Positions 1 to 64,000 of a DNA stretch of 64,000 nt are shown one piece after another. The position numbers were made by a program, and so were the translations under genes. Under the pieces are notes generated by a model that was not told the DNA's origin, did no database searches, and saw nothing but the letters and a program-made list of their open reading frames with translations. This DNA is from Paramacrobiotus metropolitanus (Eukaryota > Tardigrada > Eutardigrada > Parachela > Macrobiotidae). The DNA is taken from assembly GCF_019649055.1 (NCBI RefSeq), contig NW_026570247.1:806001-870000 (forward strand), read 5' to 3'. Position 1 is the stretch's first letter; each line of letters begins with the position of its first letter.

Positions 1-847
1 TGAGTTCAAAATATCCGTTTCGTACAAGTGCATTGCACCGCTTGCGTACAGAATGCTGGGTATGGGGCTATGCGACCATTTAGTCCTACATTGTATGAAT
101 GATGTCTGGTGTTAAGCATGCCTGAGCACTTCGCAGATTCAGGGATCTTTAATCAAGGCTTCTCGCGCAAGGAGCACCGGGAATGTGGTACGACGGCAGT
201 GCATTTCGGCACTCCTCGTATAAGTGACGAAAAGGGCTTCGGTACCTGCCACTGGCGGCCCGTCCCGACAACCGCTCTCACGAGGTCGAGACTTGCAACA
301 CCGACATGGATGCCAACACTGACAAGCACGACAACTATGACCAGGACAACACCAACGACCCCGACAGGGACAACCACGATAACCAAACGGACTCCTCCAA
401 CCAGACGACGTGCCGCTGGCCGCAAATGAGCCGATGCTGCTGACCCACCGTTACTGGCCGCTAGTACGGCACGATTTTAGCAACTAGCGCGTAACTGTGC
501 TTCGGAAGGTTTTATTTATTCAAACAGTATTTACGTTTGATGTTTTAATAAGACAATTTTTTGTCCGGATCACTGCAGGAAAACTTGAGCGTCTTGCTGT
601 TATTATCTAACGCCCTTGATCATTAATTCCATAAACGATTATACGATTATATTAAATTTTAGTCTTGTGTCTAAGGACTGAAAAATTGGTATTTACTAAA
701 GGCTTGGTGTGACTTTGAAGAAGAAAGAAGTTAGTTCCGTTCTGTTGATTAAATATTTTGGAAGTTCATCCTGTACATTTGGGAAGTTCATCCTTGGTGT
801 ACGGAAGCCGCGTTGCGACTTTCGTACAGCAAGTGTACTAATGAATA
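1..847. other. Intergenic; possible D/N-rich exon remnant
   Basis: No gene is supported here. A short plus-strand frame open from about 234 to the TGA at 441-443 encodes an unusual stretch rich in Asp and Asn with alternating polar residues (from ATG 306). It might be the 3' exon of a gene lying to the left, but it has no recognisable domain or clear acceptor. The rest is ordinary AT-rich sequence. Confidence 0.3.
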
Positions 848-1822
848 TTACTGTATGTATATTTGTTGCATAAGTAAACGCGATCGCTTACATCGTTCCT
901 CGTTGATGGAGTACATCTCCTGTGCAAAGTCGACGGAGGCGGATCCGTTGGGGAAAGGAGCGGCGCAGTTAACGGGCACGAAGACGTCATCCTTGGATAC
1001 ATTGGAATTAGCCCAGGAAGCGTACTGGATCTCGTACACTTCCCCTTCGCCAGCGCCGCGCTTTAAACCGTTGACCGCCCACCACTGGCGGAACCACTGG
1101 TATTCGCAGCCGCAGTGCAGTCGCGACAGGTACTCCCGCACGCGATCCTCGTAAAGGTCACTAGCTCGCCAACCGCCCTCGAGCGTCAACAAGCGCAACG
1201 CGGGAAGGTCTGTGAAAGTGCCGGCTTCCAAGGAACGCAGCGTGGAATTGACGAACTGGATCAGTCGGAGCTTGGCGGAATACCAGAAATCGCCGCGTCG
1301 CACGTCCAGATCGAAACATTCGGCCGCTGTGAACTCCAGCAAATTCGGGAAACGCAGTTTGGACAGTTTGCTGGTGGCGCGCAGAGAACGACAGTGACTC
1401 AGCCGGAATGCCACGATTAATTCCCGCACCGGCGAGAGGTTGTCAAAGGTCACCGCCTCCCCGTCAAAGAGGTCAATGCGGACCGCCTTGAGGGGCGGCT
1501 TGGATAGAGACAGGGCCAACTGATGTACTTCGCGTGGTTTGACTTGTTTGTCGCATTTCAAGAGCAGGCCTTGTTGCTCGCTGCAGTTGTGGGCGGAGAA
1601 CCCCGGCGGGCGGCAATTGGCCGTAAACTGCCGCATGCACTGGTCCCGCGTCATCAGCTGTGTCGCAAAGAGCGGGAAGGCCACGAACACTCCGCTAGGC
1701 GGTCGTTGTGCGTCATCTTCCACTGTCGACACCGATTTGTAATTAGGCCCTTTTTCGGCGGACGTGGAATATACTAGGTGCGCCAGGATGATGCACTGAA
1801 TAAGGCCTGTCTTACACAGCAT
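848..1822 (-). CDS. Secreted leucine-rich repeat protein
   Basis: Single-exon reading frame of 324 residues, stop TAA at 848-850. I chose the ATG at 1822 over the upstream in-frame ATG at 1918 because it starts a good signal peptide (MLCKTGLIQCIILAHLVYST, cleavage likely after STSA). The ectodomain has a Cys-containing N-terminal part (QCMRQFTANC, HNCSEQQGLLLKC), then three to four irregular LRR strands (LKAVRIDLF, VRELIVAFRLSHC, LRFPNLLEF, LRLIQFVNSTLRSLEAGTF, LRLLTLEGG). It ends in a typical LRRCT-like cap beginning LHCGCEYQWFRQWW with a later Cys (VNCAAPFPNGS). N-glycosylation sequons NST, NVS and NGS are present and no transmembrane helix is seen, so I infer an extracellular protein. Partner and function are unknown. 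Nothing nearby suggests co-regulation. Confidence 0.78.
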   Translation of the reverse strand: MLCKTGLIQCIILAHLVYSTSAEKGPNYKSVSTVEDDAQRPPSGVFVAFPLFATQLMTRDQCMRQFTANCRPPGFSAHNCSEQQGLLLKCDKQVKPREVHQLALSLSKPPLKAVRIDLFDGEAVTFDNLSPVRELIVAFRLSHCRSLRATSKLSKLRFPNLLEFTAAECFDLDVRRGDFWYSAKLRLIQFVNSTLRSLEAGTFTDLPALRLLTLEGGWRASDLYEDRVREYLSRLHCGCEYQWFRQWWAVNGLKRGAGEGEVYEIQYASWANSNVSKDDVFVPVNCAAPFPNGSASVDFAQEMYSINEERCKRSRLLMQQIYIQ

Positions 1823-4800
1823 TCCCTTCGATGCCGTTTCTGAAATCAGTTTGCAAAAAAAAAGCTGCTTGCGATTTACGACACCAGCCAAAGCAGAAGT
1901 GGTTATGTGCGAATGCATGCCAAATGTTGGTTGGTTGCGGTAGCTGGTCAGCGCAATGCCTGCATGAGCTGCTGCTCAGGCGCCTTCCGGCAAAATTTTT
2001 TTAATGCGTTCTGTAAAGAATCAAGCACCGGTGTACCAATACAACATAATGTAACTACGTTAGCATGATTTCGCGTTATAACAAGTACGACCTGTAACTG
2101 CCATGCAGCGATGCCTTACGTATACGATGCATCCGGGTGCTAGCGATAAAAATTGGGCGACCGTTTCAGTACGGGAGTGGACCAATGCCGAAGAAGCGCA
2201 GAACAATATAGCCTAGGGTCAGTAGAGAAAAGAGATGCCAAAAACCAAACCGAACCGTTTGTAACCGCGGTTAAAACCGGTTCGGTTCGGTTTGGATGCC
2301 CCATTTGCAAGTCACAGTTTATCGGTTAACCGAACCGTTTTGAGTCGGTTAAAGCGGCTGTGGAGTAAAGTCGAGTTTCTCGTCTAACCGCACCGAACCG
2401 GTCAGACCGTTAGCATCTCTTGGGGTGATTACGTGTCGTTGCAGAAGAGTACTAGTAGAGCGTTTGTACTCTAATTTCGCATACGAAGCACTCGTTTGTA
2501 CCCGTTTCGCATACGAAGCATCAGCCCGCATGAGCAGCGCCGTTCAGTGCGCGACTACTTACTGCCGGACGCTGCATGGTCGTTTTTTCTAATACGTCTA
2601 TGTTATCATTTGCTGGGCCTTTTTCTGCATCCGACTGTCTCAGCAGTTAACTCATTCATCTCCGTAGCTGTACGAGTAGTCTTATACACATAGCAGAATA
2701 CATGACTTTTCCACGTGTGAAAATAAAGGTGAGTGGCAGATGCTTTTGTGTGGTGTTACTAGTATTTGTCTGTAACAAGAGCGGTTCCATTCCGAAAGCA
2801 CCCAGATACAGTAGAACTTTTAACCGTTCTCTAACAAAGGGCCCCGGCCGGACACATAAGGATTTAAAAATTCATAGAAACGCTGTATTTCGTCAAACCT
2901 TAACCTATGACGGTAGAATTGTTATTCTATCTTGTCTTAATAAAGCCAGCCGATATTTGACCAAGGGCCAGGGCTGTGGATGATATGAGAGATTTCGGGC
3001 CGTATTTCGACCCTTCAGCCGCAGTTGTCGGTATTTGTTAACCCGTGCCAAAAAAACAAAATAATAGACCATAAAACCGTTTCTCGTAGCACAGAAAATG
3101 TGTGCCGTGAAACTAAATAGTACGCGAGCAATAAAACGGGAAAACTCTTGTCCAGAATACGAATTACTCGAGAGCGTTTCAGTTGCTCTTCCAGCCAGCA
3201 ACTGTTTCCATCCAAACGGTTTTCATACCAACGTGTACAAATCGTTTGGCAACAACATGCAGTAATTCGATGCCAAAATAATGTGTATGACAGTGCGCTA
3301 AAGGGAAAGTTTGTGTGCGCGTCCCGGAATTTGGCACCATACACCAGGTCACTTCGCTTAACGTACAATCAGACGGACGTGGACGGTGTGACGCATGTTA
3401 GTCGTTAAGCTGCATTCTGCAGTGGAGAACAAAAGGTCATCTCCTGCGCAATTAAGAAAGCGCTCAGATTGTGCGTCGTGCCGGCTGCAGAATATCCTGC
3501 GACATGCTTGATTGGGCCACTTTTGACCTTCTCGTGGGCTGTCGTCTGCACCAGCGGGTGACGTGATCAGACAGGCGGTGTGACCGTTAACCGGATCGTC
3601 TTCCGCTGCTTGTGCTACTCGTCCCTTGTCACATCCGAACAACAATTTCACATCAAAGTCGTCATTTCCGCTTCAAAGTCTCCGTTTTGGCTGTCTTTCG
3701 AGATACAGCGGAGAACGTTGCGCATTAAAGTTACTAAATAATTACGGGAAAATTAATAATAATTTCACCGTCCATGCAGACAGATTGTCGTTAGTGAAAT
3801 TTAGCGATGTTGCTGCTTTTAAATATTTAATCACCGTTTGCACTAACAAAACGCATAACAGTTTCCAATTGTTACCATGAATTAAAAATTAATTGCCGGC
3901 GGTTATTAAAACAAAATTACTTTACTGCCTGATTATGTAATTATGTACCGTGTGTACAGTGTTGTAGCTATTCACGATCAGTAATCCTCCACAACTTCGC
4001 GTTTCTGTAAAGAATAGGGATCGTCTCGTACAGAGTACACGCAGCGCTTGTTCTCACGCATAATCCCCGGCGACATAATCGTTCTACTTTAACTGTTTAA
4101 ACTACGCTAGTTAAACCAGGAATTTCTCCCGCTGATTCAGGTATCGGATTCACCGGCGCATCAGCATCCCAAATGCATCACCCAAATAACACTGTAATTC
4201 GCCGGTGTGACGCTGTCAGCGGAATCCGATCCTATCAGCGCAGCCAACGCACCGGAAATTGCGCGCGTCCCGCGCGATTACTTTGGATAAAAACCGGGCA
4301 ACCGCCATGATGCCATCCCGAGCAAACCATTATAATGTCGGCCGCCGCAGGAATCCCGCCGCATTTCCCAGTCGGCTGTCAGACGATTTGTCCATTATAA
4401 TTTTTGACAGGTTTTCAGCCGTCAGTATGAATAATGTAGTTTGCCGGTTTTTGAGAAATTCTCTTCCGCAGTTTGTGGGTATTTTCGTTAATTCTGTAAA
4501 TTTATTTATGATGAACGATCATTACCATTTTTATTAGAATTACAATCTTCGGGTGTATTTCGGTTTCATTTATCTCCATTTCTTCTTATTTCTTGCTCGA
4601 TTTAGCGCTTTTTGTACCGTCTTAAACTTCGCCAGATTTTGTTCTTATTTATTGCGGCGATAATTTACGTCACCTTAATTTTTACAATTTTCGCAAGTTG
4701 CTGAATTTCCGTATTTTTTGTTGTCTCGTCAAATATTTCCCAATAAATTTTCATTTGTTATCGAACGTGATTTTTATATAGAATGGCGCCTTCATTGCAT

Positions 4801-4966
4801 ATATTTTTTTAGAAATCATTTCTCAGTGGAAAATTGGAAATTCATATTTTTATGTTCATATTAAATATTTTCTTTTTGTGTTTTATCATTACTAAGAAAA
4901 TTTTAATTACTGAGAAAATTAAATTTTAAATTACTAGCAGTGAAAAATAATTATTTACGTTTGAAA
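1823..4966. other. Intergenic region with small inverted repeats
   Basis: No convincing gene in about 3.1 kb. The ORFs here are short, lack domain signatures and overlap on both strands. Two local structures are visible. A 13-bp inverted repeat (CCAAACCGAACCG at 2245-2257 and its complement at 2283-2295) sits in a patch rich in AACCG words. An interrupted inverted repeat lies at about 4131-4240. The region from 4540 to 4960 is very AT-rich and lies directly upstream of the GPCR start, so it probably carries that gene's promoter. Confidence 0.5.
4131..4240. repeat. Interrupted inverted repeat (MITE remnant)
   Basis: The left arm, ending in ATCGGATTCACCGGCG, is complementary to the right arm CGCCGGTG plus GAATCCGATC, but the right arm carries a 14-nt insertion. 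The outer CGCTGATT/ATCAGCG ends also pair. It looks like a decayed foldback or MITE copy. No target duplication is evident. Confidence 0.45.
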
Positions 4967-6769
4967 ATGAACGTCAGCATCGCCATGAACGCCACCCACT
5001 TAGTGGGCCCGCCCACCTGGCACCCCATGCAGATCTGCGAACTGGCCGCGTGCCTCATCGGCAGCGTATCCAACCTGGTGATCGCCGTGGTCCTCCTGCT
5101 GGACAAGCACCTCCACACCCCCTTCACCGTCTACCTCTTGCTCCTCCTCACCTCCAACCTCCTGCAGGCCTCCGTCTTCTACCCGCTGGACATCATCAGC
5201 CATTTATACAGCCACGCCTGGTGGCTGGGCGAACGGGCCTGTGACCTTTTCAACTACTTCATCTTCGTCTTCGGCGGGGTGTTGATGCAGTCGCACGCGC
5301 TGATCACCTTCAACCGTCTATGGGCCATCACCTTCCCGCTGTCTTACCGCAACTACCACAGCACGCGGGTGGCGCTGCTGTTGTGCGGGGGCTGTGTGGC
5401 GTATGTTCATTTAGTGTGCCTGCCGGGGGTGGTTATTGATGCGTTGTATTATCGGCCGCCGGTGGACCGGTTTAAACTGTGTAGTCTGGATATCGGGCGG
5501 CAGTTCCCGTGGGCGGTGGCCTCGGAGGTAAGCAGTATTTATTTAAGTATTATTGTTTTTATAATTTTTAATTTTAATAATATTATCTCTGCAGCAGGAA
5601 GCAGATAAAAATGTAGGACAACAACGGTTCAGAGGCGTATAGTACAGAGGCGTATAGTATTAACGCGTACTGGCGCAGGCAAGCACTTCTCTGTTCGAAC
5701 CCGGTGCCGGCAATTTATGCGCATTGGATGTGTTTCTGTTGCACGCTGTTTATTGATTTTATTATTCAGTTTTTGGAACTGCGGACCGGCTGGCGGATTT
5801 TAAATCTTTTTTCCGGCATCGTAATAATATTATTATTTTTATTTTGCCATTTTAGGCCTCGTCCCGAATTCAAAGCGAATCTCGTTGCGATACAGCAACT
5901 CCACCTCGCGAGGTGGCTTCGCGTACCGTATCTGTAGGCGTGGCCACTGCATACAGCCACCTCGTGCGGTTGAGCAACCGTACCATAGCGAGATTCGCTT
6001 TGAATTCGGGACGAGGCCTTAGTTATTGTTTCTATTCTAAAGGCGAGAGAACTCCTTTAACAAAGATAACTTTATTAGGCAATCGGGAATTTTTTTGTTT
6101 GTTGTTGCAAATAATTTCGAAATACGTATTAGTGGTAATTTGCAAATAATTTTCAAAAATTTTAATATGGTAATAATTCTGGAAAAATGATTAATTAGAA
6201 GTTCCGAGATTTTGAAAATTTTACGTATTAATGATTGATTAATTTTTCGAGATGAAAGTTAGCCATCCTAGGAATTGAATTCTAGTGATTCAGTTCTGAA
6301 GTCACACGGCACCAACAAGCTATGGGCAGATTAACATAGTGTTTTTTTTTATCTTCATTAGGTAATCATCTACATCGCCCCGATTGTCTTCGTGGTGGGC
6401 GCCTATCCCTTCCTCTTCCACAAACAGCACCAGCGCAAAGGCGCCGTCCACGGCTCCAAACAGGACTCGGTGATGGATTCCAAGGTCACCGGCGCGCACC
6501 CGGCCCGCAAGGAGCATTCGCACGGGTTCGTCGTGCTGACGTTATCCTCGGTGGGGATCATGGTATCCTTCGCGCCGGGGCAGATCGTGGCGCTGCTGAT
6601 GCTTGCCGGTGTGGGCGGGGATCTGCGACAAGCCTCGCTGGTCACGGCGATCCTGGCATTGATCCAGCCGGCGCTGGATCCCATCTTCTTCGTCCTGTGT
6701 TTGAAGGATCTACGCTTGGCGATTGTGCGTATCGCCCGCAGCTGTGTGGATCGTGTCTTGATGCGATAA
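4967..6769 (+). CDS. Class A (rhodopsin-like) GPCR, two exons
   Basis: Exons 4967-5527 and 6362-6769 join in phase 0 (GAG|GTAAGC donor, TCATTAG| acceptor) to give 322 residues. Seven hydrophobic segments are visible. TM1 contains GSVSNLVIAVVLLL, with the expected Asn. A Cys at residue 92 before TM3 can pair with the Cys in the second extracellular loop (DRFKLCSLD). The DRY box at the end of TM3 is replaced by NRL (FNRLWAITFPLSYR, N116), and the TM7 NPxxY by DPIFF. N-terminal NVS and NAT sequons support an extracellular N-terminus. It should be a plasma-membrane receptor signalling through G proteins, but the ligand cannot be named. AATAAA at 6844-6849 is a likely poly(A) signal. The intron carries a MITE. 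The divergent DRY and NPxxY resemble lineage-expanded orphan receptors. Confidence 0.9.
5855..6018. mobile_element. PIF/Harbinger-like MITE in GPCR intron
   Basis: A 164-bp element with perfect 30-bp terminal inverted repeats beginning GGCCTCGTCCCGAATTC, flanked on both sides by TTA (5852-5854 and 6019-6021). A TTA target duplication with GGCC-starting TIRs is the usual signature of Tourist-type PIF/Harbinger MITEs. It sits inside the intron of the 4967-6769 GPCR and does not disturb the splice sites. Confidence 0.85.
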
Positions 6770-6784
6770 AACCTTGGCGCGGTG

Positions 6785-7280
6785 AGGTTCAACCGTGGGA
6801 GAATGTTTCCGCCAACCTCGGCTCGCTACTCCTGTTCTGCGCAAATAAATATTATGTGGACCAAAAAATACAGCAAAATGCGATGGGAAAGCTTTCCGTG
6901 AACTTTAGCGCGCTACTAAATGTGGCGTAATCAACGCAAGCTTATGACTCGTGCTTACTGGGAATTCCTCGTTCACGAGCGATATTGACAAGACTCGATC
7001 CCAATCACGAAGGGGATTAAATTTCCTTAATGCGCAAATATAGCTGGACCAAAATTTCTCGCAAAACTCCGCGCCGCGATGGAGTATCACCGTGGGAAAG
7101 GTTTTCCACCACACCCTCGGCTCGCTACTGAACGATGGATAGACTTTATTGTGCGAAAATATTTGGACCAAAATTATATTGATAATTTATTATAATTATT
7201 GGAATATTCGTACGCCGCTGCGAGGAATTACCGTGGGAACGTTGTCCCGCCAGCCTCGGCGCGCTACTATATTTCGGCTA
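6785..7280. repeat. Degenerate tandem repeat downstream of GPCR
   Basis: Three to four diverged copies of a roughly 110-150 bp unit. Recurring landmarks are ACCGTGGGA (about 6792, 7089, 7224), CCTCGGCTCGCTACT or close variants (about 6818, 7115, 7255) and GCGCAAATA...TGGACCAAAA (about 6839, 7033, 7150). Each GTGGGAA...TTCC block can fold on itself. No coding capacity is conserved between copies. Confidence 0.6.
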
Positions 7281-7556
7281 AATTTGCCGTCAGCGCGTTG
7301 AGCGTGTGTATCACGCGATGGCTGATTGGAATTTCCGAGTGGCTGGCGATTTTTGAGCATTGCCGGGCACTTGAGAAATATGCCGGCACCGGCGATTTTT
7401 TCATGCGATGATGACGATGGAATTTCCGCTTTCATAAAATATTGCCAGGCTTCCTTGTCAGCGGCATTTGTTACGAGGAGAACGGAGCGTAGAAAAGGTC
7501 AAACGCGGACGTGGAATTATTGTCACGGATTTCTTTGTTTTCCTTCCAATCTCGCC
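7281..7556. other. Upstream region of secreted-peptide gene
   Basis: No gene of its own. The plus frame running into 7557 is a shadow without domain features. The segment directly before ATG 7557 ends in CTCGCC, giving a strong start context (CTCGCCATGG). Confidence 0.4.
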
Positions 7557-8254
7557 ATGGCCAAGTTTTTCACTTGGATTCTTGTCCTTGTCTTCGCTGT
7601 CGGTAAGCTCGCAGAAGCTATCAAATATTAATTAATTATTTCTATGTACTCTGCTCCGACTTATTTAAAAATGATTATATTTATTTATTTATTTAAAAGC
7701 ATGATTTTTCAAAAATTCTGCATATTTTTTATCTAAACTTGTAACCACACTATTTTTTAATAGAAGCCGGAAATTGAACCGTAATAATGCGCAGCTTGCA
7801 GGTTTAGAAAATTTCAGCGACGAATTAAATTAGAAAATAACAATAATATTACGATTATTTCAACGAGTATTCTTACCAGTATTATATTTTGCTTTGCTGT
7901 TATAATTATGTCTGCTAGGCGCAGTTAAAAATTCTGCATTACAATTTTTTTAAAATTTTTTTTAACAATTTTCTAAATTTATTTTTTTACATTTTTATTT
8001 ATATTTTTCCTTATCGTTTCAGATGTTTGTTGTACGTATCGGGAGATGTAAAATGTTGTGAATTGTCTATAGGTTTGTTGGTGGCCGACGCGGACGCCAG
8101 CCGTCGTCGTGAATCGAACCGCCGCCTGAGCCGCGAGAAGCGCGACAGCCGCTTCGCCGTCCACGAGCAGCCGGCGGCCGCGCGTTTCGTGCGCGACACC
8201 GCCGACGGCCAGCCGGTGGAGCAGCAGGGCAGTCTGCGCTGGTGGCCCTGGTAG
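7557..8254 (+). CDS. Small secreted peptide precursor, Trp-rich tail
   Basis: Two exons, 7557-7602 and 8073-8254, joined in phase 1 (GTCG|GTAAGC donor, CTATAG| acceptor), give 75 residues. Exon 1 encodes the hydrophobic core of a signal peptide (MAKFFTWILVLVFAV). Exon 2 continues GLLVADADA, after which cleavage is likely. The mature part is Arg-rich, with basic motifs SRRR, NRR and REKR that look like prohormone-convertase sites. It ends in RWWPW just before the TAG. A shorter acceptor at about 8022 puts a stop in frame, so 8072 is preferred. AATAAA lies at 8399-8404. The layout fits a neuropeptide or antimicrobial-peptide precursor, but I recognise no family. The exon plan is the same as that of the convergent gene at 9201-10443. 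Confidence 0.72.
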
Positions 8255-9200
8255 AAACGCCTCATCCACATCCGCAGCATATCCGCCGACGTTCATCCTT
8301 CCTCTCTAATTATTGCCGTATATATCCGACATCTTTTCACAAATGTTAGATTTTTTTGTTGAGATACTGCAGTAATGCTGGTCTTTATTGTTCAGCATAA
8401 TAAAGTATTTATTATAAAAAAGCTTCATACCACACACAGATATTTAAAATGCTGTTCCTGTACCGTAAAAAATACTTGCATGCTCCGCTTTATGTATGTA
8501 ATCCGTGATTAAAACTATTATCGAATTGTTATTTGCAGCGCTGAATGCCAAGTCGGGTACATGTCAAAAATAAAAAATACATAATAAAAAACGATCAAAT
8601 AAAATATATCAGGAATATTAAGGCATTACGGCGCATCCGCATAACAAATATGTAAATTGTAATATTTTCCTGTCATTTATCTGACACAGAAGGATTACGT
8701 ATTAAAATAAATTTCGTTATAAAAATAAATTTCGTTTAAAATAAATTACGTATTAAAATAAATACATTAAAATTTTTCGTTTTCGAGTCATGAATTGTTT
8801 ACATTACTGGTTCTGAAGAGGTGCACATAGGCGGCGTAATCAGATGATATAAATAAATTCGTCAAATTCGGTCTTCCAACTTGAAACAAATGCGCGCCTT
8901 GACTGGCGTATCGTAAAACTTTACCGTATTATGGGTACTTCGAATAATAATTGTGAACACCGGTTTAAAAATGGCAAGATCTGCAAACTTTTTCGTGATA
9001 AATTATACCCTTCGCCGCATCGCGCAGTAAGGTTTGATATCACACACAAAATAACGCTGACCAGTCCCGTTATGAAATTCAATTCACCCAGCGGCTAAAA
9101 TCATCTGACGTTTTTTTTTTCTGATCAGCGTTTTCACATGACACTGCGTCAAATAAATTATTCTAATAAATAAAATAATTTTCCTTTGATTTGCCAATAA
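8255..9200. other. Convergent intergenic, AT-rich
   Basis: Lies between the 3' ends of two convergent secreted-peptide genes. It contains the poly(A) signal AATAAA at 8399-8404 and a short run of AAATAAATT(A/T)CGT repeats around 8690-8765. Otherwise I see no gene or element. Confidence 0.5.
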
Positions 9201-10443
9201 TCAGGATATGTATATTAAAAACAGCGTTTTAATGGCGATGGTGATGGTGGCTATGATGATGCGACTGCTGTCCGCTGGCCTCCGCTTGACCGTTTTGTCC
9301 GCTGCTGGCTTTAATCGCGCCCGCTTAAACAGCCGCATCAAGCCGATATCAGTCTGGCCGTAGCCGGTGTTGCCGGTGTTGGTCTGGCGCTTGGAGCGCC
9401 CGGCGAAGACGATGTGGCCGTTGAGCTGGTTGGCCTCTTCCGGTTCCGCCTGGCGACGCCGACGTCCCTTCCCGGCCACCGGCGTCCCCACGAAGACGCT
9501 CATCATCTGGCCGGCCGAGCGCGTTTCCCCGGCGCGGTTCGATTTGTTCTGGCTGGCCGGCGCCGTCGTCGTCTTGCGGCCGGCCGGTTTCCGCGAGGAA
9601 GTTGTGCCACCGGCCGCCAACTCCACCACTAACGCCAGAGAATGCCGTTTGTTATTTTTAATTATTTTTACGCTATTGAAAATAACTGCTAGGCTTTTTA
9701 ACTAACAGAATCGATTAAAATTAGTTTTTTTTTCTATTTATTCATTTTGCAATTTTCTTGGAAGTTTTTATCAATGATAAGACTGATGCCAGAAAATGCT
9801 GTCTATTATTTTAATTTTTCACTATTTTTTTCTATTATTTTAATCATTCCTGTCTATTATGTTAATTTTTAATTTTAAAAATAATTATTACCGTTTTTAA
9901 TTCAAGCAAAATACTATTTTATTCACTTATTTCGCAATGCTTCATTAGTTTATGGTTAATGATAAAATTATTCATTTGAGAAAAAAAGAAAAATTCATAG
10001 TATTATAACAAAAAACTAATTAAAAATTTTAACGGTGGAACTTTAATAAATTTATTACAGATATACATTTTTCAATTTTTTTGTTTTGCTGTCTTTAACA
10101 GATTCTTGATAAATGATGAAATCGTAAACAAGAGATCAAAAACATTTCATATTTTAATAAAAAAACATACATCAAAAATTTGAAACGTGGAAATTCTTAT
10201 TGAATATAACATATTTTACGAAAGTTTATAATGTCCATTTTTTCGTTATTGAATTTGTGTTGTTTTATGGATTCGCAATAAATTAGCAAAAACATGAGCA
10301 ATTTTAAAAAAAAACGAAGAGCATAAAGTATAATGACAAACCAAAAGGTAACAAAATTTTGAAAGTTAAATTAATTTCGCCACACAGTTGTACTTACCGG
10401 CAATGATCACTACAACGCATGCGAATAATTTCAGCGAAACCAT
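9201..10443 (-). CDS. Secreted basic peptide precursor (prohormone-like)
   Basis: Exon 1 (10398-10443) encodes signal core MVSLKLFACVVVIIA and ends with a GTAAGT donor in phase 1. Exon 2 (9201-9628) follows a TTAG acceptor. Total 157 residues. The mature protein is very basic, with clusters that look like convertase sites: GKGRRRR, GRSKR, LFKR and VKRR. These would release peptides of about 20 residues starting with Gln (QAEPEEANQLNGHIVFAG, QTNTGNTGYGQTDIGLMRL), where pyroglutamate formation is possible. This suggests a neuropeptide-type prohormone, though no known family is recognised. The end is odd. The annotated frame ends in a hydrophobic tail, while a neighbouring frame over 9229-9275 encodes a His-rich tail (SHHHSHHHHRH) with its own stop. 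A small indel or an alternative splice may define the true C-terminus. Confidence 0.62.
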
Positions 10444-11716
10444 TTTACTTTTCGTATAATGTTCAATTCACTATACTGGATCACTATAATTCTGTGAAAC
10501 AGCGACTGTATCGATCGCCGAATGATCTTCGACCAACACATCAGCCGCGATTTTTGTTGGAAAAGTGTACTTCGTTAATTATGCATTATTTCTCGAAATT
10601 CCATTAAATAACGCTGTGCAGGCTTTATTGCAAACCGCTTCGCCTGTCAAATTTCCCTGTCTTATTTTCCGCGGAGAAAAATGCGAAGACTGTTGAAAAC
10701 TGCTTCGTAACTGTATCGCCGTTAAAACGACACATTTAACGTGGCGAAGCTGATTTACATTTGCACCATGTGAGCACTTTGCCGGCAGTGACAAATTGAC
10801 TTAAATAATGTCCATCGGAAAATCCGGGAATATCGTTTATAAGCGAATCGATACACCGGATAATGTTGCATGGAAAAAACATGCGATACCGGCAAAACCA
10901 ACAAATCTCCATATATACGCAAAACAAACACACGCGTGCAGCGAAAAGTTTGTTATCCGAAAAACCGACAAGAAACGGTACAATCAAAGACACTTTTACA
11001 AAACTCGAGAATGCCTTTTCTCTTTAGTACTGTAATTACCGGGAAAGGTCACTTTTTTTATAAGCATAAACGCGGGTACCGACCATAATGCGATCTTATG
11101 TCACAAACTGATTTTTAAACTACATTTTTATTGATTTTAGTTTATATTGCGTTTTTGTATAGTTCATTTTTTTTTATTTATTTTTGTTTAATTGCTTTTT
11201 GTTTACATTGTAAAGGTAATGATTTTGTTGAAGCATACACGCGACTTTAACTTGGAAACGGAATTTTTAACTACATTTTTTATTGTCTCTGGACTTAGTT
11301 TGAAATTGTTTTTTTAAACGGTTTTTACTTACTTTTGTTAAATTTTTTTTATTTGCAGGTAAAAATTCGCACTTTTTATAGAAGTATTTTAAGTTGTTTA
11401 TACATGATAGTATTGTTTTGATTGCGGTTTGTTTAGTTTGTTTGTCATATCTAGGTACCGTATATTTGCCTGTAAAGGTCACCGTCTTCTAGTTGCTCAT
11501 ATATGCGGCTGCGCTGCAGTATACAGATACGTTTAATTCGTCAATTTGTTTTGAGATGTTTAACTGAAACTGGCATTGCACGTAACGGTAACCGATGCAA
11601 TGTCCCCATGTCTTAATTGCGGGCAAAGGTCATCGCTTTTTATTTGCATATATGCAGCGCCACGTTCGCCGCCCTGATTTTCTCCCTTAATTGCTTAATT
11701 TAATTTACACCACACG
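10444..11716. other. Intergenic between divergent genes
   Basis: Shared upstream region of the minus-strand peptide gene (start 10443) and the plus-strand GPCR (start 11717). The ORFs are short and unsupported on either strand. The 11,100-11,450 part is T-rich. No RNA gene or mobile element is recognised. Confidence 0.45.
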
Positions 11717-14700
11717 ATGAACGTGACGGTATCGAACGAATCACTGGAATTCAGCCTGGTCAACATCAGTCTGTCGCACTCCTTCCTCCGCGCCTGGTTC
11801 GGACTGACCGTCAGCCTGAGTATCATCAGCAGTTTTCTCTGCATCCTCCTCATCGCCAGCATCGTCCTGACGCAGCACAAATGGCGGAAGGGAGCCACCG
11901 TCCTCATCGTGCACCTCCTGTGCCTGGATCTGTTCGCCTGCGCCGTGACCTTTCCCGCGGTGACCATCGACGTCTTCCTCATGTTCAACGGACGCGTGCT
12001 GCATTCGCTGTGTCCACTGGACGCCTTCCTGCCCATCGCGGTGTGGTATACGAACTGCTGGGCGACCGCGCTGCTGGCGCTCAACCGCTTTGTCGCCATC
12101 CTCTTCCCCAGTTTCTACCGGTAATTATTTAACAAGCACTAATTATTTAACAATTATTTAACGAATTACCGGCGATTATTTGATAATTATTACGATTAAC
12201 AACGATTATTTTTGGTAACGATTACCTTTATTAAATTGACGGTTTAAATTCACTTGCTACAGTGTACAGCTAGTATCTGGAGCTCAAACATTCTTCTAAT
12301 CCTTACAAAATTTTTTTGTTTCGAAATTCTTACAATAACCCAAGTTTTCAATAATACAACAAAATTATTCTGCTTCTTTTAAAATGCATTTTGACATAAT
12401 TATTTTGAAAACTGGAGTTCATGGTAAATCAATGCAGTTAAATAAGATAACAATTAAAAAGCACATGAAGGTACGATTAACGATATAATATGTGCCGATT
12501 ATAATCTTACTTTCCGTACATTTAAAAAGTATTTTCATTAATAAATCTTTTGTCGATAAATAAATCAATAATCGTATTTACTCTGTAATACTGTATTTAG
12601 TTTTGATTACCAATTGATTATTAAATGTCATGATATATCAACTGCCATTGCTAAAATACTTGATGTTTGTGTCTCATCAAAACGTTCTCACATTTTCTAT
12701 ATAAGAAATATGCTATTTTGTCTGGTAACAAATAAGAAAACCATTAAATTACAAAAAAATTTTATATGATTATATTTGCCATGTATGAAGACTGAAACTA
12801 AAAATAATTCAATTATTTAATAAATTGTTTCTCTGTAATTATATTTTGAAACGATACCCAATTCTTGATCGGTGAGTAATAATTACACTTTTGACCTGAA
12901 TAATTAGTGTGTGACCTTTCACTTCCGTCAGGCACTGACCACTAACATTACTGTACTCTCGGCTCAATATGTCCCGGTTTTGTAAAGTATAGCCAGTCAA
13001 GCACTGTACGCGGTTCAAAAAATTCGCTGAATCAGGTGAACATAAATCCACCAATGAGCGTGATTGACTGTAATACTCGTCAATGTAACGGCTAACGATC
13101 GGTTTTCGAGCGCGTTGAACAGTAACGGTTCAGTTTTTTTTCGTCAGATATCACAGTTTAAACTTCAGTTTCTTAAATCCGTTCCACGACGACAATAATG
13201 AATTTTATTTCGCAATGTCGAAACGAGTTCAGAAAACTAATTAAAATTTAAATCAAAACAAAATCAAATTTGGGACTTTAAGAAAAAAGAATAAGTCTGG
13301 CTTTCCAAAGAACCGTCTGATTGCGATTACTGGAGTACCCAAAGAAGGGTTCGAGCTGTTCAGACGGTTCATTAGGCCTAAAAGACCGAACTCATTGAAT
13401 TACGTGACGTCCCTATAGTGTTGCATGGAAAGACTATACAAAACGGAGACATCGTGAGTCGAGAGTACTGTAACATCCGTTATTGAACAGCAATTCATAA
13501 GTCTTATATGCAAACGAGCATTTTTCAAATAGGTAAACATTATTATTAAAACATTCATTCGTTTGGCTAAGTTTTGCGTGACCTTTCATTTCCGGCAGGT
13601 ACCTGACGACCCGCCGCGCCTTAATGCTGACCATGTTGACCAGCTGGCTGATCGGCAGCAGCGCCTACGCCCCGGCGCTCTTCGGCGTGGGCGCCCGCTT
13701 CGTCGTCCGACCTCCGTACAATCTGTGCACGGTGGTGCCCTTCCACGACCACGCCTGGTACGCCATGGTCAGCGTGGGCCTGGGGGTGCCGGTGATCCTC
13801 GAGGGCACCGCCTACCTGGTTCTCTTCATCGTATTAACCAGCCGCCCCGCGGGGGTCGACAGCCAGGCGGCGGGCGGGGAGCGGGCGAAGAAGCGGCTGC
13901 GGCGCAAGATCAACGTGGCGCGCATGCTGTGTCTGTCGTATCTGTCCTGTCTGGTCTGTTATGCGGTGGTGCCGCTGCTGACCGGCATGTTCGGGGTCAA
14001 CGCCGCCGGGGAGAGTATGGAGATTGGATTGCTGGCCGTGACGCTGGAGCTGTTTGGCTATATGATCGCGCCGGTAATTTCTTCAGTAAATACGAAATTA
14101 ATGATACATACGTACTGATTTCTTACACAGTAAACGGAAAATTAAAAAAAGAAAATTAAAATTAGTATATTATGTACTGTTAATAGTAAGGAATAAATTA
14201 GCGAATTGTATCAATAAAAATATTTAATAAATTAGATGTATTACCTACACGACGAAAAATGAATGAAAATTATTAATAAATAGTTCAGAAAGTATTCGAT
14301 ACAACCAATAAATGAATACGAAGAAAATTAAATTAATAATTTTCACCAACGCAGCTTTATTGTATGTGAGCCTGCTGGTCGATTTAAGAAGGTCACTTCG
14401 CTCTGAAGTAAACTTTCCTACGTATGTGTACGATTATGGTTATTCAGCTACCTACGAGTACATACTGTCGAGCTTTGTTTACATGGAATACTTCAGAAAT
14501 GTTTTATAATATTATATTTTTTCAGTCATATAATTCTTTTATAAAATAGTCAGAATGAAATTAATTGACCTTATTACTGGCGTCTATATAATCAAATACC
14601 TAGTATTCAATGTATTAATATTTTGGTGTATTAATATGAGGAATATATAAATCTATCTAACGAGCCGGGTGCTGTATCTCAGTATCTATATAGATGGTGT

Positions 14701-14846
14701 ATCTGGCGTTGAACGAGGAATACCGGCGCGGTGCCCGGCGTATTCTATGCGGCCGATTGCGCGGGATGCGCGTGGCAGATGCCGAACTCTTCACCATCAC
14801 CAACGAAAACACCGCCAAAACCCGCGTCGATCCCGACACTTTATAA
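11717..14846 (+). CDS. Class A GPCR, three exons
   Basis: Exons 11717-12120, 13599-14073 and 14694-14846 join in phases 2 and 0 to give 343 residues. The N-terminus carries sequons NVT, NES and NIS. TM2 keeps its Asp (LLCLDLFA). A Cys before TM3 (SLCPLDAF) is present. The DRY motif is NRF (ALNRFVAILFP). The third cytoplasmic loop is short and basic (ERAKKRLRRKINVARM). TM7 reads IAPMVYLALNEEYRRG in place of NPxxY, followed by helix 8 with a Cys suited to palmitoylation (RRILCGRLRG). I chose the last acceptor at 14693 because the nearby CAG at 14680-14682 leads to an early stop, while TATAG|ATGGTG restores helix 8. AATAAA lies at 14902-14907. Predicted plasma-membrane receptor with unknown ligand. 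It is too diverged from the 4967-6769 receptor to call a recent duplicate. Confidence 0.92.
13310..13370. repeat. Short inverted repeat in GPCR intron
   Basis: GAACCGTCTGA (13310-13320) and its exact complement TCAGACGGTTC (13360-13370) flank a 39-bp spacer in intron 1 of the GPCR. It may be a tiny foldback element. No target duplication is obvious. Confidence 0.4.
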
Positions 14847-15624
14847 CCGGCACACAATCCTTCCCCAGTTTCTAATCAGAATAATTCGCCAATTAATTGC
14901 GAATAAATCTATCACTTATCGGCAATTTATGGAACATACCATTCAATAAAAATCCCAGAGTGATTCTGTAACAATGGTATGGCCGTTTATAAGGTACACG
15001 AGTATTACTTTTTCTTAGGATTATGGTTGTAAATTTCTGTAGTTTAATTTCTCGGCATTTATGGTTTTGTGGTTTTTTATGGTGTTTTTATTGTCGTTAT
15101 CCAAATAATTTTGTCTGTTTTATTAAGTTTATTTATTTGTGTTTATTTATTTATTTGTTTGTTTATTTATTTGTATTTTGTGTTTTATTTTATTACTGTA
15201 TTCATTTATTATTGAATATGTTTACATACTTATAATTATGGCTTTTTTATTTTTCTTTAAAAACTTCCCGACAACAACGAAAAATCATAAAAATATTGTA
15301 CTCGTAGCCAATCGTCGTTGGTGATCGCATAATTCGGACATTCTATTACGGACAGAAATAATTGGTTTAATCACGTGACTCACGTCCACCATCAAAATAA
15401 ATGGCCAATGAATTCATAAAATTGAAAACAAATTCAATAAAAATATTTTATAAATTCCATCTCTGAAACACCGGTCTATTCATCTTTTTTTAAACAAATA
15501 AAAAATCCAAAATTGACTAGCAAGTCAAACCCAAAAAGCGGCCAAAAACATCGCGAATAATAAATTAGAAAAATACTCTGAAAACAGCACCGAGGCGTGA
15601 TAATCCATAAAAACCGGATAAAAA
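14847..15624. other. Convergent intergenic; TTTA-rich tract
   Basis: Separates the GPCR 3' end from the aquaglyceroporin 3' end. Apart from the GPCR poly(A) signal, it holds a low-complexity tract of TTTATTTG-type repeats at about 15,118-15,190. No gene seen. Confidence 0.5.
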
Positions 15625-18600
15625 TCAGGGCGACTCCAACAAACCGCGTTTGGCGTCGGAATTGACCGGGGACACACCAAGGTCGTTGTATTTGGGCTTG
15701 AAGATGGGCGCGGGGGTGCTGCGGGAGGGCGTGGTGCGTAATGTGGCCAGGTCGACGCTGTCCAGGTCGGAGGCGCCGCGCACCTCTTGGCCTTTGACTA
15801 AAAGGTCATCCGGCCAGTGGGCGGCGATGAAGAACTGGTAGATAAGCACGCCCAGTAAGGCGCCCAGATGCGAGCCCACAATGGGGATCCAGAACCATTT
15901 ATACGTGCCGTTGAAGTTCGGCGTACTGTTCGAACAATAATCAATTAAGCAAAAAATTAAATAAAGAAAATTAGCGGAAAAAAACTAATTTTATAAAAAT
16001 AATTCAAAATTAATTACAATAATTTAACAGCGATCACACTGTGGCTGGCGAATATCCAGCTGAATTAATCACGATGAAATGCAATTTTAATTAAATACAG
16101 TTTCTTCAGATACAGTTTTACGTATACGTTTTACGCAGTATTAATCCAAAATAAAAATTACATTTTTTTTGAAAATCAGATCGACAGTTTCAATTAAAAT
16201 CAAAAATAAAACAGACTTATATTCTGAAAAAAAATATTTACTCGTTTACATAAATAATTTCGCCAGCTAAAGAATTTCTCAAAAATTTCAAAAGGACGTC
16301 AATAAATCAATATATGCAAAATATATCGGGTCGACAAGCAAACTCGAAAAGAAATAACAAAATAAATCAACGAAACCCCACAAAATCCACCGCCGAATAT
16401 TTTGGAATCAAACTGACAATTTGTTTGCCACGAATGAATACGCCCCTTGGAACGCGGTCAGTTGCGGCACCCACCTGAAGGTCTCCTCGCCCCAGCCGGC
16501 CAGGTAGGTGAACAATCGCGGCATGAGGTCCCGGGCGGGGTTCATGGCCGCGCCGGTGTTATAACCCAGACAGGCCACGATGGCCGAGATCAGCAGTCCA
16601 ATGTACAGCGGGACCATGCTGCTGGGAATGTGCCACAGCTTCTCGTCGATGATGGCCAGCACGCCGAACATCAGCACCGACGTCGCCACGATCTATACAG
16701 CAATCTATTTCTACTGTTCATTCTCATCAACAGAAAATTAATTCAACAAGAATAATAATCAAACAAAACACTGGGATCAAATAATAATTAATACTATTAA
16801 AATAATAATAATTCTTTTAAAAAAGGAATAATGCCGGGTGTTACCTGGTCGAAGAAGGCCGTCGTCCAGCTGATGTGCGGCGTGGGATAGGTGGCGAAGA
16901 TGGCGGCGGTGATATTGCTCTGGCTGGCCGAGAACAGGCTGAATGTATCTACACGACATGTGCCGGCAACATTGACAATTGTTTCGCAATTAAACAGCAT
17001 TTCTATAATGTATTCGATCAAAATTATGCATAATATAGAACGGCCCCAAGAAAAATAACAATTATTTTTCAACGAATTTTCCTGACGAAATGTGGGCACA
17101 CCACATCTTCTTACATGAAAAACGACATAAATACATAGTTATCGCTAATGGTAAGCTTATTTTTACGGTAATTAGAGCACAATAATTCAAATGGAATGAA
17201 AAAAAATTAACCAAAACCTGAATAAAATCAGCACTATTAAGCACACGTATGTTCTACATTTATTGCTTAATTACATATAAAAAAACGCAAATATACAAAA
17301 AAAATCACCACAAAATCCGCGGCGGAAGTAGCGCAATAAACGTGAAAGAAAATTTTGACGCGGTTTAAACCGAATTGGACAGCGGACAGTACTGACCGAC
17401 ATAGATGACGTAGATGCCGGCCGAGGCGACCATGGCGCCGATGTACTGCGCGGCCATGTACACCAGCATCTTCTTCCAGGAAATGCGCCCCATCGCGGCG
17501 AAGGCCAGCGACACGGCCGGATTCAGATGGGCACCTGCACCGAACCGTCAAAGTAATTACCCGCTATTTTTAAAATGCGCCTGCCTTTTCTGGAGACACA
17601 TCCACGATGAAATAAATAAATTATTTCCAAATTAAAAATAAAATTAAACTACTGTTTGTCACATACATACAAATTATCATCGAAAAAATAAAATAAAATT
17701 TAAAATTTACTAAAATAAAATAAAACAAAATAAAATTAATAAAATTTAATATATTAAATATAATATATCTTATATATTAAATATAATATATTTAATAAAA
17801 TAAAATTTACTAGGAAAATAAAGCGGGAATTACTGGTTACGGTTATTGCCAAAACAAAATTAAAATAAATAATAATCGTAAAAAAATTCATAAAAAAATA
17901 AGTAACACTGTAAACCGGAAGTGTGTACGAACCGGAGACGCCGCCGCACACCAGGACGCCCATCATGACGGCCAGACCGGCGCCGATGATGAGATGGGTG
18001 TGATCCGGGCCGGATACCAGCTGCACTGGTTGGCGTTCGCCGGTCACTGACGACACCCGCAGCCGGTTGAAGGTGGCGTGTGCCGCCATGGCGTCAATCA
18101 TGTACTACGAGTACAAATCGGAAAATTTACTCGAATTATTATCGTTATATAAATTTTTAAAAGTATTGCCATTTCCTGTACATCCGGCTTTGTATTAATT
18201 CACGACAGTTAAAACATAAAAAAATAAGGCAAAGAAAAAAGAAAATAAATAAAGAAAAAAGTTTAAATCACACAAATTTATCGAAACTAACCTACCGTAT
18301 TCACAAAAATCAATTTAAAAACCATTAATAGCATCAAGTTAATATAATGCTGTAGGTAGATTAAAGAATTTTTCTGTTATGAAATAAATTTCGCAACACA
18401 TATAAATTTAGAATTTAACACCATACTTCTACTGTATAGGAGCGAAACAGCCAATAGCGGAGACTTTTTTAATGGTTTTCCGGTTTACCCGTATATTCTC
18501 ATAATATATTTATTATTCTATATTATATAATATTATTAAATCGCCAGCACTATGAAAAATCCATGTTTAATTATTTTGTAACTTAATTACACTCTTAATT

Positions 18601-19162
18601 CGGCATAATTTGGCGCTTTCAAGTTTCAACCGTTTGCGATTCCGTTTTCCAGACAGACTGAAGACTGTGCAATATCTCGTAAATTCTCAACGAACACTGT
18701 CTGATACTTTCACCGCAAACAGCAAGCTTAACAATTTATCCGCGAGCACAATTCAGAAAATAATTTCATCAAATTGCCCGAAGCAATGCGAACATCTTAA
18801 AGATAAAAAAGTATCGTTAAAATTGCAGCGCGCCAAAAAAGTCCCGGTAGTAACCATTACCACTCAACTGCGTTTTAAAAACTCGGCTCACTCTGCGAAT
18901 ATCCTGTATGTCCAGGCTTAACACAAAGGATAATTTTCACGTTCTGTCGCGTTATAAATTTTGAAATTTCCGCTTTTAGTGAAAAACTTCAAGCACGTAC
19001 TTTAGGAAAACCGGAAGCGCAGTCGAGTAAGTGCTCTAAAAATGTAAATTGTTGACTTACCACCAGAACCAATGAACCGAAAAACTCCGCCAAAAAGCAC
19101 CGAATATACTCATGCTGGAAGCCCACAGCGCGCTTCAGTGTTCGCCGCCAGGAAACGGTCAT
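15625..19162 (-). CDS. Aquaglyceroporin, six exons
   Basis: Exons in coding order: 19162-19061, 18104-17933, 17534-17397, 16948-16845, 16692-16418, 15925-15625. All phases agree and the sum is 1,092 nt (363 residues). The protein is a six-helix MIP channel. The first pore motif is [12 protein letters not shown] (about residue 96). The second is [18 protein letters not shown] (about 223), where the Asp after the second NPA is diagnostic of the glycerol-conducting GlpF/AQP3-7-9-10 branch. The first helix begins [13 protein letters not shown]. The loop before the last helix reads [23 protein letters not shown]. It should pass water and glycerol across the plasma membrane. The start at 19162 is the ATG nearest the first helix; an in-frame ATG at 19219 would add 19 residues. 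The exon 2 donor (GTTCGT) and exon 5 donor (GTCAGT) are weak but required by phase and homology. Confidence 0.95.
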
Positions 19163-21209
19163 TTTCAAAATAATCAGGCCAAATACTGCACAATCACCGG
19201 TACAACTCAGAAATCCCACTGCACGGAGATCCCAGCACTCTCATCCGGCCCGCGTCGACAAGGAAGAGGAAAAAACCACAACAAAAGTTGCAAAACAGCC
19301 CAGAATATCCTTTTTGTTGTTGAAGAACTGGCTAAAAATATCGACCAGCGCCAAAAATCAGTGAGTCATGCGGTTATTATTCAATCTAACCCGGACCGAA
19401 ACCGAGCTGTCGAATCAACCAATCGACGTGTGTATCGCTTACACAATCAAGCGGGCGGAGGCGGGGTCTTGTGCAAAGTGCGAACCGACGGCTTTTTTCA
19501 AAATTTCTCGGTCTGGTACTGAAAAACTTGACTGGATTAGCCGTTACGGAATAATTGCTGGGTAATGATCGCTTAGAAAAAATTTCCCTTGTGGCGATTG
19601 CATAAGTCTGTGCTGTTTTACACGATACAACCTGTTTGCTTTTAGATAATTTTCATCAAATTAAACCGATGAGAAATAACATTTATTTTCAGTGATCGGG
19701 TGCTGGACACGCGAGTGGACAGACAAAGGAAAAGTTCGGAAGATTGCGCGTGCTGATAAGGGGATTTAAATCCGTCTTTTGCTCTCGCGGTGCACTCGCT
19801 GCACCGTGGCTTTAAAAGTTACAAGACGTACGAACAAGTTGTACGAGTTGCGTACTAAAATTTAATGGTATTAACGATAACTCGTAAAGTGCAGTCTGCA
19901 CCCGCGTACGTACAAGCGTTGTGTGGTGTACGTTGTTCGAAGCCGATGACGTAAAGCTGATTTTACCGGGCCGATAACACTTATGCAAAAATATGCCTAT
20001 TAGATCATTCTCTAAAAAAGTGTCAAATAATTCGCAAATAAATGCGCGAATTAATCAGAATATACTTGCATCGAGTGGCTGTGCCATGATGCCATCCATC
20101 ACACCTTGTGTGATGCGCCGCTCCGCGCCGAACCCCGTGTTACGCACCCGGCACAAATAAAAAGTCAACAATGCCGGGTCCGAGCAAACACTCCGCGGAA
20201 CACACACACTCAAAACAGCCGCTGCTGCAACAAGCGGTAAATTTTTCTCGCCTGCTGACTGTGTATTACTAATGAAACATGAGCTATAACTTTTGTACAA
20301 ACCCGGTAATTTTCCTGTTTTATGGCACTTTACGTAATTCGTCATCAATATAACGGAAAATTTTCAATGAAGCGCTTTACACTTTCGCATTTCACGACAA
20401 ATAAACCGGCAAGACGCAAAATGACGATTGGAAAATACTTTGTAGTACAATTTGTAAATTTTAAAATAATATTATAGTTACCGGTGCTTCCTAATCGTTA
20501 CAATTTTAGGGCATAATTGTGGTACGAATGGTTTATTTTACAGAAATGTTCCAAGACTATTCCCAACATTTCTCAATTTTTGGGAATATTTTATCCAGTA
20601 TCAGTTATTGTAAATTATTTTTATTTTTTTAAAAATTATTTCGAATTATTTTTTAATTTATAAGTTTCATATTTTTTAAAATTTATATGTTGCTATTTTT
20701 TCAAGTTTTCATTTTTACTATGTTTTGATAAAATTAGAAATTACTACTATCATCATCTAAAAAATTTATATTTCCTAAATTTTTTTTAAATATTCCTTTC
20801 GCAAACTTTTCTGATAGCCACATAAATCTCAATTCCTGATAATTTAATCGGTAAAAATTTCACAACAATCAACCATTAACATGACATACTGTACAAGACA
20901 CACTGAAAAACAACCAAAACTCCACTGCAAAAAACGCCACACAAAATCAAAGCAAAAAATCACACACCAACGATAAAAACAGCCCTGGGAAGGAAAACGA
21001 ATAAAAATAAAGGATTTTAAATTAAGGCAGTCTCCGCGCCCCCCACTCCCCCGTCGACACTCTCCGGAATGCGCCAGCCACATCCAAAAAAAACGGGAAA
21101 ACTAACAACAACAACGGGACGTCCTCCCCGCCTCCACCGGGACTTCCGGCGGGCGTCCCTTTGGTCCCTGCCCGAGCTACCCTGACTACATCATGGCGGA
21201 CGTCCCTCC
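19163..21209. other. Intergenic between aquaporin and PPP1R37 homolog
   Basis: Contains the upstream region of the minus-strand aquaglyceroporin and the 3' flank of the PPP1R37 homolog. Plus and minus ORFs here (19112-19522, 20055-20348, 20844-21083) show no domain features or splice support. 20,450-20,830 is strongly AT-rich. No RNA gene or mobile element recognised. Confidence 0.45.
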
Positions 21210-22810
21210 TCAGAACATCATCCCATCCCCGAAGGCGTGGGTGGCCGGGAGCAGCATCTGGAGGTCCTCCAGACGCCCCGACTCCTCCTCCTTGACGTTC
21301 TCCACCCGCTCCGGCTTCGGGACCTCCGCGGGGACCATGGTATCCTTGCTGTTGCGGCGGAAGGTGTTCTTCCACGAGCTCAACAACCCCCCGGGCTTGG
21401 GGTCGGTCCCACCGGGCGGGGAGCCCTTGGAGACCGTCGGGGAGGCTTCGTTGGTCGGGCTGAGCACCGACTGCATGCTGTTGTAGATTTTTTCCGTAGC
21501 CTTGACCAGACTGATCTGGAAGCGGCCCTTGACGACGGCCGGACCGCCCGGGAAGACGGAGGCGGGCGGGGCGGGACGCAGGGGGAAGAGCTCCTCGTGC
21601 AGGCGGTCCTGGACGGAGAGCGGGCCGGTGGCCATGACGCTGGTGATGGAGAAGCGGCGGATCCCGCCGGCGGGGCGACATTTCTTGGGCACGTCGATGT
21701 CCAGGGAGGAGGGTGACGCGGAGGTGGCGGTGTTGCCCAGGAACTCCGGGAAGTCCCCGGCCGGGTCCTCCAGGTCCAGAATCGGCGCCGGGGGCTCTTG
21801 TTCTTCCTCCAGCTCCACCACGTCGTCCACCAGCTGGGCTTCTAGAGAAAGAAATAACAATTAATTTTCATACGAGTACACAACAAAAAAACACGCATAA
21901 AAAATCCAAATTACAAAAATTTCCAGAAATTAGAAAGATCTCATAATAATTTAACGTTCTTGTACGCCAAAATTCTACTAAAATTCACAAAATTTTTATA
22001 CTTTTTATTAAACTATTCAGTATAAATATCACACCGGAAATTAATCGTTCGCGCCTTAAATCACTTTCATTATTCCTGCATTATAAAAAACAACGGTGTT
22101 TAATGTTATTACGAGTATTTTTCCGTTTCTTTAATTTATAAAGATCAACGTCTTCCCAATATAAAGATCGACAACAAAACGAGGCCAAAAGGAGAAAAAA
22201 TTCAACCTCACAACAAACAACATTTTTACATTTTTTTAAAATTTTTACATAAAAAATCTCGATATTTAATCGGTGACTGACCGGTGTGGGGCGGCGGCTC
22301 CTCCGGGCCGGCCGGCTGCCCGTCCAACGGCTGCGGCGCACTGCCTTGCTCGAATTTCTCGATGTTGTTGATGCAGGTCATCTGGATCATCTTCAGCGCC
22401 TCGCGAATCGTCTCCATGTGCTTGGCGTCCTTCACATCATAACTCATGTCCAGCCGGATCAGTCCGGGGCACAACTTCGTCGCGTGGGCCAACGCCAGCC
22501 ACCCGCCGGCGCGGATCTGCTCGTTATTGCGCAGATCCAGTCGCAGGAAGCGCGGATGATCCGCCAGGTACTCCGCCAGCGCAATACACCCTATCAACAC
22601 CGCATTTTCCCCAACTTTCTCGTTACACCGAGTTTCTTCGCATTTTTCTATTCAATATTATTATCATTATTATCACTCCACAGAAGACAAACTCCGTTAA
22701 CGCAGATATCTTACCAGGCTATTGGCTTTTTTAGGATAATTTTGAAAATTTTTTACTTTTACAAATTTCCTTTAAAGTCTCCTTTAATGGAGTTTGGCTA
22801 CTGTAGTTGC

Positions 22811-22843
<33 letters not shown>

Positions 22844-25800
22844 TAGCCGGTACTGTACAAATACACCCACCCGGATTTTATAACTAATTCAAGTTTATCA
22901 AGTCTAAATTTAAAGCACTGAACAACATCCGTAATTTGTTAACAGCTGGAGAAGAAAAAAATTTATAAAATTTAACTGAATTAATTAATCAACTGAATTA
23001 AATCCCATTCAAATTTTTTCGATTTACTGTTGATACAGTTGGTGTTACCTTCGTTGGAAATCTTGCAGGACTGCAGACCGAGACGGCGCAGCGAGCGATT
23101 GCGCATCAGCGCGTCCTTTATCACAAACAGCGCATCATCCGTCAAATCGTTCATCCCCATGTTCAGCGTCTCCAGCGAGCGCGTACGGTTCTGCAGTAAA
23201 AAAAACCGCCGTTTAAAAAAACAATCAACCAACCTACTGAAAAAAGCAATAAAAAATATACCACTAATTAAAGCGCTAATAATACAAAATATTTCAAATT
23301 CCCATACTGGCTTGTAAAAACGTTAACAAATTCTATCAAGGACAAATTACCGACATTTTCTCCGATTTCTCCACGATGAGAATTATGAGAATTTATTTTT
23401 AAAAATATTCTGGTACGTCAGCAAACCGTAAAGAAAATGCAGAAAAAATACAGAAAAACAGGTACCTACGTCAAAAAAATGTAGAGAAAATATATGGAAA
23501 AATACAGAACAAATATAGAAAAATTATAGAAGAAATATAAAAACATAATAGCAAAAACAACAGAAAAAAATACACAAGAATAGAAACATTCAAGATAGAA
23601 ATACAAGAAAATTACTGAAAGCGCCCATAAAATATGCATTTTCCATCGTCCACCACGCAGGCAATTTTCTAAATTTTACAAATGCCGTAATTTTCATAAA
23701 AATAATCTCCTTGTGAAAAAATATGCGATGACAATTACCAGCGCCGAGGCGAGGCTTTTGGCGACATTCCCGGTCAGATAATTATTCCACAGCACCAGCG
23801 CGCGCAGTCCGTAGTGCGCGCCGTTCCCGTCGTCATCCAGACTGTCGAAGAGATGACTGGCGCCCACATCCTGCATCCACAACGTCCCAGATCGATCGAT
23901 TAATTCAATTAGGATAATGCGTGCGGAATGTGATGATCGCACTTGAGCACAACAAACAGAGAAAACACAGAATGTACCGCGATGGAATTATTCCGCAGAT
24001 CCAGCAGTTTAATCCGCCAGCCGTGTTTCAACGCGGAGGCCACGTGGATCATGTCGGTGGGTGTGAGACGGTTGTCGGCCAGGAACAGCTCCTGCACCGT
24101 CTCACTGAACTGCAGCGCCGAAACTAAACACAGAATAAAACACAAAAATATTCGTCAGTAGATTTACGCTGTTTTATATAAACAATTAATTAAAAAAAAT
24201 TCTCCACGCATATTCGTACTGGATTTTTTCATCTTCTATCCATTTTCTCAATAAATTAATTCAACAGCAATATATAAAAAAAACAAATAACTCATTATTT
24301 ACCAACACAAAAAAGTTAAAATTCACGAAGTGACTCAGTAATAAAGTCAGAATTATTAATTAATAAACATAAGAAATGGAAAATAAAAATGATTTATTTA
24401 CGAATTCTAAATAAAATGGAAAAATATACCGAGCAATTAGAATAATCAGTTTGAACAGAAAATTTTTAAAAAGGAAAAACAATTCAGCAGATGATGAAAA
24501 CAGAATTCCGAAGTAATAAGAATAAACCTAAGAAATCTAAAATAAAAATACTTTTATACAAGAATCATAGGCAGCGTTAAAGGCAATACAATTTAAATTG
24601 AAATAAATAAAAAAATAAAGGAAAGGAGAAGAGAAATTAGAAAAAGATCCAAGGAAATTAACGGCATTAGGACGTACTGAGGAGGAAGGTGCCCCGGCCA
24701 CTGAGGTTGCAGTTTTCCATGTGCAGGGTGACAATGTTGCTGCCGCAACGCAGCGCCCGCGTAATCAACGACGTATACTGGTCCTGCAGGGCGTTGTTCC
24801 GCAAATCCAGGTAGTACACGCAACACTGCGAAAGTCCCATCCAACATTAACAATAATAAAAATGAAAACTCTGGTGCCAATGCCGGCAAATAATTGCAAC
24901 AGTCCATGGTAACTAGCTGTTAAAATATTGCCAACAATTCACTAAGTACTGGAAAAACATTAAAAAATAAAACATAATAAATATTCAATGCTCAATGCAA
25001 CGGTAATTCAAGAAAACACCCGCGGACCAACGCAGTTATTATTGTAATTATTATTTGCTATATCAGTTATTGTTATTATTTATTTGAATAACTATTATTA
25101 TTTATTTGTAAATAAAGTGCGCCAAACAATTTACGTCGTAAAACTACGACAACATATCAAATAAGCAGCAAAACGTAGTGCAGTGGCTAAAAACTGAACA
25201 TATGACCACGCGCAAAGCCAAGAATTCGCTAATAAAAAATCACAACGTACTAGCATTGTAAAACTGAATACCTTTTTGAGGATTTTGGCGAGGGCTAGCC
25301 AGCCGCGGAACTGCAGTTTTTTATTGCCGGCCATGACCAGCCGGTCGGCGAACTGGTAATACTCCAGCATATCCATCAACGCCACCGCCAGCTGCAACAC
25401 AACCGATAAGCAGCTCATCCCGCACTCAAAACAAGCCGCGTTTCTGTCACGCCGACGGCGCATTTATTTGCGGCTCATCCCCGTGTAAGCCGCCGTTTCC
25501 GGTGGCGTGCTGTATTTATTTTACCAACATCACTCAGTCGACCGCAAAAGCCATTGCAAACTAATCATAAATGCCGAGTCTATCCCAGTTTCCACACGCG
25601 AAAACACCTCATCCAAGTAAACAATAATTAATCCAATAAAAATTGCTTCACATTTTATAAGTAAATCGCATTCCAAAATTTATCCGCTGTTCTGGTAAAA
25701 ATTCAAGAAATAAAATACAGGCTATTTTATTGAAGAAAAATCACGAAGCTAATTCCGCGATTAATGAAAAAAATTTCAATACAATCCAGAAACAAGCGAC

Positions 25801-27804
25801 TGACAAGGACGAATGAAACAAGAAATAAATCAAGAATAAAATTCACATTTTTTTCACATTAATAAGATCAATTAAAATTAATTAAAATCTCGGCAAACAC
25901 CATAAAAATTCATTAAAAAATCAGGAAGCTAGTTCCGTCAGTAATGAAAAAAAAAGACATATGAAAATAAATCTGCTCCCGCGCTTGAGAAATAACAAAG
26001 AAATATTACAGAATTTAAAAAAAAATAAAAAATGGAATACATAAAAATAAAATACACAAAATACATGTAAAAAATGTAGAAAAATGAAATAAATAAAAAT
26101 TAGCTGACCTCATCGTCGGTGAGGCACTGGGTGAGGTTTAATTCCTCGAAGCACATACGCTGGAAGATGGACTCGAGGGTGTCGACGGTGTGGAGATCGA
26201 TGTTTTCCCCGGACAGATCAAACACACCGACACGCTGCCGCCGTCCCGGATTGCGCTAATGGACACAACAAACACACGCTACACAGGCCACCCGCCGGAA
26301 AAACCGTCATTTAATCAAATTAAAAAGGCGACCACAAGTGCTGCACACGCACCTTGATGGATTCCAGCACTTTGGGCAGCGGCTGCACTTTATTGCTCAG
26401 ACACATGCGCGCATACGCCTCCAGCACATCCTGCATCGAGCTCTCATCCGCTACAACCATCCCACAATTATTGACATAATAAAATTAAAAATATTCAGAA
26501 AATAATAAGCCTTGTAAATAAAGAAAATATTAAGCCGTGGAAAATTAAGTGTATACAATGGGAAACGCTGTAAAAAAAAACCAAATTTACCAACAGAAAA
26601 TTGGTCACACTGAACAACAGCAGGTCTGATTGGCAGTGCGAAATAAACAATAAATCATAAATTAATACATAAATACATAATATGAGTAAAACGTCACAGG
26701 AATATAACGGCAAAATTAACAGCAAAATAAATAACAAACAGCAATATAGAGACCAAATTAAATAAGAAAATCAACAACAAAATAAAAAATGGCAGCAATA
26801 TAACGGTAAAATTAACGGAAAAATAAATATCCAGTTAAAAATCCATCGCAATAATATTATAGCTGCGCAAATTAACAGCAAAATAAATATCTGAATTAAA
26901 AGTCAACAGCAACGACTTCAAGTTGCGTAATCACGGTACAAGAAATCAGGATTATTATTAATTAAGAATATTCATGTAGGGCAGTGTAAGGATTTAATGG
27001 AAATTTCTTGGTAATATATTTTGGTTTTCGGCGGACAAAATAAACACGAAAATCACACGGTTATTAAGCAAGAAATCCCGCAATAAATGCGGCAAAACTA
27101 ACGGCATTAACGATTACTGTCATAAAAAGACGAATAAATAATGATGAAAACTAATTCCATTTCAATTATTCAGGTTTAACGTCAAATCAGCAATTGTAAA
27201 AATTAGTCAAGAAACCAAACTAAATTAAACAACGTTATCTGCTGAATAATTCGTACGCTTTAACCCACTGACCGTGTCGCCAGGGATCGGGTGCATCGAC
27301 GAACTTCGTGACGACATCATGCTCGTTCTCCCCGCAGAAACTGACGCGTTTCTTCCGCTTCTTCCGCCCCGACCCCTCCGCCATGCTGCCCTCCCCCACC
27401 ACCGTCTCCTCGCAACCCACGGGACTCTCCTCCACTGCCTCCAGGGGCGCGGGTCCGTCCACGGGGTCCTTCATCGCCACGGCCTCCTCGAAGACCTCCT
27501 CTTCCTTCTCCTCCTCCCCGCTCTCCACGGGCTTATCGGCCACCCCGTCCAGCACATCCTCCACGTACTCCTGGGCCTCCTCGGCGGCGGCGGTCAGGCG
27601 CTCGACGGTGGCGTCGCGTTGGAGGACGGCGCCCTCCTCGGCGGGGGAGGCGGGCGGGGAGGGGATGGGGTCGAGGGGCGGCTCGTCGTCGTCATCGGGG
27701 TGCGGGTCGGGGACGGCGGGGGGCTCGTCGTCAACGGCGGCGGGGGATGGGGGCGCCCCCTCGGTGGAGGGGGCGCGGGGTTTCCGTTTGGATTTCTTCA
27801 CCAT
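21210..27804 (-). CDS. PPP1R37: PPP1R37-like LRR phosphatase-1 regulator, ten exons
   Basis: Exons in coding order: 27804-27273, 26450-26353, 26255-26109, 25391-25272, 24825-24678, 24123-23978, 23870-23739, 23190-23049, 22590-22282, 21841-21210. Every phase matches, giving 801 residues. The acidic, Pro-rich N-terminus carries a PP1-docking RVxF motif (KKRVSF), then DPWRHADES. The central domain is a ribonuclease-inhibitor-like LRR fold with strands such as YYLDLRNNALQD, ELFLADNRLTPTDM, ALVLWNNYLTGNV, LETLNMGMNDLTDDA and FLRLDLRNNEQIRAGG. These follow the vertebrate PPP1R37 (LRRC68) order closely. The C-terminus has RRFSITSV and KGRFQISLV, possibly further phosphatase-type docking motifs. In vertebrates this family binds and inhibits protein phosphatase 1. 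ATG 27804 was chosen because it opens a Lys-rich N-terminus after a non-coding-looking stretch. An (AAT)n microsatellite lies in the intron at 22,811-22,842. Confidence 0.93.
22811..22842. repeat. (AAT)n microsatellite
   Basis: About ten uninterrupted AAT units in the intron between exons 8 and 9 of the PPP1R37 homolog. Confidence 0.95.
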
Positions 27805-28608
27805 GGTACATGCAGTTCCATCAATCCACCCAACAAATGCCCAAGACAGTACTGTCAATAACACAAGCAAGACTAAAGAATTATGAAAACATTAAAATAA
27901 CGGAGATGAGACGGTCAGTTTTTCATCAAGGAGAAGCTTTCAATCTGACATGAAAAAACCTGAAAAGCGAACATCGTATGAGAGCAGACATACAGTATTA
28001 TAGTGCAGGAGTATCGTTTATAAGTTTATTGCAATTTTTATCTCGAATTTGCGTGAGCTGCACGACCGGATCAAAACACGGAGGCGGTGAGCAGGCGACG
28101 GGCAGTCTGGCAATACTTTGTTCAGGGTGACTGTTGCCGAATTTCATGCAAATTTTAAATATTCGAAAATTTGTAAGTTTGTGTATTCTTTAGAAAAAAT
28201 TGTATCCATAGGCTTGAAAAATACATAATAATATATATTTTTTGACAGTATAAATGAAATTTTTTATTTCGATTGCAACGTAATGATAGGACTCTCTGCA
28301 TTTAACATGATTCTCTATGAGAAAATGGATTAAAGCCAACACCGGGTTTGCCATAGAGGAGTAATACGAGTAATACAGTACTCGTACTTACTCACCGTCA
28401 GTGTACTGTACTGTACAACAATAATTTTGTTTGTGTTTGTAGATGTTGTGTAACTCGCTTGTGTTGTAGCTTCTCACGATTTATGTAGAAAGTGTGAAAA
28501 ATTTTGTTGCTACTAACGCGAATAAAAAGCAGATGCAATAATTTTGTGTGCGGTGACAAGCTGCGCGGTACAAATATGACGCATGAAAAATTAATAATAA
28601 TTATGAAT
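27805..28608. other. PPP1R37 upstream region and element flank
   Basis: AT-rich non-coding DNA between the PPP1R37 start and the retrotransposon insertion site. It probably holds the PPP1R37 promoter. No other gene seen. Confidence 0.5.
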
Positions 28609-28612
28609 CGTA
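28609..28612. repeat. Target-site duplication, left copy (CGTA)
   Basis: CGTA directly precedes the TGTCAG start of the 5' LTR. The same four bases follow the 3' LTR at 49957-49960. A 4-bp duplication fits a Ty3/gypsy-type integrase. Confidence 0.9.
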
Positions 28613-29051
28613 TGTCAGAGGCCCACGACTGCGCCTGGTGCGTACGGCCCACCATGGACGTACTTGCACTCATGCTTGCCGTTATCGCCTCTCTCGCTGT
28701 ACGTACGTGTGCTGCTGCACTGCACTCATATCCGCTGAAGCGGATATGCGCGGCGCACACACTGAGCATACTTGCTCTCTCGTCCCTCTCTCGCAGTATG
28801 ACTCAGCGTTCATACGCTCGCGTTGGATTGAGTCCAGTCTGCGCATCATCACACAGCTGATGGCACACACCACGTGCTTGCCGCCAGTTACTTCTTTCAC
28901 GCCTTGACAGACGCTCAAGAACCCACTTAGCATCACTTGCTATTAGCCATCAGTGCTTTGTTCTTGCTTTCCCTGCTATTACGCAGCATTGTTCCCACTT
29001 TATTTGTACAATAAAGCATCACTCGTGATCTCCTCGTGCTTGTCTGTTACA
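28613..29051 (+). repeat. 5' LTR (439 bp)
   Basis: Starts TGTCAGAGGCCCACGACTGC and ends CTTGTCTGTTACA. Compared with the 3' LTR I find two differences, both transitions (in GATTGAGTCC and CCAGTTACTT). AATAAA at 29010-29015 can serve as the poly(A) signal. A perfect 10-bp hairpin with a GA loop lies at 28727-28748. The small ORFs within it occur identically in the other LTR and overlap on both strands, so I do not regard them as genes. Confidence 0.97.
28727..28748 (+). promoter_or_regulatory. LTR hairpin with GA loop
   Basis: CATATCCGCT (28727-28736), GA, AGCGGATATG (28739-28748): a perfect 10-bp stem. Repeated in the 3' LTR at the matching position. It shares its CT-GA-AG apex with two hairpins in the leader. 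Confidence 0.7.
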
Positions 29052-29069
29052 TGGTAGCAGCATCTTACG
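29052..29069 (+). promoter_or_regulatory. Primer-binding site
   Basis: TGGTAGCAGCATC begins immediately after the LTR. TGGTAGCAG is the complement of a tRNA 3' end ...CTGCTACCA, as in initiator Met tRNA; the bases after it diverge, so another tRNA such as a Leu type is possible. Confidence 0.8.
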
Positions 29070-29155
29070 GTTTTCGATCTTTCGGAATCTTTGAGGAGAC
29101 GGTGAAGGCTCAATTTACGGAGAACTCGTGAGGAACCTGAAAGTCACTGTCAGAT

Positions 29156-29173
29156 AGATTGCTGAAGCAATCT
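29156..29173 (+). promoter_or_regulatory. Leader hairpin 1
   Basis: AGATTGCTGAAGCAATCT: perfect 8-bp stem with GA loop, followed by CTGCCCTG. Confidence 0.6.
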
Positions 29174-29226
29174 CTGCCCTGACTTTGATCAGACTGATTG
29201 CATCGTCTTACAGCTGAGGAAAACGA

Positions 29227-29244
29227 GGATCACTGAAGTGATTC
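29227..29244 (+). promoter_or_regulatory. Leader hairpin 2
   Basis: GGATCACTGAAGTGATTC: 8-bp stem (one G-T pair) with GA loop, followed by TTGCCCAG. It has the same apex and similar 3' flank as hairpin 1 but a different stem sequence. Confidence 0.6.
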
Positions 29245-29986
29245 TTGCCCAGCTGGTGAGCACAGTTTCTTGGTCTCTTCCACATTGAAGAGCATCCCAA
29301 CAGCACGGACTTTTCCCTTCCCAACTGACGGATCAGACTCGAACGAGAGTCTGCAGCGCGATAGGATTAATCCAATTATACGGGGACCTTCGCTTTGAAC
29401 AGCGACCCGCAACTTTACTAGCGGATTTCAGCACGGAAACGACGGATTTCCGACCTCGGACGGAGGAAATCGAGCGGAACCGACACCGACACCGACACTG
29501 GTAAAGTCACGGTTGTAGGTCGATTTCAGCCGAAACTAGGTCGGCTTTTCACTTTTTAGCGGTAGAAAACTATTTCTAACCGTAGATTTAAACTTTTGAA
29601 CGGTTAAAAAGTAATTTCTGACGGAGAAACCGACTCGGAATTCTGCTTTTGGTCGAGAACCGACCTGCTAGGTCAACGAACCTGTCTAGACAGATAGACA
29701 AAGGCTAACCGGCAACAGGTCGGAAATTTTCTCAGTTTTGATTTCTAACGGTGTTTCGACCACCAGAAAATTTTCTTAACTAATAAAACTAATTTCTAAC
29801 GGTTAAAAACTTAAAAATCCGACTAGATAAACTTTCTAGCCGACCAAAAATAATTTGTTTTTCTCGCGGGGAATAGCGCGAAAATTCTCGAACTTCCTTG
29901 TGACGTCATAACGACCGCTTATCAGTACTTTAGAGACAGCCAATCAGCGTGCAGGGGAAAGTTCCCATAGCTTAACATAGGCGTGA

Positions 29987-30562
29987 TTCATCGTTTTTTG
30001 TAAACACGTGCAAGAGATGCTCGACCAAGGAGTCATCGAACCGTCATCGGCAGCATGGAGCTTCCCCGTCGTCTTAGCCAGGAAACGGAACGGAGACGGC
30101 ACGGTAGGAACACGCTTCTGCATCAACTATATCAAGTTGAATGCCGTCACAAAGAAGAACGACTACCCACTACCGAACCCGGACGAGCTACTGGACCGAT
30201 GTGCCGGAATGGAATACTACGGCAAGGTAGACTGTCAGTCCGGCTTTTGGCAAATTCCCATGGATGAACAGTCCAAAGACTACACGACCTTCGTAACACC
30301 CGAAGGCATGTGGCGATTTAACCGTATGCCGTTTGGAGTCTGCAACGGACCCGCAACTTTCCAAAGGCATATGGATAAGATCACAGCATCAGCCCGGAAG
30401 AAGGGTGTGTTCGCCTACATTGACGACATCATCTTCTTCGGTAAAACTTTCGAAGACTTCCTCGAGGCTTTCCGAGCGACTCTCTTGAATGCCTCCGCGA
30501 TGCTGGATTTACGGTCAAACCCTCCAAATGTGAGATCGGAACGGACAGACTGCTGTTCCTAG
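29987..30562 (+). CDS. pol: Reverse transcriptase, N-terminally truncated, frameshifted
   Basis: The frame opens at 29987; the first ATG is at 30017. It enters the RT fold partway, at the MLDQGVIEPSSAAWSFPVVL segment. It then shows RFCINYIKLNAVT, YGKVDCQSGFWQIPM, MPFGVCNGPATFQRHM and the catalytic YIDDI. The fingers segment that normally precedes this point and any protease are missing upstream, and the sequence before about 30,003 has a different character. Downstream homology leaves this frame near 30,490 and resumes one frame over in the 30,607 ORF, so a one-base indel splits the RT. Acts in reverse transcription of the element RNA. This copy is unlikely to make a working enzyme without recoding. 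Confidence 0.9.
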   Translation, partial: FIVFCKHVQEMLDQGVIEPSSAAWSFPVVLARKRNGDGTVGTRFCINYIKLNAVTKKNDYPLPNPDELLDRCAGMEYYGKVDCQSGFWQIPMDEQSKDYTTFVTPEGMWRFNRMPFGVCNGPATFQRHMDKITASARKKGVFAYIDDIIFFGKTFEDFLEAFRATLLNASAMLDLRSNPPNVRSERTDCCS

Positions 30563-31560
30563 GACACGTCCTTAGCAAGAACGGAGTCCAGACCGACGAT
30601 GAGAAAGTGGCCTGTATTGCAGAACAAAGCTGCCCGAGAACCGAACGGCAACTCAGGTCGTTCCTCGGATTGGCCAACTACTACCGGAAATTCATCCGAG
30701 GATACGCTCAGAAGACATCGAAAATGTACGAGCTCCTACGGAAGGACAAAAACATCAAGCTCGATTGGACGGAAGCCCACACGGCTGAGTTCAACGACAT
30801 CAAGAAGGCGCTAACAGAAGCACCGGTACTGGCGAAGTTCGACCCGACTAAGAAGACCGTCATCGAATGTGACGCAAGCGGAGCCGGACTTGGCGCGGTG
30901 ATCTCACAAGATGATCATCCAATCGCCTACGCCAGCCGAGTCCTACGCCGACCGGAACTCAACTACGGAGTCACCGAATGGGAATGTTTGGCCGTGGTAT
31001 GGGCGGTGCAGAAATTCAAGCACTTCATCGACCACGGACTATTCACCGTACGAACGGATCACCGAGCATTGCAGAATCTGCTCCGATGCGAGTCGAACCG
31101 ACCTGGCATCAACCCTCGACTAACGAGATGGGCACTGGCTTTACAAGGACGGGACATAACCATCGAGTATAAGCCGGGAGTTTTCTGCGACAATGCGGAC
31201 GCCCTGTCGAGATGGCCACTCGAACGTAGTGACGACAAAGATCCACACGAAGAGTTGGACCAAGTCCTCAACTTCGAGGACTTTAAGGACAAAATCAAGG
31301 TCTGTACAATACGGACTCTTAGACGTCTGAAGGCAAATGCTTCAAAGAAAAGGAAGAAGGATCTAAAGGAACCACCGAAAATCCCTCTTCCACCGGTTCT
31401 CCCCGGATGCAATGTCATAACCGACTGGCATGACTTGAGTACCACAGAGGTCCGAGTCATAAACATCCCAGCACCGGAGACACCGGAACAACACGACGAG
31501 TTGGAAGTCGAAGACCACCTCAACAACGGAACGGAGGATGACCGACGTAAAATCATTTGA
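30490..31560 (+). CDS. pol: RT thumb/connection and RNase H
   Basis: Continuation of the polymerase in another frame; the annotated open part is from 30607. It carries RSFLGLANYYRKFIRGYA (RT thumb), then the tether and an RNase H domain with the expected Asp/Glu/Asp positions: ECDASGAGLGAVI, YGVTEWECLAVVWAV and RTDHRALQNLL. YKPGVFCDNADALSRWP marks its end. About 100 further residues form a basic, Pro-rich linker rather than a clear integrase HHCC start. It ends at a TGA overlapping the integrase ORF, one frame away, by 23 bases. Confidence 0.88.
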   Translation, partial: CLRDAGFTVKPSKCEIGTDRLLFLGHVLSKNGVQTDDEKVACIAEQSCPRTERQLRSFLGLANYYRKFIRGYAQKTSKMYELLRKDKNIKLDWTEAHTAEFNDIKKALTEAPVLAKFDPTKKTVIECDASGAGLGAVISQDDHPIAYASRVLRRPELNYGVTEWECLAVVWAVQKFKHFIDHGLFTVRTDHRALQNLLRCESNRPGINPRLTRWALALQGRDITIEYKPGVFCDNADALSRWPLERSDDKDPHEELDQVLNFEDFKDKIKVCTIRTLRRLKANASKKRKKDLKEPPKIPLPPVLPGCNVITDWHDLSTTEVRVINIPAPETPEQHDELEVEDHLNNGTEDDRRKII

Positions 31561-33253
31561 GAAATGCCGACAGTGCATCATGGCGAATAAACAACGATGT
31601 CCACCACCGGGTAAACTCCAAAAGACGGAAGTCGGTGAAGCTTGGTATCGCATCTATGCGGACTTCAAAGGTCCTCTTCCTCGGACGGAGACGAAGGGAT
31701 ACCAGTACATCGCAGTGGTAACCGACCAGCTGACGAAGTTCACCGTAGCCCGGGCAACAAAGACGAACACCGCGAGGGAATTCGAACGGTTTTTCGTCAA
31801 GGATGTCCTTTTGAAGTACGGAATGCCGACCTTCATCCACTCAGACAGAGGGACTCACTTTACAGCGAAAACGTTCGTTAAGGTCGCACGGATTTTCGGC
31901 ATCCAACACACACTTGGAACTGCCCACCATCCGGAAGGACAAGGACAAGTCGAACGGCAAATGCAAACGATATGGGACGGAATAAGGAAGTTCTGCGATG
32001 TAAAAGACGGACACCGATGGCACAGAGCCTTGGATTACGTCGTCTGCGGAATGAACTGAGCCGTCCATGCCGCGACTAAATTTTCACCGTTTTATATGAT
32101 GTATGGTCGAGAAATGACCATGCCACAGGACATTGTGGCCGGAACGAATACACCGGAAACCTTCACGGATAAGGAACACTACATCCGACGGATAAAAGAA
32201 CGACTTCAACGCTCGCACGAGATTGCTCGCATCAACATTGATGAAGCATTCGAACGGAATGCCGAGCACTATAACAAGAAGAAGTCGAATCCGACCTTCA
32301 AACCGCGGGACAAGGTAACGGTGGAATTTCCGACCAAGGACCCAACTCGGAAGGAACGCTACGATGGAGTTTGGACGGTCATCAACTATGTGGGCCCAAA
32401 TAACTTACTCCTTCGATGCGAAGACGGACGTGAAGATACGGTAGCCGTCGACCGAATAAAACATTGCCGAGTCGAGACAAGTCGACCAGCAACTCGGTCA
32501 ACTGGCCCGGTAGCCGACCCGACAGAAAGGGAAGCTACTCGGAAGCCGGAGAAGAAATCAAGAGAAACCGTCGAAAAACCTTCGGATCCGAACAACGAAA
32601 CGGATAAAACCGAACCGACGGCGAAGAAGAAACGAGGTCGACCTCGGAAGAAACCACCGACCGACTTCGAGACACCTGCACTGAAGGAACTTCAGAAGCA
32701 AGATGTGATAGCTGCTGAACCAGCACCGACCTCGGAAGAAGTCGCTGGGGACAAAGCTCAGCCGACCACCGAGCAACCGAAGAAGTCGGATGATAAGTCG
32801 GAAACGCCGGTCCAGCCAGCCAACCAATCAACGGAAGAACCGAAGCCAGCGACAAAGCCAGCTCGGAAGAAGAGGACGGTAAAGCAAACCGACTCGTCGG
32901 CACCGACCACAGAGGTCGTCGTAGCCGACTCGGCAGCCCAACCGACCAAGCCAAAGCGCAAGTATACTAAACGGAAGGTCGACTTACCGGACACATCGGC
33001 GCCGACTACCGAAGTCGTAGCAGCCAACCAGGCAGTCGAACCGACTAAGCCGAAACGGAAGTATGGGACAGCTAAGAAACCAAAGCTGACAGCACAACAG
33101 ATGCTGGAGGAAACTGAAGTCGCTGAAGACGAAGCCCATAAGGAAATCCTCGAACGAATATCCGAAGGACGGGCGGACTCGGAGAAACCAGTCAAAATAA
33201 CAAAACAGAAGACACCCAAAACAGCAGTCACAACAGCACGGACTCAGTCATAG
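31538..33253 (+). CDS. pol: Integrase with GPY/F module and AT-hook tail
   Basis: ATG 31538. A CxxC pair (KCRQC) remains from the zinc domain, but its His pair is not seen. The DDE core follows: YADFKGPLP, then HSDRGTHFTAKTF, then HHPEGQGQVERQ with the catalytic Glu. A single in-frame TGA at 32057-32059 lies just before the conserved AVHAATKFSPFYMMYGRE segment; sense reading resumes at once. A GPY/F-type module (RYDGVWTVINYVGPNNLLL) ends the integrase proper. The remaining 250 residues are Lys/Pro/Thr-rich, with a canonical AT-hook (KKRGRPRKKP) and two repeats of an APTTEVV...PTKPKRKY unit. These could tether the integration complex to DNA or chromatin. Ends at TAG 33251-33253. Confidence 0.9.
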
Positions 33254-33400
33254 GGCCATAGGTGTAAAACTTAGAATAAGTTTTAGGTAGCTTAACAGTA
33301 GCTAGGTATAGATGGACCTTTGGTGTCGAAATGGAATCTCTTCAGTTGACCGGAACACCTTCAGTTGAATACACGGGAGTTGGTAGAATTCTAACGCGCC

Positions 33401-33420
33401 GTATTTCCTTTCCTTAACAG
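33401..33420 (+). promoter_or_regulatory. Splice acceptor 1 (structural ORF)
   Basis: A pyrimidine tract GTATTTCCTTTCCTTAACAG ends nine bases before ATG 33430. A CTAAC branch-like word lies just upstream (about 33,391). Start context is CAACAATG. This is what an acceptor for a spliced subgenomic RNA should look like. Confidence 0.6.
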
Positions 33421-33429
33421 CAAGCAACA

Positions 33430-33585
33430 ATGTCAGGTCGTCACCGACACGACCCACCTTCCAGCGGATCGAACAGCGACGCAACGGCGGCGGATCGAAC
33501 CGATCCCCGTCTTACCCGACTCATCGCTCGACATCGCGATCGGATAATTCGCGGTCGGCCACACAGACGCCTTTACCGCAGGTAG
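33430..33585 (+). CDS. Structural polyprotein: N-terminal leader ORF
   Basis: 51 residues from the ATG that follows splice acceptor 1. Strongly basic (many Arg and His: MSGRHRHDPPSSGSNSD at the start, RDRIIRGRPHRRLYRR at the end), as expected for an RNA-binding N-terminus. It stops at TAG 33583-33585. Sense-like sequence continues in the next frame, so a small indel or recoding is likely. Confidence 0.45.
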   Translation: MSGRHRHDPPSSGSNSDATAADRTDPRLTRLIARHRDRIIRGRPHRRLYRR

Positions 33586-33614
33586 ATAATCCTAGCGCTA
33601 ACTTAACAGCTAAT

Positions 33615-33995
33615 GTGTTAGCAGGTCTTACGGTCGGGCCCCAACGAGGAGCCATACCGCCACAGATTTTGCCACCGAACACAGCAGTCGATAACACAGG
33701 CTGTCTGTGGAACCTCGGAACTGGAACGAGTCAGACGACTCCGGTAACGGCAGCAGACCTACATGGTCAAATGCCACCGTATCAGTGGTCGGTACCGACT
33801 ACAATAGTCGGACCAACCAGCTCGGCATCAACAACGATGACCGGAGCAGCTTACCCGACACAGACAATGGTGATAAGGAATGGCGAACACGCCTGCAACT
33901 TTTTAAATGGTGCCCACAATGGCGCCAGGAATGGCCACCACGGCTGGTCCGATCTATACGACGCCTACAATGGCGCCGACCAGCTTCCCATATAG
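33615..33995 (+). CDS. Structural polyprotein: Pro/Thr-rich segment
   Basis: 126-residue open frame rich in Pro, Thr and Gly with no fold recognised. It overlaps by about 90 bases the next ORF, which is one frame on and of the same composition. It is probably part of one disordered region split by a frameshift. Contains an ACAAT-loop hairpin at 33795-33811. Confidence 0.4.
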   Translation: MLAGLTVGPQRGAIPPQILPPNTAVDNTGCLWNLGTGTSQTTPVTAADLHGQMPPYQWSVPTTIVGPTSSASTTMTGAAYPTQTMVIRNGEHACNFLNGAHNGARNGHHGWSDLYDAYNGADQLPI

Positions 33996-35079
33996 CCCAC
34001 CGGCGATGCGGTTTGCATCAATCCAGCCAACGTCTGGAATGCCACCCCCACAAATCCCAACAATTAGCATGGTCAATCCGGATGGCACAGTTTCGCCACC
34101 AAGGCCGATATTGCTTACGCCACCGACTTCGCCGACCCATCTCAGACCACCCGGACAACAGAGTTCCTGGATGGATCCGAATGCGACAACCCACTTACTG
34201 AATCGGCTTAACCAGCACAGAAGCCAGGTCGGAGGACAGAGCCAACAAGTGCCTGTCTCGACGGCGACCACACAGGTCGTTACGTCGATGCCTCCACCTT
34301 ACGTGGTTGTCCAGGAAATCAATACGAATGGGAGAACGGACGAAGAACTGCGCCAACAAGCAAAACTGGCTCGTGCTCACATAGACACGATTACCCAGGC
34401 GTTGACGCAGACTTCTCAGACGAATCCGGCCCATGCCTCGTATAGAGCGAACCTGTTGGCCGAATTGACGTACCAAGAGAATCGTCTGAACGACACCAAC
34501 AGGACGCTCTATGAGAGGGAACAACAATCCCTCCGACTCTGCCAGCAGGCGGCAGCCCGACACGTCGCTCAACGACTGGGAGATCCTGACCCCGGACCGC
34601 CGCAGATAACCACACAGGTTGTCGCACCGACGACCCAGCCGACTCCGTCGACTTCGGCAGGCCAACAAGTGCCTGGCCGAACACCGTCGTTGGAGATCGG
34701 AAAACTCCGTGCCGAGAAGGAGGAGGCCATGAACGAGGCAGTAAAACTCAGAATGAGTTATTCAAAAATTCCCCACACAGCGGAGAACTACACTGCCGAG
34801 GTGGGAAGGATACGCCGAGAGGAACAACAACGTACCGATCAGGCAGCCCACTTAGAAAGAAGGATAAGAGCTCAGGAACAAAACTTGCGCTCATCCGGAA
34901 TCTCGGCACCGACCACGCAGGCGGTGATCGATGAAGAAATCCGACTAGCTCGGCTGGATGCTTTACGGCAAAAGCGCAACGAATACCTCCACGAGATCGA
35001 TGTGGTGAAGCAACGCCTGCCCACTCTCGATCCGACTGAGGAATATCATTCCGAACCGTCAAGGGCAATCTCGACTTGA
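33907..35079 (+). CDS. Structural polyprotein: coiled-coil modules B1-B3
   Basis: 390 residues. The first 130 are disordered and Pro-rich. Then come three copies of a roughly 65-residue helical hairpin, starting near 34,340, 34,690 and 34,933. Their shared plan is two charged coiled-coil helices joined by a short turn with Pro, Thr or Asp and an aromatic (for example TNPAHASYRANLLAEL; IPHTAENYTAEVGRI). Linkers carry the repeated TTQVV/TTQAV motif. The third copy runs off the frame: the ORF ends in TGATG at 35077-35081, where the next ORF starts. No database family comes to mind. I infer a scaffold or capsid-layer role. Confidence 0.6.
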   Translation: MVPTMAPGMATTAGPIYTTPTMAPTSFPYSPPAMRFASIQPTSGMPPPQIPTISMVNPDGTVSPPRPILLTPPTSPTHLRPPGQQSSWMDPNATTHLLNRLNQHRSQVGGQSQQVPVSTATTQVVTSMPPPYVVVQEINTNGRTDEELRQQAKLARAHIDTITQALTQTSQTNPAHASYRANLLAELTYQENRLNDTNRTLYEREQQSLRLCQQAAARHVAQRLGDPDPGPPQITTQVVAPTTQPTPSTSAGQQVPGRTPSLEIGKLRAEKEEAMNEAVKLRMSYSKIPHTAENYTAEVGRIRREEQQRTDQAAHLERRIRAQEQNLRSSGISAPTTQAVIDEEIRLARLDALRQKRNEYLHEIDVVKQRLPTLDPTEEYHSEPSRAIST

Positions 35080-37373
35080 TGGACCATTGGACGAAGAAGC
35101 TGATAGAAAAGGAGAACGAAATCCGAGCACTCCAGCCGACGACAACCCAACCAGTGGTTGTCCCGACGAGCCAACCCCAACCGATGATAACGGTCAACGT
35201 AGGACAGGGGTTACTACCAATTCAAATTCCGGCTATCCAAGTGAATCCAATACACCAAGTCCCACAAGGACCACCTGTATTGCCGCTCCCAACATTGCAG
35301 GAGCTACGGGCACTTCTACGGATGACTGGAATAGTCGTAGAACGAATGGGCGCGGTTATGGAAGATACACAAGCTGGAACCCCTGAATGGCAAGCCTTCG
35401 AACACGACGGGAAAGTCATTCGTGACTTCATGGCAGGACTTCAGTCATACTTGATTACCGGACTGCCAGCAACTCCGGCGGAACTGACCGCCATTCGCAA
35501 CCGAATGCAGAATATCCAAAACCGAGCCGACAAGCGTCATCACCTTACCCAAAACTTGTAAGCAGCGGAACGGAGGTCGTCAGCCGTACCAATGCCCTTA
35601 ATGGCAGACGTACGAGCCGCCATCGAGGTCGGAAACCGAATCCTTGACGGCATAAGGATGACGCAAGGTGGAGACTTACCAGCTATCGCCAACAGAGCTC
35701 AGATAGTGAACGACCTCCACCGAAGCTTGCGCATCGCCCGTCAATTACTCAAACAACGAGAGGGTATAACGACAGACGACCAGGCCGTCCGACTGAACAT
35801 GCATTACCGAAGGATTCAACAGATAATCCAGAGCCAGACGGGTGGAACCGAACAACAGGTTCCCCAGCTCCGGTATCATGCTATGGCACTTCAGATTGGA
35901 CAGGATGACCAGACGACAGAAGTCTGGAAAACCATCCTCGACGGCAAAGAAGCCCTTCAAGCCATCTATGGACGAATAGCCAACGGGATTCAGGATCTCA
36001 CTAACGCAGATCCAGTTCGGAAAATTAACGATCTCATAGCTCACATAGGGCTAACGGAAGATCTTACTCGGTACGGTTTGCCCACCACAGAGGTGGACAA
36101 ACACCGACTCCGAACAGCCATGGATCAGGTGAAGACGGCTATCCTAGCGGAAAAACCTCCGACCTCACAAACGGATAACGTCCAACTGACGACGTTACAA
36201 CCGGGAGCCGTTGTGACCTCACCGATATCATCGCCCCCACCGCCGACCACACAGGTCGACAGTGGAGCACAACCGCCGAATACACAAGTGTTCGACCCGG
36301 CTCGACTTCGGACGCTCGAAACACTGAAAAGGAAGCGGGATAAAGTGATCAATCAGTCGAACGCGATTAAGGAACGGATGCAGAACCTCCCAACAAGTGG
36401 AGCCGACCATCCTCGTGAATTCCAAGCCCTGCTCAACCAGTATAAGCAGGCGTTCGATCGCCAAGCGGAGCTCGACAAAGTAATTCACGTCGAGAGACAA
36501 ATGATCCAGCTGACCGCAACACCACGGTCTCCACAGACGATGCGGGCACTAGCAACGCCAGCCACGAACGGTGAGAAGACAATCACCGACGCCAGGAGAG
36601 CCCTACGAGAGGCAAAGCAAATCCTGGAGAAGATATGCGAACGCTCGCAACAAGGTTTGGAACGCTATGCCTTACAGAAGATCGAAGACTTCACGGCTTA
36701 CATAGAGCTCGTCGAAAGTCTAATCCAAAGCGGGACGCCACAGACCATGGCACATCAACGGATACTAGAGCCAGGAGTTGCGCTACTAGCCAAGCTCAAC
36801 GAGGAACATCGAAGCTTTTTACCCGCATCATCGACGATGACCACACAGGCCGTAACGTCGAACACCCCACCCGACAGGACGATCCTCTACGCCAAAGGCG
36901 CCATCAAAGAGGCGGAACGCGCACTGAGACGAATCAGGCGACGCGCTGCGAGGGGAATCGAACCGAATGTACAGAAAATAGCATCCGAGTTCGACACTCA
37001 CATACAACTAGTGAGAAACCTGATACAACCAGGTACAGTCGAACCGGGAGCTCATTTTCAACTCGTGATGGACGCCATCAACCGGCTACAGGACTACAGT
37101 CGAAATCAAGGCCGACTACCCGACTCCGACACGGAGACTTCGGATGCATTAACGTCGACCTCATCGGCGGCGGAGATGCACTCGGCAATGCGGAAAAGCC
37201 GCAGGGAAAAGATGGCTTCCATAATCGGCGATGGATGGAATCTACTGAACCACCTCCAGAGATCCTTTGTCAACGACACCAACCGACGCCGAAACGCTCA
37301 AGGTAGCGAGACAGAAAATGAACGACTTGACGGCCTACCTGAAGAGGGCGGACCATTTAATCGTCAAGGATGA
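35079..37373 (+). CDS. Structural polyprotein: helical modules A1-A6, B4
   Basis: ATG 35079 overlaps the previous stop. One in-frame TAA at 35559-35561 interrupts an otherwise continuous frame. It contains five to six copies of a roughly 75-residue all-helical module with the plan helix - Gly turn - helix (I..LI..LI.xG) - P/T turn - helix, at about 35,325, 35,610, 35,919, 36,574, 36,880 and 37,180. Examples of the middle helix are FTAYIELVESLIQSGTPQT and FDTHIQLVRNLIQPGT. A B-type coiled coil lies at about 36,300-36,530. The last module continues in the next frame from about 37,290. No enzymatic motif. Confidence 0.6.
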
Positions 37374-37536
37374 ACCGACCGAGGTAGAAGAACGACAACT
37401 CAGAGCGGTAGTCGAGCGAATCACAGAGATCCTCGATGCGGAACCCGCATACACTATACGGATTCCGTCGCCGTCGTCACCTCGTCGAGCAGCACCGACT
37501 ACGACAGCGGAGCAGCACCGACTACGACAGCGGTGA
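37267..37536 (+). CDS. Structural polyprotein: end of module A6
   Basis: Short frame overlapping the previous ORF by about 100 bases. The peptide KMNDLTAYLKRADHLIVKDE matches the middle helix of the A module, so true coding switches into this frame near 37,290. Ends in a second TGATG stop-start overlap at 37534-37538. Confidence 0.5.
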   Translation: MSTTPTDAETLKVARQKMNDLTAYLKRADHLIVKDEPTEVEERQLRAVVERITEILDAEPAYTIRIPSPSSPRRAAPTTTAEQHRLRQR

Positions 37537-40500
37537 TGACTCTAGTCGGCACGACGCCGGTGGAAAACTTAACCGCCAACATGGACATAATCTCCCAAGC
37601 CGGACAAGACTTGGCCGATATTTATTACCACCGACTCAGTGGAACCCTAACGGAACAAGAGGAAACTGACCTCACCCGGATCGACCAAGCACTACGACTC
37701 GAGTTGGATTGGGCCGATACTCTAGGCTCATGGGAAATCCTACCGCCAGGTCCGAACCGCGACCGGCTAAATGAAGCACTGCAGTCGGTGATCGACCACG
37801 TCAAGCAGTACTTGGCAAACCCAAACAAAGCGGGAGCGCCGGTACATCCTGGTGAGAGAACACCTTCTCCAGTCCCATCAGTCGGACTGGACGTCGAACT
37901 TCCGTCCACGGAAGCGGTTGACCAAAAGGAAGTTAACATTGGCGAAGTCGAGGACCAGTACCGAGAAGCGGTCGACGTCATGGAGAAGCTCGGAAAACAA
38001 CTCCGGGAGCTCGACCCCAACAAGGCGGCGGAAAGGCAGATGCGTGACGCCTTGGATCAGCAGTATACTATCTGCTCGAGGCGGGTCGAAAACTTGCGGA
38101 AAATTCTAGAGGCTAACCCACAAAGGGTTCAGCCGACCTCCACTCAGCCGCAGCCAACTACTTCGCAGCAACCGCCTGAGCGCACACTGGCCGAACAGCG
38201 GGAAGTACTCAACCAAAGGTTGGCTCGTGCCAAGAAAATTGCCGCCGACTTACAACGACAAGTCGACAGTATGGACGGAACAGATCCGACCATACGCAAT
38301 ATCTGAACAGCAATTGGAGATCAACTCAAAATCTCCCAGATGCACGTCCAAGACATAGAAGCGGAGTACGACATGCTCCGACGTAGATGGATGACGGATA
38401 AGACACGCCTGGAACGACTTGAAAGATACCGGAAGGAAACGCAACAATGCGCATCCGGTTCGCAACAGTCGACGACTTCAAGTCAGCCGACCTCAACGAC
38501 GAGCTTGGCTCAACCAAAACCGATGGAAATAGCTGACCGGCCCATATCTCCGGCCACAGAAGCTCGGATCATGGAAGCCATACCGGACACGGACGAGTTG
38601 CCGAGTACGGTCGCGCCACACATAGTCAAACTGTTGGCTCGAGTAGCGGAACTCATCACAGAGATGCGAGCCCGCCGAAATTTTTGTGTCGACAACAGCC
38701 AAGAAGCGAACGACTTGGACCGAGACATCCTGGCATGGGGAAATAACGCTCGGTTTATACGACGACTTTGTCACCCGGACGCCCCACAAACTACCAGAGC
38801 TCGGCAACACTTGATTCGAACTACGTCATGGCTGGAAACGAGAGTGAACGAGTATGAGGAAGAGAAGGAAAGGGACAAAGAACAGGAATCGACCAACCTG
38901 GCAACAAACGCCATGGCAGAATCTCGACCGTCTCGGACCACAAAGATCCAGACGGCTCGGAAACCAAATTTTGATTCTGTCCGACTTCCACCTCCAGCCC
39001 CACCAGCCAAACCCGACCTCGAATGGGTAATAGCAGTTAACACACAGTTACTGCGAGCGGACGCCGTCATTGTCGAACTTCGAAAAATGATGGACGAAAC
39101 GGACCAACGGAGTCCCCAATATTGCCAAATCGATATCAATCTCGGACACTTGGAAAACGACACCAAGGAAGCCCGATTCATCCTCCGACCAACAACAGTT
39201 TGGTCGGCTAAGAATCAGGAACGGCTACAAACATTAGTAGCCATGATTCAGTCCTTCGTAGACGACTTCTACAAACGGAAGGAAGCGGAGGAACAGAGGA
39301 AATCGAAGAGACCGCCATCAGCCAAGAAGCCTAAGGTACAGCCTGTCAAACCGACACAGGTAGTTCCACCGGTGAGTCACCAAGACGAGCCGATGGACGA
39401 AGTACCGGTACCAGGACTTGAAGGCGAAGATGAACCGATGGATACGTCGGAAGAAGTCGGAACAACCGAAGTAAACCGACCTAAGCCTCTCGAACGACCG
39501 ACAACCCTACCTGGGCTCCCACAAAGGGAACCTCAGAGTGAACGGATAGAGGAACACGGTCCACGTAGACGTCTCTTCCCGACGAAGTCGCCATGACCAG
39601 TTAGGACCAAGGAACAACTCTTGAAAATCCTAAAGGCGACCCCACCTTCCGTACCACCGGCCGAAGAGAAGCCGAGCCCAGCACGGAAAGTGATGGGAGC
39701 GAAGGCCTTGTTTACTCCGGCCGTCCATAAGAAGTTAGTCGGCCAAGCTAAAACACTGGACCTTCAACGGATACTCTACGAAGCACAACTTCAAGGAGGC
39801 ATCCGAGATCGGACCATGACGGACGAGCAACAGACTCAGATGGCCCAGAAGATCCACGCTACCGTTCAGGACAGAGACAAAGTCCTTAGACGGCTAGTGA
39901 CTCTGAGGTGCGGAAAGCAGGAGTTACGACAACTCCCACTGGATTCAACTATGATCCAGACGATTCAACGGCTCCGCAACCCGAGCATCAACCCAGGCGC
40001 CTATACACTGGAAATCCAACCTCGGCCCGGAGAAGAAGTGACCGAGAAGATTCCAATAACAATGTCGGATAGTAGTGAAGAAGAGGAGAACGCGGACAAT
40101 AACGACTCCGACGACTCCACTAAACAAAAGACAGCGGGACCAGCGAAGGGATCTACACCAAAACGCGGTAGATCACCGGTAAAACAGATTTCGCCGACCC
40201 GATCGGCATCCCAGCCGACGAAGCTGCCAAGTCAACCGACGGTCGAGAAACCACCTAGGTTTACACCTCGGAATACTCCGACGAAACCGAAGAAAACCGA
40301 GGAAGCGATGGACACAACATCCCCTTCGGAAGCGCGAGTCGAAACTACGGTCGAAACGTCACCACAAAGGGACGAACCGACCTCCATCCACTCCGGCCCC
40401 CGTCTAACAATAGACGAGTCTCGAACGAACGAGCCGGCGAAAGAGTCAGGTAACATACCGACCAAACGGAGCACGGCTAAGGAAAAACCACCTCAAGACT

Positions 40501-43181
40501 CGTCGCGCGAATTCCATGACGACCCAGCTTTACAACACGTAAAGGACCTGACGAGGTCGGAACAGGATGCCTGCATCGACATGGCATATCCGGAGGACAG
40601 GGAACTCTGGCACTCGCTGAGAATCCGACGTGCCAGCATAGTTGGAAACACCACGGAAGCTCGGCGCGACCATGACCGACTTACCGAGAAGATGGCCGAC
40701 GTTATGAAACGAATGGGAGAACATTACCGAACGGAAAGGAGCCGACCTAAAGCCCTACAAGCGGCTATACCGACTCCACGTAAAACCACCGCCCCGGAAC
40801 CCAAGTCGACCAAAAAGACGGTACAACAACCCGTCGTTAAGATGAAAGTTCCCCCTCCGACCAGACAACCTTCCGTTCAGATCGACGACGATCAGGACAC
40901 CAAGGTCATCAACTCGGCCAACTCCGCGAAATCCCACAAGGATAAACGGAAGGCCAAGAAGGAAGCAGCGAAACAGCCTGCCAAACCGCAACCGACGGAA
41001 ACCCAGAAGAAACCCGTAAAGTCGGAGGCCAAAGAACCGACCAAACCGAAGTCGGATTCAACGGTCAAGACGCCTAAGCCTAACCCGGCTAAACGACACA
41101 AGTCGTCCGACGACCTGGATATTTCGGATGCCGGCCCACAAAGGACCGAGCAGAAGGAGAAGGCACAGGAACCGCACGACAAGGAGGCGGTAGAACGAAA
41201 ATTCCAAGAAGTCATGCAGCGAGCAGGCACAAAGCCAGCTAAGACTTCAGGAGGTCGGTTACGAAACCCACCGAAACCGCCGACTCCGACCGAACAACCG
41301 CAGCCTTCCACATCAAAGCAACAGTCGGATGTGGAATCCGATCAGGTCTCGGACACTGAAGAAAAAGACTCGATCTCCGACCACGGAGACGGCGATCCTT
41401 ACGAAGGATATAATGGTGACCTGAAGGAAATGTTCGACCACGGAGCGGTCACCGATGAATCACAGTGGCCAGCCCCGGACGATGTACGCGAACGCCTCCC
41501 GGACGAACAGCCGGACGATCCGGTCGATACATTATTCCGCAAAGTCCGAGTACACGTCGAAGTCACCCGTAGCATTCGGAACGCCAAGGAAAATGCTAAG
41601 GATATTTACGAGTCCCTAGTACATGGCTTGTCGAATAACATACAGGTCGAAGGCGAAACTGGAAAATGGCTGACGCATCAACTTATGATGCAGATCGTCG
41701 CCTGGACCCTTGACTATGGATTAGCAGTCGCCGTTCACCGACAATGGGGACGGATGGCTGAACTGATCCAACCTGACCTCATCAAAGCACTCAAAAGTGC
41801 AGCGGCAAGGAACGCGGACGATACACCGACCAGAATCGCACGGTGAATCGGATACATCCGAAACCCTCGCGGATCGACTTTGGTCCAAATCGCCCGTGTA
41901 TATAACGTAATGTACATGGACAAGAAAGGCAATATCGACGATATTATAAGCCACATAGAGGGTCGGACTGAAGAACTGGTCGCGGCACATACCCTTCAGA
42001 CGACCAACGCGGAACGCGACGTACCGGTAAGGTACACCGTGCCCAACTTCATACCGGAACAACATCGGCGTGAATTCAATCTCCGGATGTCTTACGTCAA
42101 CACGGACAAGCCTCCGGCTGGCACGGAACCGACCGAAGAGTACAGCGATTCCAACGAACAACCGTCGGATGATGCAGCCACCTTGCTGCATATAGCTCGT
42201 ACGGCTGGACAGTCATCACAAAGACGAGTCCAAGCTCTCAACCGACCTCGAGCACCGCATGAACCGACAACATATGTCGGCACAGCATCGGCTCCGGCGG
42301 GACGAGCAAGTACCGCTAAACCAACTCGGAGCGCGAAAGGACGGTTTATACCGAAGGACGTTCAATCACTTCCACCGTCCTCGCCTATGGAAATTTCGCC
42401 GGAACCGGAGGACTCGACACAACAGAAGGCAAAGTCCAAGTCGACCAGAACGAAGTCGACTAAGCCGGCCAAGAAGAAGGAACCGAAGTCATCCGAGCTG
42501 ATCTCGTCATCCGAAGAAGAAACTGAAAACGACGATGATGACGACGACGAGGATTTTCGAACACCTGGAAATGGCTCACCTAGGGACGACGATGATGATG
42601 ACGATGAAAACGGCAAACCCCCACCACCGTCGAGCTCGGCACCTCAACAGCAGGCCGAACCGGAGATACCGGATAAACAGCCGGAAGAAAAGGATAGCGG
42701 CGACAAAGCCGACGAATCCAAAGGCAATGAAGACGACGGTGGAGTATACGTCCCACGTCAGTACGGTAAACGAGTACCGCTGACCCCAGATACCGACGAG
42801 CGACCACTCCTGGTGGAATGGACCGAGGACCAAATGGAGGTGCTACCGGACGATATTCCTCCACTCACCAACGTCAGGCTGAAGTACACAGGCATTAAGT
42901 CGGCTTCGAAACCGAAACCGAGCGTCTCGGAATACGACGCCGGATGGATGTACACATTCGCCGCCCTGAAGGCCTTGGCTACACGTGGACCGAAATTCGC
43001 CACACCAAGAATCGCCTTCAAACTCCTCCAACATTGGAAGGTAGATGAGACGGGCGATTGGCGACAACTTAGTCAGAACAACGTACGACACTACTGCGAC
43101 CTAGGATACCATGCTGGGAAGCTGATACGTACATACACCAGCGGAAAGCGGATGGATGTACTACGAGTTCCCACCGGCTAA
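37536..43181 (+). CDS. Structural polyprotein: long frame with three TGA stops
   Basis: From ATG 37536 one frame stays open for 5.6 kb apart from TGA at 38304-38306, 39594-39596 and 41844-41846, ending at TAA 43179-43181. It contains modules A7 (about 37,578), B5 (37,935), B6 (38,185, crossing the first TGA), A8 (38,620) and A9 (39,025). A very long Lys/Pro/Thr/Ser-rich low-complexity stretch follows (39.3-41.3 kb), then a helical domain (41.5-42.1 kb) and an acidic cluster with runs of Asp and Glu (about 42,510-42,612). At the end is a folded domain of about 140 residues with WRQLSQNNVRHYCDLGYHAG, vaguely reminiscent of a winged helix. Each TGA could derive from CGA, the favoured Arg codon here. 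Confidence 0.6.
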
Positions 43182-43623
43182 GAAAGACCCGGCTCCTTCA
43201 ACATATGAAGGATGGATACACGCCATCGATGCGTGCATGGAAATGTCCTGGCATCCAGAGGGACTCACCCGCGGAGAAATACTCCACCAACTCACAGCGC
43301 GGTTTGAGTTCCAGTGGACAACAGCAGAACCGCAGTTGGTCGACCCAAAATACAAGGCCCAACCGGACACAATCGCCGGACGGAAGAAATACTCCCTGGA
43401 AGATGAATTGGAATTCGTCTTGTCGAAGGCACTCTATCAACAACGATTTGCCACAAACACCGACAAAGTCCAGGGTGGTCAACGATTTATTGCTTTAAAC
43501 CCATCAACCCACCGATACGGACATTTACCGAAGGAACGACCGACCTCGGCACAACCGACCGAGTTGGCTGATTCGCACCAAGCAAATCGGCTCGAGTCGC
43601 CAGAAGTACCCACACGGGAATGA
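43156..43623 (+). CDS. Structural polyprotein: second winged-helix-like domain
   Basis: 155 residues, overlapping the previous ORF by 26 bases in another frame. The folded part (YEGWIHAIDACMEMSWHPEG, LTRGEILHQLTARFEFQW, LEDELEFVLSKALYQQRF, GGQRFIALNP) has the helix-helix-helix-strand order expected of a winged helix. It aligns loosely with the end of the preceding frame, so the two may be a tandem pair. A donor-like GAA|GTACCC at about 43,605 would splice in frame to acceptor 2. Confidence 0.5.
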   Translation: MYYEFPPAKKDPAPSTYEGWIHAIDACMEMSWHPEGLTRGEILHQLTARFEFQWTTAEPQLVDPKYKAQPDTIAGRKKYSLEDELEFVLSKALYQQRFATNTDKVQGGQRFIALNPSTHRYGHLPKERPTSAQPTELADSHQANRLESPEVPTRE

Positions 43624-43821
43624 GGAAACGCAGAACGCGTCGGGAGAGAGGCATAATCGACCTCCTCCCATTGACACCACATAGGCGTCATCGACCAACA
43701 GAAGTCGACTTACCTCATTAGACGACCACAAAGGCGTCTGGGACCAGCTCGAGAACCGACCTGGCCCGACCGTAGTAATCATAGGATATAACTCACAGGG
43801 CGCAACCGAGAAACGGTTTGC

Positions 43822-43839
43822 TGACTTTTGTTTTGACAG
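43822..43839 (+). promoter_or_regulatory. Splice acceptor 2
   Basis: TGACTTTTGTTTTGACAG with a CTGAC branch-like word directly before the T-rich tract. It opens the 719-residue frame, which has no good ATG near its beginning and therefore seems to need an upstream exon. Confidence 0.55.
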
Positions 43840-46020
43840 ACTCGGACGGAAGCCTACACGGTGGACTGCCGACAGTGTAGGGATAACGCGACGCGGGACA
43901 ACAACAGATTGCCATGCGCGGAATGCATCGTCTCCTTCACCAACGAACGGGTCACCGGCACCGGAGCACAAATGCGAGCTCAGGCAGCGGCACTTTACAT
44001 TAATGTTGTCGCCGGAAACCTGAGTGCATACCGGTACATAGCTCGGAACGAAACCTTGGTTGACCAGCTACAGGCTCACGAACAGGACAACCTATCGGTC
44101 ATTCAACGACAACGAATTCAGGACCCAGGTTGGGTAGGAACCGTACCACCAGTCCTAACAGATAGGCTGTGGGTGTACCGACAGGGGCAAGACTTACATC
44201 GGCAATTGGAGGACCAGAAGCGAATCAAAGAGGTCGACGACAGAATCGCCTCGATGAGAGTCCATCCACCACCGACCAGCTACGAACCGGAAATAAAAAT
44301 TCGGTTACCGGCACCCACACAGGGTCGCTCAGACACCGAACAACTGGTCCATGACATACGCGACGTCTTCGTCGGAGATCCACACCGACCAATGACGGGC
44401 GCCTCGTTAACGAAGATGATGAATATGCCGGACGGAACTCAACAGCCAGTTACTTTTACACCGGCAACTCGAGAACAGTTGATGGCAATCCCACACAGGG
44501 CAACGCCAGTGGTCACACAGGCCCGTCCAACTGTTTCTCAGCAGATTCCCCAACAAGGAACTCGGACTCAACCGACAGCCCAACAGCAGCAGCGCCGACC
44601 GAGTAAGAACCTTGCGGAACACGACCTCCGACATAGGATTGGCCCGGTTGACCTTCGAGACAGAATCGAAGAGCAACGAGCCGTCATTCGACAAGCCGGA
44701 AAAGAGCCGACCAGGGCTCCACCAGGAAAACGAACCGGTTCTGGAGAAACGGAAATCGGACTTACGGTCGACTTAACAAGTAAGTCGAAACGTAACTTCG
44801 TCCCCCCCGAACAGCAGCCGGAAGCCCCACAAGCGGAACCGGCAGCTGAACTCCAAGCTGAACCGGCAGCTCAACAGGAGCAGATGGACGTCGATGTAGC
44901 TGATCAGATGGCACAACTACCACAAGTGGAAGTGCCGATCCGAGAAGACCCTCGTTATGACCGAGCTCGACAACAAGGAATCGAGGTCGTCATGCTACAC
45001 CCTACCGAACGGACGAACCACATCATGAATGTTATGAATTACGAGGAACGGAACCGACCACAAATCTGGCGAATGGTAGAAAACCTCCGTCAATTCCTCG
45101 TCCGATCCGGATATCGGACGCTGTTCGAACAACATCAGTGGCAACCCGACTTCAACATGAACGCGCACACAGCGCCGAATGTTGAACATCCGTATACCAG
45201 ATCGAATGCGTTACCGTCGATGACCGACCCGGTCTTGCTGAATGTACCACTGTACAGCCCGGACGGAATACGTGCGAGCCAACTAGGAGCTCGGGAATAC
45301 TCCCACGACGAGTGGGAGAGTATTGCCCAGTTCGTCATCACGGACGCCCACCCAGCCTTCGTAATTACCGCGGCTCGGGCAGCACTGGACTTAACCCAGT
45401 ACCTTCCAGAAGGGGAAGTCGACATGGCCCAAGACGGAATTACGGCATTTCTGCGATTCATCTTCGCAGCCCGGCTTGGCAACTACTTTTGCCATTACAC
45501 CTTGTACGGACTGTACCAGAACGAAATGATACCAGCGGCAGTGGAAACCCTCGTAGCCCAACTCGGCACACCGATGAGAAGTGTTATCCTAGCCGTCTGG
45601 ATGCGCGATTTGCTGTACACCCACGAACGGTATGCGACAAAATATGCCTTTCGTGAGGATCACATAGATCCCAGCGACGACGCGACCAGATTTATCAGCT
45701 GGTACCGACAAAAGAAGACTCTGCCTAGCGGATTTAACTCGTCGCCCTACGAACCTTGGATGTCGGACGACATTGCACCCGGCGCACGACCGTATGCGCT
45801 TCGGCTCCGAAAACAGGCGGCCAAGGAATCGAGAAAGGGCAGAGCGGAGCGTTCAGGCCAGGAAACCGATGAGACTGATGAGATGTCTCAGCGGGGTGGC
45901 TCGGCGACCTGCAAACCAAAGGACCCAACCATCCGACCGCATAACCGACCTGGCCCGGACGACGATGAAGAAGAAGATTACTTCGGCGGCGATAAACCCG
46001 TCGAAGTCCCACTCAGTTAA
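43840..46020 (+). CDS. Zn-motif/all-alpha structural protein of the element
   Basis: One uninterrupted frame of about 726 residues after acceptor 2 (first ATG about 43,972). It starts with two CxxC pairs (VDCRQC...LPCAECI), likely zinc-binding. A Gln/Pro/Thr-rich middle carries AEPAAELQAEPAAQQEQ-type repeats. From about 44,940 a compact helical domain of roughly 280 residues follows (YEERNRPQIWRMVENLRQFL, DEWESIAQFVITDAHPAFVI, AFLRFIFAARLGNYFCHYTL, VILAVWMRDLLYTHERYATK). The tail is basic, then acidic (DDDEEEDYFGG). There is no signal peptide or membrane segment, so it is not an envelope. The size and helical content would fit a capsid (Gag-like) protein, but I cannot show homology. It is the only large ORF of the element without a lesion. 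Confidence 0.65.
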   Translation, partial: TRTEAYTVDCRQCRDNATRDNNRLPCAECIVSFTNERVTGTGAQMRAQAAALYINVVAGNLSAYRYIARNETLVDQLQAHEQDNLSVIQRQRIQDPGWVGTVPPVLTDRLWVYRQGQDLHRQLEDQKRIKEVDDRIASMRVHPPPTSYEPEIKIRLPAPTQGRSDTEQLVHDIRDVFVGDPHRPMTGASLTKMMNMPDGTQQPVTFTPATREQLMAIPHRATPVVTQARPTVSQQIPQQGTRTQPTAQQQQRRPSKNLAEHDLRHRIGPVDLRDRIEEQRAVIRQAGKEPTRAPPGKRTGSGETEIGLTVDLTSKSKRNFVPPEQQPEAPQAEPAAELQAEPAAQQEQMDVDVADQMAQLPQVEVPIREDPRYDRARQQGIEVVMLHPTERTNHIMNVMNYEERNRPQIWRMVENLRQFLVRSGYRTLFEQHQWQPDFNMNAHTAPNVEHPYTRSNALPSMTDPVLLNVPLYSPDGIRASQLGAREYSHDEWESIAQFVITDAHPAFVITAARAALDLTQYLPEGEVDMAQDGITAFLRFIFAARLGNYFCHYTLYGLYQNEMIPAAVETLVAQLGTPMRSVILAVWMRDLLYTHERYATKYAFREDHIDPSDDATRFISWYRQKKTLPSGFNSSPYEPWMSDDIAPGARPYALRLRKQAAKESRKGRAERSGQETDETDEMSQRGGSATCKPKDPTIRPHNRPGPDDDEEEDYFGGDKPVEVPLS

Positions 46021-46172
46021 GGTCGGGTTCCCACACTGGAACTCGATCCCCCATTTGGAATAACTACGGGGACTTAACGCCGAGAAACGGCATGGTCGAG
46101 AACCGACCCGACTGAGAAACAGTCTAGCTGAGAAATAGAACCGTCGAGAAACGACTTAGGAATGGACACTCT

Positions 46173-46191
46173 TCTTTAGTTCTTTTCACAG
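46173..46191 (+). promoter_or_regulatory. Splice acceptor 3
   Basis: CTTTAGTTCTTTTCACAG ends at 46191, 13 bases before ATG 46205. Confidence 0.55.
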
Positions 46192-46204
46192 AAACTGACT
46201 AACC

Positions 46205-46585
46205 ATGTACGCGGTGGACGTCAACAACGACTTTGCCAGAATGCTGAAGTCAGCCGGATTCTTCGGTTTGACCCGGATACAAGTGGTTAGACCTGACAAG
46301 CCGGCCGTTTCCACCGCTCCGGTACGTCTTCCGAGGAATCCCCTGGACAGAACTGGGCAAACCGACCCCAGTTCCCCAGTACGGCAGGAACAGATCGTAA
46401 CCACATCTGCTAACATAGCAGATCAACCACGTTCGGCGACCATCGGAGCCAACAGAAGCCCCAACCCGCGCTACATGGAGCCGACCGAGAGTTACATGGT
46501 ACAGATCATGCCGGTAACCAAGGTCAGCTGTGAAGATTACTCCGGCCAACCGACTCCGGAGCATACACTGAGAGGATTACGCTAG
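46205..46585 (+). CDS. Small ORF after acceptor 3
   Basis: 126 residues, starting MYAVDVNNDFARMLKSAGFF. The first 30 residues could be helical; the rest is Pro/Thr/Arg-rich. No family recognised. It is followed after one base by another ATG-started ORF. Confidence 0.5.
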   Translation: MYAVDVNNDFARMLKSAGFFGLTRIQVVRPDKPAVSTAPVRLPRNPLDRTGQTDPSSPVRQEQIVTTSANIADQPRSATIGANRSPNPRYMEPTESYMVQIMPVTKVSCEDYSGQPTPEHTLRGLR

Positions 46586-46586
46586 C

Positions 46587-46802
46587 ATGTTGCGAAATGC
46601 GTCACTGCGCGCGTTTCACAACATGCTTGCCGAGCACCCGTTGCCAACTACGGAACCGGGTAGCCGAGCAACCTTCACCAGTGTAAACAGCGGAAATCCC
46701 TCGGCCGAGCCGCCAACAGCGCAGGAAGACTCGGATTTGACTAGGTACTGGAGCCGACCACAAAGGTCGACTTCGTACTTTACCTACAACTCGGAAACAT
46801 AA
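46587..46802 (+). CDS. Small ORF, possibly coupled to the previous one
   Basis: 71 residues starting MLRNASLRAFHNMLAEHPLP, with ATG one base after the preceding TAG. Ser/Thr-rich C-terminal half. It overlaps an ACAAA-loop hairpin (46755-46769). Unrecognised. Confidence 0.35.
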   Translation: MLRNASLRAFHNMLAEHPLPTTEPGSRATFTSVNSGNPSAEPPTAQEDSDLTRYWSRPQRSTSYFTYNSET

Positions 46803-49517
46803 CGGATACTGCCGCACCAGCCGACCACAAAGGTCGGTTGTGCAAGCCGATCACAAAGATCGGTTATGGAAACCCAGATTGTTCGACCTGCAACGACGCA
46901 GATCGTTAAACCACGATTCGCTACCTTTAGTCGACCACACAGGTCGACTGAGTAGATGGTAGCCGACCAACGAGAAGTCGACCATGGACGGGAGCTGGCA
47001 GTAGTAACGTGGCAACTTAACCGGATTCTCCGTTTGAATCCAGACTTACAGGCTCTGTACCTGGAGATCAACCGCAGTCTCCCCCGGAGGATATCGGGTA
47101 AACCAGCCGATTCACCGGTGACCACGACTACGCGCGTCGCGAACGCGCTGCCATTCCCTGAAGAGGAACAGCGACGGTGATTTGGATACTGGTGTACCAA
47201 CGACTGCGCCGCGACCTGCTTCCCCATGTCTTTAATGGAACATCCTAGGCGGACCGTGTTAGAATACGCGATCTGCACCCCTTGAACGAACCTCGCTGAC
47301 AAGGACCATGCGGCCGCAACACCAGTGGCAGCATTGCCTTTGTCAGCGGCAAAGAAAATTCCCCTCGTGGACGTGAGTCGTCTACCCCCAACAGAAGCGG
47401 CTAGGCGTCACAGGTTCGCGACAAAACAGAATGGAAGAAACGGATCTGACGACCTCAGGGACTTGCATGTGCATGAAGTTTAAAACCAAAGAGCTCGCCT
47501 TGGCAACCGGGGCCACAAAGACCCTTGACGTTGTAAGCGAGCAGCATTGCATGATGGAACGCCAGTCACTCGGCCAACAGATGCCAAGGAGAACTACCTC
47601 ACAGGACTCGGCAACCCAGAGGTACGACGGCCAACAGTAGCTTGGATCCGACCCAGAGTTCACGCTAGTTCACACAGAACGAACGGAGTTGTGCTGCTGA
47701 ACATCCTTCTGCCAGCCGGAGCTGACCGAAGGATGTCCAAACAACGGAAACCCGGTCAACTGTACCCGAATGCACGGAACTCCTAAGAGTGATCCGACTT
47801 GGAGCCTATGTCAGGGATGTAGCCACAGAAGAAACGGAGTTAGACTGCCGAATGTCTTTCAGCCAGTCCGAACTGACCGAAAGACATCCTGACAATGGAG
47901 ACCCGGTCAACTGTAGCCGGACGCACAGAGCTCATCGGATCACGACAACCCGACAGGTGCCGACTAGCCCCACATGGGCGTCAAGGCGCAAGTCGTCTGG
48001 ACAGACTCGGAACAGAAGTCGGACATCAGCAGATGGAGGTCGGAAGTATGCGACAACAGGTCGGCAAATCAACCCGAAGTAGCAAATCGACCTCCCACTG
48101 GAAGAACTTAGCTTTTCGTCGGATAAAACACAAAGTTTTTCCGACCTGAGGAAGTCGGAAAATAGCCGACCTCCCACTGGACACGGATATCCGACCTCAA
48201 GCCGAGGTCGGAAGTCAACGCACAGAAGACGGAAGGATATGACAACAAGTCGGCAAAGACATTTAGAAGTCAAGAACCGACCTTCTAACGGAAAAATCCG
48301 ACCTTCGAACGGATGAAGACTTAGTTCATCCGACCTTCCGAAGTCGACCGTAACCGACCACATGTTGGAAGTCGGCGACATAGTCAACATGACGGAAGAA
48401 GAACGACAACTGTCTGCAGTGGACGAATTCGACTTGAAGGAACTTGTTTAGCCCCACATGGGCATGTTATTGCAGGTTAACCCTAGTCGACCACTGATGG
48501 ATAGGATAACCGACCTCGACAGAAGGCCGGATAACAACGCAACAGATCGGATGGAAGCCGACCGAATACTTCCATCGACGAAATTCGTGAATTCCGACCG
48601 GACCTTCGAGCCAGTTCGACTCGGATTACTCCAAACCAGGCTCGTGGTAGCAGATTAAACGGTTGTAACCGACCACTTTTTGAACGGAACGGCTGTACAT
48701 GACGACCACACAGGCCGCATGACTTACACACAGCTTTTCCGACCTGGACTTTCACAATTCGGAACATAGCCGAATTTTGCCCGCCACCGGTCGACATACC
48801 GGTAGGCCGACCTTGGTCAAACCGACCTCGGTCCTATTCCCCATTCAGAGAGGATGCCTCGGCATTCGCACAAGCAACAGTGCCTCTCTATCCCTGACGG
48901 ACGGATACGAGTCGGAAGTAAGTGTTTAACCGTGCTTATCCGACCTCGGTGAATTTAACCGGTTACGACGGGTAACCCGGGAACCGATGCCCCGGACCCA
49001 ACTTACCGGATGAAAGGGGACAGGAGACCCCGTGGACGTCATCCTAGTCGGAATAGGACCCCCGGACAGATTTTTGCATTTTTTTTAGCATTTCTCCTAA
49101 CAAACGGAATTGTATTTTTCTAGTTCGATCTCTTTAACAGATCTGTTTTGTAACCCCTTTTGCTCACTGGAATTGTGATTAAACTTTATTTCATACTTTC
49201 TTTCGCGCTGTATACAACTTTCAATACATTTTTCTTTCACATTGTTCTCCGCTGCCAACAGAAGCAAGAAGCCAGCCAACAGAAGCATCACCGGTCCAAC
49301 GAAACGCCCAAGCGGCTTCCGGATTTCTCGGCCGTGAGTGGTTTCCACTCATGGGTCTGGAAGTGAAGAAGGGACGGTCGACCAGACACCGGACTCCCAC
49401 TGCTAGAGGACGCGTACCAGCGACCCCACATTGGGTCCGACTGGAGAGTTGTGCGGTACTGGTGCGGTACCGAGTCGGAGCATCCTTCGCAGGAGCTCGG
49501 ATTCCCGCCCAGAGGCA
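46803..49517 (+). other. Structured tail of the element, mostly untranslated
   Basis: Only short ORFs (best 46956-47180, 74 residues, helical; 47431-47640). It is packed with CCGACCT/AGGTCGG words and small perfect hairpins, for example 46821-46837, 46847-46863 and 46929-46949. A 151-bp near-tandem duplication (about 47,641-47,940) contains covarying hairpins. Acceptor-like TCTCTTTAACAG at 49139 and CTCCGCTGCCAACAG at about 49260 are present. A purine-rich stretch GGAAGTGAAGAAGGGACGG lies near 49,358, some 140 bases short of the 3' LTR, and no good polypurine tract abuts the LTR. Confidence 0.55.
47641..47940 (+). repeat. 151-bp duplication with covarying hairpins
   Basis: Two diverged copies offset by 151 bp. 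Each holds a 9-bp stem with an 18-nt loop: 47701-47709/47728-47736 and 47852-47860/47879-47887. Both copies are preceded by GAACGGAGTT-like sequence and followed by ACCCGGTCAACTGTA. Three stem positions differ with both partners changed. Confidence 0.7.
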
Positions 49518-49956
49518 TGTCAGAGGCCCACGACTGCGCCTGGTGCGTACGGCCCACCATGGACGTACTTGCACTCATGCTTGCCGTTATCGCCTCTCTC
49601 GCTGTACGTACGTGTGCTGCTGCACTGCACTCATATCCGCTGAAGCGGATATGCGCGGCGCACACACTGAGCATACTTGCTCTCTCGTCCCTCTCTCGCA
49701 GTATGACTCAGCGTTCATACGCTCGCGTTGGATTGAATCCAGTCTGCGCATCATCACACAGCTGATGGCACACACCACGTGCTTGCCGCCAGTTGCTTCT
49801 TTCACGCCTTGACAGACGCTCAAGAACCCACTTAGCATCACTTGCTATTAGCCATCAGTGCTTTGTTCTTGCTTTCCCTGCTATTACGCAGCATTGTTCC
49901 CACTTTATTTGTACAATAAAGCATCACTCGTGATCTCCTCGTGCTTGTCTGTTACA
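49518..49956 (+). repeat. 3' LTR (439 bp)
   Basis: Same length as the 5' LTR, 437 of 439 positions identical by eye. AATAAA at 49915-49920. Followed by the right CGTA duplication. Confidence 0.97.
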
Positions 49957-49960
49957 CGTA
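49957..49960. repeat. Target-site duplication, right copy (CGTA)
   Basis: CGTA directly after the ACA end of the 3' LTR, matching 28609-28612. Confidence 0.9.
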
Positions 49961-50788
49961 CCGGAAATTCAAAATTAATTTGCTCAACTGCACTTGTCTA
50001 TTTATATAATTAATTTCTATCACGCAGATTTTCACACTGCATAATGTAGTAAAAAGGTCGTGTTATAATTTAATGCTGTTCGTTATTTCGAATTCTGATA
50101 AATTTAATTTATGCGATCAAATCGGTTATAACTGAACACTGTTATTCGATCCGTAAAAAATTAAATTTGCTAAAAATAGAAGCTTTTTTAACTTTAACTT
50201 ATCTCAGTCAGAAAAGATTTTATTTTCTCCAATTTAAAATATGCTGATTTCCCGGAGAAAGGTCTCACACCGGTGTTTTCATCCGGCAATACGAGGACCA
50301 TTGGGTGCTGTGAACATACCCTGCACGATTAGGCTACGATGAACAGCCGGCTAAAGTTAAGCCGTTTGCATTCAGACTGTGATATCAGTGGCGTTGCGAG
50401 CTACGGCTGTTCATCGCAGCCTAATCGTGCAGGGTATGTTCACAGCACCCAATGGTCCTCGTATTAATAACGATACCCGTATTCTGTTTTTTAAATTAGT
50501 ATCTCTCTCTATAACACATCAAAGGCCACCGTAGCTGCGGGGCAAAAGGAAGAAGCAAACACACGACCAAATTAAGCAGTTAAAGAATCTACCAGATTGA
50601 AGATCTGCTACATGAAGAAAAAACATCGGCAAACAGCAAACAAGCGAACAGCTACCCGACTGCGGATGTACGAAGAGGACATTCCTTCTCACTCCTATAA
50701 GAAACGCAAAACATGCCGGCATTCCGCATAATAATTACGATGTAACACACCAATGCAATTCTAACGGAAGAAATTACAGTACCTTTCC
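49961..50788. other. Host flank right of the element
   Basis: AT-rich host DNA resuming after the insertion. It contains the MITE at 50292-50461. Small ORFs around 50,519-50,733 on both strands show no domain and conflict with each other. Confidence 0.5.
50292..50461. mobile_element. TA-flanked MITE with long inverted repeats
   Basis: Arms 50288-50349 and 50404-50465 are 62 bp and complementary except for one base. TA dinucleotides at 50290-50291 and 50462-50463 would be the duplicated target if the ends are CGAGGACC...GGTCCTCG, pointing to a Tc1/mariner-type MITE. The 54-bp centre is non-coding. Confidence 0.8.
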
Positions 50789-51337
50789 TTAGTGGAAATT
50801 GAACCTGAACCGAAAATAGCCATCGTATTCACCGGCCTGGACCACCCTGAAAATTACAAATTCAGTCGACTGTCCGACGATCTACATTCCTCATGTAAAA
50901 ACAATCATTCACATGTTTTTCAGCTTTCCACTTGCAAACTGTCTATTTTTATATTGAATAATTTTCCTTATTTAATCGACATTTATGGCCGCTTTACTGA
51001 GTATACTGCACCATTACACTTGTTTACATAATATGAGTAAACGAATACGTAATTATAGCAAATTAAGTAAATTGACATTAACTGCCACACACACTTACGC
51101 GAAAACCAGCTCCATATCCTCACGCACTCCAACCACATCCATTTCAATATGGAAAACGCCCGTTTCAATCTCCAAAAAGCTATTCAGATTGGAATATTCG
51201 AAGTATTCCAGCTCTCTAACGGGAGGGAGAATCGCGATGATATTCGGAATGTTTTCGGCGGAAACCGCAGCCATCAAGCGCCCATAGTTCGAAAAGTTAT
51301 CCGCTGCAATTACCCGAAGAACAAGCGATAAAAACAT
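50789..51337 (-). CDS. Small unrecognised two-exon gene
   Basis: Exons 51337-51099 and 50846-50789 join in phase 2 (TTCGC|GTAAGT donor, TTTTCAG| acceptor) to give 98 residues ending YDGYFRFRFNFH. If translation starts at ATG 51337, the first residues (MFLSLVLRVIAA) could be a weak signal peptide. Alternatively, an acceptor-like GCAG just before 51303 makes the first block an internal exon. Its phase (needs one preceding base) fits the GTCAGT donor-like site in the last glycerol-3-phosphate dehydrogenase block at about 53,528. Conserved-looking peptides are NIPNIIAILPPVRELEYFEY and FLEIETGVFHIEMDVVGV. No family recognised. The plus-strand ORF over the same bases is a shadow. Confidence 0.5.
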
Positions 51338-53496
51338 GCGATATTATTAGAAAAATAATACGTGAAAGTTGAAACTAACCTTCAAGCGAAGAAAATAAAG
51401 AATATATGTCTGACAAAATTTAGAATGACGGATTATATATACATATATTATATAAAGATTAAGAATATATATCTGACAATTAAATACAAGATAAAACGCT
51501 AAAAATGGAGCAGAACACTTCTTATTAACCGCACTTATAATCTACAAACTGAAAACAATATTGGAAAAACAAACATTTTTCTAAAATTTCCGTTTGCTAA
51601 TTTCCCAAACTGGCTTATATTTTTCGCTTCCGTAAACGTGCCAAAAGACATTCGACATCATAATCTAGTACGATAAATAATTGTCTTGAAGTCCACAATC
51701 ACATACCGACTTCAATAGTCAATCGGCCACCAACCGTCGTCCTCAGTGACCACTCGTCTTCCCAGACTCCTACAAGTACATGAATGCCTAAACAAATGTC
51801 CTGTAAAAAAATGTCCCGCCGAAAATTGTCGAAAGTACATTAAATAAATCGGGCAACAAATAAATCAAACGCATAGCAATCTCGATAATTTACCAGAATA
51901 AAATGGCAATAAATTAATAAACGTCTAGAATTATTGATATTCATCAAATAACTTGGGCAAGAAATAGATTAAACGTCTAGAATTATCGGCAATTTACCAA
52001 ATAAATTTAGCAGTAAAAAATTAAAAGTGAAGATTTATTGATAAATCACCAAATAAATTGGGCAACAAATAGATCAAACGTCTAGAATTATCGGCAATTT
52101 ACCAAATAAATTTAGCAGTTAAAAACTAAAGTCAAGACTATTGACAATTCACTAAATAAATTGGGCAACAAATAGATCAAATGGCTGGAAATATCGGTAA
52201 TTTACTAAATAAATTGGGCAAAATAAGAACAAACGTTTAGAATTATCGGCAGTTAAAAAAATAAATTTAGCAATAAAAAGAATAAAAGTGAAAATTTATT
52301 GATAAATCATCAAATAAATTGGACAACAAATAGATCAATCGTCTAGAATTATCGGCAATTTACCTAATAAATTTAGCAGTAAAAAATTAAAGTCAAGACT
52401 ATTGACAATTCACTAAATAAATTGGGCAACAAATAGAACAAAAGTCTAGAATTATCGGCAGTTAAAAAAAAATTTAGCAATAAAAAAATTAAAAGTGAAA
52501 ATTTATTGATACATCACCAAATAAATTGGACAACAAATAGATCAATCGTCTAGAGTTATCGGCAATTTACCAAATAAATTTAGCAGTAAAAAATTAAAGT
52601 CAAGACTATTGACAATTCACTAAATAAATTGGGCAACAAATAGATCAAATGGCTGGAAATATCGGTAACTTACCAAATAAATTGGGCAAAATAAGAACAA
52701 ACGTCTAGAATTATCGGCAATTTATCAAATAAATTTAGCAGTAAAGAACTAAAGTCAAGACTATTGACAATTCACTAAATAAATTAGGCAACAAATAGAT
52801 CAAACGTCTAGAATTATCGGCAATTTACCAAATAAACTTAGCATTAAAAAATTAAAAGTGAAGATTTATTGATAAATAACCAAATAAATTGGGCAACAAA
52901 TAGATCAAACGTCTAGAATTATCGGCAATTTACCAAATAAATTTAGCAGTTAAAAATTAAAGTCAAGACTATTGACAATTCACTAAATAACTTGGGCAAC
53001 AAATAGATCAAATGGCTGGAAATTTCGGTAATTTACCAAATAAATTGGGCAAAATAAGAACAAACGTTTAGAATTATCGGCAATTTACCAAATAAATTTA
53101 GCAGTAAAAATTAAAGTCAAGACTATTGACAGTTCACCAAATAAATTAGGCAACGAAAAGAACAAAAGTCTAGAATTATCCTGTAATTTACCAAATAAAT
53201 TGGATAACAAATGGAACAAACAACTAGAATTATCGGCAATTTACCAAATAAATTTAGCAGTAAAAAATTAAATGTGAAGAATTATTAATTAAATCACCAA
53301 ATAATTGGGCAACAAACAAATCAAACGTCTAGAATCATCGTTAATTTACCAAATAAATTGGACAACAAATAGAACAAACGTCTAGAATTATCGGCAATTT
53401 ACCAAATAAATATAAACAAATAAATATAAATAAAACGTCAAATAAATATAAATAAATAAATCTAACGTCTTATTTTTTAATTTGTTTATAACAAAT
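51338..53496. repeat. AT-rich minisatellite (about 51.85-53.45 kb)
   Basis: A degenerate tandem array built of two related roughly 50-bp subunits. One contains GGGCAACAAATAGATCAAAC then GTCTAGAATTATCGGCAATT. The other contains TTTAGCAGTAAAAAATTAAA and AAGTCAAGACTATTGACAAT. Both end in ACCAAATAAATT, giving a roughly 100-bp dimeric period repeated more than a dozen times. 51,338-51,850 before it is plain AT-rich DNA. The array lies between the small minus-strand gene and the last dehydrogenase exon, perhaps inside an intron. Confidence 0.85.
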
Positions 53497-56400
53497 TTAT
53501 TTTACTGTTAACGCAGAAACTGACTGACCATGGCGGAGACCGTTCAGCAGATCCTCGGCCGGCATCTCCTTCATGCACACGCGGTGGACGATGGTGAACG
53601 GGAAAGCGGCTGATCTTCGCGGCAGTGGCAGCTTACACTCAGAAAATATCCTAACGGATAAACTCACGCTTACACTCAGAAAATTACAAATAAATCATTA
53701 TAAATTTATACACAATTACGCATGCATAAAAATTAAAGCTTGTTCGGCTTGCAAGGGATCGGATCGGATTAGGTTCGGCTTGCAAGGGATCGGTCTGATA
53801 GCCGGCACGCGCACACCCGATCGTGGGCATTTGGGGCTGCTATACAGAAAAGTTGAGTGCACGGGGTGTGCCTCAATCACCGCTTCCCGCACAACCGGAA
53901 AACGCCCAAACAAGTCTCTGTTGCTGCCTTCGTACAATTAGCGAAAGAAAATTAAACACATAAAAAAATAACAAAAATCTTAATAATAAATTATAATATT
54001 TATCAAGTTAATAGAAGCAAAATGACACGAAATACTGGCGAAAACACAACATTGGGCCGGTCTGAAAAATATTTATTCTAAACTAGAAAGTAATTAGGAA
54101 AATAATTATTTTAACGTGTGGGTTACCTTTAAAATAAAAAGAGAATTAAGGAACAAAACTGACAGCCATCGTACTACAAAATTTTCTAACTTTCACCGTA
54201 TTTGGAAACTGATAAGTGATAACCTTTAAATTGTAACCCTTTTCCAGCGATTATTGCAACAAAAGCTACTGCAGATCGATTCTGGACAAATAATCAGTAA
54301 CGGAGTAACCACACAAAAATGTAAATATTATATTTTAATGGACAATTTAAAAAATAATTTAATATCGTCGTCATAACGTAGATGTTTTTGTGCATATGAA
54401 TTGCAAACAGAATATTGTATATTCATTATCTCAACAAATAAAAAAAACTTCCCATATTTTTAAACTTATTTCTTTACGATTATTATTAATTACCAGACGA
54501 CAAAGAAGCAAAAAGAAAAGATTCAAAAAATTTTGTATTCAACGTTATGTCGATTCGCATCTTGAAAGTTCTGAAAAGCTAAAACTACCAGCCCTGAACC
54601 GTAGATACAGCCAGTGCACTACGATTTTCATCTGCACAAAACAGTAGTGTGAAATGTAGGATAATATTACAAGTTATGGGCTATAGCTGCCAGAATAATT
54701 CAAACGAAATTATCATAAAAATCACGAAAAAATTGATTATTTTGCAAGAACAAGTTGCTAACTTTATGCGGCTGTTTGGCGAAGGCTTCCGCGCATTTCC
54801 GGTTGTGTCCGCCGAAGGACGACGTAATGACGTCGGCCACACCGCAGCTCTCCAGGAAGGTGTCGCGGGATCCGCCCGGGAAGAACTTCTCCGCGAAATC
54901 AATCATCTCCATGATACCCAGCCGAATCACCGCCGCTTTCGTGGCGCGAGCTTTTTCTCCATACAGTCCGTCAATCAAGCCCGCCGCGAACGCCACAATG
55001 TTCTGTTGTAATCAAACCATCAAAAATAAATGCTCGTTTAATTGTCGATTTAATTAATCCATTAAATATCCATTTAATTGATCAGAAATGAGTGTGGTGA
55101 TGGATTAATTGGAAATTTAGGTAATTACCTTTAATGCGCCTGACAATTCTGCATTGGCCACGTCATTCACCACCGTCACGCGGAAGTTCTCCGTCTGAAT
55201 CGCGTCGCGGAATAATCGGCCATGTTCCACATTTTTAAAGGCTGAAAAATCCAAACAACGCTTAAGTAGCAGAAGCCAAAAATGCAACTTAATATTAGAA
55301 CTCAGTATCTAATTGTTTTTTCATATTAAAAAAAACTGAAATTTTAACTGACCTAAAATGTATTTTCTAATTTTTTTTAATTTTTTAAATGTATTTTAAT
55401 TTTTTTATTAAATGTATTTTTGACCGGAATTTTAGACTACATGTACGTTCACAGAAATAAATAAATTGATTTTCAAATAAATTAAAATTCTGACTGATTT
55501 AAAACGTATTTTTTTTAATTTTATCTGATTTCAGTTTAAAGTTTAACGAATATTATTTTAAAAATAAAGTACGGCGTACCAATGGTTGCTTCGCAGAAGG
55601 ATCCGGCGGCCACTTCGTTGGCGATATTGGCCCCCATGAGCACACCGACCTCAACGCCCAACTGCTCCCTGAGGATGTCGGAGATGAGCCCAATCTTCCC
55701 CGGTTCGGGATAATTCAACCCCTTCACAAGAGACAACGCGATGGCGCCGCTCTTCACCTTCCCGACCAACTGCTCGCAACTACGCGCGAAAATCTGGTTC
55801 GGCAGGACGAACACCAGCAGATCCGCATCCTCCGTCGCCTTCAGTATGTCCGGCTCGGCGATCTACCCAACAGAGAAACGCTTGCATCAGTTAGTCAGTA
55901 CACACAAGGAACGGGGCAACTGTATGGAATTCCTGAATTAATTTAAATTAAAAATTATTAGTCCCTTCTTATAAATAAAAAAAATTATTTAATTATTAAA
56001 AAATGATGTAAACGAATTATTATTTCTACTTATTATAACTAAGTAATCATCCTAACGGTATCTGAACGACGGCGACCGCAAGTATTCTGACATTGACAGT
56101 CTCTGTCAGCCGTTATACTACGATTAGTACGATACAACGATGCATAAAATTTCAGGCAGTGCTTCCTACATGATACCATGCATAAAATTTCATTCTACTG
56201 TAACAGAGAAAAAATCGAAAAAACGAGAAGCTCGTACTCTTACCATAACAATATAAATGAGATTTTGTTCAACCGGAAATCAACTAACGATACAGAAAAA
56301 AATTACGAAAGACGGTCATACAACAAATAATAAAAATCAAACAGAATAAAAAATTAAATAACGAGACGACGGCCATCACATCAACAAAAAATCAGCTGCT

Positions 56401-57131
56401 CCCTTAAATATTATAAATAAAAATACTAACCACATAAAAACAATTAATAAATTTTTATTAATAAAATAATGACCGAAATCTGCGAGGTTTTTTCTTTTCA
56501 TAATTATTTTAATAATCTCAAAATTCGTAGGAATTCCACATGTCGATTTTGTCCCAGTTATTCTGTTGTCATTTTTCCACGTTTTTTAGGTTCCCTGCTT
56601 TGTAGATTTTTTGGGGTTTTTCCTTTCACAGCTGAAGTTAGCAGATGAAAAGAACAAACTCACCTCGCAAATTTTCTCATTATTATTATTATTTAATCAA
56701 CAAATATCACCGCAAAGTTTCCAGGAGAAATTAAAATACGTATTTCTACACTGACATACCACATTTTCAGGGAGCTTGTGCCCAGGCAGGTACTTGACAT
56801 TCTCATGATCCTGATTAATAATATCCGTCAATTTTCGCCCATTGATAAGCTCCTCAAACGTCCACATGCGCACTTCCCGGTAGAACTTGCTCTGCTCCTT
56901 CTGCAGATTCCCCCCGATTACCGCCGCGATGGCGCTGCCCCTGCATTACAAAACCACAAATCTTCAACCCACAATTATACTAGCTCAGAAGCAGACGCTT
57001 GCGAAGAGCTGCACGCCAAGGCAGAGGTATCAAAATGGGATACAGGATGCACGAAAAGGATTTTTCCAGCAAAAAACGTCAACTCACCAGTTCCCGGAGC
57101 CAACAATGGCAACGCGCCTCTGTTCTGACAT
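53497..57131 (-). CDS. GPD1: Cytosolic NAD+ glycerol-3-phosphate dehydrogenase, one segment missing
   Basis: Coding blocks in order: 57131-57088, 56940-56760, 55862-55580, 55241-55129, 55002-54763, and a last block of about 53609-53497. The first four junctions fit in phase and homology. Reaction: dihydroxyacetone phosphate + NADH to glycerol-3-phosphate. The Rossmann motif [20 protein letters not shown] starts at residue 7. Also seen are [64 protein letters not shown] and [20 protein letters not shown]. The last block, [20 protein letters not shown], matches the family C-terminus. The segment of about 40 residues that should precede it (the NGQKLQGP..TA.EVY region) was not found between 53.6 and 54.8 kb, and the phases across that gap do not fit. 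So an exon is missing, misassembled or very diverged. Start ATG 57131 gives the usual short N-terminus. Confidence 0.85.
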
Positions 57132-57648
57132 GCTGCTGACGAAACAATTGCCCGAACGAAATAATACACGACTAAATACTGGAAAACAGCAATCTAAAAG
57201 ACAGTCGTGCACAAAAATGAGAAGAGTTTGACGACGGTGGGCGCAATATTCCGCAGTATCTGGCAGCGCAATCACGATAACTAGTGACGTTGCGCAAACA
57301 CGCTTCTCGTCGCAGTTGCTGGTAGCTCGTAGCTTTTACGAGTTTTATCCTGTCTGTGCTCTATCTACATCTAGATAGAGCACAGACAGGATAAAACTCG
57401 TAAAAGCTACGAGCTACCAGCAACTGCGACGAGAAGCGTGTTTGCGCAACGTCACTACTTTTGACTTTTTCCCAACCTTCCAAAGTGGCCTAGCGTCACC
57501 ACCGTAGCAGGCGCGCCACGGGGGTGATCGGGTTGCTAGAGGCGGATTATTACAGCTGGTATGCATTCGGTAGCGGTATGTTACGCGCTATGAGCGCGGC
57601 AACTACAGGGAAACAGCAAGAAGCCGACAAGCCGTGTTGAGAATGCGG
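57132..57648. other. Upstream of GPD1, holding a palindromic MITE
   Basis: Probable promoter side of the dehydrogenase gene. It contains the perfect palindrome at 57284-57455. No other gene. Confidence 0.5.
57284..57455. mobile_element. Perfect palindromic MITE, 84-bp arms
   Basis: Arms 57284-57367 and 57372-57455 are exact reverse complements, separated by CATC. TA occurs on both sides (57282-57283, 57456-57457), consistent with a Tc1/mariner-type target duplication. Ends GTGACGTTGCGC...GCGCAACGTCAC. Non-coding. Exact arm identity suggests a recent insertion or recent gene conversion. Confidence 0.85.
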
Positions 57649-57649
57649 A

Positions 57650-58151
57650 AAGGCCAACCGCCCGCAGTGGTCAGTGAAATTGCATTCCTTAATCTGTTCG
57701 CTGATCTCCCGTGCTCTTTTTAATGGAATCCTGCCCCTTTTTCCTCAAACTCTCCAACCTCGCGCACCGCGCGGGCGATATCGTCGGCCGGAAGTAGGCG
57801 TTGCGGTTTGTAGCCCGTCCCCCGCAGGCGAACGCCAATGCCCTGCTCTTAGATGGCCGCCCCGATCAGTAATTGGTCGGCCAGCATGGGGAAGGAGACG
57901 ATGGGGATGCCGCTTTTTAGGACGTCCAGCGTTCCGTTGCAGCCGAGTTGCTTAGGCTGACCGCCACCGCGGGGGCGGCCAGCACGCGCTTCTGCGGCAC
58001 CCACGGTAAAATGAGGAAGTCCAGGTGATCCACGACTTCCGGTGGGACGTACGCTTCGTTGCCGGCGGGCAGCGACCACAGGACCGGCTTTTTCAGCGTG
58101 ATCAGCGCTTTTCCTAACGCGATGAAGAAAGGGGAATAAGAAATTCTGCAG
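57650..58151 (-). pseudogene. UDP-glycosyltransferase (GT1) pseudogene fragment
   Basis: The C-terminal half of a GT1 enzyme is readable on the minus strand. First comes PVLWSLPAGNEAYVPPEVV, then LPWVPQKRVLAAPAVAV (the start of the UGT signature). The signature continues in a shifted frame (GCNGTLDVLKSGIPIVSFPM, LADQLLIGAAI). A stop at 57849-57851 follows directly, then further family-like sequence (ADDIARAVREV) and another stop and frame change before REISEQIKECNF. At least two stops and two indels make a pseudogene. An AG acceptor just before 58151 suggests it kept an exon border, so it arose by decay of a genomic copy rather than retroposition. The plus-strand ORF over it is a shadow. Confidence 0.8.
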
Positions 58152-58438
58152 TTACGATTCGGTATCAATTAAAATCGAATAGAAAAAAAATTTGACGTTT
58201 GAAAACAAATCAACCCCTATAAATCAAGAAATGGCCAGCCTCCGATTTGTTGCCCTGGAAGTCTGAAACAAAGAAGAAATACATGTATTACAAGAAAACT
58301 TTACAAGTATTTCAGCTAAGAATTTTAAAATAAATAAAGACATATAATAATAAACAATAATTTTTTCTGGAAACGTACTTAGTACTAACCTGACGTGTAC
58401 TTGTATCCGAGTGAGTTGTATGTACAGAGTACAATACG

Positions 58439-58960
58439 ATATTTCTAAATATTTCTAAATATTTCTAAATATTTCTAAATATTTCTAAATATTTCTAAAT
58501 ATTTCTAAATATTTCTAAATATTTCTAAATATTTCTAAATATTTCTAAATATTTCTACATATTTCTACATATTTCTAAATATTTCTACATATTTCTAAAT
58601 ATTTCTAAATATTTCTAAATATTTCTAAATATTTCTACATATTTCTACATATTTCTACAAATTTCTACAAATTTCTACAAATTTCTAAATTTCTAAATAT
58701 TTCTAAATATTTCTAAATATTTCTAAATATTTCTAAATATTTCTAAATATTTCTAAATATTTCTAAATATTTCTACATATTTCTACATATTTCTACATAT
58801 TTCTACATATTTCTACAAATTTCTACAAATTTCTACAAATTTCTACAAATTTCTAAATATTTCTAAATATTTCTAAATATTTCTAAATATTTCTAAATAT
58901 TTCTAAACATTTCTAAACATTTCTAAACATTTCTGGATATTTCTGAATATTTCTACATAC
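58439..58960. repeat. 10-bp minisatellite (ATTTCTAAAT)n
   Basis: About 52 tandem copies of ATTTCTAAAT and its variants ATTTCTACAT, ATTTCTACAA and, at the end, ATTTCTAAAC. The variants lie in blocks rather than at random, and the block order AAAT, ACAT, ACAA occurs twice. Confidence 0.97.
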
Positions 58961-59146
58961 ATCAATAAATATTTTTCTTTTATTTTTTAAGCTTATTTCC
59001 GTACCTAGAACACCACTGGTCGCGCGCTAGAGCGAGCAGCTGTGTTGATAGACTCATCAATGCGGGGTCAGTTTTAGTCCAGCTTGGTCTTAAATAATTC
59101 CATATTTGTCGTAGGTCTGCCAATAGATTTTGGTTGTTTTTATTAA
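58961..59146. other. Short spacer
   Basis: Unique-looking AT-rich DNA between the minisatellite and the foldback element. Nothing recognised. Confidence 0.4.
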
Positions 59147-60851
59147 CCAGTCAGAAGATGGTTTCACAGGTCTTAAGTATTAATAGGGGCCAGTGCCGTG
59201 TACTATATGACTGCGTTATATACTCGTACTTGTAATGTAATGTAATGAAGTTTATTGTCCTTGCAACGAAGCGACTGCCCCCTCTAAGCTTCAGACAGCG
59301 GAGAACAAACCAGAATGTTAAAATAACATCGAAATGCGATACCACGAAAACATGAAAGCCAGCAGAAACAAGTATACACCAGAAAAAACATCAACACATG
59401 CAAAAACAAACATCAGCACATGAAAAGCACTTAAAACTGCATGTTGTCGGTACGGTTGCGATAAGTTGCGTTTATTGTGGAAAAAGGGCGGGGAGGCGAA
59501 AGTAATAGTGCTTAACGGAAGGCGAAAGTAGTAGTTCTTAACGATAACTTTAATCACACAACAAGGAAGAATAACAATGAGATGGAAAGCAACATGAAAT
59601 GGTAGACCGATTGCTGGAATGATCGATACCATACACAGCAAAGCAACTCCTTATACATATTCAAATGCAACCGTGTTGCAACGATTGTATGTAGAAAGTT
59701 CGGTAACTTTCACGGTGACAATAAAAACAAGAGAACAATCTCTTTTAAATTGTCAAGCGTTATGGCCAAAGCCATAACGTGCTCATCCATGCACACCTGC
59801 ATGCAGTTAAACAATCTGTAATAAAACGCATCATGCACAAATACAAGTTTAGCAATAAATTATAAAGCTCATAAACATAGCCGCCTTTCAAATGACCGCT
59901 ATGCGTATACCGGCGTGACAGTATAGAAAACGTAAAGAGCACTTGAAGAAGTATTCACTGCACAGCAATAAAGAGTGTTTCAACATAATGACTGTAACCA
60001 CGGTCCACGGAGACTATAGCGAATGCATAAATACTTGCTTTTTAGTGTGGATGATAATTATTGTGTGAACAGTAAACTAATTGGTAAACGTCCATAAAAG
60101 GTGAACTATAATGCCTCTTATGTCGCATACATAGATACTGCATATAGTGAAACTTCTCTATAACATACACCCTCCGTTCCAGGCTTTCTGAATGTCACAG
60201 AGAGGTGTATATTATACAGGAGCACTGCCCCCAGGGGCACTGCCCACAAGGGCTCAGGGGCGTAGCCGCCGGGGGTTTTACTTCAACAAAAATTTTACAA
60301 AATACCAGAGTGTGGATATTATTCGGTCTGAATGTTGGTTTTGCTGCCCTTTTGTATGCGTGGAGTTGGAAGATGCGGTACTGAACGGATTACAAAATTA
60401 ATAGAAGCCGGAACTTTGTTTTAGAGTCTCCGAAATGGTTTTTTTTACCAGCGTTGCCAACTGTATGTTATGCTGGGGTTGAAAAAGCTGGTCAAACTGT
60501 TACCGGTTTCATAAAAGGTGTATGTTATGGCTGTAAAGGGATGAATGTTATAAAGAGAACTGCCCTTGTGTTAAAGTCTACCGGACGGTTTGGTTCCCAC
60601 CCTCATGTAAGCAGTAAAGGGGTGAATGTTATAGGAAGGTGAATGTTAAGAGAAGTTTCACTGTACGCGACAATAATTATCATCCACGATAGACAGCAAA
60701 TATTTACATGTATCCGCTATAGTCTCTGTGGTAAGTTGCAACAGTCATTATGTTACTACTTTTATTGCTGTGCAGTGAATACTTCTTCGAGTGCTCTTTA
60801 CGTTTCCTATACAGTACTTAAGACCAAGTGAAACCATCTTCTGACCACTGG
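59147..60851. mobile_element. Foldback-type element with nested insertion
   Basis: The left end CCAGTCAGAAGATGGTTTCAC (59147-) pairs with the right end GTGAAACCATCTTCTGACCACTGG (split: GTGAAACCATCTTC, TGACCACTGG), ending at 60851. Past about 59,184 the left arm is interrupted by roughly 735 bp, then resumes at about 59,919 and pairs with 60,645-60,815 (shared words AACGTAAAGAGCAC, GAAGTATTCACTGCACAGCA, GTGGATGATAATTATTGT). The central part carries repeated GAATGTTATA-type words. No transposase ORF is seen. A hairpin CGTTATGGC/GCCATAACG lies at about 59,759-59,780 inside the nested piece. Confidence 0.7.
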
Positions 60852-61204
60852 ATAATAAAAAAAAATCTATCCGCAAACCTACGGAAAATATGGAATTTTT
60901 CAAGACTAAGCTTGACTTAAACTGGCCACAATATATATATACAAGAATCAGCCTCGGCTTCGCCTCCGCGTTTCTTGTGATCCACGGACCAGGGCCACTT
61001 TATTCAATTTTGAATGAATATTTATTGGTATACATCTACATTTCGTCGAAAAATGATCGATAGGTACATCACAATAGGGCAAAAGCACGGATTTTATATA
61101 AGAATAACTTCATGATTCTCTCCAGGTCGGAAGCATTCCCTTTGGCTGTACAGAAATTTTTTTTTATATCCTCTACCCGAAAAGAAACCCGAAATCTCAC
61201 TGTC
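60852..61204. other. Spacer with left copy of a flanking direct repeat
   Basis: Contains GACTTAAACTGGCCACAATA followed by TATATATA at about 60,913, repeated at about 62,465. Otherwise no feature. Confidence 0.4.
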
Positions 61205-62320
61205 TATTAGGTACTAAATCTGAAATAGTGCAAGTGCACTGGACACTATCACTTGTTCGGTCACTCGGTCACTTCGCAGTTCGCTTTTATCACTGGCGAA
61301 AGATTTGTGCGCGCTGGTATATGTCTGATCAGTAGTGATACCTTGCTTATCTAACAGGATCTGTGCACTGGACAGTAGTGGCAGCTCGGTCACCCGCTCA
61401 CCTAACGGGCTCTGTGAACTGGACGGTAGTGTCAGCTCGGTCATTCGTTCAGTTGACAGATTCTGTGCTCTGGGCAGTAACGGTAGCTTCAGAAGCAGCT
61501 TCTGCTTTGCCTCTGCTTTTCTTTTGGTCAACTGCCGGTCTATTTCAATAATTTCATAGGCTTATTTTTAAAATCTTATTTCGCCAAACAGCTGGAAAAC
61601 GCAAATTTGGTATAAAATTCGGTTTATCGTTTTTGAGTACTGGAAGACATTCATTCTGGCTTTTAGATCTACGAATAATTTATTTTGAATTCTCGAAACG
61701 AACTTACCCCTGTCTTCCACGCACAAATCTACAAACTCCCAGAATCTTTGCACTGGACATAGTTTAGTCACTCACTGACAATTCGGTTACTCCCTATCCA
61801 AGCGGGCTCTGGTAACCGGACATCCGTGGACGTGGTAGTTCGGTCGCTCGTTCACCAAAGGGTCTTGTTAACCGTGGTTCGGTCTTGTTAACCGTCTTAA
61901 CCGGGTCTTGTCAACTGCCCTTTGCACCGGACAGTAGTGGTAGCTCGTTCACTCGTTCCCTAATGGGCTTTGTGCACTGGACGGTAGTGACAGCTCGTTT
62001 ACTCGTTCCCTAACGGGCTTTGCACACTGGATAGTAGTGACCGCTCGGTCACCCGTTCACCTATTGAGCTCTGTGCACTGGACAGTAGTGACAGCTCAGT
62101 TAATCGCTCGCTTCACGAGTTCTTTGCACGGGACAGTAGTGACCGCTCGGTCACCCGCACACCTACCGAACTATAGTGGTCACTTACTGGCCTAGCGGGC
62201 TATGTCAACTAGACTATAGTGGTATTTCCGTCACTCGCTGAATTAACAGGTGTGTCACCGTGTGTGCACCGAACAGTGGCGGTAGTTCGATCACTGATTG
62301 AACAGACAATCATGGTCGTG
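61205..62320. repeat. Degenerate 63-bp-type tandem repeat
   Basis: Repeated block: GCTCGGTCACCCGTTCACCT, then AACGGGCTCTGTGCACTGGA, then CAGTAGTGACA. Clear copies lie at about 61,230-61,510 and 61,800-62,200, with a non-repeat gap around 61,520-61,770. On the minus strand the first block reads as an open frame (61214-61531) with a period near 21 residues (RVTELPLLSSAQ, RMTELTLPSSSQ). It may therefore once have coded, but I would not call a gene. Confidence 0.65.
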
Positions 62321-62482
62321 ACTAGTGATAGTGTGGCGATAGCTGCTCGGCCGGCACTCGTGCAGAAATTGTCCTTGATGACAACTTTGCATACGTAGTT
62401 GTTATTGCCGTAATAATGGTCTGTGAATACTATCTGGCCGGGTTTTCGACTACGGGCTTTCAGACTTAAACTGGCCACAATA

Positions 62483-62514
62483 TATATAGATATATATATA
62501 TATATATATATATT
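62483..62514. repeat. (TA)n microsatellite
   Basis: About 15 TA units with one G interruption, directly after the right copy of the GACTTAAACTGGCCACAATA repeat. Confidence 0.95.
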
Positions 62515-62517
62515 GTT

Positions 62518-64000
62518 AAGCCCAGCATTGTGAATGTTGACTACCTTCCCACTGGAAATGCACCTCGTCACTCCATGTCGCAGACTGCTTGGAAGTTGGA
62601 GCGCATTCTGCTTACCCTACGAAGGAGATCTAAGAAAAAAATTATAGGAACAAAGAGAACCAAAAAAATACGAAACCCAGGTAGAGTAAGAAATATGAGA
62701 AATCGAAAAATCTAAGAAACATATTATAAGAGCATAAATAACAAAAAAACCTAAGAAATACGAAACCTAAGAAACCATAAGGAATTAATCGAAGAAACAT
62801 AAGAAACCATAAGGAATTAATCGAAGAAACATAAGAAACCATAAGAAGTAAGAAAACCCGAAAAGCATAGGAAATAAGGAAGCCTAAAAATCTTTAAATG
62901 GCGGTTGCGCTGGCGACCGCCAAAATCAGTTTCTTAGAAGTGCGTGCTGCTGTAATATTTTGCAGTGTCACGTACCTGTACGAGTACTGAATCTGTAGGT
63001 AAATAAAAAAAACCTTGTTATACGAACATGAAACAGATGATCAGGACGGGAGTGGCAACATTCTTAACGAAATTGCGTTGATAATTTCGACAAAATGTTT
63101 AGGGTTGCGATTTCTGAGTTCGCAGGAACGGGAGAACGCTGCAATAATTGTACGAGTGTGTGCCCGACTCACTAGCGGAGTTCTTGCTGTTGGAAGCCGA
63201 CACTCGACAGTATGGCAGTGCATGCAACAAGCAGAGTCAGCAGACTATTATTGCACCGAGCGCAACTGAGCTCAACTGCACCGGGTATAACAGCAGCGCT
63301 GTGATATCGACCATAAACAGACGGAAGACATCCAGTTTCAGCTCAGTCAGGAAAGCGCAGTCATATCTTGCCCGGTGGGTGTCTGTGCATCGATCAGCAC
63401 ATACATCAGTACATGCTTAAACCGTATTCAAACTGAACAGAGGAATGAGCACACGGAAACAGCGGAAACTGCGTACGTACAGATATATTAATGCCGAATC
63501 GCTAACACGCATAATAAAGCTACTCAAGTAGTCGCTATACGGTTATATTACCGTATACGCCAGTCGCCATAATATTATTACAATCCCTACGATCGTGTTC
63601 CTGTTGGTCCATACTTCATGTATCTGTAACTGCATATGTATATATGCAACATTGGGAAATGCCGTATATAATACATTGATTCTAGTCTGTTTGGATAAGA
63701 CTTTAGAGGGAAAAAATACAGATAAGCTGTGTAATTATGATAAGTTGTCGATAACCAACATTTTCAGAGGCGTCTGTGACCGGCAGTATGTAATGTCCGC
63801 CATACCCACATCTAACATTTGATACAACACCCCGCCGCAAAAATATGCCTCCCGTGCCCACCCTTAAAATCGTACTCTGGCAATAATATCACTCATGACC
63901 ACCTATTTGTGTGAAGGTTTTCGCTCGGTAGCGTTGAGGTAACGCTGGTGGCAGTTTTTAAAGGTCGCTGATTGATCTAAAACCAGCTGAAGAAGGCCGG
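62518..64000. other. Terminal intergenic region
   Basis: 62,700-62,850 contains two to three direct copies of a 31-bp A-rich unit (AGAAACATAAGAAACCATAA, then GGAATTAATCGA). Beyond this only short, unsupported ORFs are seen. No RNA gene or mobile element recognised up to the window end. Confidence 0.5.

Follow-up and report, generated by a model that had tools for sequence, protein, structure and literature searches.

A ~30-kb Ty3/gypsy retrotransposon family with two conserved reading frames after pol in the tardigrade Paramacrobiotus metropolitanus

According to a 2019 review, in its discussion of size, the length of retrotransposons is limited by transcription, by reverse transcriptase (RT) processivity and by packaging (PMC6431247). 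Among the giant elements that it summarises, planarian Burro has an internal region of up to 25 kb and, LTRs included, a total length of more than 30 kb; its ORF1 (4,873 aa) bears gag, BIR, ankyrin, MATH and BCL2-like motifs, and an env-like region separates gag from pol (PMC6431247). The plant element Ogre is given there as 16-25 kb, with LTRs of 1.9-6.5 kb and an internal region of 11-13 kb, and the Terminons of bdelloid rotifers as very large retroelements with extra ORFs (PMC6431247).

Here we describe a family from the tardigrade Paramacrobiotus metropolitanus that, judged against those summaries, resembles each of these elements in part. Like Burro, it is an animal Ty3/gypsy element of ~30 kb with a very large coding capacity and extra domains, but it has 0.44-kb LTRs around an internal region of ~29 kb, and its extra proteins follow pol. 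Pfam searches of the ORFs of one copy (C3) and of ORF3 and ORF4 of the C50 element found no BIR, ankyrin, MATH or BCL2-like domains of the Burro type. Ogre, too, is a Ty3/gypsy giant whose extra ORFs have no known function; however, its bulk is mostly long LTRs, whereas those of the tardigrade family are 432-440 bp (24 LTRs measured). The Terminons belong to the Penelope-like RT class (PMC6431247), in contrast to the LTRs, integrase and Ty3-type pol seen here. The tardigrade pol shares with yeast Ty3 the order protease, RT, RNase H and integrase, and Ty3 Gag-Pol is its closest solved structure (E 2e-82). Yeast Ty3 is several times smaller and, to our knowledge, has no ORFs after pol. In the open-licence literature, as represented by titles and the beginnings of abstracts, we recognised no paper describing this family.

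The window analysed is a 64,000-nt stretch of the P. metropolitanus genome. The original prediction placed in it a single 21,344-bp insertion, defined by LTRs, a primer-binding site and a CGTA duplication, and the LTRs, the duplication and a primer-binding-site-like sequence were verified (Table 1). The two LTRs differ at 2 positions, and their TG..CA termini, together with the short target-site duplication (TSD), are a hallmark of Ty3/gypsy elements. The primer-binding-site-like TGGTAGCAG is presumably complementary to initiator tRNA-Met at its 3' end. An Rfam search of the whole window returned a single SSU rRNA fragment, located outside the element.

Table 1. Features of the window copy (positions within the 64,000-nt window)
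Feature	Position	Strand	Details
TSD CGTA, left copy	28609..28612	.	read in sequence
5' LTR	28613..29051	+	439 bp; LTR comparison
Primer-binding-site-like TGGTAGCAG	29052..29060	+	directly after 5' LTR
5' untranslated region	29061..30004	+	substitutions even across codon positions
Internal-deletion junction	30000..30005	.	8.8-9.2 kb missing relative to 5/5 longer copies; not of GT-AG form
pol remnant	30005..33250	+	broken frames; RT from middle, RNase H, integrase core, C-terminal tail
Splice acceptor 1, TTTCCTTTCCTTAACAG	33404..33420	+	putative use
Leader exon	33421..33581	+	ATG at 33430; ends CCGCAG/GTAGAT
ORF3	33430..43623	+	helical polyprotein; several stops and frame changes
Intron, 10,258 nt	33582..43839	+	donor CAG/GTAGAT, acceptor TTTTGTTTTGACAG/; six genomic copies lack it
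ORF4 exon	43840..46017	+	726 aa, open; C-x2-C-x12-C-x2-C near start
3' tail	46021..49517	+	~3.5 kb; non-coding by codon-position test
3' LTR	49518..49956	+	439 bp; LTR comparison
TSD CGTA, right copy	49957..49960	.	read in sequence

The predicted length, however, proved not to be that of the element. When the assembly was searched with exact junction patterns, 20 of the 32 LTR pairs gave a length of 28.5-31.5 kb from LTR to LTR. Matching 4-bp TSDs flanked 7/8 pairs tested, the exception being the C104 copy. All five of the longer copies examined had an identical order of parts: LTR, gag-like ORF, pol (protease, RT, RNase H, integrase), ORF3, ORF4, a 3.5-kb non-coding tail and LTR. Since the ORF3/ORF4 block occupied the same place in all five, nested transposons were ruled out as the source of the extra length, as the original prediction had held. 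Divergence between paired LTRs ranged from 0 to 0.014 (K2P, eight pairs), and the pairs of two of these eight copies were identical, indicating that some insertions are recent.

The 1,567-aa ORF upstream of pol is gag-like, although its Pfam matches were all below the cut-off (DUF4939, E 0.17; in the C3 copy, none to a gag family). In the C3 copy, pol contains, in order, the Pfam domains gag-asp_proteas, RVT_1, RNase H, H2C2 and rve. The best matches of the RT were to Ty3/gypsy-type polyproteins. Of 120 hits, 118 could be cut for a tree. In a tree of 34 RTs, two of them long rows, built without a named reference set of Ty3 clades, the family formed a clade of its own (support 100/100, stem 1.18). 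By these comparisons, pol is of the Ty3/gypsy type and forms a separate, long-stemmed clade.

Set against the longer copies, the window copy is defective and has lost gag by deletion. The main deletion (~8.8-9.2 kb) has removed the gag-like ORF, the protease and the start of RT, and a second gap of ~0.33 kb near 31490-31557 takes out the integrase H2C2 domain, leaving a pol with neither protease nor H2C2. Splicing was rejected as the origin of the main deletion, as its junction is not of GT-AG form. Thus the prediction of a giant Ty3/gypsy element with unique proteins after pol stands, but the true element is larger, and both the loss of gag and the splicing described below had been missed. 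Copies lacking the 33-47 kb block had been named as evidence against a single element. One such copy exists (C133; 16.0 kb, without ORF3 and ORF4, one of 10 LTR pairs in one survey), but it arose by simple loss of internal sequence between the equivalents of window positions 33728 and 48493, and splicing was rejected as its cause.

The long ORFs predicted after pol were confirmed at ~33.4-46.0 kb, and the proposed zinc motif was found in ORF4. Four other genomic places carry ORF3 frames of 3,227-3,405 aa. The ORF3 protein has ~3,300 residues and that of ORF4 ~730; internal repeats appear in ORF3 when 100-residue pieces are compared, and a whole-protein BLAST self-comparison showed none. Third codon positions held 58-72% of substitutions in the gag, RT core, ORF3 and ORF4 blocks, as against 29% in the 5' UTR and 31% in the 3' tail. 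Median dN/dS was 0.20 for gag, 0.08 for the RT core, 0.19 and 0.11 for ORF3 and 0.11 for ORF4. These values indicate that ORF3 and ORF4 are under purifying selection and kept as coding sequence. The searches made found no relatives of either outside the P. metropolitanus genome; a Viral_contigs scan with P0121, a leader-ORF4 fusion of not fully certain genomic form, gave 35 pattern matches and 0 relatives. Pfam and PDB searches of ORF3 and ORF4 returned either nothing or sub-threshold matches, the top one being DUF7844 (E 4e-4; 20.3 bits versus a cut-off of 27) with one piece of the window ORF3. With no known domain at the cut-off, the 'structural' role first assigned to these long ORFs is a guess; our own guess would be soluble accessory factors in particle assembly or in handling of the 30-kb RNA.

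A structured RNA tail, also predicted, was not borne out. Fold z-scores ran from +0.9 to -4.4 in 18 tail segments of 200 nt and from 0 to -4.5 in 15 segments at 31-45 kb; by our own sum, the mean was -1.7 in both, and a specially structured tail was rejected, as it folds no better than coding sequence.

The leader exon codes for an N-terminus of ~51 aa common to ORF3 and ORF4, in a frame that is broken in the window copy. The intron that follows holds ORF3, and ORF4 begins at its acceptor. Six of 40 scored genomic places run through the leader-ORF4 junction, the other 34 matching a single exon only. A genomic copy, L037, lacks exactly the 10,258-nt intron, and three of the six are complete elements of 20,014-20,079 bp from LTR to LTR. 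Because six copies join leader to ORF4 without the intron, spliced RNA appears to have been reverse transcribed, probably at least twice. On sequence evidence, the family inserts with 4-bp duplications and moves through RNA, part of which had the intron removed, so linking the leader to ORF4 and leaving out ORF3. A 5' donor to pair with acceptor 1 was searched for and not found, and no genomic copies without the first intron were seen.

We are therefore highly confident that the window holds a defective, deleted copy of a ~30-kb Ty3/gypsy family that is RNA-mobile and intron-spliced, with ORF3 and ORF4 under selection. The assembly was made with Canu from nanopore reads whose N50 of ~17 kbp, in the published account of the assembly, falls below the element length (PMC11191345), so that the 30-kb size might reflect misassembly or several distinct elements strung together. 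This is extremely unlikely given the agreement in length (20/32 pairs), in TSDs (7/8) and in part order (5/5). Alternatively, the 20-kb copies might descend from one deletion that later spread, rather than from spliced RNA. Indeed, across the junction four of the six (C99, C180, C14 and C46) exceed C176 by 14-15 nt, and they may form a single lineage. However, the joined positions match a GT donor and an AG acceptor to the nucleotide; C176, without the insertion, has an ORF4 that groups with that of the unspliced C3 copy, whereas P0121 falls with C426, another unspliced copy, in the opposite half of the ORF4 tree (forks 100/99). We thus consider a single deletion very unlikely.

In errantiviruses and retroviruses, env lies after pol and is made by splicing. 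The position and splicing of ORF3 and ORF4 would fit an envelope module, making the element an endogenous retrovirus able to leave the cell, and an ORF3 relative (P0122) reaches a mean hydropathy of 1.77 over one 19-residue stretch. In a simple hydropathy scan, however, the highest 19-residue values were 1.09 and 1.27 for ORF3 and 1.23 for ORF4, and the envelope reading was rejected on hydropathy, the scan giving no sign of an env signal peptide or transmembrane segment. Cysteines make up 0.4-0.8% of ORF3 and ORF4, the leader is Ser/Arg-rich and by eye unlike a signal peptide, and domain searches found no env domain. An envelope function is thus very unlikely.

For the spliced, RNA-mobile family, a first splice at acceptor 1 would give a subgenomic mRNA, whose leader would either read on into ORF3 or be spliced to ORF4, dropping ORF3; as the leader is used in both outcomes, the two proteins would share an N-terminus. 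ORF3 could be supplied in trans, because 20-kb copies without it also inserted. Tentatively, the post-pol module may be new retroelement machinery, in which a helical scaffold of ~3.3 thousand residues and a zinc protein, with their shared leader exon, help a Ty3-type particle to carry and copy a 30-kb RNA, the splice also yielding a 20-kb genome that lacks the scaffold gene and can be packaged. With its short LTRs, an interior of ~29 kb, recent insertions and conserved orphan proteins, the family offers a natural system for the packing and copying of long RNA. Its 20-kb intron-less copies are natural assays of splicing and retrotransposition, in which one can ask directly if the element requires ORF3 in cis. 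Against the splicing, one copy (C81) has GACTG instead of GACAG at its ORF4 acceptor; in its favour, the leader, donor, ORF3 and ORF4 are also present in a diverged second family.

Searches with at most one mismatch returned 134 matches to the LTR–PBS junction (two in a backward-read control) and 235 to the tail–LTR junction (none in the control). Pairing was confined to exact matches on contigs C1–C113 (56 five-prime and 96 three-prime junctions) that lay on the same strand and less than 60 kb apart. The 32 LTR-to-LTR pairs obtained spanned 28.5–31.5 kb in 20 cases, less in eight and more in four. The size of 21.3 kb given in the original prediction is therefore not that of the element, but of a window copy without a block of ~8.8–9.2 kb. 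Further short pairs were present among the 40 best LTR matches, on C133 (16.0 kb) and C205 (22.3 kb). Eight LTR pairs that were compared had K2P distances of 0 to 0.014, and seven of them carried a matching 4-bp TSD, the exception being the pair on C104. The LTR pairs on C7, C94 and C75 lie 36.4, 37.0 and 43.3 kb apart, respectively, and may represent nested insertions or longer forms. One further LTR of the family (C1:539398-539836) is probably a solo LTR, since ACGC is found on both flanks.

The window corresponds to C27:806001-870000 of the 169.8-Mb assembly. The LTRs and CGTA duplication claimed for its element were confirmed, with two differences between the LTRs over 439 positions and CGTA on either side.

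Terminal repeats of the window copy
Feature	Positions	Length
5' LTR	28613-29051	439 positions
3' LTR	49518-49956	439 positions

The order of parts was identical in the window copy and in five longer copies, each of which was read in separate pieces. The longer copies have their extra block at window position 30004/30002, together with a further ~0.33 kb near 31,490–31,557. Missing from the window copy with this block are the gag-like ORF (1,567 aa in the C3 copy), the protease and the start of RT; the deletion junction has short microhomology and is not of GT-AG form. Despite the very small LTR divergence, pol and ORF3 of the window copy are split into several frames with stops. This combination fits either a copy that was already defective when others mobilised it, or errors in the assembly. 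In each of the five longer copies as read, at least one of the four ORFs lacks an open frame.

The Ty3/gypsy placement was upheld. Domains identified in the pol of the C3 copy are gag-asp_proteas, RVT_1, RNase H, H2C2 and rve; among solved structures, the best relative of this pol is Ty3 Gag-Pol (E 2e-82). An RT tree of 34 rows, built without named references for the Ty3 clades, placed the four rows from P. metropolitanus in a single clade (100/100), the stem of which measures 1.18 changes per column; two of the remaining rows were long and uncertain. Pfam scans of the family ORFs found no gag domain at the cut-off, and the upstream ORF is called gag by position. Its stop overlaps the pol start as ATGA in all five copies, which may point to reinitiation or frameshifting.

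ORF3 and ORF4 are under coding constraint. Median dN/dS was 0.19 for ORF3a and 0.11 for ORF3b (six copies each) and 0.11 for ORF4 (14 copies), compared with 0.20 for gag (five) and 0.08 for the RT core (six). The share of substitutions falling at third codon positions was 58–72% in gag, RT-IN, ORF3 and ORF4, but 29% in the 5' UTR and 31% in the tail. ORF3 is open for 3,227–3,405 aa at four places (C3, C69, C98 and C104), and of the 63 matches to ORF4 (with 61 scored out of 682 candidates), 49 were free of internal stops. Imperfect repeats were detected within ORF3 by comparing 100-residue pieces (e.g. residues 1036–1099 with 1136–1199, E 3e-9); these and its composition, rather than a structure, are the basis for calling it putatively helical. 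Against 5.8 billion proteins, each ORF had a single match, both from P. metropolitanus, among ~8,000 candidates scored per search, a depth at which more remote relatives could have escaped detection. Pfam and PDB searches of the two ORFs gave nothing above threshold, only sub-threshold matches. An envelope reading is disfavoured by their highest 19-residue hydropathy (1.09–1.27; 1.77 in the ORF3 relative P0122) and by their few cysteines.

The element moves through RNA, some of which has had the second intron of 10,258 nt removed. The leader exon ends in CCGCAG, followed by GTAGAT, and the ORF4 frame opens at TTTTGTTTTGACAG, followed by ACTCGG, its first methionine lying after the cysteine motif; the acceptor is kept among the aligned loci except on C81 (GACTG). 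A locus on C176 aligns to window 32093-33581 and resumes at 43837-47585; what it lacks is precisely the 10,258-nt stretch from donor to acceptor. It has an open frame of 786 aa, and a 5' LTR junction lies ~14.1 kb upstream of its leader. When 40 of 184 candidates were scored for the leader–ORF4 junction, six spanned it (C176, C99, C180, C152, C14 and C46) and the other 34 matched one exon only. LTR-to-LTR lengths of 20,014 bp (C99), 20,078 bp (C46) and 20,079 bp (C14) are as expected for a 30.3-kb element minus 10.26 kb. Since the copies on C99, C180, C14 and C46 are 14–15 nt longer across the junction than that on C176, at least two splicing and retrotransposition events are likely. In the ORF4 tree, C176 lies beside the unspliced C3 copy and the annotated leader–ORF4 protein P0121 beside the unspliced C426 copy, in opposite halves (100/99); the P0121 annotation could reflect a spliced gene model rather than an intron-less copy.

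We propose that the first intron would likewise be spliced, that the ORF3 and ORF4 proteins would share a common N-terminus, and that ORF3 would be supplied in trans; a role for the two proteins in assembly or RNA handling is a guess. The start of the leader has 35 exact matches, every one of which recurred, when compared by eye, among the 67 places (up to three mismatches) that keep the leader with acceptor 1, the end of the first intron, and no copy without this intron was seen in that comparison. C176, C14, C46, C99 and C180 are among the places that keep both. The absence of such copies would be expected if RNA spliced at the first intron lost gag-pol and packaging parts.

A diverged element on C50 has a pol 96–97% identical, over two long pieces, to P0002. 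The match of P0002 itself to pol in the C3 copy is 83% for one piece and 68% for a second, with 85% identity over 267 columns for the RT piece. After pol, the C50 element has a similar leader (MSDRRRDPPSSGSNS...ATQTPIPQ, then GT), ORF3 pieces with 31–44% identity to P0122, and an ORF4 of 36% identity in which the spacing of the cysteines is retained. ORF3 relatives also adjoin pol on C68, C58 and C280, and ORF4 on C160, C41 and C60. Judged from these alignments, the ORF3/ORF4 module is older than these families. A sister family in the same RT clade, represented by P0003, had 28 scored copies (2,646 candidates), at C57:701986-707043 and 27 more places, with single frames of ~3,000 aa in many copies.

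Literature searches, judged from their listings, gave no paper that we recognised as describing this giant tardigrade element. Repeats of two other tardigrades have been curated in a study whose section 6 names no giant element (PMC11071193). According to a passage in PMC6431247, Burro has an internal region of up to 25 kb and a total length of >30 kb, and Ogre measures 16–25 kb.

Elsewhere in the window, an inverted repeat a few hundred bases beyond the 3' LTR (50288-50465; arms of 62 nt, 98% complementary, 54 nt apart) is perhaps a small DNA-transposon remnant. A eukaryotic SSU rRNA fragment lies on the minus strand at 6927-7070; it scores 54.2 bits against a cut-off of 50, and the match leaves a gap inside the model. 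Tandem repeats comprise an AT-rich array at 51842-53411 with units of ~208 bp (261 and 363 bp in alternative readings), ~52 copies of ATATTTCTAA at 58439-58959 (95% matches), and imperfect units of ~50 bp at 61351-62165.
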